Source: a virus
Virus record (IMG/VR): IMGVR_UViG_3300027763_001745
Location: 1 to 56,122 of that record
Length of the DNA stretch: 56,122 nucleotides
Reading direction: 5' to 3' (one strand)
Each line of letters opens with the position of its first letter. The first letter of the stretch is position 1. Under the pieces are notes generated by a model that saw only the letters and a list, made by a program, of their open reading frames with translations, was not told where the DNA came from and made no database searches. Position numbers and translations under genes: made by a program. Below are positions 1 to 56,122 of this stretch, one piece after another.

Positions 1-540
1 AAACAACCTATTAGAGAAATTGCCGAACGTTCGGGATCAAGCAAAAGATTATTGATACTAGGCAGTGGATTCCTTGCTTGGGTGGCATTTAATACTATTC
101 TTATTCATCATTTAGATTTTGAAATTACAGTAGTAGGTAATAGTAACAAAGAACTTTGGGGAGAAATACTACATCAGGAATATGAAGGTACATTTGATGT
201 AGTCATTGACTTGAGCAGTAAGACGGATGTTTTTGAGAAACCCATTCTAAATAATGAAGCATTGGTAGTGTTTGGTAGTCAAAAGAAAGTTACCACAGAC
301 TTTTCTAATCTACTTTGGAAAGCCTGTACTATGATTTTTCCCAGTCCAAGAACTGATGGTTTTTATCATTGCATGGCTGATGCAGCCTATTGGATTGAAC
401 AAGGCGACATCGTTGTTGACAGCTTCTGGACAAAAGCGTATAATAGAGACACAGAATGGCAACAAGCGTTTGCTGATGGATTAAACCGCCCTGCAGGTTA
501 TAGCAGAGGCTACATATATTGGAACAAAGATGGCAATTGA
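1..540 (+). CDS. Rossmann-like protein, 5' end cut by window edge
   Basis: The frame is open from the first base, so the start lies outside the window and at least 179 residues are visible. After about 17 residues comes a hydrophobic strand and a Gly-rich turn (LILGSGFLAW), then a second strand ending in VVG and a later VIDLSSKTDV strand. This resembles the nucleotide-binding half of a Rossmann-fold dehydrogenase, but no catalytic signature is visible. It overlaps the next gene by 11 bp and sits upstream of a glycosyltransferase and a UDP-sugar-dehydrogenase-like gene, so a sugar-metabolism role is plausible but inferred. A TTG at 52 is only an internal codon of the longer frame. Confidence 0.6.
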   Translation, partial: KQPIREIAERSGSSKRLLILGSGFLAWVAFNTILIHHLDFEITVVGNSNKELWGEILHQEYEGTFDVVIDLSSKTDVFEKPILNNEALVVFGSQKKVTTDFSNLLWKACTMIFPSPRTDGFYHCMADAAYWIEQGDIVVDSFWTKAYNRDTEWQQAFADGLNRPAGYSRGYIYWNKDGN

Positions 541-1039
541 TACAATGGGCCGAAAGGCAACAACTTATTTTATTGGCACAGAAGTGGAACGTACTGCTAT
601 GTACGGAGAACGCACATTGTTTGTAGTAGGTGTTCAACCTGTGGATAAAATTGTTAGTCTACTTAATGAACATAACATTCGTCACGTCTATCTAGGCACT
701 AGTCAAAGTTTTACACCTGCAGACTATGACGACTGGAAAGCCTGGGATTATGTGATCATCGAATTGTTAGACGCAGGGTATTGGGTTACACTTGACTTTG
801 GTGTAGAGTATGCTGATACATTCAATGAAGAAGGCTGGTGTGAATATAATAACTTTATTCCAATGATCAGTGTTAAACTTCCACATATTAAACTTTATAA
901 TTACAATGCTACATTAAAGATTGATGACACTACTTGGGGTCATAGTAATCCAGGAGTATGGTGTCATAGTTTACACGATCTGATGGATAGGAAAGTATAT
1001 ACGGACTGGAAGGATTATGTTGGAGACGAGAATGTCTAA
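530..1039 (+). CDS. conserved phage-type protein of unknown function
   Basis: This encodes 169 residues, mixed alpha/beta, rich in Trp and Tyr, with no motif I recognise. The start is taken at ATG 530, preceded by a GGAA at 521-524. An in-frame ATG at 545 (MGRKATTYF) is an equally good alternative because the residues before it look unstructured. It overlaps the preceding frame by 11 bp and the next gene by 8 bp, so translation is probably coupled. Its place next to a glycosyltransferase suggests a glycan-related role, but nothing in the sequence proves it. Confidence 0.75.
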   Translation: MAIDTMGRKATTYFIGTEVERTAMYGERTLFVVGVQPVDKIVSLLNEHNIRHVYLGTSQSFTPADYDDWKAWDYVIIELLDAGYWVTLDFGVEYADTFNEEGWCEYNNFIPMISVKLPHIKLYNYNATLKIDDTTWGHSNPGVWCHSLHDLMDRKVYTDWKDYVGDENV

Positions 1040-2132
1040 AATTTTTCTAGTTGATTTAGAAGCAGTTAGCACTCGCTATACTGGACAGTGGAAAGAACAT
1101 GTTCCACAATTACTTAAAGAGGCAGGTCATGAAGTCATCGTTATATCGGGTCCTAGCGATATTCCTAGCGCCACTACTCCTGGTGCATTTCTTAATTTTG
1201 GGGGCACTAATATCTATAAGGCAGACCAAGTTGCACAGCTTGGAAGACTTTTTTGTTCAGGATCCATCAAGGCTGGCGATCATTTTATCTTTACTGATGC
1301 TTGGCATCCAGGTATCATTAACCTAAAATACATGAGCGAACTACTGGGTATTCCAATTGTCACACATGGCTTATGGCATGCTGGTAGTTATGATCCTCAA
1401 GACTTTTTAGGACGTTTAGTTGGCAACAAACCGTGGGTACGAAGTGCAGAAAAAAGTTTCTTCTCTGCATTTGATCATAATTACTTTGCCACTGACTTTC
1501 ACATTAAGATGTTTTATAATAATCTATTAAACGATTATCCCACAGAAAATCCTTGGTACGAAGAGGAACTTGACGACATACTCACAGGCGAGTATCCCAA
1601 TATTGTACGCACAGGTTGGCCCATGGAATATATGGAGGATACACTTGCCCCATACAAAGGCATGCCAAAAGAAAATCTTATTTTATTCCCACATCGTATT
1701 GCTCCAGAAAAACAAGTAGAGATTTTTAGAGACTTGGCTAAACATTTAAAGCAATATAAATTTGTTGTTTGCCAAGATCAAAATCTAACTAAAGATGAAT
1801 ATCACTCATTGTTGAGTCGTGCCAAACTAGTGTTCAGTGCTAATTTACAAGAAACACTGGGCATTAGTTGTTATGAGGGTGCAGTGGTAGATGCTGTTCC
1901 TATGGTTCCAGATAGACTTAGTTACAGTGAAATGTATTACGACTTGTTTAAGTATCCCAGCAAGTGGACTGAAAGTTATCAAATGTATGAAGTATATCGA
2001 CCTGATCTGTGTCGTGCTATTATGACACACATGGATTACTATAGTACTCGATTACCACAACTTAAAAAACAGACAGAAGATCTTACCAAGAACTTCTTTA
2101 GCGCCAGTGATATGTTAAGGAATATTAAATGA
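1032..2132 (+). CDS. putative GT-B fold glycosyltransferase
   Basis: This encodes 366 residues. The start is set at ATG 1032 (MSKIFLVDLE), with GGAG at 1022-1025; an in-frame upstream ATG at 1017 has no ribosome site. The N-terminal half has a Rossmann-like strand, then VIVISG. The C-terminal half has LILFPHRIAPEKQ and an ETLGISCYEGAVVDAVPMVPD stretch; the acidic residue before a Gly-rich helix is typical of the donor-binding site of GT-B (GT4-like) retaining enzymes. It probably transfers a sugar from a nucleotide sugar to phage or host glycan. Donor and acceptor cannot be read from the sequence. It overlaps the next gene by 4 bp (ATGA). Confidence 0.75.
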   Translation: MSKIFLVDLEAVSTRYTGQWKEHVPQLLKEAGHEVIVISGPSDIPSATTPGAFLNFGGTNIYKADQVAQLGRLFCSGSIKAGDHFIFTDAWHPGIINLKYMSELLGIPIVTHGLWHAGSYDPQDFLGRLVGNKPWVRSAEKSFFSAFDHNYFATDFHIKMFYNNLLNDYPTENPWYEEELDDILTGEYPNIVRTGWPMEYMEDTLAPYKGMPKENLILFPHRIAPEKQVEIFRDLAKHLKQYKFVVCQDQNLTKDEYHSLLSRAKLVFSANLQETLGISCYEGAVVDAVPMVPDRLSYSEMYYDLFKYPSKWTESYQMYEVYRPDLCRAIMTHMDYYSTRLPQLKKQTEDLTKNFFSASDMLRNIK

Positions 2133-2461
2133 TCAAAATACAAAGTTATGGTCCTGTACCTAGTTGGTATCAAATAGATAATAGTTTTCAGCTGCCAAGT
2201 ATAACAGGAGCTGTTCAATGGAACGGTGCTACTAAAAATTTCGAAGTCAGTAACGGTGGTGGATGGATACGTATTGATAATAATGTACAAGTACAGCATA
2301 GTGCAGATTTGCAAAAAATTATTGCGTGGGCAAATATAAAAATGGCCGAAGAAGAAAAAATGCAGAACTTGCGTAGTAAATATCCGGCACTAGACGAAGC
2401 ATATAATCATTTGGAATTAATCAAGACATTAGTTACCGCGGAACCTGAAAAAACTGTTTAA
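2129..2461 (+). CDS. small phage protein with a structural-type N terminus
   Basis: This encodes 110 residues. The first half is rich in Trp, Gly and Asn (AVQWNGATKNFEVSNGGGW) like a short beta module from phage tail proteins. The second half is helical and ends with a KYPALDEAYNHLELIK segment. A similar layout, beta-type N terminus plus helix with a KYP motif, recurs in the gene at 4343. GGAAT upstream and an ATGA overlap with the glycosyltransferase gene support the start. It may be a small virion-associated or assembly protein, but I cannot assign a function. Confidence 0.7.
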   Translation: MIKIQSYGPVPSWYQIDNSFQLPSITGAVQWNGATKNFEVSNGGGWIRIDNNVQVQHSADLQKIIAWANIKMAEEEKMQNLRSKYPALDEAYNHLELIKTLVTAEPEKTV

Positions 2462-2470
2462 GGAATTAAA

Positions 2471-3271
2471 ATGAAAATTGGTATTATAGGACATGGATTT
2501 GTTGGCAGAGCTATTGCCAATGCACACAATCAAGAAGATTTGTTAATCAACGATCCAAAGTTATTTGAAAGTGCCGACATTGAAGAAATCAAAAATAACA
2601 CAGACTGGATATATGTTGCAGTACCCACTCCAATGTCAGACTCTGGGGAAATGGACACTGGCATATTAGACTCTGTATTAGACAGTTTAATTGATTATAA
2701 AGGGCTAGTTATTTCTAAATGTACTGCACTTCCCAGCTACTACATTGCTGCCAAAAAACATTATAATTTTAGATTGATACATGTACCTGAGTTTTTAACC
2801 GCGGCCAACGCCAACAAGGATTATATGTCTCCTGATATGATTGTCATGGGAGGAGATCTCAGTGACTGTGAATATTACAAAGATGTTGTAGTACAAGCAG
2901 ATAAAACAAATACCATGGCCACTAAATTCATAGTCGCAGATATTGGCACTGCCAGTGCTATGAAATATTATGCCAATAGTTTTTTAGCAACCAAAGTTGT
3001 ATTCAACAATCAATTTGCGGCTTGGTGTACTATGCAGGGCATTAATTGGAATAACTTATCTGCTATTAATAAATTAGATAAGAGATTGGGTAATACACAT
3101 TGGGATGTTCCTGGACCAGATGGTATGTTTGGCTATGGCGGATATTGTTTCCCCAAAGATGTCAGTGCGTTAACACACAGTGAACACAACGAATGTTTAT
3201 CTTTATTGAAACATCAGTTTGAAGTAAACAGTGAAATTAGGCAGTCGAAATCGTTGACTAAACCTAAATAA
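2471..3271 (+). CDS. short UDP-glucose/GDP-mannose dehydrogenase-like protein
   Basis: This encodes 266 residues against about 400-450 in cellular UDP-sugar 6-dehydrogenases. The NAD-binding start GIIGHGFVG is clear (residues 4-12). VAVPTP, the HVPEFL strand, a K-x-NSFLATKVVFNNQ helix and the catalytic-Cys motif GYGGYCFPKD (near residue 225) follow in family order. What is missing is most of the C-terminal UDP-sugar-binding domain. The enzyme may therefore be minimal and still oxidise a sugar nucleotide to a uronic acid, or may have another substrate. AAGGAAT precedes the ATG. A sigma70 promoter for folE lies in its last codons. Confidence 0.85.
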   Translation: MKIGIIGHGFVGRAIANAHNQEDLLINDPKLFESADIEEIKNNTDWIYVAVPTPMSDSGEMDTGILDSVLDSLIDYKGLVISKCTALPSYYIAAKKHYNFRLIHVPEFLTAANANKDYMSPDMIVMGGDLSDCEYYKDVVVQADKTNTMATKFIVADIGTASAMKYYANSFLATKVVFNNQFAAWCTMQGINWNNLSAINKLDKRLGNTHWDVPGPDGMFGYGGYCFPKDVSALTHSEHNECLSLLKHQFEVNSEIRQSKSLTKPK

Positions 3272-3282
3272 TACTGTATAAT
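3254..3282 (+). promoter_or_regulatory. sigma70-type promoter for folE
   Basis: TTGACT (3254-3259), a 17-bp spacer and TATAAT (3277-3282), lying across the 3' end of the dehydrogenase-like gene and 47 bp before the folE start. The spacer also contains CCTAAATA (3263-3270), a possible variant of the T4-type late octamer. Confidence 0.75.
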
Positions 3283-3328
3283 AATACAATATGGCAACAC
3301 CCTCTGCCTTAACATAGGAAAAATTATA

Positions 3329-4159
3329 ATGATATCAACATTTAAAAAAGACGAAACTGTTCATGGAACAGCCTTTACATTTGAAAAAGACGAGATTGCA
3401 GACTCTACAGAAATTAAAAACATAATGGCTGGCGCTGAACAGCAAGGTGATGACGACAAAGGCTATAAAGAAGCATACTTGGGAGATCATCTTCGATTTA
3501 AAATGAAACGTGAGAACAAACGTTTTTGGGCAGGCGATAATATCAGTGAATACGTTACTGAAGAAAATAAAGAGCAACTCATCGACGAAGCCGCAGAGGC
3601 ATTTGAACTAGTACTGGATCGGTTGCTGATTGACAGAGAGAATGATCCAAATAGCAAAGGTACTGCAAGACGACTTGCTAAAATGTACTTTAATGAAATA
3701 ATGGCAGGTAGATATGAACAAGCACCAGACGCAACAGCGTTCCCAAATGATTCGGCGGACCGTTATGAAGGTATGCTTGTTGTACGTAGTGAACTGCGCT
3801 CTATGTGCAGTCATCATCACCAACCCGTTGCTGGCGTGGCTTATATTGGTATTATTGCTGCCAATAAACTTATTGGTTTATCTAAGTATACCCGAATCGC
3901 ACAGTGGTGTGCAAGACGAGGTACTCTCCAGGAGGAACTTTGTAACGACATTGCCCGAGAGATTAGTAAAGCTACTGATTCGGAAAACGTAGCAGTGTAT
4001 ATTCAAGCAGTACATGGTTGTTGTGAAAATCGTGGCATCATGGCACATAGCAGTTTAACGCAGACAACAGTATTGGCTGGCTCATTTAAAACTGATCCTG
4101 GCGCAAAGAAAGAATTCTTTGATAATATTAAACTACAACAGGAATTTGCACCACGATGA
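3329..4159 (+). CDS. folE: GTP cyclohydrolase I
   Basis: It converts GTP to 7,8-dihydroneopterin triphosphate, first step of both tetrahydrofolate and queuosine/7-deazaguanine synthesis. The protein has 276 residues. Residues 1-80 are a phage-type extension; the catalytic core starts near residue 85. Zinc ligands are visible as C160 and H163 in MCSHHHQPVAG and a Cys in HGCCENRG (231/232). The KLIGLSKYTRI segment is the family hallmark. AGGAAAAATTATA precedes the ATG. QueE lies 1 kb downstream, so the product may feed a 7-deazaguanine DNA modification; QueD and QueC are not in the window. Confidence 0.95.
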   Translation: MISTFKKDETVHGTAFTFEKDEIADSTEIKNIMAGAEQQGDDDKGYKEAYLGDHLRFKMKRENKRFWAGDNISEYVTEENKEQLIDEAAEAFELVLDRLLIDRENDPNSKGTARRLAKMYFNEIMAGRYEQAPDATAFPNDSADRYEGMLVVRSELRSMCSHHHQPVAGVAYIGIIAANKLIGLSKYTRIAQWCARRGTLQEELCNDIAREISKATDSENVAVYIQAVHGCCENRGIMAHSSLTQTTVLAGSFKTDPGAKKEFFDNIKLQQEFAPR

Positions 4160-4356
4160 AAGATCCTAAAATAGAAAAACTAGTCAAAGAATTACATTCT
4201 TCTGTGGCCAGTGTAAATGTAATAATGGAAAAATTACAAAATCTTAATGTAGATGTTAAAATCTCATACATCGATCCAAAATCTTCTGAACTTAATAATA
4301 GTGGAGTTCAAAGTATTAAAGTTTGGCGAGTAGAAGAACGTAATGACTACCTCTAA
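4156..4356 (+). CDS. small protein of unknown function
   Basis: This encodes 66 residues, with a helical N-terminal half (KIEKLVKELHSSVASVNVIMEKL) followed by a short beta-like segment. It starts on an ATGA overlap with the folE stop and its own end overlaps the next gene by 14 bp, so it is translated within the folE unit. I recognise no family. Confidence 0.65.
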   Translation: MKDPKIEKLVKELHSSVASVNVIMEKLQNLNVDVKISYIDPKSSELNNSGVQSIKVWRVEERNDYL

Positions 4357-4720
4357 TTCTGCGCCAGGATACGGAGCTATACCGCCAAACGTGGGTGCCG
4401 CACAGGTTCTAACTTCTAATGGTATGAATGGTAGTAGTTGGATGAGTCAAGGCATAACAACGGCACAGACTAGTGCTATTCAAATTGGTAATCCTAATCC
4501 TGTTATTACATTTAAATTGGATGGTGATATCGTTACTAAGGCAGGAACGATTACAGCAGAAGACTGGATATCTGTTATTAAACTTATGAAAAGGTTGATC
4601 ATGGATATGAGCGAAGATCGGGAATTAGTATCTAAATATCCGTATATACAAGATGCGGCGCACTCTTGGTTTATGAATGAACTTAAAGGAAAAGACAATG
4701 GCGACAAAGAAGAAACCTAA
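4343..4720 (+). CDS. small phage protein, possibly structural
   Basis: This encodes 125 residues. The first 30 are rich in Ser, Gly, Asn and Pro (APGYGAIPPNVGAAQVL, SNGMNGSSW), as in phage tail-fibre or decoration proteins. The rest is helical and ends with a DRELVSKYPYIQDA stretch that echoes the KYPALDEA stretch of the gene at 2129. The two may be distant relatives. It overlaps the genes on both sides. Function unknown. Confidence 0.65.
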   Translation: MTTSNSAPGYGAIPPNVGAAQVLTSNGMNGSSWMSQGITTAQTSAIQIGNPNPVITFKLDGDIVTKAGTITAEDWISVIKLMKRLIMDMSEDRELVSKYPYIQDAAHSWFMNELKGKDNGDKEET

Positions 4721-4961
4721 AGAAGACAGCATTACATTAGAAATGCCCGGAACTATTGGTAGTGCAAAAATAGTATTTGCAGAACCCACAGTGGTTAAAG
4801 GTAGTCACTTAACTGTTACTACATACCCCGATGGTAAGACTACATTGGAATGGGACGACGAAGCATTGCTCAATGATGTTCGTCGAGCACTACTAAAAGC
4901 AGAAAGCAATATTCCTGCTACAATAGAAACTAAACCGAAACGTGCTAAAAAAGTAAAATAA
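4698..4961 (+). CDS. small Lys-rich protein of unknown function
   Basis: This encodes 87 residues from ATG 4698 (MATKKKPKED), preceded by AAAGGAAAAGACA. An in-frame ATG at 4677 has no ribosome site. Both ends are Lys/Arg-rich and the middle (VVKGSHLTVTTYPDGKTTLEW) is beta-type. Acidic and basic tails around a small beta domain are common in T4-like phage accessory proteins. I cannot name the function. Confidence 0.65.
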   Translation: MATKKKPKEDSITLEMPGTIGSAKIVFAEPTVVKGSHLTVTTYPDGKTTLEWDDEALLNDVRRALLKAESNIPATIETKPKRAKKVK

Positions 4962-4962
4962 A

Positions 4963-5214
4963 ATGCCCGGGGTAAAAAATCAGCAGTTGATATTTCTCAA
5001 TTTTTGGGAACGTAAACAACTTGAATATTGGCTAGCTGATAACTTTTCGGATTGCACTATTCGAAATATATATGACACTTGGAGTTCTCCGGAAGAACAA
5101 GAGTGGTATGCCATAGAAGGTAATATAACACTTGACATGGAGTGCCTTTTGAAGTTAAAATATGGTAATAGATTAAAAGACTCTAATGCAGGAATAAGAC
5201 ATGGACAAAATTAA
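4963..5214 (+). CDS. small protein of unknown function
   Basis: This encodes 83 residues rich in Trp and acidic residues (LNFWERKQLEYWLADNF). The ATG follows the previous stop by one base. The end overlaps queE by 14 bp. No family recognised. It sits between folE and queE but has no visible feature of a QueD or QueC protein. Confidence 0.6.
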   Translation: MPGVKNQQLIFLNFWERKQLEYWLADNFSDCTIRNIYDTWSSPEEQEWYAIEGNITLDMECLLKLKYGNRLKDSNAGIRHGQN

Positions 5215-6061
5215 AGTAAGTGAAATTTTTTATAGCGCACAAGGTGAAGGTCGTTTTATTGGTGTGCCTAGTGTGTTCTTCCGCACATTCGGATGTAATT
5301 TCAAATGTGCAGGCTTTGGTTTGCCTACAGGAATAAAGACCACTGAACCAGATGATATAGGTGCAAAAGTTCACTTGTATAAATCCTTTATGGATTTGCC
5401 ACTGGCACAAACAGGCTGTGACAGTTATGCAAGTTGGCATCCTGCATTTAAACATCTAAGTCCTTACTACAGCATTGATGAGGCTATTGATGAGATGTTA
5501 AAACTAACACCTAATCATGCGTGGAAGCAAGACAATGGCAATGACGTACATCTTGTTATCACAGGTGGTGAACCTTTGCTGGGTTGGCAACAACTATATC
5601 CAGACTTGCTCAGTGAAAACAAAATGCGTGATTTAGAAAATCTTACATTTGAAACTAATGGTACTCAACATTTACACGAAGACTTTAAACGATTCTTAAC
5701 CAATGACTATCATCTACGTAAAGATCAAATTACATTTAGTGTGAGCCCAAAGCTAAGTGCCAGTGGCGAGTCATGGAAGGATGCAATTTGTCCAGAAGTA
5801 GTTGTAGAATATCAAACACGTGGTTTTACTTATTTGAAGTTTGTTGTAGATAAGTTAGAAGACTTCAAAGAAGTAGATGCAGCCACAGCAGAGTATAGGG
5901 AAGCAGGCTTTAAAGGTCCAGTGTTTGTTATGCCAGTGGGCGGCACAGATGCCGCTTACTTTGCCAACAGTAAACATATTGCAGATATTGCATTAGAACG
6001 AGGCTATAGGTATAGCCCGCGACTACATGTTGATATTTGGAGTAATGGTTGGGGAAAATAA
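5201..6061 (+). CDS. queE: 7-carboxy-7-deazaguanine synthase-like radical SAM enzyme
   Basis: QueE converts 6-carboxy-tetrahydropterin to 7-carboxy-7-deazaguanine with SAM and a [4Fe-4S] cluster. The protein has 286 residues. The hallmarks are YSAQGEGRFIGVPSVFFRTFGCN at residues 11-33 (substrate pocket), ITGGEPLLGWQ, and FETNGTQ. The cluster ligands are spaced oddly. Instead of the usual CX14CX2C, the visible Cys are C32, C36 and C73 (GCDSYASW), a CX3C pair followed 36 residues later by the third Cys. With FolE upstream it points to a partial 7-deazaguanine pathway, perhaps for DNA modification. Confidence 0.88.
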   Translation: MDKIKVSEIFYSAQGEGRFIGVPSVFFRTFGCNFKCAGFGLPTGIKTTEPDDIGAKVHLYKSFMDLPLAQTGCDSYASWHPAFKHLSPYYSIDEAIDEMLKLTPNHAWKQDNGNDVHLVITGGEPLLGWQQLYPDLLSENKMRDLENLTFETNGTQHLHEDFKRFLTNDYHLRKDQITFSVSPKLSASGESWKDAICPEVVVEYQTRGFTYLKFVVDKLEDFKEVDAATAEYREAGFKGPVFVMPVGGTDAAYFANSKHIADIALERGYRYSPRLHVDIWSNGWGK

Positions 6062-6402
6062 TGAAAGCACAAACACCTGCTCGAAGTATTATGTCCAATG
6101 GAGACTTTGGCGATAGTAAGGCATATACAATTTCCTGCGAATGTCATGACAACAATCACGATGTTCATATGTGGATAGAGATAAATGGAGATGAGGATGT
6201 AAAAGATGTTGAAATGATATTCTATGTTAATACAACTTCACCTATTTGGAAACAAGGCTTTAATCGTTTTAAAGTCGCTTGGGATGTATTAGTTAATGGT
6301 TATCATGAAAGTCAGCACACTTTGCTTTTGAACAAGCAAGGAGCAATGAATGTTGCCAATACTATTACCAAAGTAGTAAAAGAATTAGAAGGAAAAAAAT
6401 GA
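6061..6402 (+). CDS. conserved protein of unknown function, possibly metal-binding
   Basis: This encodes 113 residues. The ATG at 6061 shares its A with the queE stop (TAATG). A CECHDNNHDVHMWIE segment near residue 26 is Cys/His-rich and may bind a metal. The rest alternates beta strands with a C-terminal helix. It lies between queE and metK with direct coupling to both, so it is co-expressed with SAM metabolism. I do not recognise the family. Confidence 0.7.
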   Translation: MKAQTPARSIMSNGDFGDSKAYTISCECHDNNHDVHMWIEINGDEDVKDVEMIFYVNTTSPIWKQGFNRFKVAWDVLVNGYHESQHTLLLNKQGAMNVANTITKVVKELEGKK

Positions 6403-7493
6403 GTTATTTATTTACAAGTGAAAGCGTGTCAGAAGGACATCCAGATAAAGTAGCAGATGCTATCAGTGATGCAGTATTAGATCTAGTCATGGCCAAAGAA
6501 GATTCAAGTCTTCGATGTGCCTGTGAAACATTAGTCACAACTAATAGAGTAATTGTTGCTGGAGAATACAAAGGAATTCTAAATAAATTAGAAGTAGAAG
6601 GTGCTATCCGTAATGTTATTAGAAAAATTGGTTATGAACAAGCTGGTTTTGATTGGCGTAGTGTAGAAATTACAAACTTGTTGCACGGTCAAAGTGCAGA
6701 CATTGCACTAGGTACAGATAACTTCGGCGCAGGTGATCAAGGCTTAATGTTTGGTTATGCTTGTCGAGAAACTGATAATTATATGCCAAATGCAATTTAT
6801 TGGAGTCATCGAATTGTTGAAGGATTGGCTACATCACGTAAAAATGGTGACTTAAAATTCTTAGGTCCAGATGCCAAGAGTCAAGTTACATTTGAATATA
6901 ACGATGACAGTACACCTAAACGTATTTCCAAAGTAGTTTGCAGTACTCAACACGGTGAAGATGTTAATATTGAAACTGTACGTAATGTTATAGAAGCATT
7001 TATTAGAAATATTTTACCAAGAAAGTTTGTAGACAATGGCACTGAGTTTTTTATTAATCCTACTGGCCGCTTTGTTATCGGCGGCCCTGACGGTGATACT
7101 GGTCTTACTGGAAGAAAAATTATCGTTGATACCTACGGCGGTTATAGCCCTCATGGTGGTGGTGCTTTCTCAGGGAAAGATCCCACAAAGGTAGATCGTA
7201 GTGCTGCCTATTTGACACGTTGGATTGCTAAAAATATCGTAGCTAGCGGACATGCCGATTGGGCTAATGTACAAATCAGCTATGCTATTGGATTGGCACA
7301 ACCAATGAGCTTTTACATTGAAAGCAATGGTGATAGTAGAAAGTTAACAAAGACTATTGAAGATTTAGTAGACTTGACACCAAAAGGTATTATCGAAAGG
7401 TTCGAACTATTCCGACCTATTTATAGTAGTACTACTAACTATGGACACTTTGGTAAAGACTATTTGCCATGGGAAAAAATTGATTTATTTTAA
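6399..7493 (+). CDS. metK: S-adenosylmethionine synthetase
   Basis: It makes SAM from ATP and methionine. The protein has 364 residues, slightly shorter than the usual 380 or so. All family signatures are present in order: SEGHPDK (residues 11-17), GQSADIALGTD, GAGDQGLMFGYA and GGPDGDTGLTGRK, then the Gly-rich HGGGAFSGKDPTKVDRS loop. It starts with an ATGA overlap on the previous gene. MetK is uncommon in phages. Its presence makes sense here because QueE and eleven further radical SAM proteins in the window all consume SAM. A role in methyl donor supply for DNA modification is the main alternative. Confidence 0.96.
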   Translation: MSYLFTSESVSEGHPDKVADAISDAVLDLVMAKEDSSLRCACETLVTTNRVIVAGEYKGILNKLEVEGAIRNVIRKIGYEQAGFDWRSVEITNLLHGQSADIALGTDNFGAGDQGLMFGYACRETDNYMPNAIYWSHRIVEGLATSRKNGDLKFLGPDAKSQVTFEYNDDSTPKRISKVVCSTQHGEDVNIETVRNVIEAFIRNILPRKFVDNGTEFFINPTGRFVIGGPDGDTGLTGRKIIVDTYGGYSPHGGGAFSGKDPTKVDRSAAYLTRWIAKNIVASGHADWANVQISYAIGLAQPMSFYIESNGDSRKLTKTIEDLVDLTPKGIIERFELFRPIYSSTTNYGHFGKDYLPWEKIDLF

Positions 7494-7496
7494 ACT

Positions 7497-7808
7497 ATGC
7501 TAAACAAACTAAAAAATTTATTTGGCAAAAAGCCAGAAGCCACAGGCAAAGAAGGTAGCGAGCCTTGGGTCAATGTAGTTAACACTAATTTTGATGGAGA
7601 AAATCCAAATCAAGGCTTTATGGAATTAGAATGGAATAAACCATTTATTGAGTTTCTACGTAAGCATAATTACACCGGTGCTACAGATGAAGAAGTAGTT
7701 GATAAATGGTTTACTGATTTGTGTAAGAATATTGGCGGACAAATGGAAGAAGAAGCCAAATTTGTTGCCGATGCTGACAAGTTACCAAAACGTCGAAAGA
7801 AGTCTTGA
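7497..7808 (+). CDS. small protein of unknown function
   Basis: This encodes 103 residues, with a Lys-rich N terminus (MLNKLKNLFGKKPEA), a central acidic and Trp-containing domain and a basic tail (KLPKRRKKS). It follows metK by 3 bp with no obvious ribosome site. Its TGA stop lies inside the -35 hexamer of the next promoter. Architecture is typical of T4-like phage accessory proteins. No function assigned. Confidence 0.65.
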   Translation: MLNKLKNLFGKKPEATGKEGSEPWVNVVNTNFDGENPNQGFMELEWNKPFIEFLRKHNYTGATDEEVVDKWFTDLCKNIGGQMEEEAKFVADADKLPKRRKKS

Positions 7809-7832
7809 CTTTAATTGATAATCGTGTATAAT
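7805..7832 (+). promoter_or_regulatory. sigma70-type promoter, probably leaderless
   Basis: TTGACT (7805-7810), 16-bp spacer, TATAAT (7827-7832). Only 5 nt separate the -10 box from the ATG at 7838, so transcription should start at or next to the start codon. There is no room for a ribosome-binding site. The -35 box overlaps the stop codon of the gene before. Confidence 0.75.
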
Positions 7833-7837
7833 AACGT

Positions 7838-8053
7838 ATGTCAACAAAATTAAATTGGAATTTTGAAGTTAAATGGGTAGGTGATACCCATATATTGTTA
7901 GTTCTATCAAGAACTGACAATGAAGACATTAAAAATGAAATGCTAATGACAGTTAAAGAGTATGCTGAATTCATGGGCTTATGCCAAGAATTCAACATGC
8001 ATTTTAAAGATAAAATTGATGACCAACTTATACAAGATTATTTAAATGGCTAA
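7838..8053 (+). CDS. small protein of unknown function, leaderless start
   Basis: This encodes 71 residues, with a beta-type first half (WNFEVKWVGDTHILLVLSR) and a helical second half. The start sits directly behind a -10 box, which predicts a leaderless mRNA. It overlaps the nuclease gene by 8 bp, so this promoter also reads the nuclease. No family recognised. Confidence 0.65.
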   Translation: MSTKLNWNFEVKWVGDTHILLVLSRTDNEDIKNEMLMTVKEYAEFMGLCQEFNMHFKDKIDDQLIQDYLNG

Positions 8054-9035
8054 ACAATACATCCTAGTAGATGCCGCTAACATGTTCTTCCGTGCTCGTC
8101 ACGTTGTTAGAGGAGAAGATGCAGAAACCAAAGTAGGCATGTCTTACCATATTATGTTTAACAGCATTAATAAGGTATGGCGTGACTTTAAAGGCAGTCA
8201 TGTTGTCATCTGCCTCGAAGGTCGTAGCTGGCGCAAAGATGTGGACACTAGTTACAAAGCCAATCGTACTGCGGCTCGCATGGCATTGGATCCTAAGGAA
8301 GCTGAGGAAGAAAAACTTTTTTGGCAGGCCTTTGACGAGCTTAAAGATTATCTTTCGTCAAAATCTAACTGTACAATATTACAACATCCAAGATGTGAAG
8401 CCGACGATTTCATTGCTCGTTGGATTCAAAATCATCCAGAAGATCAACATGTCATTGTCAGCAGTGACAGTGACTTTTTTCAGTTGCTTGCACCAAACGT
8501 TCGTCAATTCAATGGCATTAATAAACAACTTACCACCATTGAAGGCATATTTGATGAAAAAGGTCGCAGAGTAAAAGATAAAAAAACTAAAGAAGATTTG
8601 CCTCCGCCTGATCCACAGTGGTTGCTTTTTGAAAAATGTATGCGTGGCGACAGCAGTGACAATGTCTTTAGTGCTTTTCCAGGTGTGCGCGAAAAAGGCA
8701 CAAAGAATAAAGTTGGTTTGAGAGAAGCATTTGCTGACAGAGAAACCAAGGGACTAAATTGGAATATGATGATGCTTCAGCGTTGGGTAGACCACAACGA
8801 AGTCGAACACAGAGTTCGTGATAGATATTTGCATAATAAAATGCTAATAGACTTGACAGAACAGCCAGAAGATATTAAACTAGCGTTAGATACAACAATT
8901 AACGAAGCCGTTAATAAAGATAGAGTGCAGTCAGTGGGACTACACTTTGTTAAATTTTGTAGCAAATGGAATCTTGTCGCTATCGCAGATAAAATGACAG
9001 ATCATGGCGAATACCTCGGAGCAACATATAAATGA
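8046..9035 (+). CDS. 5'-3' exonuclease / flap endonuclease (T4 RNase H type)
   Basis: This encodes 329 residues with the PIN-like fold of phage 5' nucleases. It removes RNA primers and flaps during lagging-strand DNA synthesis in the T4 system (family knowledge). Visible metal-binding acidic motifs are VDAANMFFRAR at the N terminus, CEADDFIARW, SSDSDFFQLL, and GDSSDNV ahead of a helix-hairpin-helix-like GVREKG segment. Order and spacing fit the FEN superfamily. It overlaps the following gene by 4 bp. The function as a replication nuclease is well supported; the exact gene name is not. Confidence 0.88.
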   Translation: MAKQYILVDAANMFFRARHVVRGEDAETKVGMSYHIMFNSINKVWRDFKGSHVVICLEGRSWRKDVDTSYKANRTAARMALDPKEAEEEKLFWQAFDELKDYLSSKSNCTILQHPRCEADDFIARWIQNHPEDQHVIVSSDSDFFQLLAPNVRQFNGINKQLTTIEGIFDEKGRRVKDKKTKEDLPPPDPQWLLFEKCMRGDSSDNVFSAFPGVREKGTKNKVGLREAFADRETKGLNWNMMMLQRWVDHNEVEHRVRDRYLHNKMLIDLTEQPEDIKLALDTTINEAVNKDRVQSVGLHFVKFCSKWNLVAIADKMTDHGEYLGATYK

Positions 9036-9505
9036 TTTTAGCAAAAAGTGTAATTAAAGATAAATTTTGGATCTTAGAAGAAGATGCCAAACGTGTTGGT
9101 ATGATGAACTTCAAAGACAACAATTATACTATTAATCTAAAGCGCAAAGATTTTATAGCGCAAAATGAAAATGAACTTAAAGACATGGGCATTGAATTTG
9201 TCATTCGTGATTTAACTCATGGTGGCCATCTTGAAGTCATGGGATATCCAACAGATCAAGAAGAAGTATTTAATGTAAAAGAAATTGATGGTTTTCCAAC
9301 TTTTACTAAAAAATCAAGCAGTAAGAGTTTTCATGTTGCAGGTTGGTACGGTTTAAAGTTTAAAAATGGCTGGTGTGCCAGTTTGTGCCCCAGATTAACC
9401 ACTGTTAAAACTAATATATATGTGGGGCCGTTTAAAACTAAAATGGATTTAAAAGTTGTTTTGAGTCAACAAAAAGATGTAATTTTAGAACAAGACGACA
9501 TTTAA
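9032..9505 (+). CDS. conserved protein of unknown function
   Basis: This encodes 157 residues, starting on an ATGA overlap with the nuclease gene. The middle has FVIRDLTHGGHLEVMGYP and the C-terminal part has Trp/Cys-containing beta segments (WYGLKFKNGWCASLCPRL). Two nearby Cys could be a redox or metal site, but this is weak. Probably co-expressed with the nuclease. No family recognised. Confidence 0.65.
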   Translation: MILAKSVIKDKFWILEEDAKRVGMMNFKDNNYTINLKRKDFIAQNENELKDMGIEFVIRDLTHGGHLEVMGYPTDQEEVFNVKEIDGFPTFTKKSSSKSFHVAGWYGLKFKNGWCASLCPRLTTVKTNIYVGPFKTKMDLKVVLSQQKDVILEQDDI

Positions 9506-9512
9506 GTAGTAG

Positions 9513-9557
9513 TTAATCTGTGTTTTTTGATAAATAATATATCGGAGAACAGATTAA
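9513..9557 (+). promoter_or_regulatory. inverted repeat around a late-type octamer and ribosome site
   Basis: TTAATCTGT (9513-9521) is the exact reverse complement of ACAGATTAA (9549-9557), which ends directly at the ATG of the next gene. Between the arms lie GATAAATA (9529-9536), one base from the T4 late octamer, and a CGGAG ribosome site. In read-through RNA the two arms could pair around the ribosome site. Confidence 0.5.
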
Positions 9558-9875
9558 ATGTCGAGACCTAAACCAACTATATTATTAACACACGTAGATC
9601 CAAGTACTTACAAAAGCGAAGAGGTATTAGAAGCTGACGCGATCTATGCGGTCTTTTATAAAGGTCGTCCTTTTAATCTACGTACATTTTTGAACAGTTT
9701 GCAAGATTATCCTGGACCTAAATATAAAAAAGTTAGTTTTAGTAATCCAGGTCATGCATTTAACTTAATGGAAAAAATGAACAAGTTATTTAAGTGTTCT
9801 GATTTTACAGTAATAGAGTTAAAAGAAGGTTCTACAATTAATGAATCAGAACTTATCAAAAAAGCAGATAAGTGA
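9558..9875 (+). CDS. conserved protein of unknown function
   Basis: This encodes 105 residues, beginning MSRPKPTILLTHVDPSTYKSEEV. A YAVFYKGRPFNLR segment and a KYKKVSFSNPGHAFNLMEKMN stretch follow. CGGAG 5 nt before an AT-rich spacer supports the start. It overlaps the next frame by 35 bp. The compact alpha/beta pattern is seen in small T4-like phage proteins. Function unknown. Confidence 0.65.
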   Translation: MSRPKPTILLTHVDPSTYKSEEVLEADAIYAVFYKGRPFNLRTFLNSLQDYPGPKYKKVSFSNPGHAFNLMEKMNKLFKCSDFTVIELKEGSTINESELIKKADK

Positions 9876-10182
9876 ATCAATCTTTGAACAATTACAAAAG
9901 TCAGTGGGAAGAGACTTAGAGTTTTTTCAAATTTTTAAAAATGCCAAAGGTACTAGATTCACTGGCACAGGATTTGAACTATCGAAAAGTCTTTGGAAAA
10001 TATATCCAATAAAATTCAAAAAAGAATATAGAGTATTAAATAAAACTCTATTACTATTAGACGAACGCATGGATTGGCCTTACTATCTAAGCAAACGACA
10101 ATTAGTATTGTTTAGTGAAATGGATGCTTTTGAATTTTCATTATATTCGGGTGATATAAATTTATGGGCCAACAAATTTTAA
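9841..10182 (+). CDS. conserved protein of unknown function
   Basis: This encodes 113 residues, basic and aromatic-rich, with SKSLWKIYPIKFKKEYRVLNKTLLLLDERMDW in pieces across the middle. The start at 9841 lies 35 bp inside the previous gene. No alternative start gives a sensible length. It overlaps the dioxygenase gene by 19 bp. No family recognised. Confidence 0.6.
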   Translation: MNQNLSKKQISESIFEQLQKSVGRDLEFFQIFKNAKGTRFTGTGFELSKSLWKIYPIKFKKEYRVLNKTLLLLDERMDWPYYLSKRQLVLFSEMDAFEFSLYSGDINLWANKF

Positions 10183-10859
10183 ATACAATAAATGAACAAG
10201 GCTATTGTGTTGTTCGTAATCTAATAGATCAAGAAGACATTAACGGTCTCAACGATTTACAGCAATACCTAGAACCACAACGAGGTCATGATTTTACTGC
10301 CAAATACTTTCCAAGAAAAAATCTACATGAAGCCGGTAAATTTGCTATATGGTGGAGTCAACAATTAACCGAATGGGAATGTGTTAAATCTATCAACAGT
10401 AAGCTATTAGAAGTCACTGAAGATTGGTTTAATGATCGTGTTGTTTATGTCTGTGATGTTATTACCAATGAATCAGGTAATCAGTTTGTAAAGCCGCACA
10501 TAGATACTCCATATAGATTTGACGCTTGGCACGAAAGTTTCGAACTACTAGGAATTCAATGTATTGTACCTTTGTGTAAGTTTAATAAAGAAAACGGCGG
10601 TACTGGCATTTATCCAGGAAGTCATTTAAAAAATTGGAATGTAAAAGATAGTTATCGCGGAGTTTATACTGAGGAATTTTTAGCCAATGTAGTACAACCA
10701 GAAATGAATCCTGGAGATGTCCTAATGTATAATCCAAGAGTTTTACATAGCACTATGCCAAATAATACAGATTTAAAACGTAGAGCCCTGCTAACCCACA
10801 TAACTGCTAGAGAAATGATAGACCAACTAAAATTGGTAGACAATATTTGGTTAGAATAA
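10164..10859 (+). CDS. PhyH-type 2OG-Fe(II) dioxygenase
   Basis: This encodes 231 residues. The iron ligands are visible as H112 and D114 (KPHIDTPY) and H195 (RVLHSTMPN), with R206/R207 as the 2-oxoglutarate-binding Arg. The GGTGIYPGSHL loop before the distal His is typical of phytanoyl-CoA dioxygenase-like enzymes. These hydroxylate small molecules or modified bases using O2 and 2-oxoglutarate; many marine phages carry them. The substrate is not readable. It could belong to the DNA-modification side with FolE and QueE, or to the glycan side. It ends the first + strand block. Confidence 0.88.
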   Translation: MGQQILNTINEQGYCVVRNLIDQEDINGLNDLQQYLEPQRGHDFTAKYFPRKNLHEAGKFAIWWSQQLTEWECVKSINSKLLEVTEDWFNDRVVYVCDVITNESGNQFVKPHIDTPYRFDAWHESFELLGIQCIVPLCKFNKENGGTGIYPGSHLKNWNVKDSYRGVYTEEFLANVVQPEMNPGDVLMYNPRVLHSTMPNNTDLKRRALLTHITAREMIDQLKLVDNIWLE

Positions 10860-10950
10860 AGTAATTGTCAACAAAATACAGAGCTACCGCGTTATATATA
10901 TGTAGGGACAAAAATGTTACTACAGTTCATTAACTAAAAGGAAACTTAAA

Positions 10951-11235
10951 ATGAAAAATCTTATCGCCACACTAATTGTTGCAGTTGCCGCAACATCAGC
11001 TCTTGCCGCCGAACCAGCTAAGGTTGAAGCAGTTAAGAAGCCAGAAGCAACAACAGCCGCTCCTGCTACACCAAAGGAAATGCCTAAGGTTGCCAAGCCA
11101 AAGACTAAAGCTGAAAAAGCCGCAGAAGCAAAGGATGCTAAACCAGCTGACACAAAAAGTGCGGCTCCAGCACCTGCTGCCAAAGCAGACGAAAAGGCTG
11201 CTAGTAAGCCTGCCGCTACAGTACCAGCCAAGTAA
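10951..11235 (+). CDS. exported Ala/Lys/Pro-rich small protein
   Basis: This encodes 94 residues. Residues 1-20 (MKNLIATLIVAVAATSALA) are a textbook Sec signal peptide with an ALA cleavage site before AEP. The mature part of about 75 residues is low-complexity Ala/Lys/Pro/Thr without Cys or aromatics. AAAGGAAAC 10 nt before the ATG is a good ribosome site. Such Pro-Ala-Lys proteins are common in the periplasm of proteobacteria, so the gene was probably taken from a host. A role in the host envelope is inferred. Upstream 10860-10950 holds TTGTCA and TATATA, but at a spacing too long for a normal promoter. Confidence 0.75.
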   Translation: MKNLIATLIVAVAATSALAAEPAKVEAVKKPEATTAAPATPKEMPKVAKPKTKAEKAAEAKDAKPADTKSAAPAPAAKADEKAASKPAATVPAK

Positions 11236-11236
11236 T

Positions 11237-11419
11237 TTTGAACTAGACGATGAAGACTGTGAAGGTGGTTCCGACGACACGGATCTTCATCGTGGCTACA
11301 GCAGACCAAGACTTGTCACAGTTGATTTAGACGATGACGAAGTCAGTGATTATGTAGCGATAAGGTTGGCATTGGCCCGTGAAAAGGCCATGCAGGCATA
11401 CCGAAGAAAATGGGCATAA
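11237..11419 (+). CDS. small acidic protein without a usable start codon
   Basis: Directly after the stop of the exported protein, the +1 frame stays open for 60 residues and looks protein-like: an acidic start (FELDDEDCEGGSDD), then DDDEVSDYVAIRLALAREKAM and a basic end (AYRRKWA). The same frame is open further upstream but there is only a shadow of the exported gene. The only in-frame ATG is near the C terminus. Options are a non-standard start, a +1 frameshift at the AAG-TAA stop, or a sequence error. The last codons form the left arm of the following hairpin. Confidence 0.45.
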   Translation, partial: FELDDEDCEGGSDDTDLHRGYSRPRLVTVDLDDDEVSDYVAIRLALAREKAMQAYRRKWA

Positions 11420-11434
11420 TTGCCCATTTTCTTC
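11403..11434 (+). terminator. perfect 14-bp hairpin, terminator-like
   Basis: GAAGAAAATGGGCA (11403-11416), loop TAAT, TGCCCATTTTCTTC (11421-11434). The stem is perfect with a GC-rich top and a T-rich right arm. It contains the TAA stop of the small acidic frame and lies 2 bp before the next promoter, so it isolates two transcription units. Confidence 0.75.
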
Positions 11435-11436
11435 TA

Positions 11437-11465
11437 TTGACACAAATTAAATTTGAATGTATAAT
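11437..11465 (+). promoter_or_regulatory. consensus sigma70 promoter, probably leaderless
   Basis: TTGACA (11437-11442), 17-bp spacer, TATAAT (11460-11465): a full consensus. The ATG at 11472 is 6 nt after the -10 box, exactly where transcription would start, so the mRNA should be leaderless. Confidence 0.85.
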
Positions 11466-11471
11466 TATGAT

Positions 11472-11705
11472 ATGAACAAAGAAAAAGTAAACGAAATTAT
11501 ACAATGGGTTGGTACAGCATTCATCCTTGCAATGTATGTGATATCAAACTTTTTTAGGGGCTACGATGATTTACGTAATGCTGTGGCCCTTGTTGGTGCT
11601 ATTTGCTTCTTTGCATGGGCCTATCGTGTTGCAAATAAACAACAAATGATTATCAATGGAACTGCTATAGCCTTGTGCTTGGTAGGGTTATTTAATTCCC
11701 AATAA
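11472..11705 (+). CDS. small membrane protein
   Basis: This encodes 77 residues from ATG 11472 (MNKEKVNEII). An in-frame ATG at 11457 overlaps the -10 box and cannot be transcribed. Three hydrophobic segments are visible: WVGTAFILAMYVISNFF, AVALVGAICFFAWAYRV and IIINGTAIALCLVGLF-like, so it is probably an inner-membrane protein with three spans. Its stop codon directly touches the next -35 box. Function unknown; holins and membrane-modifying early proteins are possible. Confidence 0.7.
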   Translation: MNKEKVNEIIQWVGTAFILAMYVISNFFRGYDDLRNAVALVGAICFFAWAYRVANKQQMIINGTAIALCLVGLFNSQ

Positions 11706-11734
11706 TTGACACAAATTGGTTTTGGCAGTATAAT
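11706..11734 (+). promoter_or_regulatory. consensus sigma70 promoter
   Basis: TTGACA (11706-11711), 17-bp spacer, TATAAT (11729-11734). The -35 box begins on the base after the TAA of the membrane protein gene. The spacer starts CAAATTGGTTTTGG, which is nearly repeated in the promoter at 12043. Confidence 0.85.
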
Positions 11735-11766
11735 ATACACATAGTTTAACAAAACAGGAGCAAATT

Positions 11767-12042
11767 ATGTTCGTAGTTTACAACAAAGAAACGACACAAA
11801 TCGTAGGCAGTAAAGCTCGTAGAACTTGGAAAAGTTTGGCAGCCGCTAAAGCTCATTTGTCTCGCATGTCTAAAATGGGTTATAATGTTGCCGAATACGA
11901 TGTTGCTTCACAGTCGTTCTTTGCAGACAAAATTGAAAAAACTGTAGAACGCACGAATTTGATGACTGGTAAGAAATTTAAAGAAAGCACGAATACGCCT
12001 TACTATTGCAGTCCTAGTTCAGAATCTTATTGGTCAATGTAA
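11767..12042 (+). CDS. small basic protein of unknown function
   Basis: This encodes 91 residues. CAGGAGCAAATT before the ATG is a strong ribosome site. The protein begins FVVYNKETTQIVGSKARRTW, a small beta segment, then a Lys/Arg-rich helix (SLAAAKAHLSRMSKMGY) and a Ser-rich tail. It is the sole gene of its promoter unit. Similar short proteins are common in early regions of T4-like phages. No function assigned. Confidence 0.7.
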   Translation: MFVVYNKETTQIVGSKARRTWKSLAAAKAHLSRMSKMGYNVAEYDVASQSFFADKIEKTVERTNLMTGKKFKESTNTPYYCSPSSESYWSM

Positions 12043-12071
12043 TTGACATAAATTGGTTTTGGTTGTATAAT
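12043..12071 (+). promoter_or_regulatory. consensus sigma70 promoter
   Basis: TTGACA (12043-12048), 17-bp spacer, TATAAT (12066-12071), beginning on the base after the TAA of the preceding gene. It drives the genes from 12097 on. Confidence 0.85.
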
Positions 12072-12096
12072 ACATATATCGCAACAAGGAGTTGGT

Positions 12097-12285
12097 ATGT
12101 GCAAATTCTGTAAATGGGAATGTAAAATGTTCTATGAGGACAAGCTCTATACCGGCTACTATTGGGGTAAAGAGTACAGTTTGGATCGTGCTATAGAAAA
12201 AGTTGCAGAATTGCAACAATCGCATCCTGCGATGCGATTTGAATTGTCAGATCACCAAACTGGTAGTAAAATAGTCTTAAACTAA
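12097..12285 (+). CDS. small Cys-containing protein of unknown function
   Basis: This encodes 62 residues. AAGGAG is the ribosome site. The N terminus MCKFCKWECKMFYED has three Cys in a CxxC-x3-C pattern and could bind zinc. The remainder is YYWGKEYSLDRAIEKVAELQQ, a helix. First gene after its promoter and followed within 10 bp by the next gene with its own ribosome site. Function unknown. Confidence 0.65.
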   Translation: MCKFCKWECKMFYEDKLYTGYYWGKEYSLDRAIEKVAELQQSHPAMRFELSDHQTGSKIVLN

Positions 12286-12294
12286 GGAGTTAAC

Positions 12295-12555
12295 ATGAAA
12301 GCACTTCAAACATTTATTGATCAGAAGAATCGTTGGAACGCTATCTTTAATGGCGAACAATACGAAATCAAAACTGCCGCTGGTCGTCAGCGTGTTGCGG
12401 ATATGATTGACTCAGCATTGAGTCCAGAAAACTTGACCTGTGATGGCGAACTACCACGTGCAGAAGTTAATCGTCGCTGGAAAGAATTAGATGCCGCCGC
12501 AAAACAACTTCGCAAGTTAGATCCCACAGTTAAGTTTTACGAATACGATTATTAA
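12295..12555 (+). CDS. small helical protein of unknown function
   Basis: This encodes 86 residues, with AAGGAG upstream. It is mostly helical and charged (KTAAGRQRVADMIDSALS, EVNRRWKELDAAAKQLRKL). It shares its promoter with the gene at 12097. No family recognised. Confidence 0.65.
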   Translation: MKALQTFIDQKNRWNAIFNGEQYEIKTAAGRQRVADMIDSALSPENLTCDGELPRAEVNRRWKELDAAAKQLRKLDPTVKFYEYDY

Positions 12556-12564
12556 GGAATTAAA

Positions 12565-12723
12565 ATGAGTGCTATGTCAAATCTTTCAATTGAAATTCAA
12601 GGTATGCTGGAAGATGGTTACTTGCCTGTAACCATTGCTCGAGAACTTGAAATCCCTATTACTTGGATCTTCGAGGAAATCGAACAAGAAGAACTTAGCC
12701 CTTTTGAAACAATTAACTCTTAA
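12565..12723 (+). CDS. very small protein, possible helix-turn-helix
   Basis: This encodes 52 residues, too short for usual gene calls. AAGGAATTAAA before the ATG and a 9-bp gap to the previous stop support it. The stretch EDGYLPVTIARELEIPITWIFEEI reads like a short helix-turn-helix (helix, turn at LEIP, second helix), so it could bind DNA, but this is only pattern-based. Confidence 0.6.
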   Translation: MSAMSNLSIEIQGMLEDGYLPVTIARELEIPITWIFEEIEQEELSPFETINS

Positions 12724-12727
12724 TATC

Positions 12728-12961
12728 ATGAACGCATTTGATAAAGAAAATTTAGAGTTCTTCATGCGAGCCGATAAGGCTACTATGCAAGAATGGTTCG
12801 AATGGGCAGATCAAGAAAATCTAGCTTATGCTATGAAGTTGATCCGAGCTGAAATATCCAGATTGGAAATGAGCTCTTTGGAATTGACCGACGACGTTAC
12901 TCATACCGATGACGCTGACTATGCAATCCTAGAGATTTTATCAAAATTTGACACAAAATAA
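12728..12961 (+). CDS. small acidic helical protein of unknown function
   Basis: This encodes 77 residues from ATG 12728 (MNAFDKENLEFF). The same frame is open further upstream, but that part overlaps the preceding small gene and has no ribosome site. The protein is acidic and helical, with MRADKATMQEWFEWADQENL and a C-terminal YAILEILSKFDTK. The next promoter is embedded in its last 14 bases. Confidence 0.6.
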   Translation: MNAFDKENLEFFMRADKATMQEWFEWADQENLAYAMKLIRAEISRLEMSSLELTDDVTHTDDADYAILEILSKFDTK

Positions 12962-12976
12962 TTTTGGTGTTACAAT
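12948..12976 (+). promoter_or_regulatory. sigma70-type promoter
   Basis: TTGACA (12948-12953), 17-bp spacer, TACAAT (12971-12976). The -35 box codes for the last residues of the preceding gene. It drives the tiny gene at 12998. Confidence 0.75.
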
Positions 12977-12997
12977 AACACTTTAATGGAGAGAATT

Positions 12998-13153
12998 ATG
13001 AAGCGAGAAATTATCACTGCTAAAGTTCCTAAACAGAAACGTCGTGCTGACTTCTTGTTTCATAACGGTGCTTATCGCCCGCAGGTCGTTACCAGCCAAA
13101 AAGTTTACAATCGTAAAAAGTTGGCAAAAGTAATTGACACAAAAGGTGATTGA
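12998..13153 (+). CDS. very small basic protein
   Basis: This encodes 51 residues, highly basic (MKREIITAKVPKQKRR start, KVYNRKKLAKVID end). TGGAGAGAATT gives a ribosome site 8 nt before the ATG, and a promoter lies just upstream, so it is probably real despite its size. It may bind nucleic acid. Its 3' end carries the next promoter. Confidence 0.65.
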   Translation: MKREIITAKVPKQKRRADFLFHNGAYRPQVVTSQKVYNRKKLAKVIDTKGD

Positions 13154-13162
13154 GCATATAAT
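13134..13162 (+). promoter_or_regulatory. consensus sigma70 promoter
   Basis: TTGACA (13134-13139), 17-bp spacer, TATAAT (13157-13162), overlapping the end of the tiny basic gene. The transcript has a leader of about 60 nt before the ATG at 13229. Confidence 0.85.
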
Positions 13163-13228
13163 AGTGATATGTTGAATGGTTCAACATACACATGTTTTTT
13201 TTACACACACATAGAGGAAATTTATATC

Positions 13229-13486
13229 ATGGCTACATCTAAACTTTTTACAGTTGTTGGCGTTTCTACACTTAATGGCAAGACTAAGGTTCGCTTTGCC
13301 AACGACTTTGCAGGTCGTATTAAAAACTTGGTCAAAGGTGGACACACCAATGTCGAGTTGTTTGAGTTGCCAGAGGCAATGACAAAAGAAGCCGCTTTGT
13401 CTTATGTCAAAGCTAATGCATTGTTTACTATCCCTGCTGACACAGAAGTTACAGCAGAAAACATCGCCGCAGTCGCAGGCGAGTAA
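13229..13486 (+). CDS. small protein of unknown function
   Basis: This encodes 85 residues from ATG 13229 (MATSKLFTVVG), with AGAGGAAATTTATATC upstream. An in-frame ATG at 13169 lies next to the promoter and would add a low-quality 20-residue extension, so it is rejected. The protein has a beta-type N terminus and an acidic helical C terminus. It is a single-gene unit bounded by a promoter and a clear terminator, which suggests strong independent expression. Confidence 0.7.
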   Translation: MATSKLFTVVGVSTLNGKTKVRFANDFAGRIKNLVKGGHTNVELFELPEAMTKEAALSYVKANALFTIPADTEVTAENIAAVAGE

Positions 13487-13493
13487 TCAACAA

Positions 13494-13525
13494 GGGCACA
13501 GAAGTGTGCCCTATCTTTTTCTTTT
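13494..13525 (+). terminator. rho-independent terminator
   Basis: GGGCACA (13494-13500), loop GAAG, TGTGCCC (13505-13511), followed by the T-rich TATCTTTTTCTTTTT. It has both GC stem and U tract, 8 bp after the stop of the gene at 13229. Confidence 0.9.
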
Positions 13526-13537
13526 TAGGAAATCATA

Positions 13538-13762
13538 ATGAGTAGATTACAGTTACATGGACGTACCTATGTAGTGTTTGATGCTGACAACAAAGATCAT
13601 CGCAAGTGGTTTGCTGACTTTAACGCAACTCGTCGATGGGGTAATTGCCCTGTGCGTTTTGTGGTTAACGACGCTCATGGTGATTTGATCACCCAAATAC
13701 AACGAGAACTAATCCAGTTCTATGTTGATAAAGAATTTAAACTAAACAAAATATTAAAGTAA
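13538..13762 (+). CDS. small protein of unknown function
   Basis: This encodes 74 residues, with AGGAAATCATA before the ATG. It has a beta-type start (LQLHGRTYVVFDADNKDHRKW), two Arg-rich turns and a helix (LITQIQRELIQFYVDKEF). It follows a terminator without an obvious new sigma70 promoter, so it may depend on read-through. No family recognised. Confidence 0.65.
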   Translation: MSRLQLHGRTYVVFDADNKDHRKWFADFNATRRWGNCPVRFVVNDAHGDLITQIQRELIQFYVDKEFKLNKILK

Positions 13763-13769
13763 AAGAACA

Positions 13770-13883
13770 ATGACATATCCTACACCAGCCCCTAAACCCG
13801 GCGACCAAGTTCGTAGTTCTACTGGCGGCATCATCACTTATACAAAGACAGGTTTGATCCATACCATGTCTAAGAATCGTTAA
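13770..13883 (+). CDS. tiny protein of unknown function
   Basis: This encodes 37 residues (MTYPTPAPKPGDQVRS start), 7 bp after the previous stop. Its own TAA stop directly precedes the next -35 box. The coding case rests on tight packing and on the PKPGDQVRSSTGG turn, which looks like a small SH3/KOW-type barrel opening. There is no strong ribosome site, so this is tentative. Confidence 0.45.
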   Translation: MTYPTPAPKPGDQVRSSTGGIITYTKTGLIHTMSKNR

Positions 13884-13912
13884 TTGACACAATTAGCATT
13901 AGACGTTATAAT
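13884..13912 (+). promoter_or_regulatory. consensus sigma70 promoter for the MoxR ATPase
   Basis: TTGACA (13884-13889), 17-bp spacer, TATAAT (13907-13912), starting on the base after the TAA of the tiny gene. Confidence 0.85.
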
Positions 13913-13947
13913 ACATTCATAGCAAAACATTTATAGGAGTATGCTAA

Positions 13948-15063
13948 ATGGCAAAAGTAAGTAAAAGCGGTATTGGTGAACCCCGTACAGTAAAGATCAC
14001 AGAAGCAAAGCGTCTTATCCGCCGTGCTATGAAGGTTAAACGTCCCGTGTTTATGTGGGGACCTCCAGGCGTTGGTAAATCCGACCTTGCCGCTCAGTTG
14101 GCAGAAGAAATGAACGGTGCTCTTATTGACGTTCGTTTGAACTTGTGGGAACCTACAGACATTAAAGGTATCCCTTATTACAATGCACAACAAAATACAA
14201 TGTCTTGGGCACCTCCCAGCGAACTGCCTACTAAAGAGTTTGCATCCAAGCATCCTGTAGTAGTGCTGTTTCTAGATGAACTGGCTGGTGCGGCTCCTGC
14301 TGTACAGGCCGCGGCTTACCAACTTATTCTTAACCGCAAGGTTGGTACATACGAACTGCCAGACAACGTTGTTATTATGGCGGCTGGTAACCGTATGACA
14401 GACAAAGGTGTTACTTATCGTATGCCTACTCCATTGGCTAACCGCTTTGTTCACTTTGAACTTCGTGTAGACTTTGCAGACTGGAACGTTTGGGCATTAC
14501 AAAACCGTATCCATCCAGATGTAGTAGGTTACTTGAACTACCAAAAGGCAGACTTGTACAACTTTGATCCCACTGTACATGACCGCAGTTTTGCTACTCC
14601 TCGCTCTTGGAGTTTTGTAAGTGACCTTATTGACGATGAGATGACAGACAACGAGCAAACCGATATGGTGTCAGGTTGCGTTGGTGAAGGTCTTGCAATT
14701 AAGTTTATGGCTCATCGTAAGATTGCCGCAGACTTGCCTACTCCAACAGATGTATTGAGTGGCAAAGTTAAAGAATTGAAAACTAAAGAAATTAGTGCCA
14801 TGTATTCTTTGACCACAGGTATGTGCTACGAGTTAAAAGACAGCTATGACAATGCTAAGAAGAGTGGCAAGTTGGATACATGGCACTCTAACTGCGAAAA
14901 CTTTATCCAGTTTATGATGGATAATTTTGAGGCAGAGATGGTTATTATGGGTGCTCATACTGCACTTAAGAATTACAACTTACCCTTTGATCACAAGAAG
15001 CTTAAGAACTTCCCAGAGTTCTTCAAACGTTACGCTCACTTGGTAGTGGATGTCTCTAACTAA
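13948..15063 (+). CDS. MoxR-like AAA+ ATPase
   Basis: This encodes 371 residues. Walker A is GPPGVGKS (residues 38-45), Walker B is VVLFLDE (D110, E111), and a sensor-type AAGNRMTDKG follows near residue 150. AGGAG lies 12 nt before the ATG. MoxR ATPases act as chaperones that remodel partner proteins, usually with a VWA-domain protein encoded next door, and here that partner is at 15462. In phages the pair's target is unknown; maturation of a metalloenzyme or a virion component is the usual guess. The family call is firm. Confidence 0.92.
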   Translation: MAKVSKSGIGEPRTVKITEAKRLIRRAMKVKRPVFMWGPPGVGKSDLAAQLAEEMNGALIDVRLNLWEPTDIKGIPYYNAQQNTMSWAPPSELPTKEFASKHPVVVLFLDELAGAAPAVQAAAYQLILNRKVGTYELPDNVVIMAAGNRMTDKGVTYRMPTPLANRFVHFELRVDFADWNVWALQNRIHPDVVGYLNYQKADLYNFDPTVHDRSFATPRSWSFVSDLIDDEMTDNEQTDMVSGCVGEGLAIKFMAHRKIAADLPTPTDVLSGKVKELKTKEISAMYSLTTGMCYELKDSYDNAKKSGKLDTWHSNCENFIQFMMDNFEAEMVIMGAHTALKNYNLPFDHKKLKNFPEFFKRYAHLVVDVSN

Positions 15064-15415
15064 GGCAATGTCTACGTTAACTGGCGTAAAGTATAACGTA
15101 GATGTGAAAGGGGATTTTATCCCCTTTCCTCCTAATACTGTTGACTTAGTTTATGGTGGTATGGATTATGCTAGAAGTGTGTTTGGCAATGAAAGAATTA
15201 CAAGAACTGCTATCATAGACTATTTTGACAATGCTAGAACAACTTGGCCTAGTACAGAGATACCGAAAGGTGTTACACGTCATCAAGTAGTTAGTTGGTG
15301 TAAGGAAAAAGGTATTAAGCCTTTACACTATTATACACCAATGTCAACAAGAACGATTTGGTTTAGAGAAGACTCAGACTTATTTGCCTTTACATTAAAG
15401 TTTGGCGTTAATTGA
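15050..15415 (+). CDS. conserved protein of unknown function
   Basis: This encodes 121 residues. It starts 14 bp inside the ATPase gene; ATG 15068 is an alternative start. It sits between the MoxR ATPase and the VWA protein and so is probably part of the same system. The C-terminal half (GVTRHQVVSWCKEKGIKPLHYY) looks like a small winged or helical domain. A strong hairpin lies within its first 30 codons. Its TGA stop is inside the -35 box of the next promoter. No family recognised. Confidence 0.65.
   Translation: MSLTKAMSTLTGVKYNVDVKGDFIPFPPNTVDLVYGGMDYARSVFGNERITRTAIIDYFDNARTTWPSTEIPKGVTRHQVVSWCKEKGIKPLHYYTPMSTRTIWFREDSDLFAFTLKFGVN
15106..15128 (+). other. strong intragenic hairpin
   Basis: GAAAGGGGAT (15106-15115), loop TTT, ATCCCCTTTC (15119-15128): a perfect 10-bp stem 43 bp after the ATPase stop and inside the next gene. 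There is no U tract, so it may be an attenuator, RNase processing site or 3'-end stabiliser rather than a simple terminator. Confidence 0.5.
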
Positions 15416-15440
15416 CATTAAATAAGTTTACGTGTATAAT
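15412..15440 (+). promoter_or_regulatory. consensus sigma70 promoter
   Basis: TTGACA (15412-15417), 17-bp spacer, TATAAT (15435-15440). The TGA stop of the preceding gene lies inside the -35 box. It drives the metallopeptidase/VWA gene. Confidence 0.85.
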
Positions 15441-15461
15441 ACATCTATACAGGAGCACAAT

Positions 15462-16655
15462 ATGAAATTCACAGTTAAAGATAGACTTACTAAAGCCCGT
15501 GTTAAGATGTTGCTTAAACATCCTTTTTGGGGTAACTTGGCAACTCGCATGAAGCTACAAGAAAATAGTGACTGGTTGAGCACTGCCGCTACAGACGGTC
15601 GCCACTTTTACTATAATGAAAAGTTTATTGAAAGTTTAGACGATGAAGAACTAGTGTTCCTATTTGGACACGAAGTTGGACACATTGTCTATGACCATAT
15701 GGGACGTCGTGGAGACAGAGACCCCCAGTTGTGGAATATGGCCGGTGACTATCTCATCAACGACATGCTTATACAAAACAATGTAGGCAAGAAGATTACC
15801 AAGGTGCCAATCCTTTGGGATCCTAAATTCCGCGACATGACCACAGAAGAAGTCTATGACGACTTGTTTAAGAACGCTGTTAAAATCCAAATGACATTGG
15901 ACATGCACATGGATGGTAGTGGAGAAGAAGTAGAAGATGGTAAAGGCAGTGATGGCAAGAGTAGAGCCAGTGGTGTCAAAATAGACGAAGAAACTGCCAA
16001 GAAGATGCGCGACGAGATGAAAGAAGCCATTCTGCAAAGTGCTCAAGCCGCAGGTGCAGGCAACGTTCCCGCAGGTATCAAACGTCTTATTAATCAATTT
16101 ACTGCTCCTAAGATGCGTTGGCAAGACCTGTTGCGTATCCAATTGGAATCTAGTTTAAAGAATAACTATAGTTTTATGCGACCAAGTCGTAAGGCTTGGC
16201 ATACCGGTGCCGTATTGCCAGGTATGTTGCCAGCAGAAGAATTAGATGTGGTAGTTGCCATTGACATGTCGGGTAGTATTAGTAATGAGATGGCACAAGA
16301 CTTTTTGTCAGAAGTCAAAGGTATGATGGACTTGTATACTACTTACAAAATCCATGTATTTTGTTTTGACACAGAAGTGTATAATCCAGTGACATTTAGT
16401 GATGACTATGGAGATGACATTAGCTCATACGAAACAATGGGTGGTGGCGGAACCGATTTTGATGCTTGTTGGACTTACATGAAAGACAATGACATCACTC
16501 CTAAACAATTTATCATGTTTACAGATGGATATCCATATGACAGTTGGGGTGATGAAAACTACTGCGACACGTTATTTGTTATACATGGCAATGATCAAAT
16601 TGAAGCACCGTTTGGTGTAACTGCTCACTATACATTCAATTCAGAAACTGTTTAA
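15462..16655 (+). CDS. putative metallopeptidase with C-terminal VWA domain (MoxR partner)
   Basis: This encodes 397 residues from ATG 15462 with CAGGAG upstream; earlier in-frame starts overlap the promoter. The N-terminal domain has a zincin motif HEVGH (H70, E71, H74) followed by a DxxxNDML segment. The middle is acidic. The C-terminal VWA domain has a MIDAS-type D268-x-S270-x-S272 (AIDMSGS) and GGGGTDF. This layout matches the DUF2201 putative metallopeptidase plus VWA-like family that pairs with MoxR ATPases. It overlaps the following - strand gene by 20 bp, tail to tail. Confidence 0.85.
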   Translation: MKFTVKDRLTKARVKMLLKHPFWGNLATRMKLQENSDWLSTAATDGRHFYYNEKFIESLDDEELVFLFGHEVGHIVYDHMGRRGDRDPQLWNMAGDYLINDMLIQNNVGKKITKVPILWDPKFRDMTTEEVYDDLFKNAVKIQMTLDMHMDGSGEEVEDGKGSDGKSRASGVKIDEETAKKMRDEMKEAILQSAQAAGAGNVPAGIKRLINQFTAPKMRWQDLLRIQLESSLKNNYSFMRPSRKAWHTGAVLPGMLPAEELDVVVAIDMSGSISNEMAQDFLSEVKGMMDLYTTYKIHVFCFDTEVYNPVTFSDDYGDDISSYETMGGGGTDFDACWTYMKDNDITPKQFIMFTDGYPYDSWGDENYCDTLFVIHGNDQIEAPFGVTAHYTFNSETV

Positions 16656-17637
16656 AAAATCGGATTTCTTTTCGATTTTTTATAAACTCCTTGTACATTT
16701 CAATGACTTCTGGAGTTCTTAATTTTTCTGATCCTTGATCAAGAGTAATATCCATGCTTGGGTCTAATCCAAACTTATTACAAATGAAAGTAGTGTTATC
16801 CTTTGCACGGTCTAATAAATTTTTCCTAGTTTGAGATAATTTATTAATATCAATGTCATCTATGCCATGTAGTTGAGATAAGTTTTGATTGAAGATCAAA
16901 TCGTACATATCCACTTTAATATAAGAATTAAATTTTTCTATTTGCAATAATTCTTGGTAGACTTCGTTTAAAAAATAAGGATCTTCTACCATACCAATTA
17001 ATCTATAGACTATGTTATTTGAACCGTCCCATTGATTTTTATAAAACACATAGTGTTTATACAGAACCAACAAGGTTGGTATCCAAAATTTCTCCGGAGG
17101 AAAACTACAATAAATTTTCTTTTTCCAAGATAATTGTTCTATTGCATTATAGTTGAGTATTGTATGGCTTTTGATATAAGGAAAATTTATGTCGTTGACT
17201 GTGAAGTTTTTATCAGCTATTATGTGATCGAGTGTAAATTCTTTGTTAACAATATCTAATAAATATTTTTCCGGATTATCTATTTTAGATATATAGTTGT
17301 TCAAAGAAATGGGTTTCTTTATAAATTTATATCTATGATAGATATTGGCAAAAATTATTGCTGAATCTAACTCGGCTGGTGTGGTATAATGTTTGCTTAA
17401 AATTTCACTGCTTGAAGAAAATGGATGTAGTATTTGGTTATTTGGTCTTCGACTTATCATGTAGTTATCAATGATATCGTCCCAGTTCCATTCTAAATTA
17501 GTAGTTTGATAAATGTCAATGTTGTCAATTGTTTTTTTATCGTCAAGTAAAAATTTACCGAAGAATGATCCCATATGTCCTGGCTCCCACATAATAGGAG
17601 TTAGACTTTCAATTAGTTTTTTGTGATTGGCCTGCAT
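16636..17637 (-). CDS. protein of unknown function, possible sulfotransferase-like
   Basis: This encodes 333 residues if started at ATG 17637 (MQANHKKLIE), which sits 5 nt after an AATAAATA octamer. An in-frame ATG at 17670 would give 344 residues but includes the promoter in the coding part. Near the N terminus, EPGHMGSFFGKFLL resembles the phosphate-binding start of phage sulfotransferase-like proteins, but no second motif confirms this. The rest is Asn, Ile and Lys-rich, more AT-biased than its neighbours. It is a lone late-strand gene between two + strand blocks. Confidence 0.65.
   Translation of the reverse strand: MQANHKKLIESLTPIMWEPGHMGSFFGKFLLDDKKTIDNIDIYQTTNLEWNWDDIIDNYMISRRPNNQILHPFSSSSEILSKHYTTPAELDSAIIFANIYHRYKFIKKPISLNNYISKIDNPEKYLLDIVNKEFTLDHIIADKNFTVNDINFPYIKSHTILNYNAIEQLSWKKKIYCSFPPEKFWIPTLLVLYKHYVFYKNQWDGSNNIVYRLIGMVEDPYFLNEVYQELLQIEKFNSYIKVDMYDLIFNQNLSQLHGIDDIDINKLSQTRKNLLDRAKDNTTFICNKFGLDPSMDITLDQGSEKLRTPEVIEMYKEFIKNRKEIRFFKQFLN
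16654..16681. terminator. bidirectional terminator between convergent genes
   Basis: AAAAAATCG (16654-16662) and CGATTTTTT (16673-16681) pair perfectly around a 10-nt loop, giving an A-stem-T structure usable on both strands. It includes the last bases of the + strand stop codon and lies within the 3' part of the - strand gene. Confidence 0.8.
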
Positions 17638-17642
17638 TGTTT

Positions 17643-17650
17643 TATTTATT
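17643..17650 (-). promoter_or_regulatory. late-type promoter octamer, leaderless
   Basis: AATAAATA read on the - strand, followed by 5 nt and the ATG at 17637. One base from the T4 late consensus TATAAATA. Confidence 0.55.
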
Positions 17651-17656
17651 TTGTAG

Positions 17657-17684
17657 TTGACTTTTTGCAAATTTAATGTATAAT
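17657..17684 (+). promoter_or_regulatory. sigma70-type promoter
   Basis: TTGACT (17657-17662), 16-bp spacer, TATAAT (17679-17684), about 57 bp before the ATG at 17742. It is divergent from and close to the late-type octamer of the - strand gene. Confidence 0.75.
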
Positions 17685-17690
17685 ATAAGA

Positions 17691-17716
17691 ATACACACTA
17701 TAAATAATCTGTGTAT
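17691..17716 (+). promoter_or_regulatory. exact late octamer inside an inverted repeat
   Basis: TATAAATA (17699-17706), a perfect T4 late octamer, lies between ATACACA (17691-17697) and its reverse complement TGTGTAT (17710-17716). With the sigma70 promoter just upstream, the gene at 17742 has both early and late type signals. Confidence 0.65.
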
Positions 17717-17741
17717 ATAACATAACATAAGGAGTTTTTAC

Positions 17742-17984
17742 ATGAACAACGTTAACATCAATGATCTAATGACTTTGCTAGCCGCAGTGGATCTCGCAGT
17801 CAAGCGTGGCACTTACAGTATTTTGGAAATCCGCCAAGTTGGAGAAGTTGCAGAAAAATTGAACGCTTTCCTAACCGAAGCTACTGCCGCTTCACAGGCT
17901 GCACAAGCTGCCGCTGAAGGAACTGAAGCTGTTGCTGAAGAAGCTGTTGCTGAAGAAGCTGTTGCTCCAGTAGAGCAGGCTTAA
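17742..17984 (+). CDS. small acidic protein with Ala/Glu repeat tail
   Basis: This encodes 80 residues, with AAGGAG upstream. The first 45 residues form an ordinary helical domain (NDLMTLLAAVDLAVKRG, IRQVGEVAEKLNAFL). The tail is Ala/Glu-rich with AEEAV repeated. The presence of both early- and late-type promoters suggests constant expression. A small virion or scaffold role is possible but unproven. Confidence 0.7.
   Translation: MNNVNINDLMTLLAAVDLAVKRGTYSILEIRQVGEVAEKLNAFLTEATAASQAAQAAAEGTEAVAEEAVAEEAVAPVEQA
17925..17966 (+). repeat. 15-bp tandem repeat in coding sequence
   Basis: A 15-bp unit GAAGCTGTTGCTGAA occurs 2.8 times head to tail, coding for the AEEAV tail. In frame, so copy number changes would only alter tail length. 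Confidence 0.75.
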
Positions 17985-17998
17985 TCTAGGAATTAGTC

Positions 17999-18583
17999 AT
18001 GCCTACATTTTTAAAACACGTAGGGCAGGTCGCAAGCACAGGCAAGAAATGTGTTGTGGTATTTAGAGCAATACCCAACGAAGAAACTTCTTGCCTTGTG
18101 GTTGAAACTGAAGTTCTAGGCACAAACTATCATGATAACTTAGTAGAAGCTGTTGAAAGTCCCAGTGGACAAGAAGACATTGACTTTTATAAGTACGCTC
18201 AAAGAAATACTTTCTTTGACGGTAGAAACATGTTAGAAGCAATGCACATCAGTGGTTGGTTGAAAAAGTTCCCTACTAATGAAATTATCATGATGCCCAC
18301 TCGTGATATTAAAATTAATTTAAGTGACCTTAACGCTCAACTAGATCAAAACGATTCAAGTCGTACCACTAGCAGTGATATCAGTCAATCAGAAAGTAAG
18401 CCAGCTGGCATACTAGATGATAAAGACATTGCCAATCAAATGCGTAATCAGGCAGCATTTTTTAGAAGTGAAGCAGAGCGTTTGCTTAAAGAAGCAAATA
18501 CTCTAGATCCACAGACAATCACTACAGCCTCTCCCGTTGCTGAGGCTCCAAAGCCTAAGCGAGCATATACTAAAAAAAAATAA
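17999..18583 (+). CDS. conserved phage-type protein of unknown function
   Basis: This encodes 194 residues. The N-terminal 110 residues are an ordered alpha/beta domain (KKCVVVFRAIPNEETSCLVVE and related segments). A Ser/Asp-rich linker follows, then a helix (QMRNQAAFFRSEAERLLKEAN) and a basic tail ending RAYTKKK. TAGGAATTAGTC precedes the ATG. The Lys-rich tail is frequent in T4-like phage proteins. Function unknown. Confidence 0.7.
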   Translation: MPTFLKHVGQVASTGKKCVVVFRAIPNEETSCLVVETEVLGTNYHDNLVEAVESPSGQEDIDFYKYAQRNTFFDGRNMLEAMHISGWLKKFPTNEIIMMPTRDIKINLSDLNAQLDQNDSSRTTSSDISQSESKPAGILDDKDIANQMRNQAAFFRSEAERLLKEANTLDPQTITTASPVAEAPKPKRAYTKKK

Positions 18584-18599
18584 TTAAGGAACCTGAATC

Positions 18600-18923
18600 A
18601 TGGCCATTAGAAAAAAGGATAGAAGTTTTGAAGAAATCCTTAAAGACGTTGTCATGGAAGAGGTTCCTATAGAATATATAACACACATTCAACTAAAATT
18701 AGTAGATGGTGATATTATAGAATTTTCAGGTGAGGAACTCAGTGGTATGAATGACGCCAGTGAGGTTCTTAAAGCTCAGGGTTTAGAGCATCTGAGAGAT
18801 AATATCCTTGACATTGAAGTCTTTATTGACAGTAGTAAAATTAAATCTCGCGTCATTAAGTATGTACGTGGTATATTAACTAGCCAATTTGGCGAAGAGA
18901 ATGACACTAAAAACAGAAATTAA
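18600..18923 (+). CDS. small conserved protein of unknown function
   Basis: This encodes 107 residues, with AAGGAACC upstream. It is acidic in the middle (LKLVDGDIIEFSGEELSGM), with a helical start (RSFEEILKDVVMEEV) and a basic C-terminal part. It overlaps the thyX start by 23 bp. No family recognised. Confidence 0.65.
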   Translation: MAIRKKDRSFEEILKDVVMEEVPIEYITHIQLKLVDGDIIEFSGEELSGMNDASEVLKAQGLEHLRDNILDIEVFIDSSKIKSRVIKYVRGILTSQFGEENDTKNRN

Positions 18924-19785
18924 TTTTGAAAAAGATACAAACTATGTTCCAGTATTAGATCATGGTTTTGTAGGTCTAGTAGACCATATGGGCAGTGATA
19001 GTGCTATTGTACAAGCCGCTCGTGTTAGCTATGGTGCTGGCACAAAACAAGTTCAAGACGATAGAAACTTAATCCGTTATCTAATGCGTCACGAACACAC
19101 AACACCTTTTGAAATGTGTGAAGTCAAATTCCACATTAAACTGCCTATCTTTGTTATGCGACAACTTGTACGTCATCGTACTGCCAGCATGAACGAATAC
19201 AGTGCTCGTTATAGTGTGCTTACAGATGAGTTTTACATTCCCGAACTAGAACAAATCCAAAAACAAAGCACCTCTAACAAGCAAGGTCGTGAAGACAGTG
19301 AATGGGGCTTTGAAGAAAAGCGTGGAGTGCAACATGCCTTTCAACGTAGCTTTCATAATGCTTATAAAGAGTATGCTAGTTTGCTAGGTAAAGAAGATAA
19401 TGGACTAGCTCGTGAGTTGGCTAGAAGTGTGCTTCCAGTAGGCGGATATACAGAATTGTATTGGAAAGCCAACTTAAAGAACTTTCTTCACATGGCTCGT
19501 TTGCGTATGGATCCACACGCACAATGGGAGATTAGAGAGTTTGCCGGTGCAATGTATAACTTAGCCAAGCCACTATTCCCAGAAGCATGTTCAGCATTTG
19601 AAGATTATGCTGTTAACTCAGTCAAGCTAAGTGCAGGGGAATACGAGCTAGTTAAGAATTTAATTAGCCAAGACAAATGGACTGCTATGGTTGCAAAATA
19701 CGGCAACGACGAAAAAGCCCTGGGTTTAGATGCGGGGCTTGGTATTCGTGAACTACGTGAATTTAAAGAAAAGCTAGGTCTGTGA
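18901..19785 (+). CDS. thyX: flavin-dependent thymidylate synthase
   Basis: It methylates dUMP to dTMP using methylenetetrahydrofolate, NADPH and FAD. The protein has 294 residues from ATG 18901; an in-frame TTG at 18889 is less likely. The ThyX signature RHRTASMNEYSARY is at residues 91-104, preceded by the FAD-binding MRHEHTTPFE segment (62-71). The C-terminal part, with RMDPHAQWEIREFA, is the second conserved block. It supplies dTTP for phage DNA. It ends in a hairpin shared with the convergent tail-fibre gene. Confidence 0.96.
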   Translation: MTLKTEINFEKDTNYVPVLDHGFVGLVDHMGSDSAIVQAARVSYGAGTKQVQDDRNLIRYLMRHEHTTPFEMCEVKFHIKLPIFVMRQLVRHRTASMNEYSARYSVLTDEFYIPELEQIQKQSTSNKQGREDSEWGFEEKRGVQHAFQRSFHNAYKEYASLLGKEDNGLARELARSVLPVGGYTELYWKANLKNFLHMARLRMDPHAQWEIREFAGAMYNLAKPLFPEACSAFEDYAVNSVKLSAGEYELVKNLISQDKWTAMVAKYGNDEKALGLDAGLGIRELREFKEKLGL

Positions 19786-19801
19786 GATAATTTATCTCAC
19801 A
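19781..19801. terminator. hairpin between convergent genes
   Basis: TGTGAGATAA (19781-19790) pairs with TTATCTCACA (19792-19801), enclosing the thyX stop and ending 7 bp before the - strand gene's end. It would work from both sides; there is no long U tract. Confidence 0.6.
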
Positions 19802-19808
19802 ATATAAA

Positions 19809-21689
19809 TTAATCTAGTTTTCTCAATATACCAGCAATTCTAGGAGTCCATCCAGCAAAGTTGTTGGTATAATATCCCGGTTCTATTCCCCATTCTTGCT
19901 CTTGAGGTGGAGTATATACTTGTGGATATGAAAGTGTAACTGGGGACGAACTAGTATTAACAGAACACTGAACACCTCCACCATTATACCACCAGTTATC
20001 AACTGTCATATTATTCGATATGCCAGCTGGCTGTATTATTGCATTAGGCCCGTCACCACCACGTTCAATTAATGTAAAGTGAATATCTCCAGGATTTAAT
20101 GTTGCTTGATATAAAGCTTCATCAAAATTCACTACCGAAGAAACAAAGTGCCATTTTTGTGGAAGTATATATGAATATGTCCATGCTCCATTATTTCCAC
20201 CTTGGTGTCTTGACACTATAGAATTGGATATTATATTATTAATTGATCCTTGATAAATCTTTACATCAAAAGAAATACCATAAGGACTACCATTACTAGT
20301 TGGATTAATATTATCACCAACAAGTGTAGCTGTACCTAAGTCCTCATACAAATCAGCACCTTCTACACTTGTTGCGGTAATACCACCGCCATCTCCAATT
20401 GCACCTGTTGCTAAAGAAATAACAGTGAAGTATGTGCTACCAGGTAATACATTATTTGAATATGTCCACATGTTTCTAAAAGAACCAACATATCTAGCAT
20501 TGGGATTATTTACAGAATAATTATCACCTGGGTAAGTATCGCCAGAAGTGCCATATCTAACTAAACTAGAACGATTGATCCAGAAATAGTTAGCCAATGT
20601 AATTGCACTTGTATAATTATTGACACTGCCATCATCTGGTGGTGGTGTAGGTGTCGGAGTAGGTGTCGGAGTAGGTGTTGGAGTAGGTGTTGGTGTTGGT
20701 GTTGGCTCTTCTGTAGGACCAGCTGGGGTTTTATCAACAACAGATACAGATGAAGTTTTTACAGGAACACCACCTTGACTTTTTGCAATATTTAAAGTAA
20801 TTGTTTCTAAACCTTCAATCAACGTATCAGTTGATAATGTCTTAGTAATAACACTAGTACCATTAGCTAATGTAAATGTTCCGGACATTGAAGGGTTTGT
20901 AAAATCTGCACCACTTATGCCTCCAGTTTGTTCAATTGACCAATAATATATTCCTGGAAGTGCATTGCTTGTAACTGTCCATGTTACCAGAGATCCTTCA
21001 TTAACCGTTGTTGGATTTGCTATTATATCCCATGTCTCTGACGATAATTTATTAGCAGATGCATCTATTTCCCATGTTGCAACTCCTCCCGCTTGCATGA
21101 CTTTGATCGCTGAAATTCTACCAAATCTATTAGCAATCATTTTAGTTAAATTCTTAGGTTCTACAGTTGCACCATCTGCGGCAGAAATGACTACATCACC
21201 CATGCCTACTCTTACTATAGTAACACTAGTGCCAACAGGTATTGAAGCTGTGTTGGGCAATGTTACTTTTGTCAAAGTAGTACGATCTATTCTTATATAA
21301 CGGCCATGATCTGATTCTAATATTGTGTAGTCAGAAGATTCGTCTGGCAAAGTATCAGTTAAACTAGGATTCATGCGCTGCCATTTATCGGCAGATCCAG
21401 TATAAACATTTAAATTTTCAACAGAATCATCTTTAGATTGTTTAGGGAAACGTTCGTACCAAAGTTGACCAATAATTGGATTTTTTGGCGGTAATGGCGG
21501 TTTAGTTGGATCTGAAGGTTTGAAACTGTCAAAATTCTCCAACATGTGTACTAAATTTTCGGCTATTATTTCGCCGTGATTAGTATAGTTTTTGCCAATT
21601 AAACCAATTGAGCTAGAACTGGTTTCCACAGTTCTGTCATTAACTATTGCTAGTCTTTCGGTGTTTGTTTTGGTAACATCGTATGCCAT
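19809..21689 (-). CDS. tail-fibre-like protein with Calx-beta-like domain and Pro-Thr linker
   Basis: This encodes 626 residues. The N-terminal 100 residues (SIGLIGKNYTNHGEIIAENLVHMLENF) are of the type found on virion proteins of marine T4-like phages. Residues near 120-210 are beta-rich. Residues near 225-320 look like a Calx-beta domain (VNEGSLVTWTV, LIEGLETITLNI). A Pro-Thr linker of about 25 residues follows, then a C-terminal Gly/Ser/Asn-rich receptor-type domain. AGAGGAATTTAACAA precedes the ATG. It is probably an adhesin or fibre. It closes the left end of the modification island. Confidence 0.8.
   Translation of the reverse strand: MAYDVTKTNTERLAIVNDRTVETSSSSIGLIGKNYTNHGEIIAENLVHMLENFDSFKPSDPTKPPLPPKNPIIGQLWYERFPKQSKDDSVENLNVYTGSADKWQRMNPSLTDTLPDESSDYTILESDHGRYIRIDRTTLTKVTLPNTASIPVGTSVTIVRVGMGDVVISAADGATVEPKNLTKMIANRFGRISAIKVMQAGGVATWEIDASANKLSSETWDIIANPTTVNEGSLVTWTVTSNALPGIYYWSIEQTGGISGADFTNPSMSGTFTLANGTSVITKTLSTDTLIEGLETITLNIAKSQGGVPVKTSSVSVVDKTPAGPTEEPTPTPTPTPTPTPTPTPTPTPPPDDGSVNNYTSAITLANYFWINRSSLVRYGTSGDTYPGDNYSVNNPNARYVGSFRNMWTYSNNVLPGSTYFTVISLATGAIGDGGGITATSVEGADLYEDLGTATLVGDNINPTSNGSPYGISFDVKIYQGSINNIISNSIVSRHQGGNNGAWTYSYILPQKWHFVSSVVNFDEALYQATLNPGDIHFTLIERGGDGPNAIIQPAGISNNMTVDNWWYNGGGVQCSVNTSSSPVTLSYPQVYTPPQEQEWGIEPGYYTNNFAGWTPRIAGILRKLD
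20638..20706 (-). repeat. Pro-Thr coding microsatellite
   Basis: A run of near-identical 6- and 12-bp units (GGTGTNGGAGTA type on the + strand) coding for (PT)n. It joins the Calx-beta-like part to the C-terminal domain. The same kind of linker recurs at the right end of the window. Confidence 0.85.
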
Positions 21690-21711
21690 TTGTTAAATTC
21701 CTCTTATATAG

Positions 21712-21719
21712 TATTTAGT
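21712..21719 (-). promoter_or_regulatory. possible late-type octamer
   Basis: ACTAAATA on the - strand, 22 nt before the tail-fibre start, leaving room for the AGAGG ribosome site. A weak match to the late consensus. Confidence 0.4.
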
Positions 21720-21747
21720 TGTTTAAAAACAACCTTATAGTGAGGAT

Positions 21748-22302
21748 TTAGACTTGTAAAGGATCTATGCTGATTTCATTTATATGAAATTCTTTTGGCT
21801 GCTGTAATATCCATTTGACATAGCCAGCAGCCGTTGTTATTGGCATTGTTTTTCTATCTGGATGTTTGTGTTGTACATTACTCAAACTACCAAAACTAAT
21901 TAAAGTTACTCTAGGATTCTCGGCCCATACTCCTGTCATACCTAGACTGTTTGCATAATCTCGTAGTGCTTTCTTTTCAGCATTGTATAACCAATCAGTG
22001 GCTTTCATAACTCTATCGGTGGTACTACCAATACAGATAATCAATGTTTGTTTACCTTCTGCTTTGAGTTGTTTATATACTGCTTCTAGAAGTAGTGTTT
22101 GATTAAACTTCCACAATGCACTATTAATGATAATCGCATCATAGTCAACGCTCATTTCAGCAAATGTTTGTTGATTTTCTGCCTTAGTTAAATCTAATTT
22201 ATGTGTTGTTCTACTAACAAATGTCAATTCGTGATCTTGTAATACTGAATCCAATGCTTGTGCTAGACCAAATGTAGGATTACCTGATACTAATATTTTC
22301 AT
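21748..22302 (-). CDS. SDR-like Rossmann protein
   Basis: This encodes 184 residues, shorter than typical short-chain dehydrogenases (about 250). The start ILVSGNPTFGLAQAL is an altered glycine-rich turn. LIICIGSTTDR supplies the catalytic Ser position, and Y-x3-K is present in WLYNAEKKALRDY. It may reduce or oxidise a keto or hydroxyl group of a sugar-like substrate. It starts on an ATGA overlap with the radical SAM gene upstream, so it belongs to that operon. Confidence 0.75.
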   Translation of the reverse strand: MKILVSGNPTFGLAQALDSVLQDHELTFVSRTTHKLDLTKAENQQTFAEMSVDYDAIIINSALWKFNQTLLLEAVYKQLKAEGKQTLIICIGSTTDRVMKATDWLYNAEKKALRDYANSLGMTGVWAENPRVTLISFGSLSNVQHKHPDRKTMPITTAAGYVKWILQQPKEFHINEISIDPLQV

Positions 22303-23612
22303 TTAAACAATCTTTCGTATTCTGGTGCAATATCTAATATGCTATGTCCACGTGCTTGGTCTAAATACTTTGTAAACTTAATAAACTCAGGAAGTTTATC
22401 ACTATAGTCGGCACCTAACATATACTTAGTGATACTGTTTAGTATGTTTTCTGCGTTTTTAGCAATGTCTTCTGGATACTCTGCTTTAAATTCAGCAATA
22501 CATTTTGCATAGTATGCAACAATTTCCTGTTTCATGTCCTCAGGTAATACACGCACATTAACACGTTTTGGTCCATGTGCTACATGATGTGTAATAATAG
22601 GACGCTTCTTTGTACTGTTAATTTTAGTAAAGCCACTGCTTTGTAACTTCCACTTCATGAAACGAGGAACATGCCAAATATTATATGCTGTTACTGTACA
22701 AGCTAGCCAAGCAAGTATGTTTGGATTCTTTTCTGCATATTCATCTAGCTTCTGCAAGTTCTTGTATGCTTGACTCCACTTCAAAGGCCAACGTTGGTAC
22801 TCAACTGTTTCGCCCATACCATCCATACTAGCACCTACACGAACTTGTTTAAACTTTGTCCACATATCCAATACACGATTAGGCAAATTACTCATGTTAG
22901 TATTGTATTCAATGATCATTTTCTTACTTTGACCTGCATCAATACATTTTTGTAAAAACTCATAATGACGTTCAATCATCATAGGCTCACCACCTGCCAT
23001 ATAAACATGTTTAATGTTTGGGATATTAGCTTCTATCTGTGTCCAGAAGCTTTCACTGTTATGCCAATCATAGTCTGTGGTAGATAGTCTACCATTTTCA
23101 TTACGAGTTAGTTTAACTGTGCCGTGAGTATCTTTGTATTCATCACTGCCATGATAATCTGTCCATTGTTCATACCAAGTATGACTATCAGTAGGTCCGC
23201 ACATACGACAAGCTAGATTACATAAGTTACCAAAACGTAGATCATAATATTCTAGTTTTCTGTCTTTAATGCTGCCATCTTCTTCGGTAATGTAACGAGC
23301 ATCATCAATACTGAACTTCCAGTTATCTAATTCATATTGTCTACGACTATTAAGTCCACTGGCTTCTTCACTTTGGCAACGACCGCATTCATTACTCCAT
23401 TCTCCCACTAACATATTCTTACGAACTTCTTTCATAAGAGTAGCATTTCGGGCAAGTTCCATGTCATCTCTACCAGCATTAAATGGACTGCCATCTTCAT
23501 GTCTGACCACGCCTTGGTTTTCAGTTACATTTGCTTGACAGCAAACACGAATATCACCATTGTTACGCACAGCTTGGAAGTTCCATGGGATAGGGCAAAA
23601 TGTATTACTCAT
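22299..23612 (-). CDS. radical SAM protein with N-terminal twitch-type Cys domain
   Basis: This encodes 437 residues from ATG 23612 (MSNTFCPIPW), with CGGAG upstream. The SAM-binding [4Fe-4S] motif is C131-x3-C135-x2-C138 (LCNLACRMC), followed by the SAM-contact AGGEPMM. A second Cys set lies before it: C6, C24/C25, C76 and C79. That is the layout of the N-terminal twitch radical SAM family, which has an auxiliary cluster ahead of the barrel. These proteins are common in environmental phages; no member's reaction is known to me. It overlaps its neighbours by 4 and 8 bp. Confidence 0.85.
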   Translation of the reverse strand: MSNTFCPIPWNFQAVRNNGDIRVCCQANVTENQGVVRHEDGSPFNAGRDDMELARNATLMKEVRKNMLVGEWSNECGRCQSEEASGLNSRRQYELDNWKFSIDDARYITEEDGSIKDRKLEYYDLRFGNLCNLACRMCGPTDSHTWYEQWTDYHGSDEYKDTHGTVKLTRNENGRLSTTDYDWHNSESFWTQIEANIPNIKHVYMAGGEPMMIERHYEFLQKCIDAGQSKKMIIEYNTNMSNLPNRVLDMWTKFKQVRVGASMDGMGETVEYQRWPLKWSQAYKNLQKLDEYAEKNPNILAWLACTVTAYNIWHVPRFMKWKLQSSGFTKINSTKKRPIITHHVAHGPKRVNVRVLPEDMKQEIVAYYAKCIAEFKAEYPEDIAKNAENILNSITKYMLGADYSDKLPEFIKFTKYLDQARGHSILDIAPEYERLFK

Positions 23613-24771
23613 AACTTTTATCTCCGGGGAATAACGGCAATTTAGTTCCTGGCGCACGTTTAGGAATCTTGCTATCTGCACTACTTACACAACTTGTTCC
23701 TCCGCAGGGCATGGGCTTGTCATATAACTTAAAGCCTGTTTCAATATGTCCCAAGGGTATTTCGCTACAACTGTAACTACGTTTCACTGTGCCATCTGGT
23801 TCACGAATAATAATACTACGATAGCCACTGCTACATTCCCACTTGTTAAAGTTATTAAAGTTAAATGCGTTGAAACGTTCTGCTTGATCCATGAACCATG
23901 GATTTCCGTCTTTATCGATAAACTCAATTTGATAATGAGGATCGATATCAACTTGTTTTTTACGACTTGGATCTGCTTTATCAACCATATACGTTGGTTT
24001 TGGTCTTTCAACTAGACCAGCCTTACGTGCTTTTTCTTCAGTGTAAGCACGTTGTGGCATACCATTATGCAATTTGGCCAGCATCTCAGGTGTATAACCA
24101 TCTACAACTCTACTGGCTGTTGGATCGCTTTGTGGTTTGAGTGTAACGTTAATACCTCTGTTATGGAAGTATAAACTTAAATCATAGATCTCATTAAACT
24201 GCTCAGGCACCATGACCATGTTAATAGTTATCTGTGTGTCATACTCCTGACATAATACTAGCTTGTCAGCAAATTCTTCAACTTTCTTATCTGTGTCAAC
24301 GTGTTCGCGATGGCAACTTGCAGTGATACTAGCACGATGAAAGTTCTTAACTGCTGGTACATATTTCTCTTCAAACCATTTAATAGGACGACTCATGTTT
24401 GATGTCATGTGTACACTGGTATAGTTTGTATTACCAGCATCAGCATTTAAGTGATTTAAAATATCAATGTAAGCAGGATGGAATGTTGGTTCACCTCCGC
24501 TTAGACTAAAGTGAAAACTATTAAATCCATTTGCTCTAGCTTGACGTTTAATTTCATCTACTGTATGTAGCATTAGAGGTGTGGGACGATGATCCTTTGT
24601 ATCACTGCGAGCATAAGGCCAGCAATAACTGCAACGATAGTTACAATAACGTCCTAATAGCCACGAGACTGTAAATAGATCTCGATATAACATTGTTCTT
24701 TGTCCGACTCTAACTAAATCACTAAAAGGAATTTTAGTAAAGTCATATTCGCTTGTTTTTAAATCACTCAT
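23605..24771 (-). CDS. radical SAM protein
   Basis: This encodes 388 residues. The SAM motif is C43-x3-C47-x2-C50 (RYCNYRCSYCWP), with LSGGEPTFHP near residue 88. Further Cys occur at the C terminus (WECSSGY, SYSCSEIP, MPCGGTSCVSS), consistent with a SPASM-type auxiliary cluster. No N-terminal twitch Cys are present, so this is a different subgroup from its downstream neighbour. It overlaps the small gene at 24764 by 8 bp. Substrate unknown; SPASM enzymes usually modify peptides or proteins. Confidence 0.85.
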   Translation of the reverse strand: MSDLKTSEYDFTKIPFSDLVRVGQRTMLYRDLFTVSWLLGRYCNYRCSYCWPYARSDTKDHRPTPLMLHTVDEIKRQARANGFNSFHFSLSGGEPTFHPAYIDILNHLNADAGNTNYTSVHMTSNMSRPIKWFEEKYVPAVKNFHRASITASCHREHVDTDKKVEEFADKLVLCQEYDTQITINMVMVPEQFNEIYDLSLYFHNRGINVTLKPQSDPTASRVVDGYTPEMLAKLHNGMPQRAYTEEKARKAGLVERPKPTYMVDKADPSRKKQVDIDPHYQIEFIDKDGNPWFMDQAERFNAFNFNNFNKWECSSGYRSIIIREPDGTVKRSYSCSEIPLGHIETGFKLYDKPMPCGGTSCVSSADSKIPKRAPGTKLPLFPGDKSYE

Positions 24772-24997
24772 TTTGTTCGTAGATAAATTTTACTTCTTTT
24801 CCTGGACCAGCTTCACTGGGCAAGCCGCCATACTCGTTAATATACCATTTAATGGCAGCTTTATACCAACCGGTACTATCATGTCTGCTTTCTTTATTAA
24901 ATTTGTATATGTTATCATTGGTAGCTTCCATGCTACTGATAATTCTAGCCGCTTCTAATTGTAACACTCTTAAGGGCATTGTGTCAAGATCTATCAT
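24764..24997 (-). CDS. small protein upstream of two radical SAM genes
   Basis: This encodes 77 residues. The first half is helical (MPLRVLQLEAARIISSME), the second contains WYKAAIKWYINEYGGLPSEAGPGKEV. It has no Cys. It is first in an operon running 24764, 23605, 22299, 21748, with translational overlaps throughout. It could be a partner, adaptor or substrate of the radical SAM enzymes. No known leader-peptide motif is visible. Confidence 0.65.
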   Translation of the reverse strand: MIDLDTMPLRVLQLEAARIISSMEATNDNIYKFNKESRHDSTGWYKAAIKWYINEYGGLPSEAGPGKEVKFIYEQNE

Positions 24998-25017
24998 GGT
25001 TTTTAAATTATATTATT

Positions 25018-25038
25018 GGTAGGCCATTGCGGCCTACC
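25018..25038 (-). terminator. GC-rich hairpin after the nitroreductase gene
   Basis: GGTAGGCC (25018-25025), loop ATTGC, GGCCTACC (25031-25038), perfect 8-bp GC-rich stem in AT-rich DNA, 5 bp beyond the nitroreductase stop. No U tract on the - strand, so terminator or RNA-stabilising element. Confidence 0.6.
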
Positions 25039-25042
25039 TAGT

Positions 25043-25786
25043 TCAAATAGTAGTGAACATTGCTGTCTGTTTTTTATTAACAAAGAAGCTTTCCTCACGA
25101 CCTGAACGACGATAATGTGTTTCGCCATTTAGGTATGGTTCTTTTCTTTCAGTGTCAGTGCCATTGTATAAGTTTTTAATTTTTTCGTGTTTTGGTCCAA
25201 TACACATCAACACCACTGATTCAACAGGCTGTGTTTTGTATTCAGCACCAAATTCTTTTACCCATAAATCATGGAAGTGTGGATCACTCATAATGCTTTC
25301 TATACCACAGGCAACAAACGCTGTACCATAGCCCAAATCTTCTGCGGTAAGTTGTGCATAAGTGGCACTGATCATTGCATCACGTACACTGCTTTTAATC
25401 ATAGCATAACGATTTGCTTCTCCTTTGACATCGCTGTAGCAACTATCAAAGACTTCTTCACCGTGTTCTTCTTTAACATTAACCATTTGATGTTCTGGTG
25501 CTGGATTAGCAATATAAACTAGAACCAATGGTGCTAGAGTTTGTTTTAAATAAATGATACGATTATCATCTTCTTCATACAAAGTGATATCATCGCATAA
25601 AACTTGTTTGAGTTTTTTACCTTGTTCACTGTTAGTCAATGCCATTACTTTGTATCCGTAGATTTTGTTTTTACTTGGCGCACGGCGTGCCGATTCCATA
25701 ATAGTTTGAATATCCATTGGACTGATTTCATCAGTCATCAAACGAGTAGTATGTCTATTCTTAATTAATTCATGAACCCTGCTCAT
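25043..25786 (-). CDS. nitroreductase family FMN oxidoreductase
   Basis: This encodes 247 residues. Family marks are the N-terminal RHTTRLM, the FMN-binding SARRAPSKNK, the helix ISATYAQLTAEDLGYGTAFVA and the strand VLMCIGP. AAAGGAATTTTT precedes the ATG. Nitroreductase-fold enzymes reduce nitro groups or quinones and also act in peptide dehydrogenation and ring cleavage. Which applies here cannot be told. It is upstream of a small protein and two radical SAM genes on the same strand, so a shared pathway is possible. Confidence 0.88.
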   Translation of the reverse strand: MSRVHELIKNRHTTRLMTDEISPMDIQTIMESARRAPSKNKIYGYKVMALTNSEQGKKLKQVLCDDITLYEEDDNRIIYLKQTLAPLVLVYIANPAPEHQMVNVKEEHGEEVFDSCYSDVKGEANRYAMIKSSVRDAMISATYAQLTAEDLGYGTAFVACGIESIMSDPHFHDLWVKEFGAEYKTQPVESVVLMCIGPKHEKIKNLYNGTDTERKEPYLNGETHYRRSGREESFFVNKKQTAMFTTI

Positions 25787-25858
25787 AAAAATTCCTTTTA
25801 TATAAATGAATTATCATCATTCTCATGTATTTAGCGAAGAGAAATTTAATTTACAAAC

Positions 25859-25866
25859 ATTAAATA
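25859..25866 (+). promoter_or_regulatory. late-type promoter octamer, leaderless
   Basis: ATTAAATA followed by CACAC and the ATG at 25872. This spacing decides the start codon of the large radical SAM gene. Confidence 0.55.
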
Positions 25867-25871
25867 CACAC

Positions 25872-27944
25872 ATGAAACCATATAATTTAATAAACTCAAA
25901 AATCGTTGAAAAAGAAAAAGGTATACTTAACAAAACATTTACTAGATTTGTTGGTCCCGGAGATAGCATATTTTCAATGTTTTTTCGATCAATGGGTTAT
26001 CGAATAACCATACCACTTGAAGAACTACATTCTATAGATTTTGAGTTTGTCATTTATGACAACAACGAAAAAAACATAGAATTATTTAAAAGAATTTTAA
26101 CTTGGGATGGACAGATAAACAGCGAAGCAACATCTGAATTTGATGATGACTGGGAAATTTTTATAAAAACAATAATACAAGACCTTGACATTAAGATTCG
26201 TGATTTCCATCACGGTCAAACAATTGGTAGATCAAAGCGACGAGGATTCATCGACTTTCAAGCTACATGGAATCATTTTAAAAACAGTAAATTTACTTTT
26301 ATAAACATTGATGTTGTAAATGAAAATAGAAAGTTCTTAGACATATTAACTAATTTGCCGCCAATGTCTGATCCAGCTAACAGACAATTTATCAAACTTG
26401 ATTTCAATAAAACAGGCTATGACAAAGAATCATACAACGATGCTATTAATAATGTATTACACTTATTTTGGTTAAAAAGTTTTAAACAATTTCAAACAGT
26501 TTTAGAAATTTCAGATGATAACAATCAACCATTTGAAGATTTTGCAGGAAAATTATATGCAAGATTGAATCCAACATTTTGCATTTTACCATGGATGCAT
26601 ATACAATACAAACCCAGCGGACAAAGTAAACTATGCTGTAGATATGACAATATTAAAGAAATTAAAGAGTTTGAAGAATTTGAAAAAACATCAATCTCTA
26701 AAGAAAATTTATCACAATTATACAGAGAAAAAGAAAATTTAGTCATACAAAAAATATCCATGGAAGATAGCTTTAATAGTAATTACTGGAATACTGCTAG
26801 ACAATATACTATAGAAAATAAAGAAATCTCTGGTTGCCAAAAATGCTATAATGAAGAACAAGTTGCCGGTGAATTATCTACTTCAATGAGAACAGGATCT
26901 AGTATATTATATAATCAAGGCTACTTACACAAAAAACCCAAATATGAAAAACCTAAGATAACATTCTTAGAAGTTGGCTTCGGTAACTATTGCAATCTTG
27001 CATGTTTATCCTGCAATAGTACATTAAGCACCACATGGCACGACGACGAAGTTAAATTGAACAACATGAGCGATAAATCACTTCAGCGAGTAATATTCCC
27101 TAAGTTGGATAATATTAGATTCGAACCCAATGAGGAAACACTAAAGACTTTAGAATTAATCAAGTTCACTGGCGGTGAGCCTATGATTAATCCAGAGTTT
27201 ATTAGATTCATTGATCTTATCTGTGAAAAAGGAACACCAGAAAACATTAGTTTAGAAATTTACACTAACTGTAGCTATGTACCAAGTCCTAAATTATTGA
27301 AAAATCTAATTAGATTTAATACTGTACAATTGAATTTAAGTATTGATGCATATGGCACAGTCAACGATTATGTACGATATGGCAGTCATTGGTTTGGAGA
27401 TAGCAAGCAAACTGTTAGCAATGCGCTGGACTTTTGGCTAGAGCAGGGAAAAAATAATAAAAATATTCACGTTATCATGTCTTCTACGTTAAGCGTGTTA
27501 ACTGTATTTGACGTGCCTAACTTAATGACACGGTGGGTAGAAAAATATAAAAATTCAGGCAACGATATTGTAGTTGATATGAATACTAATCACGATGGAT
27601 TTTTTAAATTACAATTAGCTGTTGATCCATCATATATCAATATGAATATTTTACCATCTGAATATTATAAAGATATATTAGAATGGTGTGATGAATACGA
27701 CCAATCTTTTACAACAAGATATCCCGAATTTAGTGTAATTCCAGAATCTATCAATGCTAGTTTGGTTAAACTAAGAAATACTATATATCGTTGTTCTGGG
27801 AACCCCACTAATGCTCGTTTGTTAATAGAGTACTTAGAAAAAATGGATTCGATACGCGGTAACAGCGCATCAGAATCCATTCCTGTTATGCTTGGTAAAG
27901 TTAAAGAATATTTGCTAACTCAGGATAAACCTCAGCAAAACTAG
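25872..27944 (+). CDS. large radical SAM protein with extra N-terminal domain
   Basis: This encodes 690 residues from ATG 25872, chosen because ATTAAATA ends 5 nt before it; ATG 25806 in the same frame has no ribosome site. Residues 1-230 are an extra domain with FVGPGDSIFSMFF and FVIYDNNEKNIELFKRI, Rossmann-like and perhaps methyltransferase-like. The twitch-type Cys follow (C237, C255/C256, C322, C325), then the SAM motif C374-x3-C378-x2-C381 and FTGGEPMI. It is on the + strand among - strand relatives and overlaps the next one tail to tail by 44 bp. Confidence 0.85.
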   Translation: MKPYNLINSKIVEKEKGILNKTFTRFVGPGDSIFSMFFRSMGYRITIPLEELHSIDFEFVIYDNNEKNIELFKRILTWDGQINSEATSEFDDDWEIFIKTIIQDLDIKIRDFHHGQTIGRSKRRGFIDFQATWNHFKNSKFTFINIDVVNENRKFLDILTNLPPMSDPANRQFIKLDFNKTGYDKESYNDAINNVLHLFWLKSFKQFQTVLEISDDNNQPFEDFAGKLYARLNPTFCILPWMHIQYKPSGQSKLCCRYDNIKEIKEFEEFEKTSISKENLSQLYREKENLVIQKISMEDSFNSNYWNTARQYTIENKEISGCQKCYNEEQVAGELSTSMRTGSSILYNQGYLHKKPKYEKPKITFLEVGFGNYCNLACLSCNSTLSTTWHDDEVKLNNMSDKSLQRVIFPKLDNIRFEPNEETLKTLELIKFTGGEPMINPEFIRFIDLICEKGTPENISLEIYTNCSYVPSPKLLKNLIRFNTVQLNLSIDAYGTVNDYVRYGSHWFGDSKQTVSNALDFWLEQGKNNKNIHVIMSSTLSVLTVFDVPNLMTRWVEKYKNSGNDIVVDMNTNHDGFFKLQLAVDPSYINMNILPSEYYKDILEWCDEYDQSFTTRYPEFSVIPESINASLVKLRNTIYRCSGNPTNARLLIEYLEKMDSIRGNSASESIPVMLGKVKEYLLTQDKPQQN

Positions 27945-29160
27945 TATCATTTTGCTTGTCCATGAAATTGATATACTCGGCAGTTTCCGCAAGGTCTGCC
28001 GAGTAGTCTTCTGCGTTCATGTAATCGACTACATAATCACCATAGCGAACTATTCTACGCTGTTGCTGTTCTCTGCGTTTGACATTGGCCCATTGACTGT
28101 GAGTCCATAAATTTTCATCATCTAATGTCAATTTAAAGTCAGTCCAGTCTTGTGTAATCTTTGCTTTGATATCTGCTGGCAATACTTTAGGATTGATTGC
28201 TCGTGGATATTGTACCAAACTTGTATGGAACAATCCGCCGGCAGCATTGACAAACTTGACAATATCAACTAATCTGGTGATATTATAGATACTGACGGTT
28301 GTAGTTAAACTCATTTCAATATTTTTAAGTTCGTGCAATTTTTGCACATTGGCTACAATTTTTTGTATGTCACCATAGGTTCTAAAGTAACTAAATGTAG
28401 TGTCATCTCCATCTATGCTTACTCGTAGTATAATCTTTTTAAACTTTGGCCAATGATCCAATACATTATAGTAACCTAAACCCAGTGCTACTAGGTTGCT
28501 GTTATAACTCAGCGTTATGTTTTGTTCATGTCCGGCCATTGCATCAATCATTTCCCAATGACGTTTTTGTTGCAATGGCTCACCCCCTGCGATTAATACT
28601 TCTCGTAGATAAGGTATGGCATTTTTAAACTCTTCAAAACTCCGCTCAGGCAAACTGATATGTTTCTTTTCCAAGCGGCCTGCACCATGCTTGGTAAAAA
28701 ACTTTTTAACTTCAGGATCTTTAAATGCTAGAACTTCCCATTGACTGCTATAAGTAGGACTGCAATGTCTACAACGTAGATTGCAGGTATTATCAAAACG
28801 TATTTCAATGCTTTTAGGTTCATATGGCATTGAATAATCGTTGGTATTGACTTTACTAATGACTTCATCAAAGTCAATATTATAACTGTCTTTATATGTT
28901 TCGTTACAGGTTTGACGTGTACTTGCTACTCCACTATCTTCAAAGTCCCAGCAACTGCGACAACCATTTGGTCGTTCATCATTTAACACCGCACGGCGTA
29001 GTTCTCTAGTTTCGTTGCTGTTCCAAATTTCAGTCAAAGTCTGACTTCGATAATCACCAACACGATCTGGATAACGCCAACATGCACCTACTTTGCCTTC
29101 ATGTTTAATATTCTGATGTATAAAAGGCATTATACAAAAAGTCTTGCTATTTTTGTTCAT
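27901..29160 (-). CDS. radical SAM protein with N-terminal twitch-type Cys domain
   Basis: This encodes 419 residues. N-terminal Cys are C9, C27, C67 and C70. The SAM motif is C126-x3-C130-x2-C133 (TCNLRCRHC), with IAGGEPLQQ. The ATG at 29160 lies 5 nt after CTTAAATA, which is formed by the last codons and stop of the upstream gene. The 3' end overlaps the + strand relative by 44 bp. The C terminus FAEVYPEL is shared with the proteins at 22299, 31037 and 32197 in similar form. Substrate unknown. Confidence 0.85.
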   Translation of the reverse strand: MNKNSKTFCIMPFIHQNIKHEGKVGACWRYPDRVGDYRSQTLTEIWNSNETRELRRAVLNDERPNGCRSCWDFEDSGVASTRQTCNETYKDSYNIDFDEVISKVNTNDYSMPYEPKSIEIRFDNTCNLRCRHCSPTYSSQWEVLAFKDPEVKKFFTKHGAGRLEKKHISLPERSFEEFKNAIPYLREVLIAGGEPLQQKRHWEMIDAMAGHEQNITLSYNSNLVALGLGYYNVLDHWPKFKKIILRVSIDGDDTTFSYFRTYGDIQKIVANVQKLHELKNIEMSLTTTVSIYNITRLVDIVKFVNAAGGLFHTSLVQYPRAINPKVLPADIKAKITQDWTDFKLTLDDENLWTHSQWANVKRREQQQRRIVRYGDYVVDYMNAEDYSADLAETAEYINFMDKQNDTSFAEVYPELANIL

Positions 29161-29161
29161 A

Positions 29162-30223
29162 TCAATATTTAAGAACGTTTTCTTTTTTCAATTTATTATC
29201 AATGTATAGGGTTGTATTTTCTTCATTACCACAGGTACCTAGACATGTGATAAGGTTTCCGTTTTCTATTGTGTCATTCCATTTTGAACTTATTTTATAT
29301 TGCTGTTTAAGTACATCTTCTACTTGATGTATATTTAAATCAAAGTCTTTAAGATTATAGTTTTCTTTTAGATTCCAACTACCCGGACTGTCGTGTGTGT
29401 GAGTACCTAAATAACAACAAGGCATTAATATTCCATTTGCTGCCAAATAAACTTCTTTTCGTTCTAAACTTTTGCAACTAATCTTATTTTGATTTAATTT
29501 TTTATACTTTGTTAGATCAAACTTAAACATTGTATTTGGTACATGTTCTTCTTTACCTACATTACTGTGCCTAAATTGTTCTTGTTCAGGTGGTTCTAAT
29601 GTAAATACATGCTTTCCTTCTACCATTACTTTAAAATCTTTTTTACCCCTAAACTTTTGAGTAACTTTTAATCTAAATTTGATGTCCAAGTCTTTGGCCA
29701 ACTGTTTGGCTGTTTCGACTTGATGTTCGTTGTGTTTGAATACAATAAAGTTCCACTGAGCTGTTCCACCTGCGGCTACATATGCTTTCAAATTGGCATA
29801 CACTTTATCATACTTAACACCAATTCTATACTTGTCTAATGCTTCATTATCAGTGCCATCTATTGCAAAATTAATGAGTACATGACGACGAGCAAGACTT
29901 GACCACCAATCTTCACTGCGATATCCACCATTGGTATCTATACTAATACTTTTACAGCCATTGTCCATTAAGTAATTAACAAATTCTGGTAACAGTTTGT
30001 TTAAGCAAGGATCGCCATATACTCCGCTGAAGTATACATGGTCTAATTGACTGGCAAACTCTGGAGTAAACAACTTATAAAATACATCTGCTGTTAAATC
30101 ACCCTCTATTAAATCTGGTTGCACAAATCCGTGCCCGGTATATCTGCTACACATTGGGCATTGACTATTACAGCGACTGCTCGCTTCTACATGAACTATA
30201 CGTATATTTTCTTTTTCTATCAT
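29162..30223 (-). CDS. radical SAM/SPASM-type protein
   Basis: This encodes 353 residues. The SAM motif is near the N terminus at C18-x3-C22-x2-C25 (RCNSQCPMC). A FSGVYGDPCLN segment replaces the usual GGEP. The C-terminal part has ILMPCCYLG and ITCLGTCGNEE, a SPASM-like auxiliary-cluster set. It resembles the proteins at 34432 and 36816, so three members of this subgroup occur. SPASM enzymes mostly act on peptides, some on sugars or cofactors. It overlaps the oxygenase gene by 4 bp. Confidence 0.85.
   Translation of the reverse strand: MIEKENIRIVHVEASSRCNSQCPMCSRYTGHGFVQPDLIEGDLTADVFYKLFTPEFASQLDHVYFSGVYGDPCLNKLLPEFVNYLMDNGCKSISIDTNGGYRSEDWWSSLARRHVLINFAIDGTDNEALDKYRIGVKYDKVYANLKAYVAAGGTAQWNFIVFKHNEHQVETAKQLAKDLDIKFRLKVTQKFRGKKDFKVMVEGKHVFTLEPPEQEQFRHSNVGKEEHVPNTMFKFDLTKYKKLNQNKISCKSLERKEVYLAANGILMPCCYLGTHTHDSPGSWNLKENYNLKDFDLNIHQVEDVLKQQYKISSKWNDTIENGNLITCLGTCGNEENTTLYIDNKLKKENVLKY
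29166..29173 (-). promoter_or_regulatory. late-type promoter octamer, leaderless
   Basis: CTTAAATA on the - strand, 5 nt before the ATG at 29160. It coincides with the codons for Leu-Lys-Tyr at the end of the upstream gene. Confidence 0.5.
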
Positions 30224-31044
30224 TTTTTAATTGTAGACATCATAGATAATCCACATTTCATTGTTACACCACTTGCAGGGAAATTAACACCACTATGTGC
30301 TTGACATCTATCAAATACAATAATGCCCCCACGCTTCCAGTTATAAACGGCTTCAAGTTCAAATCCCTGTAACCATTGTTTATTAAAGTGACGAAAATAT
30401 CTATTGTAGTCATCATCACTGACTGTTTGTTTATTCCAATCAACATCCCATACTGATCCATCTTTACGATAACAAACTAAGTTATCATAATTGCGTACTG
30501 TGAAGAAGACATTTGTATCATATTTAGGATCGCCTTTGGCAAAGTTTGTTCCATACATTAAGAAGCGATTTTTAAAGATAGCTGTACCACAATCTAGTTC
30601 AAGATTCTCTTCTTTATGTTTATCGCAGACCCATAATGGAATAATAAACTGTTTACCAGGAATACTGTCACTGTCTTTTAATGTTGCAGGATTACCAGTA
30701 TCAATGTGTAGGTTGTAAGGAGTGGCTGTAATTAAAAAATTACCTTCCCATATTGTTTCGTTGGTTAGTTCAGGAATAGCACTTTGAAGTTTTGCATAAA
30801 ATTTATCTTGTATTAGTCGATTATCAACGTTAAAGTGTAATGTCCCGTTGCGTTTAACTCTACGACTACGATGTTGTCTATGCATTAGATCTTCCAACCA
30901 ATCTAATTCCTCATCTTCAAATAAATTATCAACAGCATAACTGTCACCCCATGTAGATTTCCATTTATCATGTTCTATACCATCTACAGGTATAAATTCT
31001 TTTACCAGTGGATCTCCCGGAACCCATTCTAAATCTTTAGCCAT
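30220..31044 (-). CDS. 2OG-Fe(II) oxygenase-like protein
   Basis: This encodes 274 residues. Ligands are visible as H113 and D115 (YNLHIDTGN) and H250 (CQAHSGVNF). The usual Arg is replaced by K263 or another basic residue in the GVTMKCGLSMM strand. AAAGGAATTATTA precedes the ATG. It probably hydroxylates a product of the surrounding enzymes. It lies between two radical SAM genes with overlaps of 4 and 8 bp, so all three act together. It is different in sequence from the PhyH protein at 10164. Confidence 0.75.
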   Translation of the reverse strand: MAKDLEWVPGDPLVKEFIPVDGIEHDKWKSTWGDSYAVDNLFEDEELDWLEDLMHRQHRSRRVKRNGTLHFNVDNRLIQDKFYAKLQSAIPELTNETIWEGNFLITATPYNLHIDTGNPATLKDSDSIPGKQFIIPLWVCDKHKEENLELDCGTAIFKNRFLMYGTNFAKGDPKYDTNVFFTVRNYDNLVCYRKDGSVWDVDWNKQTVSDDDYNRYFRHFNKQWLQGFELEAVYNWKRGGIIVFDRCQAHSGVNFPASGVTMKCGLSMMSTIKK

Positions 31045-32200
31045 TTAATAATTCCTTTAATTCAGGGAAAACTTCTGCAAAGTTTTCGTTGCGTTTTTTA
31101 TCTAAATCTTGCACTTCTTTAATAAAATTCGATAGCATATATTGTTTATCTGCTGAATTCATTTCCTTTAATAAAGCTATAGCAGAATCAATGACATTTT
31201 GTTCTTTGATATCAGTTAATTCTTTCTGCCAATGACTATTCACTTTTTCTTTTATAGATTTCGGCAGACATGATAAACTCATATTTCCTCCCACTGGAAT
31301 AAAGTAGATTTCGTTGGGCTTTATTAAATTTCTATTAACCAAATACTTATACATTCTAAAAATGTGAAAAGCATTTAGTATATTTACAGCCACACCAAGT
31401 ATGAGCTCAACATGACTAGTATTATAGCGTATAGTTGATAAATTGTCAAGTATAGTATCCCAATCGGCGCCATGTCGTATATAACTTAATTGTTCCCAAC
31501 CAGCATCTATGCTTGCGGATACTTTGACATTTTTAAATTGCTGCCAATAATCAATGACATTCCTATGTTTTAATTTCAATGTAGTTAAATTTGAATTGTA
31601 TCTTATTGCAACATCAAATTTCTTATGTTCTATTAGTAAATCCAAAACTCTATAATGTTCATCCATCATCAATGGTTCGCCACCACAGAAATAAAACTCT
31701 GTGACATGATCTATATTTTTAACAAAGAATTCAAAAAATTCATTGTATTCGTAGAATGGTTTGATTAAGACATTATCTATTTTTTGTTCTTCTGCAATTC
31801 TTGTACTGGCATGTGGTCCGCACATACGGCATTTTAAATTACATAGGTTGCTGAACCTAACATCCCAAAGAAATATCTTTTCGTTGTTAACTAAATCATC
31901 TATGTCATTTAACAAATGACCAAACATTTTATTGCTGGTAATTCTATGACTGGTATTGCCATATGCTTCTGGACGACTACAATTACTGCAACTATCAGGT
32001 AGTCCATTGTCTAACATGTTTTTTCTAAACGATGTTAATTTTTGATTATCCTTTGAATAAACGTTTGATATACCAAGTTCTTTAACATTACCAAAGCTTT
32101 CTTCGCTCATGCAACATACTTGACTTTGTCCCGTAGTCGAAATATGTGCATGAACAAAAGGAAGTATACAAAAGTTTTTAGAACTCAGTATGTCTTTCAT
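31037..32200 (-). CDS. radical SAM protein with N-terminal twitch-type Cys domain
   Basis: This encodes 387 residues. N-terminal Cys are C11, C29/C30, C71 and C74. The SAM motif is C120-x3-C124-x2-C127 (LCNLKCRMC), with FCGGEPLMM. It starts on an ATGA overlap with the radical SAM gene upstream, within a palindrome. The C terminus again ends FAEVFPELKEL. It is close kin of the proteins at 22299 and 32197. Reaction unknown. Confidence 0.85.
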   Translation of the reverse strand: MKDILSSKNFCILPFVHAHISTTGQSQVCCMSEESFGNVKELGISNVYSKDNQKLTSFRKNMLDNGLPDSCSNCSRPEAYGNTSHRITSNKMFGHLLNDIDDLVNNEKIFLWDVRFSNLCNLKCRMCGPHASTRIAEEQKIDNVLIKPFYEYNEFFEFFVKNIDHVTEFYFCGGEPLMMDEHYRVLDLLIEHKKFDVAIRYNSNLTTLKLKHRNVIDYWQQFKNVKVSASIDAGWEQLSYIRHGADWDTILDNLSTIRYNTSHVELILGVAVNILNAFHIFRMYKYLVNRNLIKPNEIYFIPVGGNMSLSCLPKSIKEKVNSHWQKELTDIKEQNVIDSAIALLKEMNSADKQYMLSNFIKEVQDLDKKRNENFAEVFPELKELLNG

Positions 32201-33612
32201 ATATCTTTAAAGATATCTTTCATCTCCGGAAATGTAGTATAGAAGTTTGTACCACGTTGCTTGTCTAATAGCTCTAGGTATTCTTTCATTTCCGGTAAAC
32301 GTTGACTCCAGTCTTCACTCTTGGCAAACTTGACCATGCCACGGAGACGATCAATTCCGTAATCAGCGTTGTCAAACATTTCTTGTGTGACTTTTCCCTT
32401 GTGCCATTCTGGAACACCAAGCTGCCAATTTTCTTTCCACCATGGGATAAATTCTTCGTACTTGGCTTCAATTTCATCTTTGAACCATGCTGGCAATATT
32501 TTAACATTTAAGTGTGGTGGATGATAAACAAAGTGATAGTTAACACCACCTGCTCCAAATGGCCACATGTTAATTTTCTTAAAGCCATGCTGTAGTTTCC
32601 ATTTTAAGAATTCTGGAATATAATAAATGTTTAATGCTTGTACGGCACAGGCAATGGTAACTTCTGTGTTAGCTCCTGTTTCTTCATCTAATTGTCTAAA
32701 TGCTTCTAAGTTTCGTTCCCACTTACTTGGATAACGAATATAATCATTTCTATCTTCAATAGCATCTACACTGTAGTGATAACGAACTAGCTTGAAGTGA
32801 CTCCATAATTCAAACAAGTCTTCACGCCACTCAACGCCATTGCTATTGTAACGAATTTCCATGTCTTTGGCATAACCACGCTTGATACATTCTTCTAAAA
32901 TAGCATAATGTTCTTCAATGATTAAAGGTTCGCCGCCAGCAAAGTATAGCTGTTTCATGTTAGGAATCTGTTCCCATAGCTGTTCCCAGAACTTAGGATT
33001 GTTCTTGTGCCAATTGTAACTAGCACCGTTTTCTTTGCCCTTGTTACCCCATTGCATTGTATCTTTAAGTGTTGCATTTTGTACTTCTGGATACATCTTT
33101 TGCCATTCTGGCACCCATAAGCTACTATCATGCGGGCTACACATTACACAGGCCAAATTACATTTAGTACCAAAGCGCATGTCAATATAAGCAATATGCG
33201 GGGGAACGCTGCCGTCTGGTTGTGTATCTTCAATTAACTTGTCCAAATCAACACGTTGACTCCAATAAGCAGTTTCCCATTGGCGTTTAGATTTATGCCC
33301 TTCACGTTCTTCTTTATAGCATTTAACACAGCTAGGTGGTTCTTCCCCAGCAAGCATATGAAGTCTATTGTTCTTCATGTAGTCATTGTTCCAACTACTT
33401 AGAAAGTCTGTGTGATTTAAGTTAGCAGGCTTTCCGTCTGCATTTTTAAGTACACCAACTTCTCCACCGTGAACTTTATCATTAGTTGGTCCTACACTAC
33501 TAGCATTAGCAGTACAGCAAACACGCATGTGTCCGTTTGGGCGTGTGCTCAGATGTACCCAGGGTAGGATGCAAAATGTTTTACTTGGCAGTTCTTTTGT
33601 TTTTTCTGTCAT
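32197..33612 (-). CDS. radical SAM protein with N-terminal twitch-type Cys domain
   Basis: This encodes 471 residues, the longest simple member of its subgroup here. N-terminal Cys are C14, C32/C33, C95 and C98. The SAM motif is C151-x3-C155-x2-C158 (KCNLACVMC), with FAGGEPLII. The motif ILPWVHLSTRPNGHMRVCC near the start is the subgroup hallmark. A possible late octamer AGTAAATA lies 24 nt upstream. It begins a four-gene run (32197, 31037, 30220, 29162) of radical SAM and oxygenase genes. Substrate unknown. Confidence 0.86.
   Translation of the reverse strand: MTEKTKELPSKTFCILPWVHLSTRPNGHMRVCCTANASSVGPTNDKVHGGEVGVLKNADGKPANLNHTDFLSSWNNDYMKNNRLHMLAGEEPPSCVKCYKEEREGHKSKRQWETAYWSQRVDLDKLIEDTQPDGSVPPHIAYIDMRFGTKCNLACVMCSPHDSSLWVPEWQKMYPEVQNATLKDTMQWGNKGKENGASYNWHKNNPKFWEQLWEQIPNMKQLYFAGGEPLIIEEHYAILEECIKRGYAKDMEIRYNSNGVEWREDLFELWSHFKLVRYHYSVDAIEDRNDYIRYPSKWERNLEAFRQLDEETGANTEVTIACAVQALNIYYIPEFLKWKLQHGFKKINMWPFGAGGVNYHFVYHPPHLNVKILPAWFKDEIEAKYEEFIPWWKENWQLGVPEWHKGKVTQEMFDNADYGIDRLRGMVKFAKSEDWSQRLPEMKEYLELLDKQRGTNFYTTFPEMKDIFKDI
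32201..32216. repeat. 16-bp perfect palindrome at a gene junction
   Basis: ATATCTTTAAAGATAT lies exactly over the overlap of the two radical SAM genes, inside the last codons of the upstream gene. It could be an operator or an RNA hairpin affecting re-initiation, or may simply reflect AT-rich codons. Confidence 0.5.
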
Positions 33613-33636
33613 TGTGTTCTTTCATGTCAACATACT

Positions 33637-33644
33637 TATTTACT
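33637..33644 (-). promoter_or_regulatory. possible late-type octamer
   Basis: AGTAAATA on the - strand, 24 nt before the ATG at 33612. The gap 33613-33710 also holds ATGTTTT-tc-AAAACAT (33691-33706), a hairpin that may end the upstream unit. Confidence 0.4.
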
Positions 33645-33710
33645 ATCTTGTGAGTGTTATTTCTAACAGATTCATAGTTTATTGAAGTCTATGTTTTTCA
33701 AAACATATTT

Positions 33711-34439
33711 TTAAATAGTGTCATTTATTTTTTTAAATAAAATCTGTGCAAAATTTTGATGAGAATATAGATCAAAATGTTTACCAATTGTGCGGTGTCC
33801 TATTGCATCCCATTGTAAATTTAAATAAAATCTTTCTTCTGGATGCCAAAAAGGCATATTTTCACGTGCGTTTCTATTTGTTCCTTCTAAATCAACAAAG
33901 AAAAATCTTATATTTTTAGACAACAAATATCCTTGTAGCAATAACAGATCAATCAAACCATGCAATGTCCAATGATTCATAGAATGGAACATCACTGATT
34001 TTTCTAGGTATTCATTAAATTCTGGTTCATTAACCATTGGATAATTAATAGAATAACTTTTTATTTTTTCGTCATTGTTAACAGCAAATTCACGTGTAAA
34101 ATGTGGAACTTGTAAAACAATATAGTCTATTATCTCTTCTTTTTTTTCTATTAGAGATATTATTTTATAAATCTCTTGCTTTAAACTAGAGCCCAATTCA
34201 GCATGATTTATACATTTCCAGTTTGGATTATTTTCTTCAATTATTTTTGGATAAGCCATGGATTTGCAGATTTTAATATACTCAGTCAAACTAATACTGC
34301 GGTTTACATTTGAAGAAAACCTTTCGTAATATTCCTCTGCCGTTTTACAATCCCTGGCCCAAGGAAGCAATTCATTATCGGGAAGTTCATGTCCAACAGT
34401 AAAACTACATCCGAAAAAATGTATGTGTTTTTTATTCAT
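33711..34439 (-). CDS. SGNH-like hydrolase family protein
   Basis: This encodes 242 residues. The N-terminal block FFGCSFTVG has the nucleophile Ser (S12) in the GxS position, and a His is present near the C terminus in LYSHQNFAQILF. Block order fits an SGNH/GDSL fold, but the GxND block is only hinted at (HAELGSS). Such enzymes remove or add acyl groups on glycans. The ATG lies 6 nt after ATTAAATA, so the mRNA may be leaderless. It overlaps the upstream radical SAM gene by 8 bp. Confidence 0.65.
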   Translation of the reverse strand: MNKKHIHFFGCSFTVGHELPDNELLPWARDCKTAEEYYERFSSNVNRSISLTEYIKICKSMAYPKIIEENNPNWKCINHAELGSSLKQEIYKIISLIEKKEEIIDYIVLQVPHFTREFAVNNDEKIKSYSINYPMVNEPEFNEYLEKSVMFHSMNHWTLHGLIDLLLLQGYLLSKNIRFFFVDLEGTNRNARENMPFWHPEERFYLNLQWDAIGHRTIGKHFDLYSHQNFAQILFKKINDTI

Positions 34440-35511
34440 TTTTAATATTTAATTTAATATTATGTTTGCCTATTGGTAAACTCTGTATGTTTTTTCTACT
34501 ACATACTTCTGTACAACGATGAATACGATCTTTTTTCTTATTACCATGTACGTTACTATCCCAACTGTCGATTAAATCTTCAGTGTAAAATCTATGATTA
34601 ATGATATCGTTTATACTATGTAAATTACAATTATTCCAATCTTCATCATAAGCATCTATAATTCTAGATTTTAATAGATCTGCACGACCTTGTTCTGAAG
34701 ATAACAAACCATTTTGCATAAAACAACAGGGCCATAATCTTCCTTCATTGCTGACAAAATACATTCCATTGGTTTGATTATTACATTCAATGGCATCGTT
34801 TACTTTGTCTTTGAGGCTGTCATTAATTTGTTCTAGGCTAAGAGCACTTCGATTTTTAGATTCAGGCAAGCGTTTAATAATATTAATTTTTTCTAAACCT
34901 AATTGAGTTGCTACACTTCTATCTATTCTTTGATGAAATTCTGAAAATTTCATAGTTTCACTAAGCTGTTTGGCAGTTTCTATTTGATGTTTATTCCACG
35001 GAAAAATTAAAAATTGCCAAATTGCATTACCGCCTTGAGCAATAAATGCTTCAGCGTTTTCCATGATTTTGGACCATGTGCTACCTTGTCTATATATATG
35101 ATTGGTATCTTCTAATCCATCAATACTAAAATTGACTTGATGATGTTTATGTTTTTTTAAAACTGTTGCAAGTTGTTGCCAATATTCAACATTGCGAAGA
35201 CTTGCATTTGTGTGTATGTTAATTTTAAATTGTCGTACTGTAAGCGCCAATTCTAAAAACTCTAAGAATTCTGGATGCATTAAAGGATCATCAATGGTTC
35301 CACAGAACTCTAAATGTGTCACAGATTCAAATTCTTTAGCTGATATAATTTTTAAAAATGTTTCTTTACTTAGATAATTTTTGTTAAGAATGAATTCTTT
35401 TTTTTCTGAAAAGTTACCAGTATCTGTTCTTACACACCCCAAACACAATAAATTGCACATACTGCTTAATTCAAATTGTATTTTTCTAGCTGAATTTAAA
35501 TATATAGTCAT
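34432..35511 (-). CDS. radical SAM/SPASM-type protein
   Basis: This encodes 359 residues. The SAM motif is C19-x3-C23-x2-C26 (MCNLLCLGC). As in the proteins at 29162 and 36816, a FCGTIDDPLMHPEF segment takes the place of GGEP. C-terminal Cys occur in IECNNQTNGMYF, LWPCCFMQN and RCTEVCSRKN, a SPASM-like set. The ATG lies 6 nt after GTTAAATA. It is divergent from the + strand radical SAM gene at 35551, and the 39-bp gap holds both late-type promoters. Confidence 0.84.
   Translation of the reverse strand: MTIYLNSARKIQFELSSMCNLLCLGCVRTDTGNFSEKKEFILNKNYLSKETFLKIISAKEFESVTHLEFCGTIDDPLMHPEFLEFLELALTVRQFKINIHTNASLRNVEYWQQLATVLKKHKHHQVNFSIDGLEDTNHIYRQGSTWSKIMENAEAFIAQGGNAIWQFLIFPWNKHQIETAKQLSETMKFSEFHQRIDRSVATQLGLEKINIIKRLPESKNRSALSLEQINDSLKDKVNDAIECNNQTNGMYFVSNEGRLWPCCFMQNGLLSSEQGRADLLKSRIIDAYDEDWNNCNLHSINDIINHRFYTEDLIDSWDSNVHGNKKKDRIHRCTEVCSRKNIQSLPIGKHNIKLNIKNE
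34446..34453 (-). promoter_or_regulatory. late-type promoter octamer, leaderless
   Basis: ATTAAATA on the - strand, 6 nt before the ATG at 34439, inside the last codons of the upstream gene. Confidence 0.5.
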
Positions 35512-35517
35512 ATAATG

Positions 35518-35525
35518 TATTTAAC
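35518..35525 (-). promoter_or_regulatory. late-type promoter octamer, leaderless
   Basis: GTTAAATA on the - strand, 6 nt before the ATG at 35511. Confidence 0.55.
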
Positions 35526-35532
35526 AATTTCT

Positions 35533-35556
35533 GTCATATAAATATATCATATGACA
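35533..35556 (+). promoter_or_regulatory. exact late octamer in an inverted repeat over a start codon
   Basis: TATAAATA (35537-35544) matches the T4 late consensus exactly and ends 6 nt before the ATG at 35551. TGTCATAT (35533-35540) and ATATGACA (35549-35556) form a perfect inverted repeat, so the octamer start and the start codon lie in opposite arms. Confidence 0.65.
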
Positions 35557-36819
35557 TCAAAAAAATTTCCAATTAAAAGTGCCACGGCATGTTTGTTAAA
35601 ATGGGCATGGAGCACCGTTTATGTTTATCAAGGCACTAGTAATAGTTGTCATAGAACTGTACATAGTCATGTACCTGCTGGGGATTTTGGCTCCTTTCAC
35701 AACACTCAAGATAAAATCACAGCCAGAGAAAAAATGCTAAAAGGTGAATGGCCTGGCAATGGCTGTGAATATTGCAGAGATATTGAAGCCGCAGGTGGTA
35801 TGAGTGATCGACAACGTGAATTAGAATTACTAGACAACAACGTTCAAGACTATATGTTAATACCAAAAGAGTTAAAGACTAATCCCACTGCTGTAATCAC
35901 TACTCCAACTATGGTAGAAGTTTATTTCAGTAATAAATGTAATATGAGTTGTATTTACTGTGATCCAAGTTTAAGTAGCTTATGGGTAGCTGAAAATAGA
36001 ATACATGGAGATCACGGTGTTCTCACAGTTTCACAAGCAGATGAACTAAGTGCTAGTTATGATCAACGATTAGCTGAATTTTGGGCATGGTTTAAAGAGA
36101 ATTATAAAACAATTAGCATGTTACATGTCTTGGGTGGTGAACCTTTTTATCAAGACGAAACTGAACAAATGATTGATTTCTTATTGGACAGCGATGTTAA
36201 AGCAGGAACTGTGATTAAATTTTTCAGTAACTTAAAAGTTAATAAAGAAAAGTTTACAAGACTAATTACAAAAATGAAACGTTTGCATGACGAAAAAGGT
36301 ATTAAACTTGGCATTGTTGCTAGCTTAGATGCATGGGGTCCTGAACAAGAATATGTTCGCAGTGGTTTAAAATTAGAGCAATGGCAGTCAAATTTTGAAT
36401 ATATGGTCAACGAATGTAAATGGATAGAACTAGTTGTCAACAGCACTATTAATTGTTTATCTATTAAGTATATGCCAGAACTAGTTAGAAGAATAAATGC
36501 TTGGAGACTGGTCCATCCTAATATAACTAATTCTTTTAATCTGCTAGTAGAACCTGTTTCCATGCATCCGGGAAATTTCCCTTCTGGATTTTTTGAAGAT
36601 GACATGCAGGAAATTTTAAATTTAATGCCTAATACAAATATCTATGAAAAGAGTTTATATACACACATGATTGGTGTTAAGAAAACTATAGAACACATGC
36701 CATACAATCCAGAAAATCTTAAACAATTAAGATTATGGTTAGAGAAAATGGATGCAAGGAAAAAGACAAACTGGAGACTAACTTTCCCTTGGTTAGTTCC
36801 AGTTATTGATCATCTTTAA
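35551..36819 (+). CDS. radical SAM protein with N-terminal twitch-type Cys domain
   Basis: This encodes 422 residues. N-terminal Cys are C14, C33, C72 and C75. The SAM motif is C130-x3-C134-x2-C137 (KCNMSCIYC), with LGGEPFYQ. The N terminus (LLKWAWSTVYVY, NSCHRTVHSH) resembles the protein at 53933 (IAKWKQVTLHLQ, HSCHHPTTHK) more than the others, so these two form a sub-branch. It is on the + strand alone, and ends overlapping the - strand gene at 36816 by 4 bp. Start fixed by the late octamer. Confidence 0.85.
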   Translation: MTSKKFPIKSATACLLKWAWSTVYVYQGTSNSCHRTVHSHVPAGDFGSFHNTQDKITAREKMLKGEWPGNGCEYCRDIEAAGGMSDRQRELELLDNNVQDYMLIPKELKTNPTAVITTPTMVEVYFSNKCNMSCIYCDPSLSSLWVAENRIHGDHGVLTVSQADELSASYDQRLAEFWAWFKENYKTISMLHVLGGEPFYQDETEQMIDFLLDSDVKAGTVIKFFSNLKVNKEKFTRLITKMKRLHDEKGIKLGIVASLDAWGPEQEYVRSGLKLEQWQSNFEYMVNECKWIELVVNSTINCLSIKYMPELVRRINAWRLVHPNITNSFNLLVEPVSMHPGNFPSGFFEDDMQEILNLMPNTNIYEKSLYTHMIGVKKTIEHMPYNPENLKQLRLWLEKMDARKKTNWRLTFPWLVPVIDHL

Positions 36820-38027
36820 TTAAATTGCTCTTTAAATGCGTCATACTTTGAGCCGCATATTTTAGCACATTGTGCGCTTTTACCTTCTGCACAACTGGGT
36901 TTATTCCAAGATTCAGGAATAACTTTCTGAAAGAAATCTCCATGTACAATATCTTTAATGCTGTGATTTTTTGCATTGATATTGTCTAAACCAACTTCAT
37001 TGATATAATCCCAGATTTGAGCACCTTGTGGTTTAAAATACCAAATGTACATTTGACCAGCAGTCCAACAACAGGGCTGTATTACGCCTTCTGCTGTTAC
37101 ATATATATTCTTTTCTTTGGCTACTTTACAATCGATCACAGCTTCGTCCCATACTTTTTCCATGGGCTTTTTCTCACTGGGGTCTAAAGAAAACTTTTGC
37201 CGGCCTTGTATGCTGGATAAATTATCTAAACTGATGATATTATCTACAGTAACTGCATTGGTATTCTTAATATTAGCAACAGATGCAAGTTTATCTAATA
37301 CTCCATTTCTATATTTAGGATTTGTAGGAGCTTGTAACAAGGTAGTAGTTGTTTTACGATTTTGACTTTGATGTTCTTCTTTTACTGCACCCTGTGTATT
37401 GCTAAAGAAACGTGCTGACTTTTTAAATTGAAACTTTTCAAAACCCATGTCTTTACTTAATTGTTCTGCTGTTTCAACTTGATGTTCATTGTGTGCAAAT
37501 ACAATATAATCCCAACGTGCCCTGCCACCCTCAGCAATAAATGCCTGTACGTTTTCCATGATCTTAGGCCAAACTGTGCCTTGGCGATATAAATGATTTG
37601 TATCTTCTAATCCATCTAAGCCAAATATAATATAACCCTTTTTGCCAATTACTCTAGCAAGTTCTGCCCACCATTCTGGCTTCTTCATGCTGCCATTAGT
37701 ATGCATACTGAGATTGATATTTGGATTGTTTTCTCTAAAATACTTGAATACTTCTAATGTGTCTTTGGCCACAGCAGGATCGCCATAATTGCCACACATG
37801 TATACACGTTTTAATTGTTTAACAAAATCAATGGGAAACATTTTTTGTATATCATCTATATACAATTCTCTGTTATGTAAGAATGGATTAACTGCGCCAC
37901 CATTTAAATTACGAGCGCACATGGGACAGCTAGCATTACATGCTTCTGTCATTTCTAAATGTACAACTTCAATCTCGTTGTAATTATACACCAATCCACT
38001 CCTTGAACTTAGAATCCAACCAAGCAA
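36816..38027 (-). CDS. radical SAM/SPASM-type protein
   Basis: This encodes 403 residues. The SAM motif is C30-x3-C34-x2-C37 (ACNASCPMC). A MCGNYGDPAVAKD segment replaces GGEP. C-terminal Cys are in VIDCKVAKE, IQPCCWTAG and AQCAKICGSK. Residues 1-18 may be extra; no better start is obvious because the gene overlaps the one upstream by 44 bp. It shares the NIYVTAEGVIQPCCW type block with the proteins at 29162 and 34432. It is the last gene of the long - strand run starting at 55309. Confidence 0.85.
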   Translation of the reverse strand: MLGWILSSRSGLVYNYNEIEVVHLEMTEACNASCPMCARNLNGGAVNPFLHNRELYIDDIQKMFPIDFVKQLKRVYMCGNYGDPAVAKDTLEVFKYFRENNPNINLSMHTNGSMKKPEWWAELARVIGKKGYIIFGLDGLEDTNHLYRQGTVWPKIMENVQAFIAEGGRARWDYIVFAHNEHQVETAEQLSKDMGFEKFQFKKSARFFSNTQGAVKEEHQSQNRKTTTTLLQAPTNPKYRNGVLDKLASVANIKNTNAVTVDNIISLDNLSSIQGRQKFSLDPSEKKPMEKVWDEAVIDCKVAKEKNIYVTAEGVIQPCCWTAGQMYIWYFKPQGAQIWDYINEVGLDNINAKNHSIKDIVHGDFFQKVIPESWNKPSCAEGKSAQCAKICGSKYDAFKEQFN

Positions 38028-38658
38028 AGTTATTTACTAAATTAAAATCTGCATCTACACCATTAGCATAAGCAACACCCTGTCTGGCACCTTGTATAGC
38101 AAAGTAACCATACTGTGTTTCATTGCCTGCTTCACACCACATAGTCAAGCGTTCCTTTGTTTCAGTGTCATTGTTGTTTTTATTAACACCTGCACTGAGT
38201 TTAACTGCCTCACGAAAAGCTGTGCGCCATGTAGCATAAGCACTATAATTAAATCTATGTTCGCTGGCTAGGATATTTAATTTGATATAATGATCTGCCA
38301 GTGTAGTAGTCATATCAGGACGATCTAATCGTTCTGCACTAAAACAATCTTTACTGAATAATTTAATACCACCATGGCCGTAGACTAGTCCGTTAATGGG
38401 ATTCTTTGCTCTAAATACTGCCACGCTTTTAGGTTTTAGTTCAATTTGTTTATCAAAGTTAAAACTATCAACAATCCAACAATCAGCATCTACTACATAA
38501 AATCTATCACCATCACACAAACTTGCAATATGTTTATGACTTTCAAATATCGTACCAATACTTTTAACTGTTACTGCATGACTGGCTTTAGATTGTAGTC
38601 TAGCAAAATTTTCTTCGGCGTTTGTTTCGTCGTTGTATAGAAAGTAAATAGGTATCAT
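37984..38658 (-). CDS. GT-A-like glycosyltransferase-type protein
   Basis: This encodes 224 residues from ATG 38658 (MIPIYFLYND), 5 nt after CCTAAATA. An in-frame ATG at 38685 lies inside the upstream gene. A VVDAD motif (D57, D59) has the DxD form used by GT-A enzymes to hold metal and nucleotide sugar. NPINGLVYGHGGIKLF and the helix TWRTAFREAVKLSAG recur in the next two proteins. The three form a family within the window. Sugar donor unknown. Confidence 0.7.
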   Translation of the reverse strand: MIPIYFLYNDETNAEENFARLQSKASHAVTVKSIGTIFESHKHIASLCDGDRFYVVDADCWIVDSFNFDKQIELKPKSVAVFRAKNPINGLVYGHGGIKLFSKDCFSAERLDRPDMTTTLADHYIKLNILASEHRFNYSAYATWRTAFREAVKLSAGVNKNNNDTETKERLTMWCEAGNETQYGYFAIQGARQGVAYANGVDADFNLVNNFAWLDSKFKEWIGV

Positions 38659-38659
38659 A

Positions 38660-39655
38660 TTAATATTTAGGTAACGTAAATCCAAACAATGGCAATGCGC
38701 TGTGATTCAACATTGCTGGCCAGCCAAAGTTCTTGGGAGGGTTGATATTAACATGTTTAAACCAACGACTTTGATCGCTGTCTAATTCAACCAATGGTAG
38801 GTTTAATTTTTCAATCAATGTTTTCATAACTCTATTGCTGTCTTCATCGGGATTTTTAGTACATTCTTCAATGTCCTTCCAATATGCATTAAACCAATCA
38901 TAGTCGGAAATAACACTTTGATCAAAGTTATTAATGTAAAGATTGTAGGCACCTAAACGTGCGCCATAAATTGCCCAATCACCATTGTCCACATCTCTGC
39001 CAATAGTCATCCAAGTTAACCAACGTGCATAGTTACCTGGATACATTTTGTGATTAAAGTCTTCCACTGGTACTTTATGTCCTTGGTCAAGACCCATTTT
39101 AACACCTTCACGAAATCCTGCTCTAAATGCTTGATAAGGAGTGGCATTATTCATAACAGTGCCGTAGGTATTATTCATTTGCTTGTAATTTTCAAAATCC
39201 CAGCAAAAGTCTACATTATTGTTATCATCGTCTTTATCTGCGGCTTCGTGTGTTTTCATTGCTTTAACATAAGGCGCATACCATAGTTTAATGCCACCAT
39301 TACCATAGACTAAACCATTGACAATATTGCGACTACTCCAACTGAATGTTGATGTTAAATCTGCTTTTTCAATGTCTAAGTTTTGTTTCCAGATAGCTGG
39401 ATTGACTTGACAATCAGCATCTATGGTGAAAAATCTATTGTCCACAGCATGTTCTGCACAGGCTTTGTGTGCGGCATCAAAGCCTTTAACTCCATGAACA
39501 CGTTTGACTAAACTGGGATTAGGATGTCCTGCTTTTAGTAATTCAAAGTTTTCATCTGCGTTGGGTTCATCAAAGCTAAGAAATACTGCCGGTATGTCTT
39601 TTAGCTTAAGAGTAGTATTAGTATTTTTAATGTTTATAGAATTTATCAAACTCAT
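38660..39655 (-). CDS. GT-A-like glycosyltransferase-type protein
   Basis: This encodes 331 residues. After 20 residues the shared domain starts (PAVFLSFDEPNADENF). The DxD-type motif is TIDAD (D79, D81), followed by RNIVNGLVYGNGGIKLW and a FRAGFREGVKMG helix. About 100 residues at the C terminus are specific (DQSRWFKHVNINPPKNFGWP). It overlaps the repeat protein gene by 29 bp, so the two are probably made together. Donor and acceptor unknown. Confidence 0.7.
   Translation of the reverse strand: MSLINSINIKNTNTTLKLKDIPAVFLSFDEPNADENFELLKAGHPNPSLVKRVHGVKGFDAAHKACAEHAVDNRFFTIDADCQVNPAIWKQNLDIEKADLTSTFSWSSRNIVNGLVYGNGGIKLWYAPYVKAMKTHEAADKDDDNNNVDFCWDFENYKQMNNTYGTVMNNATPYQAFRAGFREGVKMGLDQGHKVPVEDFNHKMYPGNYARWLTWMTIGRDVDNGDWAIYGARLGAYNLYINNFDQSVISDYDWFNAYWKDIEECTKNPDEDSNRVMKTLIEKLNLPLVELDSDQSRWFKHVNINPPKNFGWPAMLNHSALPLFGFTLPKY
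38664..38671 (-). promoter_or_regulatory. late-type promoter octamer, leaderless
   Basis: CCTAAATA on the - strand, 5 nt before the ATG at 38658. It coincides with the Pro-Lys-Tyr codons at the end of the upstream gene, just as at 29166. Confidence 0.5.
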
Positions 39656-41996
39656 TTTTCATCCATTCATAATTGTTAATTAATTTTAATGCATCTAGAT
39701 TATTGAAATTATCCAATCCATATTGCTTGCCTAAGGCAGCGCCATGTAGCGCATATTCTCCATAGCGTCTATCTTTACCCACCGTGGTCCATACACGCAA
39801 TCTTTCTTCTGTTTCGGCGTGTGTAGTTGTACCTTGGTATAAACTAGAACTTAATTTAGCACATTCTCTAAAAGCACTGCGCCAAGTGCCAAATTCATCA
39901 GAGTTAAAACTTGTAACATTACTGACTTTGTTAATATATTTCAGTTTACCTAATCCTGTGGTCAAGTCCACTTTCCATGTTTCTGCATCTAATAGTAGTT
40001 TGCGTGGAAATAATTTAACTCCGCCCCATCCGTATTCTAAATCATTAATAGGATTGATACTGGTCCATAAGTGTACACAGTCTAAATCAAATACGTTTGG
40101 CTTGTAATCAAATTTCCAATTGTCAACTAATTCAGCATCACCATCAACTACATAGAACATATCAGTGGTGGCAATTTCTGCGGCACGTTTGTGTGCTTCA
40201 AAAATACCTTTAACATTCTTAACACGTTTAGCATTAGGGAATATTTCTAACACACGATACCAGTTGGCTTCTGCATTGGGTTCGTTATAGCTAATAAACA
40301 CTACGTCAAAGTCTTTGTATACAACACCAATATTGCCCACTACAGTTGTTCCAAGACTAACATTATTAGGAACAATCTTAGCCGCCCAAATTTGTTCATG
40401 GTCTGTATGTAAACTATTATCCAGCATCCATACATGCTCGTAGTTCAAATCATAGTAAGGTATTTGATCATTTATGTAATAGTCTAAATGTGCAGGAATG
40501 TCTGGATTAAGTTCCACTTGTGGCATAATATAGCCCATGTGTTTGACGCCACTTGCATTGGGATTGTCAGGATTAACAATTTTAGCCACCCATACGTTGT
40601 CATCCCCTGGATTGAATCTCTTATCAAGATACCATATGTGTGTATAGTTCAAATCATAGTATGGTATGTTGTCTGTTATAGCCCATGCTACATCTGGTAT
40701 GTCTGGATTAAATTCCATTTTGGGAGAAACATGACCCATGTGTTTAACACCCAACTCATTAGGGTTGACAATTTTAGCCAACCATACATCGTCTTCATTT
40801 GGATTAAATTGAGGATCTAAATACCATATGTGTGTATAATTTAATTCATAGTAGGGAATAGAATCATTAATATTCCATGCAATTTTTGGAATATCTGGAT
40901 TAAATATAAATTCTGGACTAGCATAGCCCATTTCTAAATAACCAGGATTCTCTTCTTTAGATAGAATTTTAATTGCCCAAATGTTTTCACCAATGGGATT
41001 AAACTTAGGATCCAAGTACCAAACCAAATTATCTTTTAAATTATAGTAGGGTATGTTTGTATCAAATACTAGATTAACATCTGGTATTTCTGGATTACGA
41101 ATAATATTAAGTATGGGACTAACATAGCCCATGTTCTTGACACCTGCATCTGGTTCTGAACTATCTATTCGTAATGCCCAAATTTTATCTTCAAATGAAT
41201 TAAATTTAGGGTCTAAATACCAAACTAAATTGTTTTGTAATTCGTAGTAGGGAACAACGTCATTTAATAATAAATCTGCAGGAATTTCAGGATTTTGTTT
41301 TATCACTGGACTTATATAACCCATGTCTTTAATTCCCAGTGAGTTTTCAAATGAAGGTTTAATTCTAGCGGCCCAAATTTTATCTTCAAATGAATTAAAT
41401 TGAGGATCTAAATACCAAACATATTCATAGTTAATTTTACCAGATGGTATTTCAAAGTCAACAAAATTAGCAACAGGAATATTTGGATTAAAGGTTATAG
41501 CAGTGGGTTGATATTCTACCTTGGGGGTTATGTAACCCATGTCCTTGGTACCCTGTGTGTTATTATAGTTGACTCGAGCTCGAACTGCCCATATTTTATC
41601 TTCAACAGGAACAAAATCTGGATCTAAATACCAAACATGTTCTGCGTTAGCATCTTCGATGTTAATTTTAAAATCAACATCATAATCTGTGAAATTAACA
41701 TCTGGATTGAATTCTATGGTTTGTTCTAAATCTAATTCACAGGGAATAAAGTGCCATCCATATGTCCAGTTGGCTTTGAACTTTTTAATTAACCATAAAT
41801 TGTCAATGCTCCATACGATACATTTATCGCTGGTAACTGCGTCAACATCAATGTAATCTAAGATCCATTCATACTTAGGATTTACAATTACAAATTCATC
41901 ATGAGAACTACCTAAGGCATGTAATCGTTGATCAAATGTATCTGGATCTTGTTCCCACGTTACTTGTTCTACAATACTTTTATCTATTTTAATCAT
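39627..41996 (-). CDS. GT-A-like protein with seven tandem 65-residue repeats
   Basis: This encodes 789 residues. Residues 1-119 are an N-terminal part with beta character. Residues 120 to about 560 hold seven tandem repeats. Each starts with WYLDP-x-F and contains an ED-x-IWA block, a MGY-x-SP block, NP-x-IP and a closing IPYY-x-L. The C-terminal 225 residues are the same domain as in the two downstream proteins, with VVDGD as DxD-type motif and NPINDLEYGWGGVKLF. The repeats may bind glycan or form a stalk placing the enzyme domain. I know no described family with this repeat. Confidence 0.75.
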   Translation of the reverse strand: MIKIDKSIVEQVTWEQDPDTFDQRLHALGSSHDEFVIVNPKYEWILDYIDVDAVTSDKCIVWSIDNLWLIKKFKANWTYGWHFIPCELDLEQTIEFNPDVNFTDYDVDFKINIEDANAEHVWYLDPDFVPVEDKIWAVRARVNYNNTQGTKDMGYITPKVEYQPTAITFNPNIPVANFVDFEIPSGKINYEYVWYLDPQFNSFEDKIWAARIKPSFENSLGIKDMGYISPVIKQNPEIPADLLLNDVVPYYELQNNLVWYLDPKFNSFEDKIWALRIDSSEPDAGVKNMGYVSPILNIIRNPEIPDVNLVFDTNIPYYNLKDNLVWYLDPKFNPIGENIWAIKILSKEENPGYLEMGYASPEFIFNPDIPKIAWNINDSIPYYELNYTHIWYLDPQFNPNEDDVWLAKIVNPNELGVKHMGHVSPKMEFNPDIPDVAWAITDNIPYYDLNYTHIWYLDKRFNPGDDNVWVAKIVNPDNPNASGVKHMGYIMPQVELNPDIPAHLDYYINDQIPYYDLNYEHVWMLDNSLHTDHEQIWAAKIVPNNVSLGTTVVGNIGVVYKDFDVVFISYNEPNAEANWYRVLEIFPNAKRVKNVKGIFEAHKRAAEIATTDMFYVVDGDAELVDNWKFDYKPNVFDLDCVHLWTSINPINDLEYGWGGVKLFPRKLLLDAETWKVDLTTGLGKLKYINKVSNVTSFNSDEFGTWRSAFRECAKLSSSLYQGTTTHAETEERLRVWTTVGKDRRYGEYALHGAALGKQYGLDNFNNLDALKLINNYEWMKNEFDKFYKH
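40320..41639 (-). repeat. seven tandem coding repeats of about 65 codons
   Basis: Repeat starts are recognisable by the WYLDP codons. Copies 4-6 are most alike (HIWYLDPQF, VKHMG, FNPDIP, IPYYDLNYTH); copies 1 and 7 are the most divergent. This points to recent duplication in the middle of the array. Confidence 0.85.
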
Positions 41997-43465
41997 GTTA
42001 TTACAGGAACATTATACTTTGTATAAAATGCTTTTGCATCCTCTATATTATTAACCATTGGCTGACCTTTGATATTCAAGCTGGTGTTTAGTAGCATTGG
42101 ACAACCGGTGAGGCTGTGCCAATCTTCGAGAAGTTTTCTAAAACCAGGACTATCATTCTTGCTAACAGTTTGTACACGGCTAGTGCCGTCTTTGTGTATT
42201 ATAGCAGGAAAGTTCTCTGGTTGTCTACACTTTGCAACAAATTGCATGAAAGGACTGGCGGTTATGTTTACCGGCATTTCAAAATATTCATGCACATATT
42301 CTTCCAAAATAGCAGGAGCAAATGGACGGAACTGTTGTCTACGTTTAATAGCGTTTACGGTATCTTTGATTTCAGGTCCACGTGGGTCGGCCAATAAACT
42401 GCGGTGGCCCAGTGCCCTAGGGCCAAATTCTGCACGTCCAGTGGCAACACCCACAATTTTATCTTTTGTAAGAATGTCAATAGTTTCTTCAACTGGATAC
42501 TCCCCGCCCATGTTCGTGCCAAGATATGCACCTGGCCAATTAACTTGCTCGCCAAAAAATGCGGCAACTGATCCTACGCTACTACCAGCATCACCAGGAT
42601 TTGGCATGATCCAAACTCGTTCCCAGTCTCCTGTGATCTCGCTGTTGGCCACACAATTTAATGCACATCCGCCCATTAGTACAATATTCTTACTGGGTAA
42701 ATTTGCTCTAGCCCACTTACTAATACCTTGTAATATTTCAGTGTACACTTGTTGAGTAGCGGCAGCCAAATCAAATGAATCTTGTTCACTGAGTAAATCT
42801 AAACGCCAATCTGGACAGCCGCGATGTAAGTTGCGTTTGAACTTGATTTCGGGTCCGTTGATTACAGAGAAGAAATCATTGTATATGTCTGCTTTATATT
42901 TGTTAGGATCACCATAAGCTGCCATGCCCATTAAAATGTATTCTTCTTCATTAGGCTTTAGTCCAATACGCTGTGTCATTGAGCTAAACCAAAGTCCAAC
43001 ACTATCAGGATATCCTTGTGTATAAACTTTCTTTAAATCATTGCCTGACCCTTGCCATACTGTTAATGTTTCGAATTCACCAATGCTGTCAATAACAACA
43101 ACTGTGGCATCGCTTAATCCACTGGTATAATAGCCAGCGGCTGCATGACTTTTATGATGTTCGCCAATGACCAACGGTTGATTTAGATTATATTTTGCTA
43201 GATATGATTTGACATCATTTTCTTTTGTTCTATCACCTTGACCTGCTGAAAATTGTCTAGCAGTTTTTAAGTCTGGATTTTCATACCAAACGATTAAATC
43301 TGGTTTTCCATGTTGTTCAGCATCTTCTATAATGCCGGCGCATAAGTCTCCGTCGTTTTTAATTCCAGAGTATCTTTCGCTGTGAGCTGCAAATTGTAAT
43401 TGTTTATCATGCCAAACTGATACGGCAGCATCGTGACTGTTGGCACTAATTCCCCAAATGTTCAT
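41993..43465 (-). CDS. NodU/CmcH-type carbamoyltransferase
   Basis: It transfers a carbamoyl group from carbamoyl phosphate to a hydroxyl, usually on a sugar or antibiotic. The protein has 490 residues. The N-terminal domain has GEHHKSHAAAGYY, a VVVIDSIGE strand and MGGCALNC. The C-terminal YrdC-like part has EFGPRALGHRSLLADPR and NTSLNIKGQP, all family hallmarks. It overlaps the genes on both sides by 4 bp. The acceptor is probably the sugar- or cyclitol-like product of the adjacent genes. Confidence 0.93.
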   Translation of the reverse strand: MNIWGISANSHDAAVSVWHDKQLQFAAHSERYSGIKNDGDLCAGIIEDAEQHGKPDLIVWYENPDLKTARQFSAGQGDRTKENDVKSYLAKYNLNQPLVIGEHHKSHAAAGYYTSGLSDATVVVIDSIGEFETLTVWQGSGNDLKKVYTQGYPDSVGLWFSSMTQRIGLKPNEEEYILMGMAAYGDPNKYKADIYNDFFSVINGPEIKFKRNLHRGCPDWRLDLLSEQDSFDLAAATQQVYTEILQGISKWARANLPSKNIVLMGGCALNCVANSEITGDWERVWIMPNPGDAGSSVGSVAAFFGEQVNWPGAYLGTNMGGEYPVEETIDILTKDKIVGVATGRAEFGPRALGHRSLLADPRGPEIKDTVNAIKRRQQFRPFAPAILEEYVHEYFEMPVNITASPFMQFVAKCRQPENFPAIIHKDGTSRVQTVSKNDSPGFRKLLEDWHSLTGCPMLLNTSLNIKGQPMVNNIEDAKAFYTKYNVPVIT

Positions 43466-44532
43466 CGGTATATAAATGGATCTCGTTTGCGTAGTTCTTC
43501 TAAGCGTTGTTTTAATTTAAGTTGAAATGCTTCTTCTCGTTTTCTAGGTTCTACATATAAATTTAACGTAGTCGAGATTTGTACATTCAATTGTTGCGTA
43601 AATGCCTGATAATCAATGACAGAGATGATATCTCTGTACTCATTGCTGTTAAAACAATAATGACCACTGACACTTACCGCAATATCTTTATCTGTGACAC
43701 CAGGGCTGACCCAACGTTGCCAGTAGTTTTGAGCATAAACATAATCACTGAACTTTTCCCATAAATCTGCAGGAGCAAACTCTTTAAGTAAATCAGTTTG
43801 TTGTTTACCTAACTGTGGAGCAATATTTAAACTATCAATGCCTGCATTAAGTCTTTGCTGTACATCGCTGGTATTAAAATAATCAGCATTGTGCTCTTTG
43901 AATAAAAATCCAGCATTGTGAATTTGTTCTCCAATTTTTTTATTTCTTTCAACGTCAAAATTACCTACTTGGTTGTCTTTAGTTAAACTACCGGTTTGAC
44001 TAACAAAGAAAACAACATTATTCTTATATTGTTCTAAGAATTCTAATTGACTTTCAATGCGTCCAATACTGCTGTTAATATCTACACCAGTATTATCTTC
44101 ACTGCCAAATTCTAATTTGATATCTGGATTCAAATTTAATGTATAATCAATCAATTCTTTTGCATAATCTAATTGACATTCTTTAATTCTACTTACATCA
44201 ATGTGAATTAATTTAAATCCGGCTGCAACATCAGCGTCAATGGTTTTTTTGCAACGAATGATTGCTTGATCAACTGTTAGTCCTCGATCTAAATCACTGA
44301 AATATGGACCGCAATGATCTCTGCATATTGCTATCAATTCAGTTTGTTCTGTTGGCATGGAATTGATTTGTTCTACTAATTCTGAAGTAGTACATACATA
44401 ACCAGAATCATAGTCTACTTGATTTCGGCTGGCAATTATCATTAATGGTTCTTTATTGTAAAAAGAATAATTAACAAGTACTTTAATTATTTCTTTACTC
44501 ATTGGGCCTGCGCCTATTTTAAATTGTTTCAT
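43462..44532 (-). CDS. GatZ/KbaZ-like TIM-barrel protein
   Basis: This encodes 356 residues. It resembles the non-catalytic subunit family of class II tagatose-bisphosphate aldolases: PLMIIASRNQVDYDSGYV at the first strand, ICRDHCGPYFSDLDRG at the metal-site strand, then AAGFKLIHIDVSR and KLEFGSEDN. The substrate pocket residues differ enough that another aldol-type or isomerase reaction is likely. It overlaps the AroE-like gene by 14 bp. Together the two could make and reduce a polyhydroxy ketone, such as a cyclitol precursor (inference). Confidence 0.78.
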   Translation of the reverse strand: MKQFKIGAGPMSKEIIKVLVNYSFYNKEPLMIIASRNQVDYDSGYVCTTSELVEQINSMPTEQTELIAICRDHCGPYFSDLDRGLTVDQAIIRCKKTIDADVAAGFKLIHIDVSRIKECQLDYAKELIDYTLNLNPDIKLEFGSEDNTGVDINSSIGRIESQLEFLEQYKNNVVFFVSQTGSLTKDNQVGNFDVERNKKIGEQIHNAGFLFKEHNADYFNTSDVQQRLNAGIDSLNIAPQLGKQQTDLLKEFAPADLWEKFSDYVYAQNYWQRWVSPGVTDKDIAVSVSGHYCFNSNEYRDIISVIDYQAFTQQLNVQISTTLNLYVEPRKREEAFQLKLKQRLEELRKRDPFIYR

Positions 44533-45259
44533 GTTGTTTGCTTTCTATTACATCGTATACATTAGGATCTGGTTTAATTCCTGTATAAATTTCAAATTGT
44601 TTTAAGAATTGACTTCGATAAAATTCACGTCCAGATATATATTTAATGTTGTAATTCTGACATTGTTGTTTTAATTCGTTGTTTTTGATTGCCAAATCTA
44701 TTACTAAACGTGTGTTTGGTGGAATTTGTCCTAACTTATATGGACTTTCTTCTGTGCTTGTTCCCAATGCTGTGCAGTTGATTACAACATCTGCGGGTTT
44801 ATACCGTTCTTTCCATGTAGCTAAACTTCTTGTACATACATTTAAATTATCGTAGTGACTGTGTTCCAAATATTTAATAAACATAGAACCAATTGCACCT
44901 GCACCAAGTATAGTAATTTGATCGCTGGGCAAAATAGATTTTGTAACATGTTCAACTCCAGCCAAATCAGCGTTGTAACCATTCAGCGAATCTTTTTCTA
45001 CTTTGATCGTATTACAACTATTATATAATTCTACATAAGCATTTTTATAATTTAACAGCGAAATTACTTTTTGTTTAAATGGCATGCTGATACTAATGCC
45101 AGATACTTGTTCGTTTAAGGCTTGTCTAACTCCATCTTCAATATTGTCGCAACTCCGTGGCTCATAGATCGCATCTATATTGTAATATTTAAAAAATTCT
45201 GAATAAAAATATTGTCCTGTTTTTCCTGGATATTTGCTTAAACTTATATATTTTTTCAT
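44519..45259 (-). CDS. shikimate dehydrogenase-like protein
   Basis: This encodes 246 residues. The AroE substrate-site motif GISISMPFKQKVI with the catalytic Lys, SCNTIKVEKDSLNGYNADLAG with the Asp, and the NAD(P)-binding ITILGAGAIGSM are in family order. DVVINCTALGTS matches the cofactor end. It is short (usual length about 270-280). It is unlikely to serve the normal shikimate pathway here and more likely reduces a keto-cyclitol or similar ring. It overlaps the NTF2-like gene by 4 bp. Confidence 0.82.
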   Translation of the reverse strand: MKKYISLSKYPGKTGQYFYSEFFKYYNIDAIYEPRSCDNIEDGVRQALNEQVSGISISMPFKQKVISLLNYKNAYVELYNSCNTIKVEKDSLNGYNADLAGVEHVTKSILPSDQITILGAGAIGSMFIKYLEHSHYDNLNVCTRSLATWKERYKPADVVINCTALGTSTEESPYKLGQIPPNTRLVIDLAIKNNELKQQCQNYNIKYISGREFYRSQFLKQFEIYTGIKPDPNVYDVIESKQHETI

Positions 45260-45594
45260 TGCTTGTATGCTCTTATTTCTCTGATCTTATCATCTTGATC
45301 AAAGTCTATAACATCTATTACTGGTATTGATATTTTATCATCTAATATAACTTTAATTTCTGCTATAACAGTATTATGTCCTATGGCAATTTTATCAATG
45401 TCTATTCGAATATTTCCTAATTGAGAAAACAATTTTTGATTAAATGCCAATACATTTTCTCTACCAATCATTTGTCCTTCCCAATCAGTTAGTATTACAT
45501 TTTCAGCAAACATTGTTTCTAGACTAGCCAAGTCCTTTTCACTAAAGGCTTTTAAGTATAGCATGGCAATTTGACTTTGTGTGGCTTTACCCAT
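45256..45594 (-). CDS. SnoaL/NTF2-like small protein
   Basis: This encodes 112 residues from ATG 45594 (MGKATQSQIA). The sequence YLKAFSEKDLASLETMFAENVILTDWEGQMIGRENVLAF is the classical start of an NTF2-like cone fold, followed by alternating strands. Such proteins are small isomerases, cyclases or polyketide-type modifiers, or binding domains. It overlaps the genes on both sides by 4-8 bp, so it belongs to the small-molecule pathway. Confidence 0.75.
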   Translation of the reverse strand: MGKATQSQIAMLYLKAFSEKDLASLETMFAENVILTDWEGQMIGRENVLAFNQKLFSQLGNIRIDIDKIAIGHNTVIAEIKVILDDKISIPVIDVIDFDQDDKIREIRAYKQ

Positions 45595-47119
45595 GATCCA
45601 ACTCCGCAAATAATTTAATTCCTAGATACCATAAGAACAAGTCGAATGGTGCTGTGTGTAAAGGACTCATGTTCCAAAATATTATTGGTACTAATTGTTG
45701 TACCTTATTGTAATCTAAATTATTATCCAGTATATACTTCTTTAATCGTTGCTGATATACTGTTATATGATCTACATTTGGAATACTCAATGTTACGCTG
45801 CCATTATCTATTTCTATGTTAAAATTATGATTCTTAATGTTAGCATAGTTGATGATTAGCCCACCTGCCATTTTAGCTAGATCATAATAGATATCACCAT
45901 ACTCCACTAAGCCTGCAAACTCATGTCGCCAATCTATGATCTTAAACTCACCACTGTCACTGACAACAATGTTATCAAACTGCAAATCACCATGCAGGAA
46001 TCCTGGACGTGTGATCTGTGCAAAATATTCCCAGTCTATTTTATTTAGATAGTAACTATAATCTTTGACTTTAACATTGTCAATGTTAGTAACATTTTCT
46101 ATGTTAGGATATTTTTCTAAAAACTTATTAATACGTGACAGTGATTTTGTTTTATAGAATTCAATGCTGACATTGTATATATCAGCATCTACGTCTTTCC
46201 ATACATTAGTTTCCAGCCAATCTAGTAATTCATTAAACGCCACTGGGTTATTAAACTCATAGAGTGTTTTGCCTGGAAAGAAATCATAGGCCATATAGTT
46301 ACCACTATGCGTACAGTTATCGGGGAAGACATGCGGATTGACTAATACTTTGTCATATTTCTTTTTAGCAACTGTACTATCCAGCCACCATTTAACTACA
46401 CGATTGTTGCAGATATACGTTACTTCGTCTTTCTTTGTAAAGTCAAATTTTTGGCTTTTACTTAATTCAGTTTGATATATTGTGGGACTTCCAAAGTCTA
46501 ACCATGTATTAAGATTAGCAGTATCGCTGCCTAATTTAATAATACCAATAAATTCATTGCTGTTACTATGTTCTAAGTCTGCAAAGAATGTTGTATAATC
46601 ATTAATATACATTAGTCCAGTAAATGCCGCCCAGGTCACAGGAGTAGTTTCTTTGAATTTAATTTCTTGTATATGAAAACTATTGTTTTTATTAAACATT
46701 GTATAAAGATGTGTATCTTGTTCTGGCACTGTTTTAACAAAATAACAATCTTTGTTTCTAACTAGATCCACCACTGATTGATCAAAGTAAGTGTCACAAG
46801 GAACATACCAAAATGGTGAGTTGATTATATTTTGGCATTGTAATAAAGTATAACCTGTTCCAGACTTCTCACTGGTCCAATCATCTATTTCTATAAATTC
46901 AATGTCTCTATCAGCATAAGCTACTTTACAGAAATCTATAATTTGTTGTTTAAGATAACCCACAGGTATAATAAACTTACTTTCTTTTGGAAAGTTATCA
47001 ATGATATGTGCCAACACTGGCTTGTCCTTATAAGGCAACAATGCTTTATTAAGGTTTTTAGTGTAGTTACCCATTCTGCTGCCCAGGCCAGCTGTGGGTA
47101 TGATAACAGTATTAATCAT
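45587..47119 (-). CDS. nucleotidyltransferase fused to a kinase-like domain
   Basis: This encodes 510 residues from ATG 47119 (MINTVIIPTA). Residues 1-230 are a sugar-phosphate nucleotidyltransferase (GLGSRM at 11-16 and K25 in NKALLP). Residues about 260-510 are an aminoglycoside/choline-kinase-type domain with H376-G-D378 (LHGDLQFDN) and IIDWRHEF. The fusion resembles LicC-choline kinase pairs. It could phosphorylate and then activate a sugar, cyclitol or amino alcohol as an NDP derivative. It overlaps the cupin gene by 8 bp. Confidence 0.85.
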   Translation of the reverse strand: MINTVIIPTAGLGSRMGNYTKNLNKALLPYKDKPVLAHIIDNFPKESKFIIPVGYLKQQIIDFCKVAYADRDIEFIEIDDWTSEKSGTGYTLLQCQNIINSPFWYVPCDTYFDQSVVDLVRNKDCYFVKTVPEQDTHLYTMFNKNNSFHIQEIKFKETTPVTWAAFTGLMYINDYTTFFADLEHSNSNEFIGIIKLGSDTANLNTWLDFGSPTIYQTELSKSQKFDFTKKDEVTYICNNRVVKWWLDSTVAKKKYDKVLVNPHVFPDNCTHSGNYMAYDFFPGKTLYEFNNPVAFNELLDWLETNVWKDVDADIYNVSIEFYKTKSLSRINKFLEKYPNIENVTNIDNVKVKDYSYYLNKIDWEYFAQITRPGFLHGDLQFDNIVVSDSGEFKIIDWRHEFAGLVEYGDIYYDLAKMAGGLIINYANIKNHNFNIEIDNGSVTLSIPNVDHITVYQQRLKKYILDNNLDYNKVQQLVPIIFWNMSPLHTAPFDLFLWYLGIKLFAELDHG

Positions 47120-47552
47120 GTTCGTAGCTGATTCTACCATGTGTTCTACCTGCATCATCTTGCAAGCGTATTACATCATCTAACTCAGTGGTACTGGTTT
47201 CCATAAACTCCAAATCTGTGGTTGCAATTACTCTATGTACATATCCCGGAGTAACATGAAATACAACACCTTCTTTAAGTTCTATGCGTTCAAATGTATA
47301 TTCATAGGCTTCAACTTGGCGTTCTGTCATGCCTTGTTCTAGGAATTTGGCAATGTCTAATGGTTCTTTGCTACGATGTAACATACCTTCACCGCTTAAA
47401 ACATAGTTAGTTTCTATTTTATGTTCATGCACTTGTAAACTGGTTCTATTGCCAGCTTTAAACAAAATACGTTTACTGGCATAGGGTGTGGTCACCCCAT
47501 CTGCTATCCAAAGTTCGTAGCCCCAATGTTTGTTTACTTTTTTAATTTCCAT
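47112..47552 (-). CDS. cupin, mannose-6-phosphate isomerase-like
   Basis: This encodes 146 residues from ATG 47552 (MEIKKVNKHWG), whose A is the last base of the upstream stop. KHWGYELWI and SLQVHEHKIETNYVLSGEG give the first cupin motif with His ligands, and VFHVTPGYVHRVIA the second. This is the same form as the C-terminal cupin of GDP-mannose pyrophosphorylase/isomerase proteins. It probably isomerises a sugar phosphate feeding the nucleotidyltransferase downstream. Confidence 0.85.
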   Translation of the reverse strand: MEIKKVNKHWGYELWIADGVTTPYASKRILFKAGNRTSLQVHEHKIETNYVLSGEGMLHRSKEPLDIAKFLEQGMTERQVEAYEYTFERIELKEGVVFHVTPGYVHRVIATTDLEFMETSTTELDDVIRLQDDAGRTHGRISYEHD

Positions 47553-48361
47553 TATGTCCATCCATTCTCTTTTAATCTCGCCATGACTATCTCTGCGGCT
47601 TTTTTATGACCCTCTGCGCTGGCATGCCAGCTGGGTAAATCATCCGGATAATCTAAACTTAGTTGTCCCCAACTAAAATCTAATAAGTTTACAATGTCGA
47701 TATACGAACTGTAATACTCCACTTCATGTGTTAGTATAAGATGACGTATGCCTTTATTTTTTAACAATTGATGTACCATAGTCATCATGCCAATGCTGTG
47801 TATTCTGTTAAGTCTAGGCTCATGTATATATTGTGCATAATCATATAATGCTTTGATGCGTCTAATATCTTCCTTTTGAAACTTAAAAAAATAGTCTCCG
47901 CCATTGCGATTTTGTTTTATTATTGTTTCCCAATAGTTGGTTATACCATTTAAGTTTTCGGTAAACATGCCGCCGCGATAATCGGGATCATCGCTCATGG
48001 GGTTGTCTAACTGTATCATATTACCACCTGCGTGATATGTACCATGACCATAGGGAGGATATTGATGATAATTGACATCAGTCAAGTTTATGTATCCAGT
48101 ATGACTAAATTCATAGTCTACGGGAAACCAATCTATACGATCATAACTGGTGGGACTTACTATAACCAAATCTGTATCTAGTTTGTCCACTGCATACTTT
48201 GCTTGTAGGTATATGCTTAGATTGGTGCTAGATCCTTTGGCCAAATTGATCAAAGGTTTGTTTAATTGTTTGCTTAATAAGGAACCATATGGTTCATTAT
48301 CCAAATCATGGCAGCCTATACCGATATTAAAACTGTCACCGCATATTGTTAGTGCTGCCAT
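47552..48361 (-). CDS. SGNH-like hydrolase family protein
   Basis: This encodes 269 residues. The nucleophile block is ICGDSFNIG (S10). A KGSSTNLSI segment follows at the GxND position and the C-terminal block is PSWHASAEGHKKAAE, giving the catalytic His. These three blocks fit the SGNH fold well. It may act as an O-acyltransferase or esterase on glycan. It is one of four such proteins in positions 47.5-51.5 kb. Confidence 0.75.
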   Translation of the reverse strand: MAALTICGDSFNIGIGCHDLDNEPYGSLLSKQLNKPLINLAKGSSTNLSIYLQAKYAVDKLDTDLVIVSPTSYDRIDWFPVDYEFSHTGYINLTDVNYHQYPPYGHGTYHAGGNMIQLDNPMSDDPDYRGGMFTENLNGITNYWETIIKQNRNGGDYFFKFQKEDIRRIKALYDYAQYIHEPRLNRIHSIGMMTMVHQLLKNKGIRHLILTHEVEYYSSYIDIVNLLDFSWGQLSLDYPDDLPSWHASAEGHKKAAEIVMARLKENGWT

Positions 48362-49118
48362 ATGTTTCCTGCCACCATTGTTGTTCTCTTTCTCTTACTG
48401 TGCCAAAACTATGTCCTGGCAATAGCATGCCATTATTAAATAAATCTGTACTGGTATTACGTAGTATGGCAAATTCAAAATATTCGTCTAACGTTTCTTT
48501 TACTTGTATATTGGTTTCATTTAAAAACTTAGCCATCATCGAATGTATTTCCATGTTATCTTGTGTTTCTTGGTAATTCTTTAAATAGTATGCGCCGAAT
48601 TCATTGCCCAATTTAGCCAATGTGGGCAAGTTAACCATTAGTAGTACATCGTTCATTATAGGTAAGTTCCTAATAGCATCTCTAGTAATTCCTATTGTAC
48701 TGTGAATAACATTGTCTTCTGGAACCATATCAAATAAATCATGCAATGGTTTCTTCTTATACAAATAAAGATCCGGACGTAATATAATAATTCGCTTATA
48801 ATTTCTAAATGTCGTATAAGGCAGTATATTATAGTAAGCCAACTTCCATTTGTTAATCATGTTAATACTGCTATGATGCTGTGTATATTCCGGCAATTTA
48901 CTCTGTGTGCATACTGTTACAGTATTAAACTTAACATGACAGTTAGCAGTATCTAAACTCAAATGATCAAAGCTATTACCTACGACATTGTGACTAGGAG
49001 TGTTATACATATTTTGATCCACTACTAGGTAGTAGTCACAGTCGTAGGGAAACTGCCAACTGCCGCTGGCGTTGACCAAGTGTCTTAATGTTCCAGATAC
49101 TATTACTGCTGTTGACAT
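48336..49118 (-). CDS. putative glycosyltransferase-like protein ((C)xSGxxR family)
   Basis: This encodes 260 residues. The N terminus TAVIVSGTLRHLV parallels the CFSGQxR start of the proteins at 51457, 52280 and 53176. RIIILRPDLYLYKK supplies an R-x-D segment at the same place as in those three. A HSTIGITRDAIRN block and an EIHSMMAKFLNE helix follow. By pattern it is a nucleotide-sugar-dependent transferase, but no motif proves this. It overlaps SGNH genes on both sides, which supports work on the same glycan. Confidence 0.6.
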   Translation of the reverse strand: MSTAVIVSGTLRHLVNASGSWQFPYDCDYYLVVDQNMYNTPSHNVVGNSFDHLSLDTANCHVKFNTVTVCTQSKLPEYTQHHSSINMINKWKLAYYNILPYTTFRNYKRIIILRPDLYLYKKKPLHDLFDMVPEDNVIHSTIGITRDAIRNLPIMNDVLLMVNLPTLAKLGNEFGAYYLKNYQETQDNMEIHSMMAKFLNETNIQVKETLDEYFEFAILRNTSTDLFNNGMLLPGHSFGTVREREQQWWQETYGSTNNMR

Positions 49119-49729
49119 ATATATTCGTATATTATTTCTGCAACTGCCTCATGGCCTTGTTCGTTAAAATGCCAATCTCCCTGTGGATATTTATTAGTAG
49201 TAGGATCTTGCCAATATTCTTTATGTTGATCCATCCAGTCTTTCCAATTGATATGGCCGTCTGCCGCAATAACATTTTTAAGTTCTGCAGTATTTGGACT
49301 AAAATCTACTAGCCAAGTATACACACGATAACCTTGATGCTGTAGTGTTTTAATCTTTTGTCTCCATCTTCTTTCATTAAAGTCATATATGCTATTCCAT
49401 TCATGCATTAGATGTGCTAATTCACTTTGACTGTCATGTTTAACTAGTTCTTCAAAAGTAACACGACTGAAGAAACTTGGACTTATTATTATAACATCAT
49501 CATGAGTCCAGAGCAAGATATCTTCGTCAATTCGGTTGTTTACGTAATTCCAACCTATACCGCTGAGACTTTTTGTCTTACATTCTAAGCCTAACTGTTT
49601 GGCTAAATGTGTTCCCCAATAGTCGTAGCCTTTAAGATTTCTAAATCCTTCAGAATCAAAATCTGCACCGCCTGGTTCAATTTGAAAAGGTTCGCTAAAG
49701 CTACATCCATAAACGTATAACTTATTCAT
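49103..49729 (-). CDS. SGNH-like hydrolase family protein
   Basis: This encodes 208 residues from ATG 49729 (MNKLYVYGCSF). The nucleophile is S10 in YGCSFS, followed by LSGIGWNYVNN at the GxND position and a C-terminal DWHFNEQGHEAVAE. The last block is a classic D-x2-H-like end of SGNH enzymes. It starts on an ATGA overlap with the next SGNH gene upstream. Likely esterase or acyl transfer on sugars. Confidence 0.75.
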   Translation of the reverse strand: MNKLYVYGCSFSEPFQIEPGGADFDSEGFRNLKGYDYWGTHLAKQLGLECKTKSLSGIGWNYVNNRIDEDILLWTHDDVIIISPSFFSRVTFEELVKHDSQSELAHLMHEWNSIYDFNERRWRQKIKTLQHQGYRVYTWLVDFSPNTAELKNVIAADGHINWKDWMDQHKEYWQDPTTNKYPQGDWHFNEQGHEAVAEIIYEYICQQQ

Positions 49730-50571
49730 AACACACCTCTTGCCTGCATGTCTTGCCAAATATAGTCGGCCCACAGAGTATGTGCAAAATGTAAAGGATG
49801 CAGATATTTGCCTGTTGGTAAATCATTCATGTGAACGTGGTGCATAAAACTATCCCTAAAATTTTGTATATTTTTTTGATTTTCATGCCACTCTAACTCT
49901 TTACTAAATTCTTCTGGTACATTGACATCAGTTTTAAACTCGCCGCCTTCCCACCATGGTGGTAATGCGTTAAAGAAAAAATGCTTGATGCCCAAGTTGT
50001 TCAATGTATTGCTCAGCAAAAATACCGAGTTAAAATACGATTTTATTCTTGCATAGTCATTGTACACTAATGCATTGTATTGTTCGTGTAATTGATCCAT
50101 GTGTTTGATATAAACTTCATCGTTTATTTCTAATCGGTCCACTGTGGTGCTAAAAGGTTGTACTAAGTTCCAACGTTGCCATGTGTTTTCAACATATATC
50201 TCGTCTCGTTCGCTGGTAGTCCAACCTATAACTATTAGAGTTTTTTTGTAGTCTGAAGGCGTTAAACTGTAGACATAGTCTAATGTTTTGCGTAGTATAC
50301 GAGTATTGCTGGCTCCACCAATGGCATCATTGAATAAATTTTTTGCACCAGACAGTGTTTTTAATCTACTGGCCCAATTAAAATCGTTATAATGAAGATC
50401 ATATCTGGATACTATTTGATTATTGCTGTCTAGTATATTCCAGTTGTAGTCATCGTCAGCATTTTCTATGTGTAGATTATTGTCAGCAAGATACTGATGA
50501 AACGCTGGGTCTTGTTCCAATTCGTTACCAGCAGTCCAACTGCAACCATTAACATACACCTGTTCGATCAT
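49726..50571 (-). CDS. SGNH-like hydrolase family protein
   Basis: This encodes 281 residues. The first block is VNGCSWTAG (S11), and the second, IGGASNTRILRKTLDYV, contains the Gly and Asn of the oxyanion hole. LIVIGWTTSERDEI is shared with the protein at 50568 (FVMIGWSSPERNSF), so these two are relatives. A C-terminal LHPLHFAHTLWADYI supplies the His. It overlaps the genes on both sides by 4 bp. Confidence 0.72.
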   Translation of the reverse strand: MIEQVYVNGCSWTAGNELEQDPAFHQYLADNNLHIENADDDYNWNILDSNNQIVSRYDLHYNDFNWASRLKTLSGAKNLFNDAIGGASNTRILRKTLDYVYSLTPSDYKKTLIVIGWTTSERDEIYVENTWQRWNLVQPFSTTVDRLEINDEVYIKHMDQLHEQYNALVYNDYARIKSYFNSVFLLSNTLNNLGIKHFFFNALPPWWEGGEFKTDVNVPEEFSKELEWHENQKNIQNFRDSFMHHVHMNDLPTGKYLHPLHFAHTLWADYIWQDMQARGVL

Positions 50572-51497
50572 ATTAACTTATTGTCTTTAATATATCTTGC
50601 CAATTCTTCTGCCCATGCTTCATGAGCATCTGGACTAGGATGCCATCCCCAAAACACTGGATTTATTTCAAGATCCGTCTGTTGTATATAACTCTTAAAT
50701 GTATTCTTTGGTTGATCTTTTCGATAAAAACGCACAGGGTCTACTGAGTCCCATAGAGCAGTATAATCAAACACCATGTTGTCTCTACTGTCGGGGTTAG
50801 TGGTACTTTGATATTGATATCCGTGATTGCGTCCGACCAAGTTTTTTAACTCTGTGCGTACATCTAAGTCCTCCCAATCAGAGGCATGTATAGCATTGGG
50901 TGTTTGATAAAAACTATTAAAGCACATCCATTTAATGCCATGGTTATTACAAAAGTTTTGTAGCTGTATAACATTCAGCACATATCTAGTCATGTATTCT
51001 TCTGGATGCCACAAGTAAGCAATGTACATTTCCCAAAACTTTTCTTGTTCTTTACTGTCAAAGTGTGGCACATTAGGCCACACTCTAAATAGCATACTGA
51101 TGTTTTCATCTTTATACCAAAAACTATTTCGCTCAGGACTCGACCATCCAATCATAACAAATAAATTTTCTGTACTTAGATTGTTCTTGAGATACTTATT
51201 ACTGATGTAGTCTATTGTACGACGTAGTATACTGCCATTATCGTCTGCTGGCCAGCTTAGGTTAGTAATATCTGCATCAAAGTATTTTTGTAAATGATGA
51301 CTAAACACACGTGGGCGTCTATACGCATCATTAGCTTCTTCAAAATCAAAGTATCCTACATAAGTTCCAGGCGGGTGCTGTGCTACAATTTCTGGATCTA
51401 CAATTTCACTACCAAATACCCAGCTGTCGCCATCGCAGATAATTTCTGCACGTGGTTTAGATGTACCATTCAAACCATTTTCTTCTAATTTTGTCAT
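50568..51497 (-). CDS. SGNH-like hydrolase family protein
   Basis: This encodes 309 residues from ATG 51497 (MTKLEENGLN). The first block is ICDGDSWVFG (S25). NGSILRRTIDYI matches the second block of its downstream relative. The C terminus WGWHPSPDAHEAWAEEL provides the His. The N-terminal 15 residues look disordered. It may be a second acyl-modifying enzyme with different specificity. It overlaps the upstream transferase-like gene by 41 bp. Confidence 0.72.
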   Translation of the reverse strand: MTKLEENGLNGTSKPRAEIICDGDSWVFGSEIVDPEIVAQHPPGTYVGYFDFEEANDAYRRPRVFSHHLQKYFDADITNLSWPADDNGSILRRTIDYISNKYLKNNLSTENLFVMIGWSSPERNSFWYKDENISMLFRVWPNVPHFDSKEQEKFWEMYIAYLWHPEEYMTRYVLNVIQLQNFCNNHGIKWMCFNSFYQTPNAIHASDWEDLDVRTELKNLVGRNHGYQYQSTTNPDSRDNMVFDYTALWDSVDPVRFYRKDQPKNTFKSYIQQTDLEINPVFWGWHPSPDAHEAWAEELARYIKDNKLI

Positions 51498-52293
51498 AAT
51501 CATAAATTCCGTCTAAGTTTTCTTCTACTGCTGTACTACGCACTACAGCATATTCGATGTGCCTATTGCCATCGGGGTGTATACCTAAATTAGTAAGATG
51601 CTCATAGAGTAAACATCCAGGACCATAATACATATCAGGTTGTAAATCGATACTGCCATCATTGACTGCTACTAGATCGGCATTGTGTAAATATTTGTAG
51701 GTTGAATACAAATCTCCCAACAAATCCATGACAGGACTTTGAGCATAGAATAGCACATCGTCAAAGTTATTGTAATTAAACTCTGTGGGGAATTTGCTTA
51801 TAGCTGTGGATGTATAAGCAATGCCGGGCCATATTCTAAACAAGGGAAATCTATGTGCAGGATTATATATAGTATCTAATCGTGCCTTAACCACTATGTC
51901 ATATTGAAACTGATTTTTAAGTTCGTGATTTCGCTTCATCAATAGACTCTTGGCTAGACTATAAAACATTGAATCCCAACTCCGTGGGAATTTTTCTGGT
52001 ATCCAGTTTTCCACTTCAATGGTCACAGGCTTGTATACTTCTTTGATGGCAGCACCATCATTATGCCGTTCATTGTGGCTGTGATCATGTCCCGTTTTAG
52101 GATAACGCCAAGTATTAGTATCCCAAGTATGTATAAAATAATCTGTTTGCACAGGAATACCCAACTCTGGATGTGGATATTCATCGTTGTTGAAGAATCT
52201 CTTTATATTACCTGCACTGGCTTGCCAATGACGTGCTTGTCCGCTGAAACAAACTGCTACTCTAAATTTTTTATCGTTGTTATATAAGCTCAT
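51457..52293 (-). CDS. putative glycosyltransferase-like protein (CxSGQxR family)
   Basis: This encodes 278 residues. The N-terminal strand VAVCFSGQARHW, then DYFIHTWDTNTW, then IVVKARLDTIYN with its R-x-D, and DDVLFYAQSPVMDLLGDLY occur in the same order in the proteins at 52280 and 53176. This is consistent with a nucleotide-sugar-binding fold, though the family is not one I can name. It overlaps its neighbours by 14 and 41 bp. The three copies suggest successive transfer of different sugars. Confidence 0.65.
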   Translation of the reverse strand: MSLYNNDKKFRVAVCFSGQARHWQASAGNIKRFFNNDEYPHPELGIPVQTDYFIHTWDTNTWRYPKTGHDHSHNERHNDGAAIKEVYKPVTIEVENWIPEKFPRSWDSMFYSLAKSLLMKRNHELKNQFQYDIVVKARLDTIYNPAHRFPLFRIWPGIAYTSTAISKFPTEFNYNNFDDVLFYAQSPVMDLLGDLYSTYKYLHNADLVAVNDGSIDLQPDMYYGPGCLLYEHLTNLGIHPDGNRHIEYAVVRSTAVEENLDGIYDYDKIRRKWFEWYI

Positions 52294-53152
52294 GGCCGCC
52301 TATTTCTCCACTTAGTCCTGATTGAAGTTTGCGTTCAATATAATCACTTTGACGATATACCTTGGGATCTATTGACAGTCCTTTAACATGCATACGCAAC
52401 ATTTTGGCATAAAAATACAATGCATGTTCAGTGGATGTCATTTCATTGTTAAAGCAACGGCGTCCTAACATTGGTAGCCAGCGATAGAAATCACATATTC
52501 TATCAAAGGTAGGACTGTCAGCATACCAAAATATATCTCCCAGTCTATGAAAAGGAAAGGCGCTTTTATCCTTGGTTGTGTGACAACTGTAAACGGTGTT
52601 GTATCTAGGTAATCGAGCATCAGTATTGGCAGCATTGAAGAACCAGTTAATTTGAGTGTCATCTAAATACAAATCATATCTTATTCTAAAACACATATCA
52701 TAGCGTATACCTTGCTCAAATTCATAGGATTTTTTAAGATGTGCGGCATACATCACAGCATAAAACTGACTACCAGCCCATTCGATGGCAGATTCACCAT
52801 ATTCGTTTATATTATGTGTATTGAGTTCAAAGACTTCTTCGGGCTTTGTTCTACTTACTTGTTCATTTTCAATAATATATCTTGTAGGCTTTAGTGCCAA
52901 TAGAAAATTATTTTTTTCTTCTTCACTGATTGGTATGCCACAGACACGTCTATAGTCAAATGTCTTATCATTGTTATTGACTATAGGACTGGACATAACA
53001 GCATGAGGAGGTGTGTTGAAATCCCATATGTGAGCAAACACATCAACATCAGCTTTAAAATGTGTTGCCAGTCGTTGTTTGAATTTTTCCCATTGTGGTT
53101 GACATTTATCCCACGTGCGCGGTTGTCCGCTAAAACACAAAGCTATTTTCAT
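52280..53152 (-). CDS. putative glycosyltransferase-like protein (CxSGQxR family)
   Basis: This encodes 290 residues. Shared blocks are IALCFSGQPRTWDK, VDVFAHIWDFNTPP, CFRIRYDLYLDD and GDIFWYADSPTFDRICDFY. The ATG is 5 nt after AATAAATA, so a leaderless late mRNA may start here in addition to read-through from the gene at 53176. It has more Cys than its relatives. Acceptor unknown. Confidence 0.65.
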   Translation of the reverse strand: MKIALCFSGQPRTWDKCQPQWEKFKQRLATHFKADVDVFAHIWDFNTPPHAVMSSPIVNNNDKTFDYRRVCGIPISEEEKNNFLLALKPTRYIIENEQVSRTKPEEVFELNTHNINEYGESAIEWAGSQFYAVMYAAHLKKSYEFEQGIRYDMCFRIRYDLYLDDTQINWFFNAANTDARLPRYNTVYSCHTTKDKSAFPFHRLGDIFWYADSPTFDRICDFYRWLPMLGRRCFNNEMTSTEHALYFYAKMLRMHVKGLSIDPKVYRQSDYIERKLQSGLSGEIGGHELI

Positions 53153-53157
53153 AAAAA

Positions 53158-53165
53158 TATTTATT
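53158..53165 (-). promoter_or_regulatory. late-type promoter octamer, leaderless
   Basis: AATAAATA on the - strand, followed by TTTTT and the ATG at 53152. A TTAACT-tctt-AGTTAA hairpin (53168-53183) lies just upstream over the stop of the previous gene. Confidence 0.6.
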
Positions 53166-53175
53166 TTTTAACTTC

Positions 53176-53949
53176 TTAGTTAACTAGTAGTTTAACATCA
53201 AATACACTGATGTGTCTATTCAAATGGTAATTTCGATAGATAAAAATACTATTATTTTTCATTGAACGAACTGAAATATTATGATTACTCAAATGTAAAC
53301 GCATGTGTTGTTGCCAATCAATGATATTATGTTCATTACTACCGGATCTAACCGGTCCAAGGTCAGCCATAATATCTGCGTTGGCACTATTAGCAATCCA
53401 AAATATATCTTCTACGGCATCTGGTAAACGATTGGTAGGATCACTCACATACACGTGATCTAATTTATTGGCTATGTAATTTAGTTCGTCAATAAATCTA
53501 TGTTGATATTCAAAGACTTGATCAAATCTCATTTTAACTACTAATTTGTATTGCGATCCCAGACGTTGTTCATAGTCATATTTTAATTTATTTGATTCGT
53601 AGAGTGTTTGCAACATGGGAATACTGCTGTGGCAAAAACCATATCGATCCAGTATCATTTGTTGGTATTGACTTTGATACAAGTCAAGCTCGTCTACTTT
53701 CATTGATTTTGGTTTATAGAAATCAGTGATTTGATCTATTTTTTCTTGACCAAAACGATGCAAGACATTGGGGTCTTCTCCAGGATCTTTTGGACCCCAT
53801 GCACTAACAGATTCAGTAGTCCAAGTATGTATAAAGAAATCAATGTTGGGCCACATGCTGCCAAAAAAATGTTTAATTGCCGGAGCAACTGCAACACCTG
53901 TTCTTATTTGGCCGCTGATACAAACAGCAATTCTATCTCCAAGACTCAT
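53176..53949 (-). CDS. putative glycosyltransferase-like protein (CxSGQxR family)
   Basis: This encodes 257 residues from ATG 53949 (MSLGDRIAVC). An in-frame ATG at 54018 would add 23 residues inside the upstream gene and lacks support. Blocks are IAVCISGQIRTG, DFFIHTWTTES, LVVKMRFDQVFE and EDIFWIANSANADI, matching the two proteins downstream. It overlaps the radical SAM gene by 17 bp. The link between a radical SAM enzyme and sugar transfer is by position only. Confidence 0.65.
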   Translation of the reverse strand: MSLGDRIAVCISGQIRTGVAVAPAIKHFFGSMWPNIDFFIHTWTTESVSAWGPKDPGEDPNVLHRFGQEKIDQITDFYKPKSMKVDELDLYQSQYQQMILDRYGFCHSSIPMLQTLYESNKLKYDYEQRLGSQYKLVVKMRFDQVFEYQHRFIDELNYIANKLDHVYVSDPTNRLPDAVEDIFWIANSANADIMADLGPVRSGSNEHNIIDWQQHMRLHLSNHNISVRSMKNNSIFIYRNYHLNRHISVFDVKLLVN

Positions 53950-55309
53950 ACAGTTCTTTAAACTCTGGGAATGTTTTAATAAAATCAGTTCCTCGTCGAC
54001 GATCATGCTCGTTGACAAATGCTACAAAATCCCGTCTCAATCTAGTAATATCTTTGTCATCTTTTTTGTTAACTACTATTTCGTATATGCGTTTGAACTT
54101 ATCTGCTTCCCAATCAAAGAATCCTCGTTGTTTAGGACCTTGGTCTAAATTAGCATACATAAAATCAACTTGACTCTTAATCTGTTCTGCCCATGAGTTA
54201 GGCAATATAAACACTGCTTGATGAGCAGGGTAACGGAGATATGGTATGTCAACAATCAGCGGGCTAGTATCTCTAGTACCAAATTCTTTTTTGATAGACA
54301 ACATGTCTTCTAAAAACTTAGTGTAACCTGGAACGCTCATGGCATTGTATGTACTCATGATAGTAAAAGTTGCTTTAGGCACTTCTGTTAATACTCTACG
54401 TATATTAGCAATCCATTGATTGTAGTCAAGTCCATTGCGTATATATTCTGCTTGACTACCATATGTATCAGCACTGGTAAAAATTTTAAACTTGGCTACT
54501 TTCTTTTCTTCTGTGATGATTTTTATTTTTTCAATGAATTTAGAAAGTAAACTATCAGGCACACACATGTTACTGTTGATACTAAAATCAATATTTGGAT
54601 TTGGATTTTCTATCATATAATCCAAGGCTTTGAATGTATCTTTAGTTAATAAAGGCTCGCCGCCAGTGATTCTAAAATGTTTAAGATTGGGATAAACTTC
54701 TGGCCACCAACGCCAAAATGCTTCAACATAGGGATTATATTGATTATGTGGGATAGGCATTTGATCCGTGGCCTTAAACCATTCTATGTTATTAAACTGT
54801 GTGCTGGTAGGATATGCTCCATGCTGTTGTATTTCTTCCATCCAAGCACTGCTGATTTGTGGACTACAATAACTACATTTGAAATTACATACACTACTAA
54901 AGCTGACTTCTAAATAACTGGGATTGACATCTTCGTCGCCTGTGAATTTTTTAATTTCTTCTAAGTAAGGTTGTGCCCATGTTTGATCGTAGCTTTTATA
55001 AATCCTATCACTGATATTACTGTCACTACTATCTTCAACACGCCAGCAATAGTCACATTCTTCAGGACGTTTTCCTGTTAGCATCATTTTGCGCTGAGAT
55101 TTTTTAAAATTAGTATTGTGCAATGCGCTGGGATTGACTACTAATTCGTTTAAAGGAATTTTATGTGTAGTAGGATGATGACAACTATGATTATGCCCAG
55201 TTTGTAAATGTAGTGTTACTTGTTTCCATTTTGCAATGCAGAAACTAGGACTGACTGCATTGATTTTATTTTTGTATTCTTGAATTGGGTTTGAAGTAGG
55301 ATCTGACAT
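53933..55309 (-). CDS. radical SAM protein with N-terminal twitch-type Cys domain
   Basis: This encodes 458 residues. N-terminal Cys are C24, C43, C85 and C88, within CIAKWKQVTLHLQ and HSCHHPTTHK segments. The SAM motif is C141-x3-C145-x2-C148 (VCNFKCSYC), with ITGGEPLLT. The C terminus FIKTFPEFKEL matches the other members. Its closest relative in the window is the protein at 35551. It is the first gene of a nineteen-gene - strand run and the radical SAM gene nearest to the Cys-rich repeat protein. Confidence 0.86.
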   Translation of the reverse strand: MSDPTSNPIQEYKNKINAVSPSFCIAKWKQVTLHLQTGHNHSCHHPTTHKIPLNELVVNPSALHNTNFKKSQRKMMLTGKRPEECDYCWRVEDSSDSNISDRIYKSYDQTWAQPYLEEIKKFTGDEDVNPSYLEVSFSSVCNFKCSYCSPQISSAWMEEIQQHGAYPTSTQFNNIEWFKATDQMPIPHNQYNPYVEAFWRWWPEVYPNLKHFRITGGEPLLTKDTFKALDYMIENPNPNIDFSINSNMCVPDSLLSKFIEKIKIITEEKKVAKFKIFTSADTYGSQAEYIRNGLDYNQWIANIRRVLTEVPKATFTIMSTYNAMSVPGYTKFLEDMLSIKKEFGTRDTSPLIVDIPYLRYPAHQAVFILPNSWAEQIKSQVDFMYANLDQGPKQRGFFDWEADKFKRIYEIVVNKKDDKDITRLRRDFVAFVNEHDRRRGTDFIKTFPEFKELYESWR

Positions 55310-55330
55310 TATTGATTTTTAATCGGTTAT

Positions 55331-55357
55331 AAACTCATCCAATAAATGGATGAGTTT
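55331..55357 (-). other. 10-bp perfect hairpin in the leader of the radical SAM gene
   Basis: AAACTCATCC (55331-55340) and GGATGAGTTT (55348-55357) around a 7-nt loop. It lies between the Cys-rich protein stop and the ATG at 55309. No U tract, so a leader structure, processing site or weak terminator. Confidence 0.6.
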
Positions 55358-55396
55358 TGGTTATCGTAAAACTTAGCAGAAGCGTTGTACACTACT

Positions 55397-55404
55397 TATT
55401 TAGT
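55397..55404 (-). promoter_or_regulatory. possible late-type octamer
   Basis: ACTAAATA on the - strand in the 159-bp gap 55310-55468, giving a leader of about 80 nt that contains the hairpin. The sequence after it (AGTAG) is like that at 33637 (AGTAT). Confidence 0.4.
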
Positions 55405-55468
55405 TAAGTGGTATGTTTATTCTCACTAGATTAAAATGATAAATTTATACAGATTAATCTAAATTATC

Positions 55469-56122
55469 TTATGGACCATCCGGAGACTTCTCTGTTGGCT
55501 CCTCTGTTGGCTCCTCTGTTGGCTCCTCTGTTGGCTCCTCTGTTGGTTCTGGAGTTGGTTCTGGAGTTGGTTCTGGAGTTGGATCAGGAGTTAGAGTTGG
55601 AGTTGGTGTTGGATCTGGCGGACACTCATCTTCGCCTATGTCTTCAGATGATTCTCCGGACTTTTCACAGTTGCATGTATCCGGGTTCCATGTATAATCT
55701 GTTGTATATCTCACGCCACCACCTGCAGGGGCACATATATCAACCACTGTTGACTTACAAGTTTGTGTTGGACATGGTGTAGGAGTTGGTGTAGGTGTAG
55801 GACTAGGTGTAGGACTAGGTGTAGGACAATCACCCGGAGGCAATTGTTCAATTATTAATTCACCGCTATCTATACAACTACATGTTTCCTGATTCCATAT
55901 TTTATGCTGTGTCGATTTCACGCCATTGCCCATATTATCACACAATTCTATTACTACATCAGGGCACGATTGTTCAGGGCATGGTGTAGGTGTTGGAGTT
56001 GGAGTTGGTGTTGGATCTGGCGGACACTCATCTTCGCCTATGTCTTCAGATGATTCTCCGGACTTTTCACAGTTGCATGTATCCGGGTTCCATGTATAAT
56101 CTGTTGTATATCTCACGCCACC
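55469..56122 (-). CDS. Cys-rich Pro-Thr repeat protein, 5' end cut by window edge
   Basis: The frame is open to the window edge, with at least 217 residues. It alternates Cys-rich modules of about 50 residues with Pro-Thr linkers. One module type carries WNPDTCNCEKSGESSEDIGEDEC, in pieces seen twice; the other carries WNQETCSCIDSGEL and ends with GDC. The C terminus is an acidic EPTE repeat. Each module has about six Cys, which could form disulfides or carry other links. Pro-Thr-linked modules suggest an extended virion or surface protein. No signal peptide is visible because the start is missing. Confidence 0.75.
   Translation of the reverse strand, partial: GGVRYTTDYTWNPDTCNCEKSGESSEDIGEDECPPDPTPTPTPTPTPCPEQSCPDVVIELCDNMGNGVKSTQHKIWNQETCSCIDSGELIIEQLPPGDCPTPSPTPSPTPTPTPTPCPTQTCKSTVVDICAPAGGGVRYTTDYTWNPDTCNCEKSGESSEDIGEDECPPDPTPTPTLTPDPTPEPTPEPTPEPTEEPTEEPTEEPTEEPTEKSPDGP
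55489..55545 (-). repeat. 12-bp tandem repeat coding for EPTE
   Basis: GGCTCCTCTGTT (+ strand) repeats about five times, followed by related GGTTCTGGAGTT units. Codes for the acidic Pro/Thr/Glu tail of the Cys-rich protein. Confidence 0.85.
55594..55720 (-). repeat. 127-bp perfect direct repeat, copy 1
   Basis: Identical by eye to 55996-56122, offset 402 bp (134 codons, in frame). It covers a Cys-rich module and part of its linker. Identity at every base, including third codon positions, means a very recent duplication or gene conversion. Confidence 0.85.
55996..56122 (-). repeat. 127-bp perfect direct repeat, copy 2 (reaches window edge)
   Basis: Second copy of the repeat at 55594-55720. 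It runs to the last base of the window, so the true repeat may be longer and there may be further copies beyond. Confidence 0.85.

Follow-up and report, generated by a model that had tools for sequence, protein, structure and literature searches.

The island of radical SAM genes in this large tailed aquatic phage is made up of two modules, the first of which is built around a conserved core that has a counterpart on bacterial chromosomes. The window analysed here is the whole 56,122-nucleotide stretch of IMG/VR virus record IMGVR_UViG_3300027763_001745, in which positions 21748–41996 form the radical SAM module and positions 41993–53152 a separate glycan-type cluster. The core of the first module consists of three radical SAM families, represented by the genes at 36816 (family A4), 32197 (A5), and 23605 (A6), together with a family of DxD-motif proteins (A3; genes at 37984 and 38660, and the end of the gene at 39627). 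Radical SAM-dense phage islands are already known in kind, having been on record since 2010, and what is new here is the division into two modules, the conserved core, and its bacterial counterpart; to our knowledge, neither a core nor a function had been defined for such islands. We read the island as a host-interaction, surface-chemistry region encoding a glycan-modifying pathway for the host envelope or the virion, a reading that we regard as evenly balanced between right and wrong. The core amounts to a small testable set of three radical SAM enzymes and one glycosyltransferase-like family, and since it also resides on bacterial chromosomes, genetics becomes possible outside an uncultured phage.

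The eleven radical SAM enzymes

The original prediction of eleven radical SAM ORFs between positions 21748 and 55309 was borne out in full: the CxxxCxxC motif occurs in 11 of the 29 ORFs of at least 200 amino acids, whereas residue-shuffled copies averaged 0.036 and never exceeded 1. The radical SAM profile PF04055 matched 10 of the 11 at the DNA level (nine above cut-off) and, at the protein level, all 10 proteins scanned (E<1e-3). Motif and profile match together place these ORFs, by sequence, in the radical SAM superfamily, with [4Fe-4S] binding and SAM cleavage predicted. An assembly error is unlikely in the part covered by a second contig, IMGVR_UViG_3300009180_001960, because the two are near-identical and collinear, with 99.985% gap-free identity to window positions 26819–40051 and radical SAM genes held at a fixed offset of 271 bases.

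Seven of the ORFs had been singled out for an extra N-terminal Cys set, and these are exactly the seven that exceed the curated 170-bit cut-off of NF033640 (N_Twi_rSAM), all as full-length members (234–428 bits), the remaining four scoring 40–60 bits. The name N_Twi_rSAM denotes an architecture rather than a tested function, and the four other window enzymes fall outside it. Ahead of CxxxCxxC, the Cys residues C14, C32, C95, and C98 (32197 numbering) are invariant among the twitch enzymes. The core twitch enzyme (32197..33612, minus strand; 428 bits, family A5 by tree) gave a structure model with a pLDDT of 88.5, and its nearest solved relatives in both sequence and fold are the peptide maturases SkfB and CteB, a kinship that speaks against a glycan substrate. 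The enzyme at 22299..23681 (minus strand; 382 bits) turns up repeatedly beside the core, in phages as well as in bacteria; its GTG start is probably too early, an ATG at about 23612 (MSNTFCPIPW) being favoured because NF033640 fits from residue 25 and most of the overlap with the gene at 23605 is then gone. Two further members on the minus strand carry an N-terminal SPASM match (PF13186), namely 27901..29160 (321 bits; SPASM at residues 9–71) and 31037..32200 (331 bits; residues 11–74). The remaining three are a variable-cassette gene at 35551..36819 (plus strand; 243 bits), a gene at the far end of the island at 53933..55309 (minus strand; 354 bits), and an ORF at 25806..27944 (plus strand), in which the twitch radical SAM domain (234 bits at residues 255–693) follows an N-terminal domain of about 250 residues of unknown kind.

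The proposal that 29162, 34432, and 36816 form one GDP/DDP-type family with shared C-terminal Cys residues also stands, at about 32% identity and with C300, C319, C387, and C391 (36816 numbering) invariant across family A4. By sequence and alignment, its core member (36816..38027, minus strand) has the GDP variant and a C30/C34/C37 motif; relatives occur in more than 550 viral stretches and also in Bdellovibrionota. Sequence comparison identifies two paralogues in variable cassettes, at 29162..30223 and, with the DDP variant, at 34432..35511, both on the minus strand. The third core enzyme, A6 (23605..24771, minus strand; PF04055), is of a separate C-terminal type, with identities of 44–84% between phages and a presence in 12 of 192 Bdellovibrionota genomes. 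All 11 island enzymes have an auxiliary Cys set, since this one too has four conserved C-terminal Cys residues (313, 335, 356, and 361), which the earlier account lacked. The phylogeny of the eleven suggested earlier was run; it resolved little of the duplication order and placed the closest relatives mostly in other phages, at up to 92% identity, so that duplication within the window was rejected as their main origin.

The DxD family and other genes of the first module

Directly beside the A4 enzyme lie, on the minus strand, a putative divergent GT-A-like glycosyltransferase (37984..38685; DxD motif and model), a second copy recognized by clustering and alignment (38660..39655), and a protein of about seven WYLD-type repeats (39627..41996) whose C-terminal domain clusters with family A3. 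Within the DxD motif, D68 is invariant across 39 sequences and D66 is conserved in at least 90%. The model of the 37984 product (pLDDT 88) found mostly GT-A enzymes among its top fold matches, with probabilities of 0.75–1.0 and TM-scores of only 0.3–0.44, values that count against the glycan reading; a sequence search of the PDB gave nothing usable and no solved relative. From the motif and the model, we infer that the family may comprise GT-A glycosyltransferases. Neither A3 nor the 23605 enzyme had a match among annotated phages.

As for the other labels first given to this module, the nitroreductase (25043..25786, minus strand; PF00881) is secure, the SDR match of the protein recurring beside the core (21748..22302, minus strand) is weak at 27 bits, and the 2OG-oxygenase label of a conserved 274-residue protein (30220..31044, minus strand; cluster 22, 11 loci) comes from a motif only, since it matched no Pfam or NCBIfam family. 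A small Cys-free protein of 77 residues (24764..24997, minus strand), recognized by alignment as a conserved, phage-specific partner, has 14 invariant columns in 19 sequences, with conservation spread along its length. Pfam gave no match for the conserved partners other than radical SAM enzymes, a group that includes clusters 3 and 11, both methyltransferase-like, as well as this protein. A methyltransferase-like gene is common beside the core elsewhere and was not found in the window, which goes against the glycan reading; the N-terminal domain of 25806 was considered as its stand-in, and a profile test gave no support. At the border of the island lies a tail-fibre-like structural protein (19809..21689, minus strand), identified by N-terminal similarity to island-edge ORFs of relatives, and tail-fibre-like ORFs adjoin the island edge in the relatives as in the window.

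Conservation of the core in phages and Bdellovibrionota

When viral collections were scanned using the A4 family, the core was found to recur between phages in a recurring gene order, with radical SAM cassettes in between that vary strongly. Of 59 non-redundant phage loci, 43 have a family A3 gene no more than five genes upstream of the A4 enzyme (39 of 47 for a distance of up to eight genes), and the 32197 family lies within nine genes downstream in 28 of 37; the 22299-type twitch and SDR-like 21748 families are often close by, in Bdellovibrionota too. In Bdellovibrionota chromosomes, 13 loci bring two or all three of the core radical SAM families close together, and some of these loci lie on contigs 0.5–0.9 Mb long. 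A DxD-family or GT2 gene lies near 11 of 12 bacterial core loci, the exception being a 5.5-kb fragment, in genomes (1.6–4.5 Mb) that hold only 8–21 GT2 genes each; PF00535 was matched by 14 of 84 neighbour proteins. Five MAG loci labelled as other phyla (L115, L136, L149, L162, and L173) were left out of the bacterial evidence because their radical SAM arrays look like those of phages, so that these contigs may have come from phages and been binned with bacterial DNA.

The idea of a dedicated system is therefore supported for part of the set, in which a fixed gene group recurs in order in many phages and its core on bacterial chromosomes; the genes are thus not scattered without conserved neighbours, the outcome that had been named as refuting it. 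The implied rarity of such dense sets does not survive, given published precedents and a count of 7–15 radical SAM genes in most of 27 related virus records.

The second module and genes elsewhere on the contig

The second module, of which the six long relatives compared showed no counterpart, begins with a NodU-like carbamoyltransferase (41993..43465, minus strand; PF02543/PF16861, phrog_1601) and continues on the same strand (43462..53152) with a GatZ/KbaZ-like aldolase, a shikimate dehydrogenase-like protein, an NTP-transferase plus APH, a cupin, and SGNH/DUF6071-like and transferase-like ORFs, DUF6071 being matched by two of the SGNH-like ORFs, those at 49726 and 50568. Nucleotide-sugar genes on the contig are the NTP transferase at 45587 and a UDP-glucose dehydrogenase-like gene at 2471. 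A twelfth radical SAM enzyme, QueE-like (5201..6061, plus strand; phrog_2076), lies outside the island and probably serves DNA modification rather than belonging to it. The S-adenosylmethionine synthetase MetK (6399..7493, plus strand), with all three SAM-synthetase Pfam domains above cut-off, is a possible source of SAM; it is no fixed partner, since only 4 of 31 records have it, the near-identical contig among them, and this counts against the glycan reading. A NifU_N search of the window returned no dedicated iron-sulphur supply gene; IscU/NifU was present in 3 of the 31 records searched, the window not being one of these.

Proposed function and alternative explanations

Because the core and its sugar-transferase-like partner recur together in phages and Bdellovibrio-type bacteria, the genes most likely serve one shared pathway, and sugar modification is its most likely chemistry. 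A glycan is favoured on account of the conserved neighbourhood with the DxD family, the glycosyltransferase genes near bacterial core loci, the nucleotide-sugar genes and MetK on the contig, and the adjoining tail-fibre genes, as in the host recognition cluster (HRC) of pelagimyophages. The DxD proteins, as GT-A glycosyltransferases, would build the glycan, and the radical SAM enzymes would use a [4Fe-4S] cluster and SAM to generate a 5'-deoxyadenosyl radical that abstracts hydrogen from unactivated C-H bonds, either in the glycan or in a sugar precursor, with dehydrogenation, epimerisation, deoxygenation, or a comparable reaction as the outcome. Meanwhile, the auxiliary cluster might hold the substrate or accept an electron, the variable cassettes would alter the final structure in the manner of serotype genes, and the phage MetK may contribute to SAM supply; the product could be displayed on the envelope of the infected cell, where it would block competing phages, or on virion fibres. 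Somewhat more tentatively, and with a little less than even confidence, we propose that the three-enzyme core and its own divergent GT-A-type family form an uncharacterised pathway that remodels a surface glycan or glycoprotein by radical chemistry. It would have resided in Bdellovibrionota for a long time and been acquired by large aquatic phages, in which exchangeable radical SAM cassettes would have diversified it and act as a chemical serotype switch; the bacteria-to-phage direction comes from a single quick tree whose outgroup is distant. Should the glycan reading be right, phages own an exchangeable radical chemistry that alters cell or virion surfaces.

Modification of a protein or peptide is rather unlikely, yet it is the alternative to which we give most weight: the enzymes would act on side chains or backbone, for instance of the neighbouring tail fibres, which the DxD enzymes would then glycosylate. 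The core twitch enzyme has its best relatives of solved structure in the RiPP maturases SkfB and CteB, an N-terminal SPASM-type domain is present, such domains being common in peptide-acting enzymes, and tail-fibre genes border the island in many phages. However, the SPASM structures solved so far are skewed to peptide maturases and the TM-scores are about 0.3; moreover, no conserved Cys-rich or leader-core precursor gene was seen among 159 small intergenic ORFs, the sole family common to several loci being part of the carbamoyltransferase, and the 77-residue partner, Cys-free and conserved throughout, does not resemble one. A viperin-like pathway to a diffusible metabolite or modified nucleotide with an antiviral, toxic, or signalling role would suit the nitroreductase, the many redox and transferase genes, and a weak resemblance to viperin and MoaA in profile searches, but appears improbable, with scores of 19–39 bits against the 180-bit cut-off of the prokaryotic viperin model NF038283 and no polyketide, peptide-synthetase, or export genes seen in the module. 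Slightly more improbable still is that no pathway is shared and that unrelated metabolic genes gather next to the tail fibres in a hotspot of gene capture; the highly variable cassettes and the unrelated, unshared second module would fit such a hotspot, whereas an ordered core in distant phages and on bacterial chromosomes is not what chance capture predicts.

Comparison with known systems

At 12 radical SAM genes, the T4-like marine phage genome TARA_ERS488813_N000010 equals the island in density, going by its description, but has its own iron-sulphur assembly genes (PMC5332604). Campylobacter phages CP220 and CPt10 encode 11–12 radical SAM proteins each, in an exchangeable cluster with nucleotide-sugar-transferase-type genes (PMC2853527); an amidinotransferase is present in CP220, and both phages are without close relatives of the core of the window, 36816 matching at 29% over 46% of its length. 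The HRC of pelagimyophages resembles the island as a large variable region of aquatic phages that adjoins tail fibres and carries glycosyltransferases and radical SAM cassettes, although the portion of that source drawn on here describes no conserved radical SAM core, bacterial counterpart, or radical SAM function (PMC7029224).

Among characterised enzymes, BtrN, BlsE, and DesII, which are of the sugar/aminocyclitol type, show weak profile or fold similarity to the window enzymes; all three are very distant and none can be regarded as an orthologue. BtrN shares an auxiliary twitch-type domain with them, the twitch domain of the window enzymes being N-terminal. Among genes of the replication type, the RNase H and ATPase of the window find their nearest annotated relatives in PA5oct-type Pseudomonas phages, at about 51–53%.

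Radical SAM Genes of the Island

The island between positions 21748 and 55309 contains eleven open reading frames (ORFs, named here by their left-hand coordinates) with the CxxxCxxC motif of radical SAM proteins, namely 22299, 23605, 25872 (within ORF 25806), 27901, 29162, 31037, 32197, 34432, 35551, 36816, and 53933, and both the ORFs and their motifs, as listed in the original prediction, were confirmed in the sequence. The motif is found in 11 of the 29 long island ORFs, against 0.036 expected from residue shuffling, a number far beyond chance, and in all eleven (11/11) the SAM-cluster motif is accompanied by an auxiliary Cys set. The proposed subdivision of the eleven was likewise borne out: a search with the NF033640 (N_Twi_rSAM) profile selects exactly the seven ORFs that had been assigned to the N-terminal-Cys, or twitch, type, and the trio with a GDP/DDP-type motif and C-terminal Cys (29162, 34432, and 36816) forms one family, in which four C-terminal Cys are conserved, with 23605 standing apart from it as a C-terminal type of its own. 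Over 13.2 kb of the island, a second contig is 99.985% identical to the window, with its radical SAM genes displaced by a constant 271 bases.

A Three-Family Core in Phages

Phage gene maps, built from 80 loci detected via the family of 36816 (A4), reveal a recurring order, which runs from tail fibers through two conserved ORFs of about 275 aa, one to three genes of the DxD family (in the window 37984, 38660, and the end of 39627), and a methyltransferase-like gene to a 77-aa gene (24764-24997 in the window), A4, the 32197 family, the N-terminal-twitch gene 22299, an SDR-like gene (21748), and the 23605 family. The methyltransferase-like gene is named from the appearance of its sequence, a Pfam search having returned no match. 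The DxD family lies at most five genes upstream of A4 in 43/59 loci, and the radical SAM genes interspersed among the core genes differ from locus to locus. In loci longer than 15 kb, the median count of radical SAM-like ORFs is 7, and most of the whole virus records searched have 7-15 radical SAM matches. Two records, G014 (92 kb) and G016 (77 kb), with loci L042 and L049, have 15 such matches each; L149, a MAG contig labeled Rickettsiales and probably a phage contig, carries about 14 radical SAM ORFs almost consecutively, at a higher density than the window.

Phage islands rich in radical SAM genes are already described in published papers (PMC5332604, PMC2853527, PMC7029224). The open-access papers that our searches retrieved do not describe the three-family core (A4, 32197, and 23605), its chromosomal counterpart, or a function, and an earlier account elsewhere is possible.

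Bacterial Counterpart and Possible Direction of Transfer

A scan of bacterial genomes located relatives of A4, at 40-47% identity, chiefly in Bdellovibrionota, where two or all three of the core families lie near one another in 13 loci. Several of these loci also carry DxD-family genes and genes of the 22299-like, SDR-like, and methyltransferase-like types. Certain of the contigs bearing core relatives measure 0.5-0.9 Mb and contain ordinary chromosomal genes. The 23605 family is present in 12/192 Bdellovibrionota genomes and absent from those of two other phyla (0/299 and 0/146). A DxD-family or GT2 glycosyltransferase gene lies within 11 of the 12 Bdellovibrionota core loci, a GT2 gene being found in every locus that lacks the DxD family, save for one 5.5-kb fragment.

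A quick tree built from 32197 orthologues places the main clade of phage sequences within paraphyletic Bdellovibrionota sequences, which suggests transfer from bacteria to phages. This direction is tentative, given a distant outgroup and the deeper branching of some divergent phage sequences.

Predicted Chemistry of the Core Proteins

The DxD motif is conserved across the family named after it, and a structure model of the family (pLDDT 88) matches mostly GT-A enzymes, with low TM-scores. For the core twitch enzyme 32197, the closest folds to the model (pLDDT 88.5) are the peptide maturases SkfB and CteB, followed by others including MoaA and DesII. Taken together, the evidence favors a pathway that would include glycosyl transfer, in which the radical enzymes may act on a sugar or on a protein.

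The gene at 39627-41996 fuses a DxD-family domain to about seven WYLD-type repeats, and long versions of this fusion also occur in the loci L013, L014, and L037.

Two Modules and Their Surroundings

Comparison of the window with six long related contigs divides the island into genes 21748-41996, which are mostly common to them, and genes 41993-53152, which have no counterpart in the same six. The latter stretch encodes a carbamoyltransferase, GatZ/KbaZ-like and shikimate dehydrogenase-like proteins, an NTP transferase with an APH domain, a cupin, and DUF6071/SGNH-like ORFs, which is a glycan-type gene set.

In many phage loci, a small protein encoded immediately upstream of the carbamoyltransferase gene ends in the C-terminal tail RKRDPFIY(K/R), for which a literature search gave no description. 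Of the 19 carbamoyltransferase genes, 15 are accompanied by the tail and two others lie at contig ends. The tail was located in the window (C-terminus of 43462-44532) and in L016, L017, L018, L040-L044, L048, L056, L060, L065, and L079; in the window and in L033 it terminates the GatZ-like protein instead of a small one.

The window record is a linear virus record of 56 kb. The region to the left of the island carries phage genes for an RNase H/exonuclease, an ATPase, an HNH endonuclease, and ThyX, together with a QueE-like gene (the twelfth radical SAM gene in the window), a GTP cyclohydrolase gene, and a full-length SAM synthetase gene (6399-7493), and a tail-fiber-like gene (19809-21689) marks the island border. 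The SAM synthetase belongs to phrog_1569, the function of which is listed as unknown in PHROGs, and has relatives in the virus records G012 and G013, both of which additionally encode IscU/NifU. A PhyH-type 2OG oxygenase at 10164-10859, outside the island, is a firmer 2OG assignment than the island ORF 30220, and at the right edge of the window (55469-56122) a structural-looking Thr-Pro-rich repeat protein continues off the contig.
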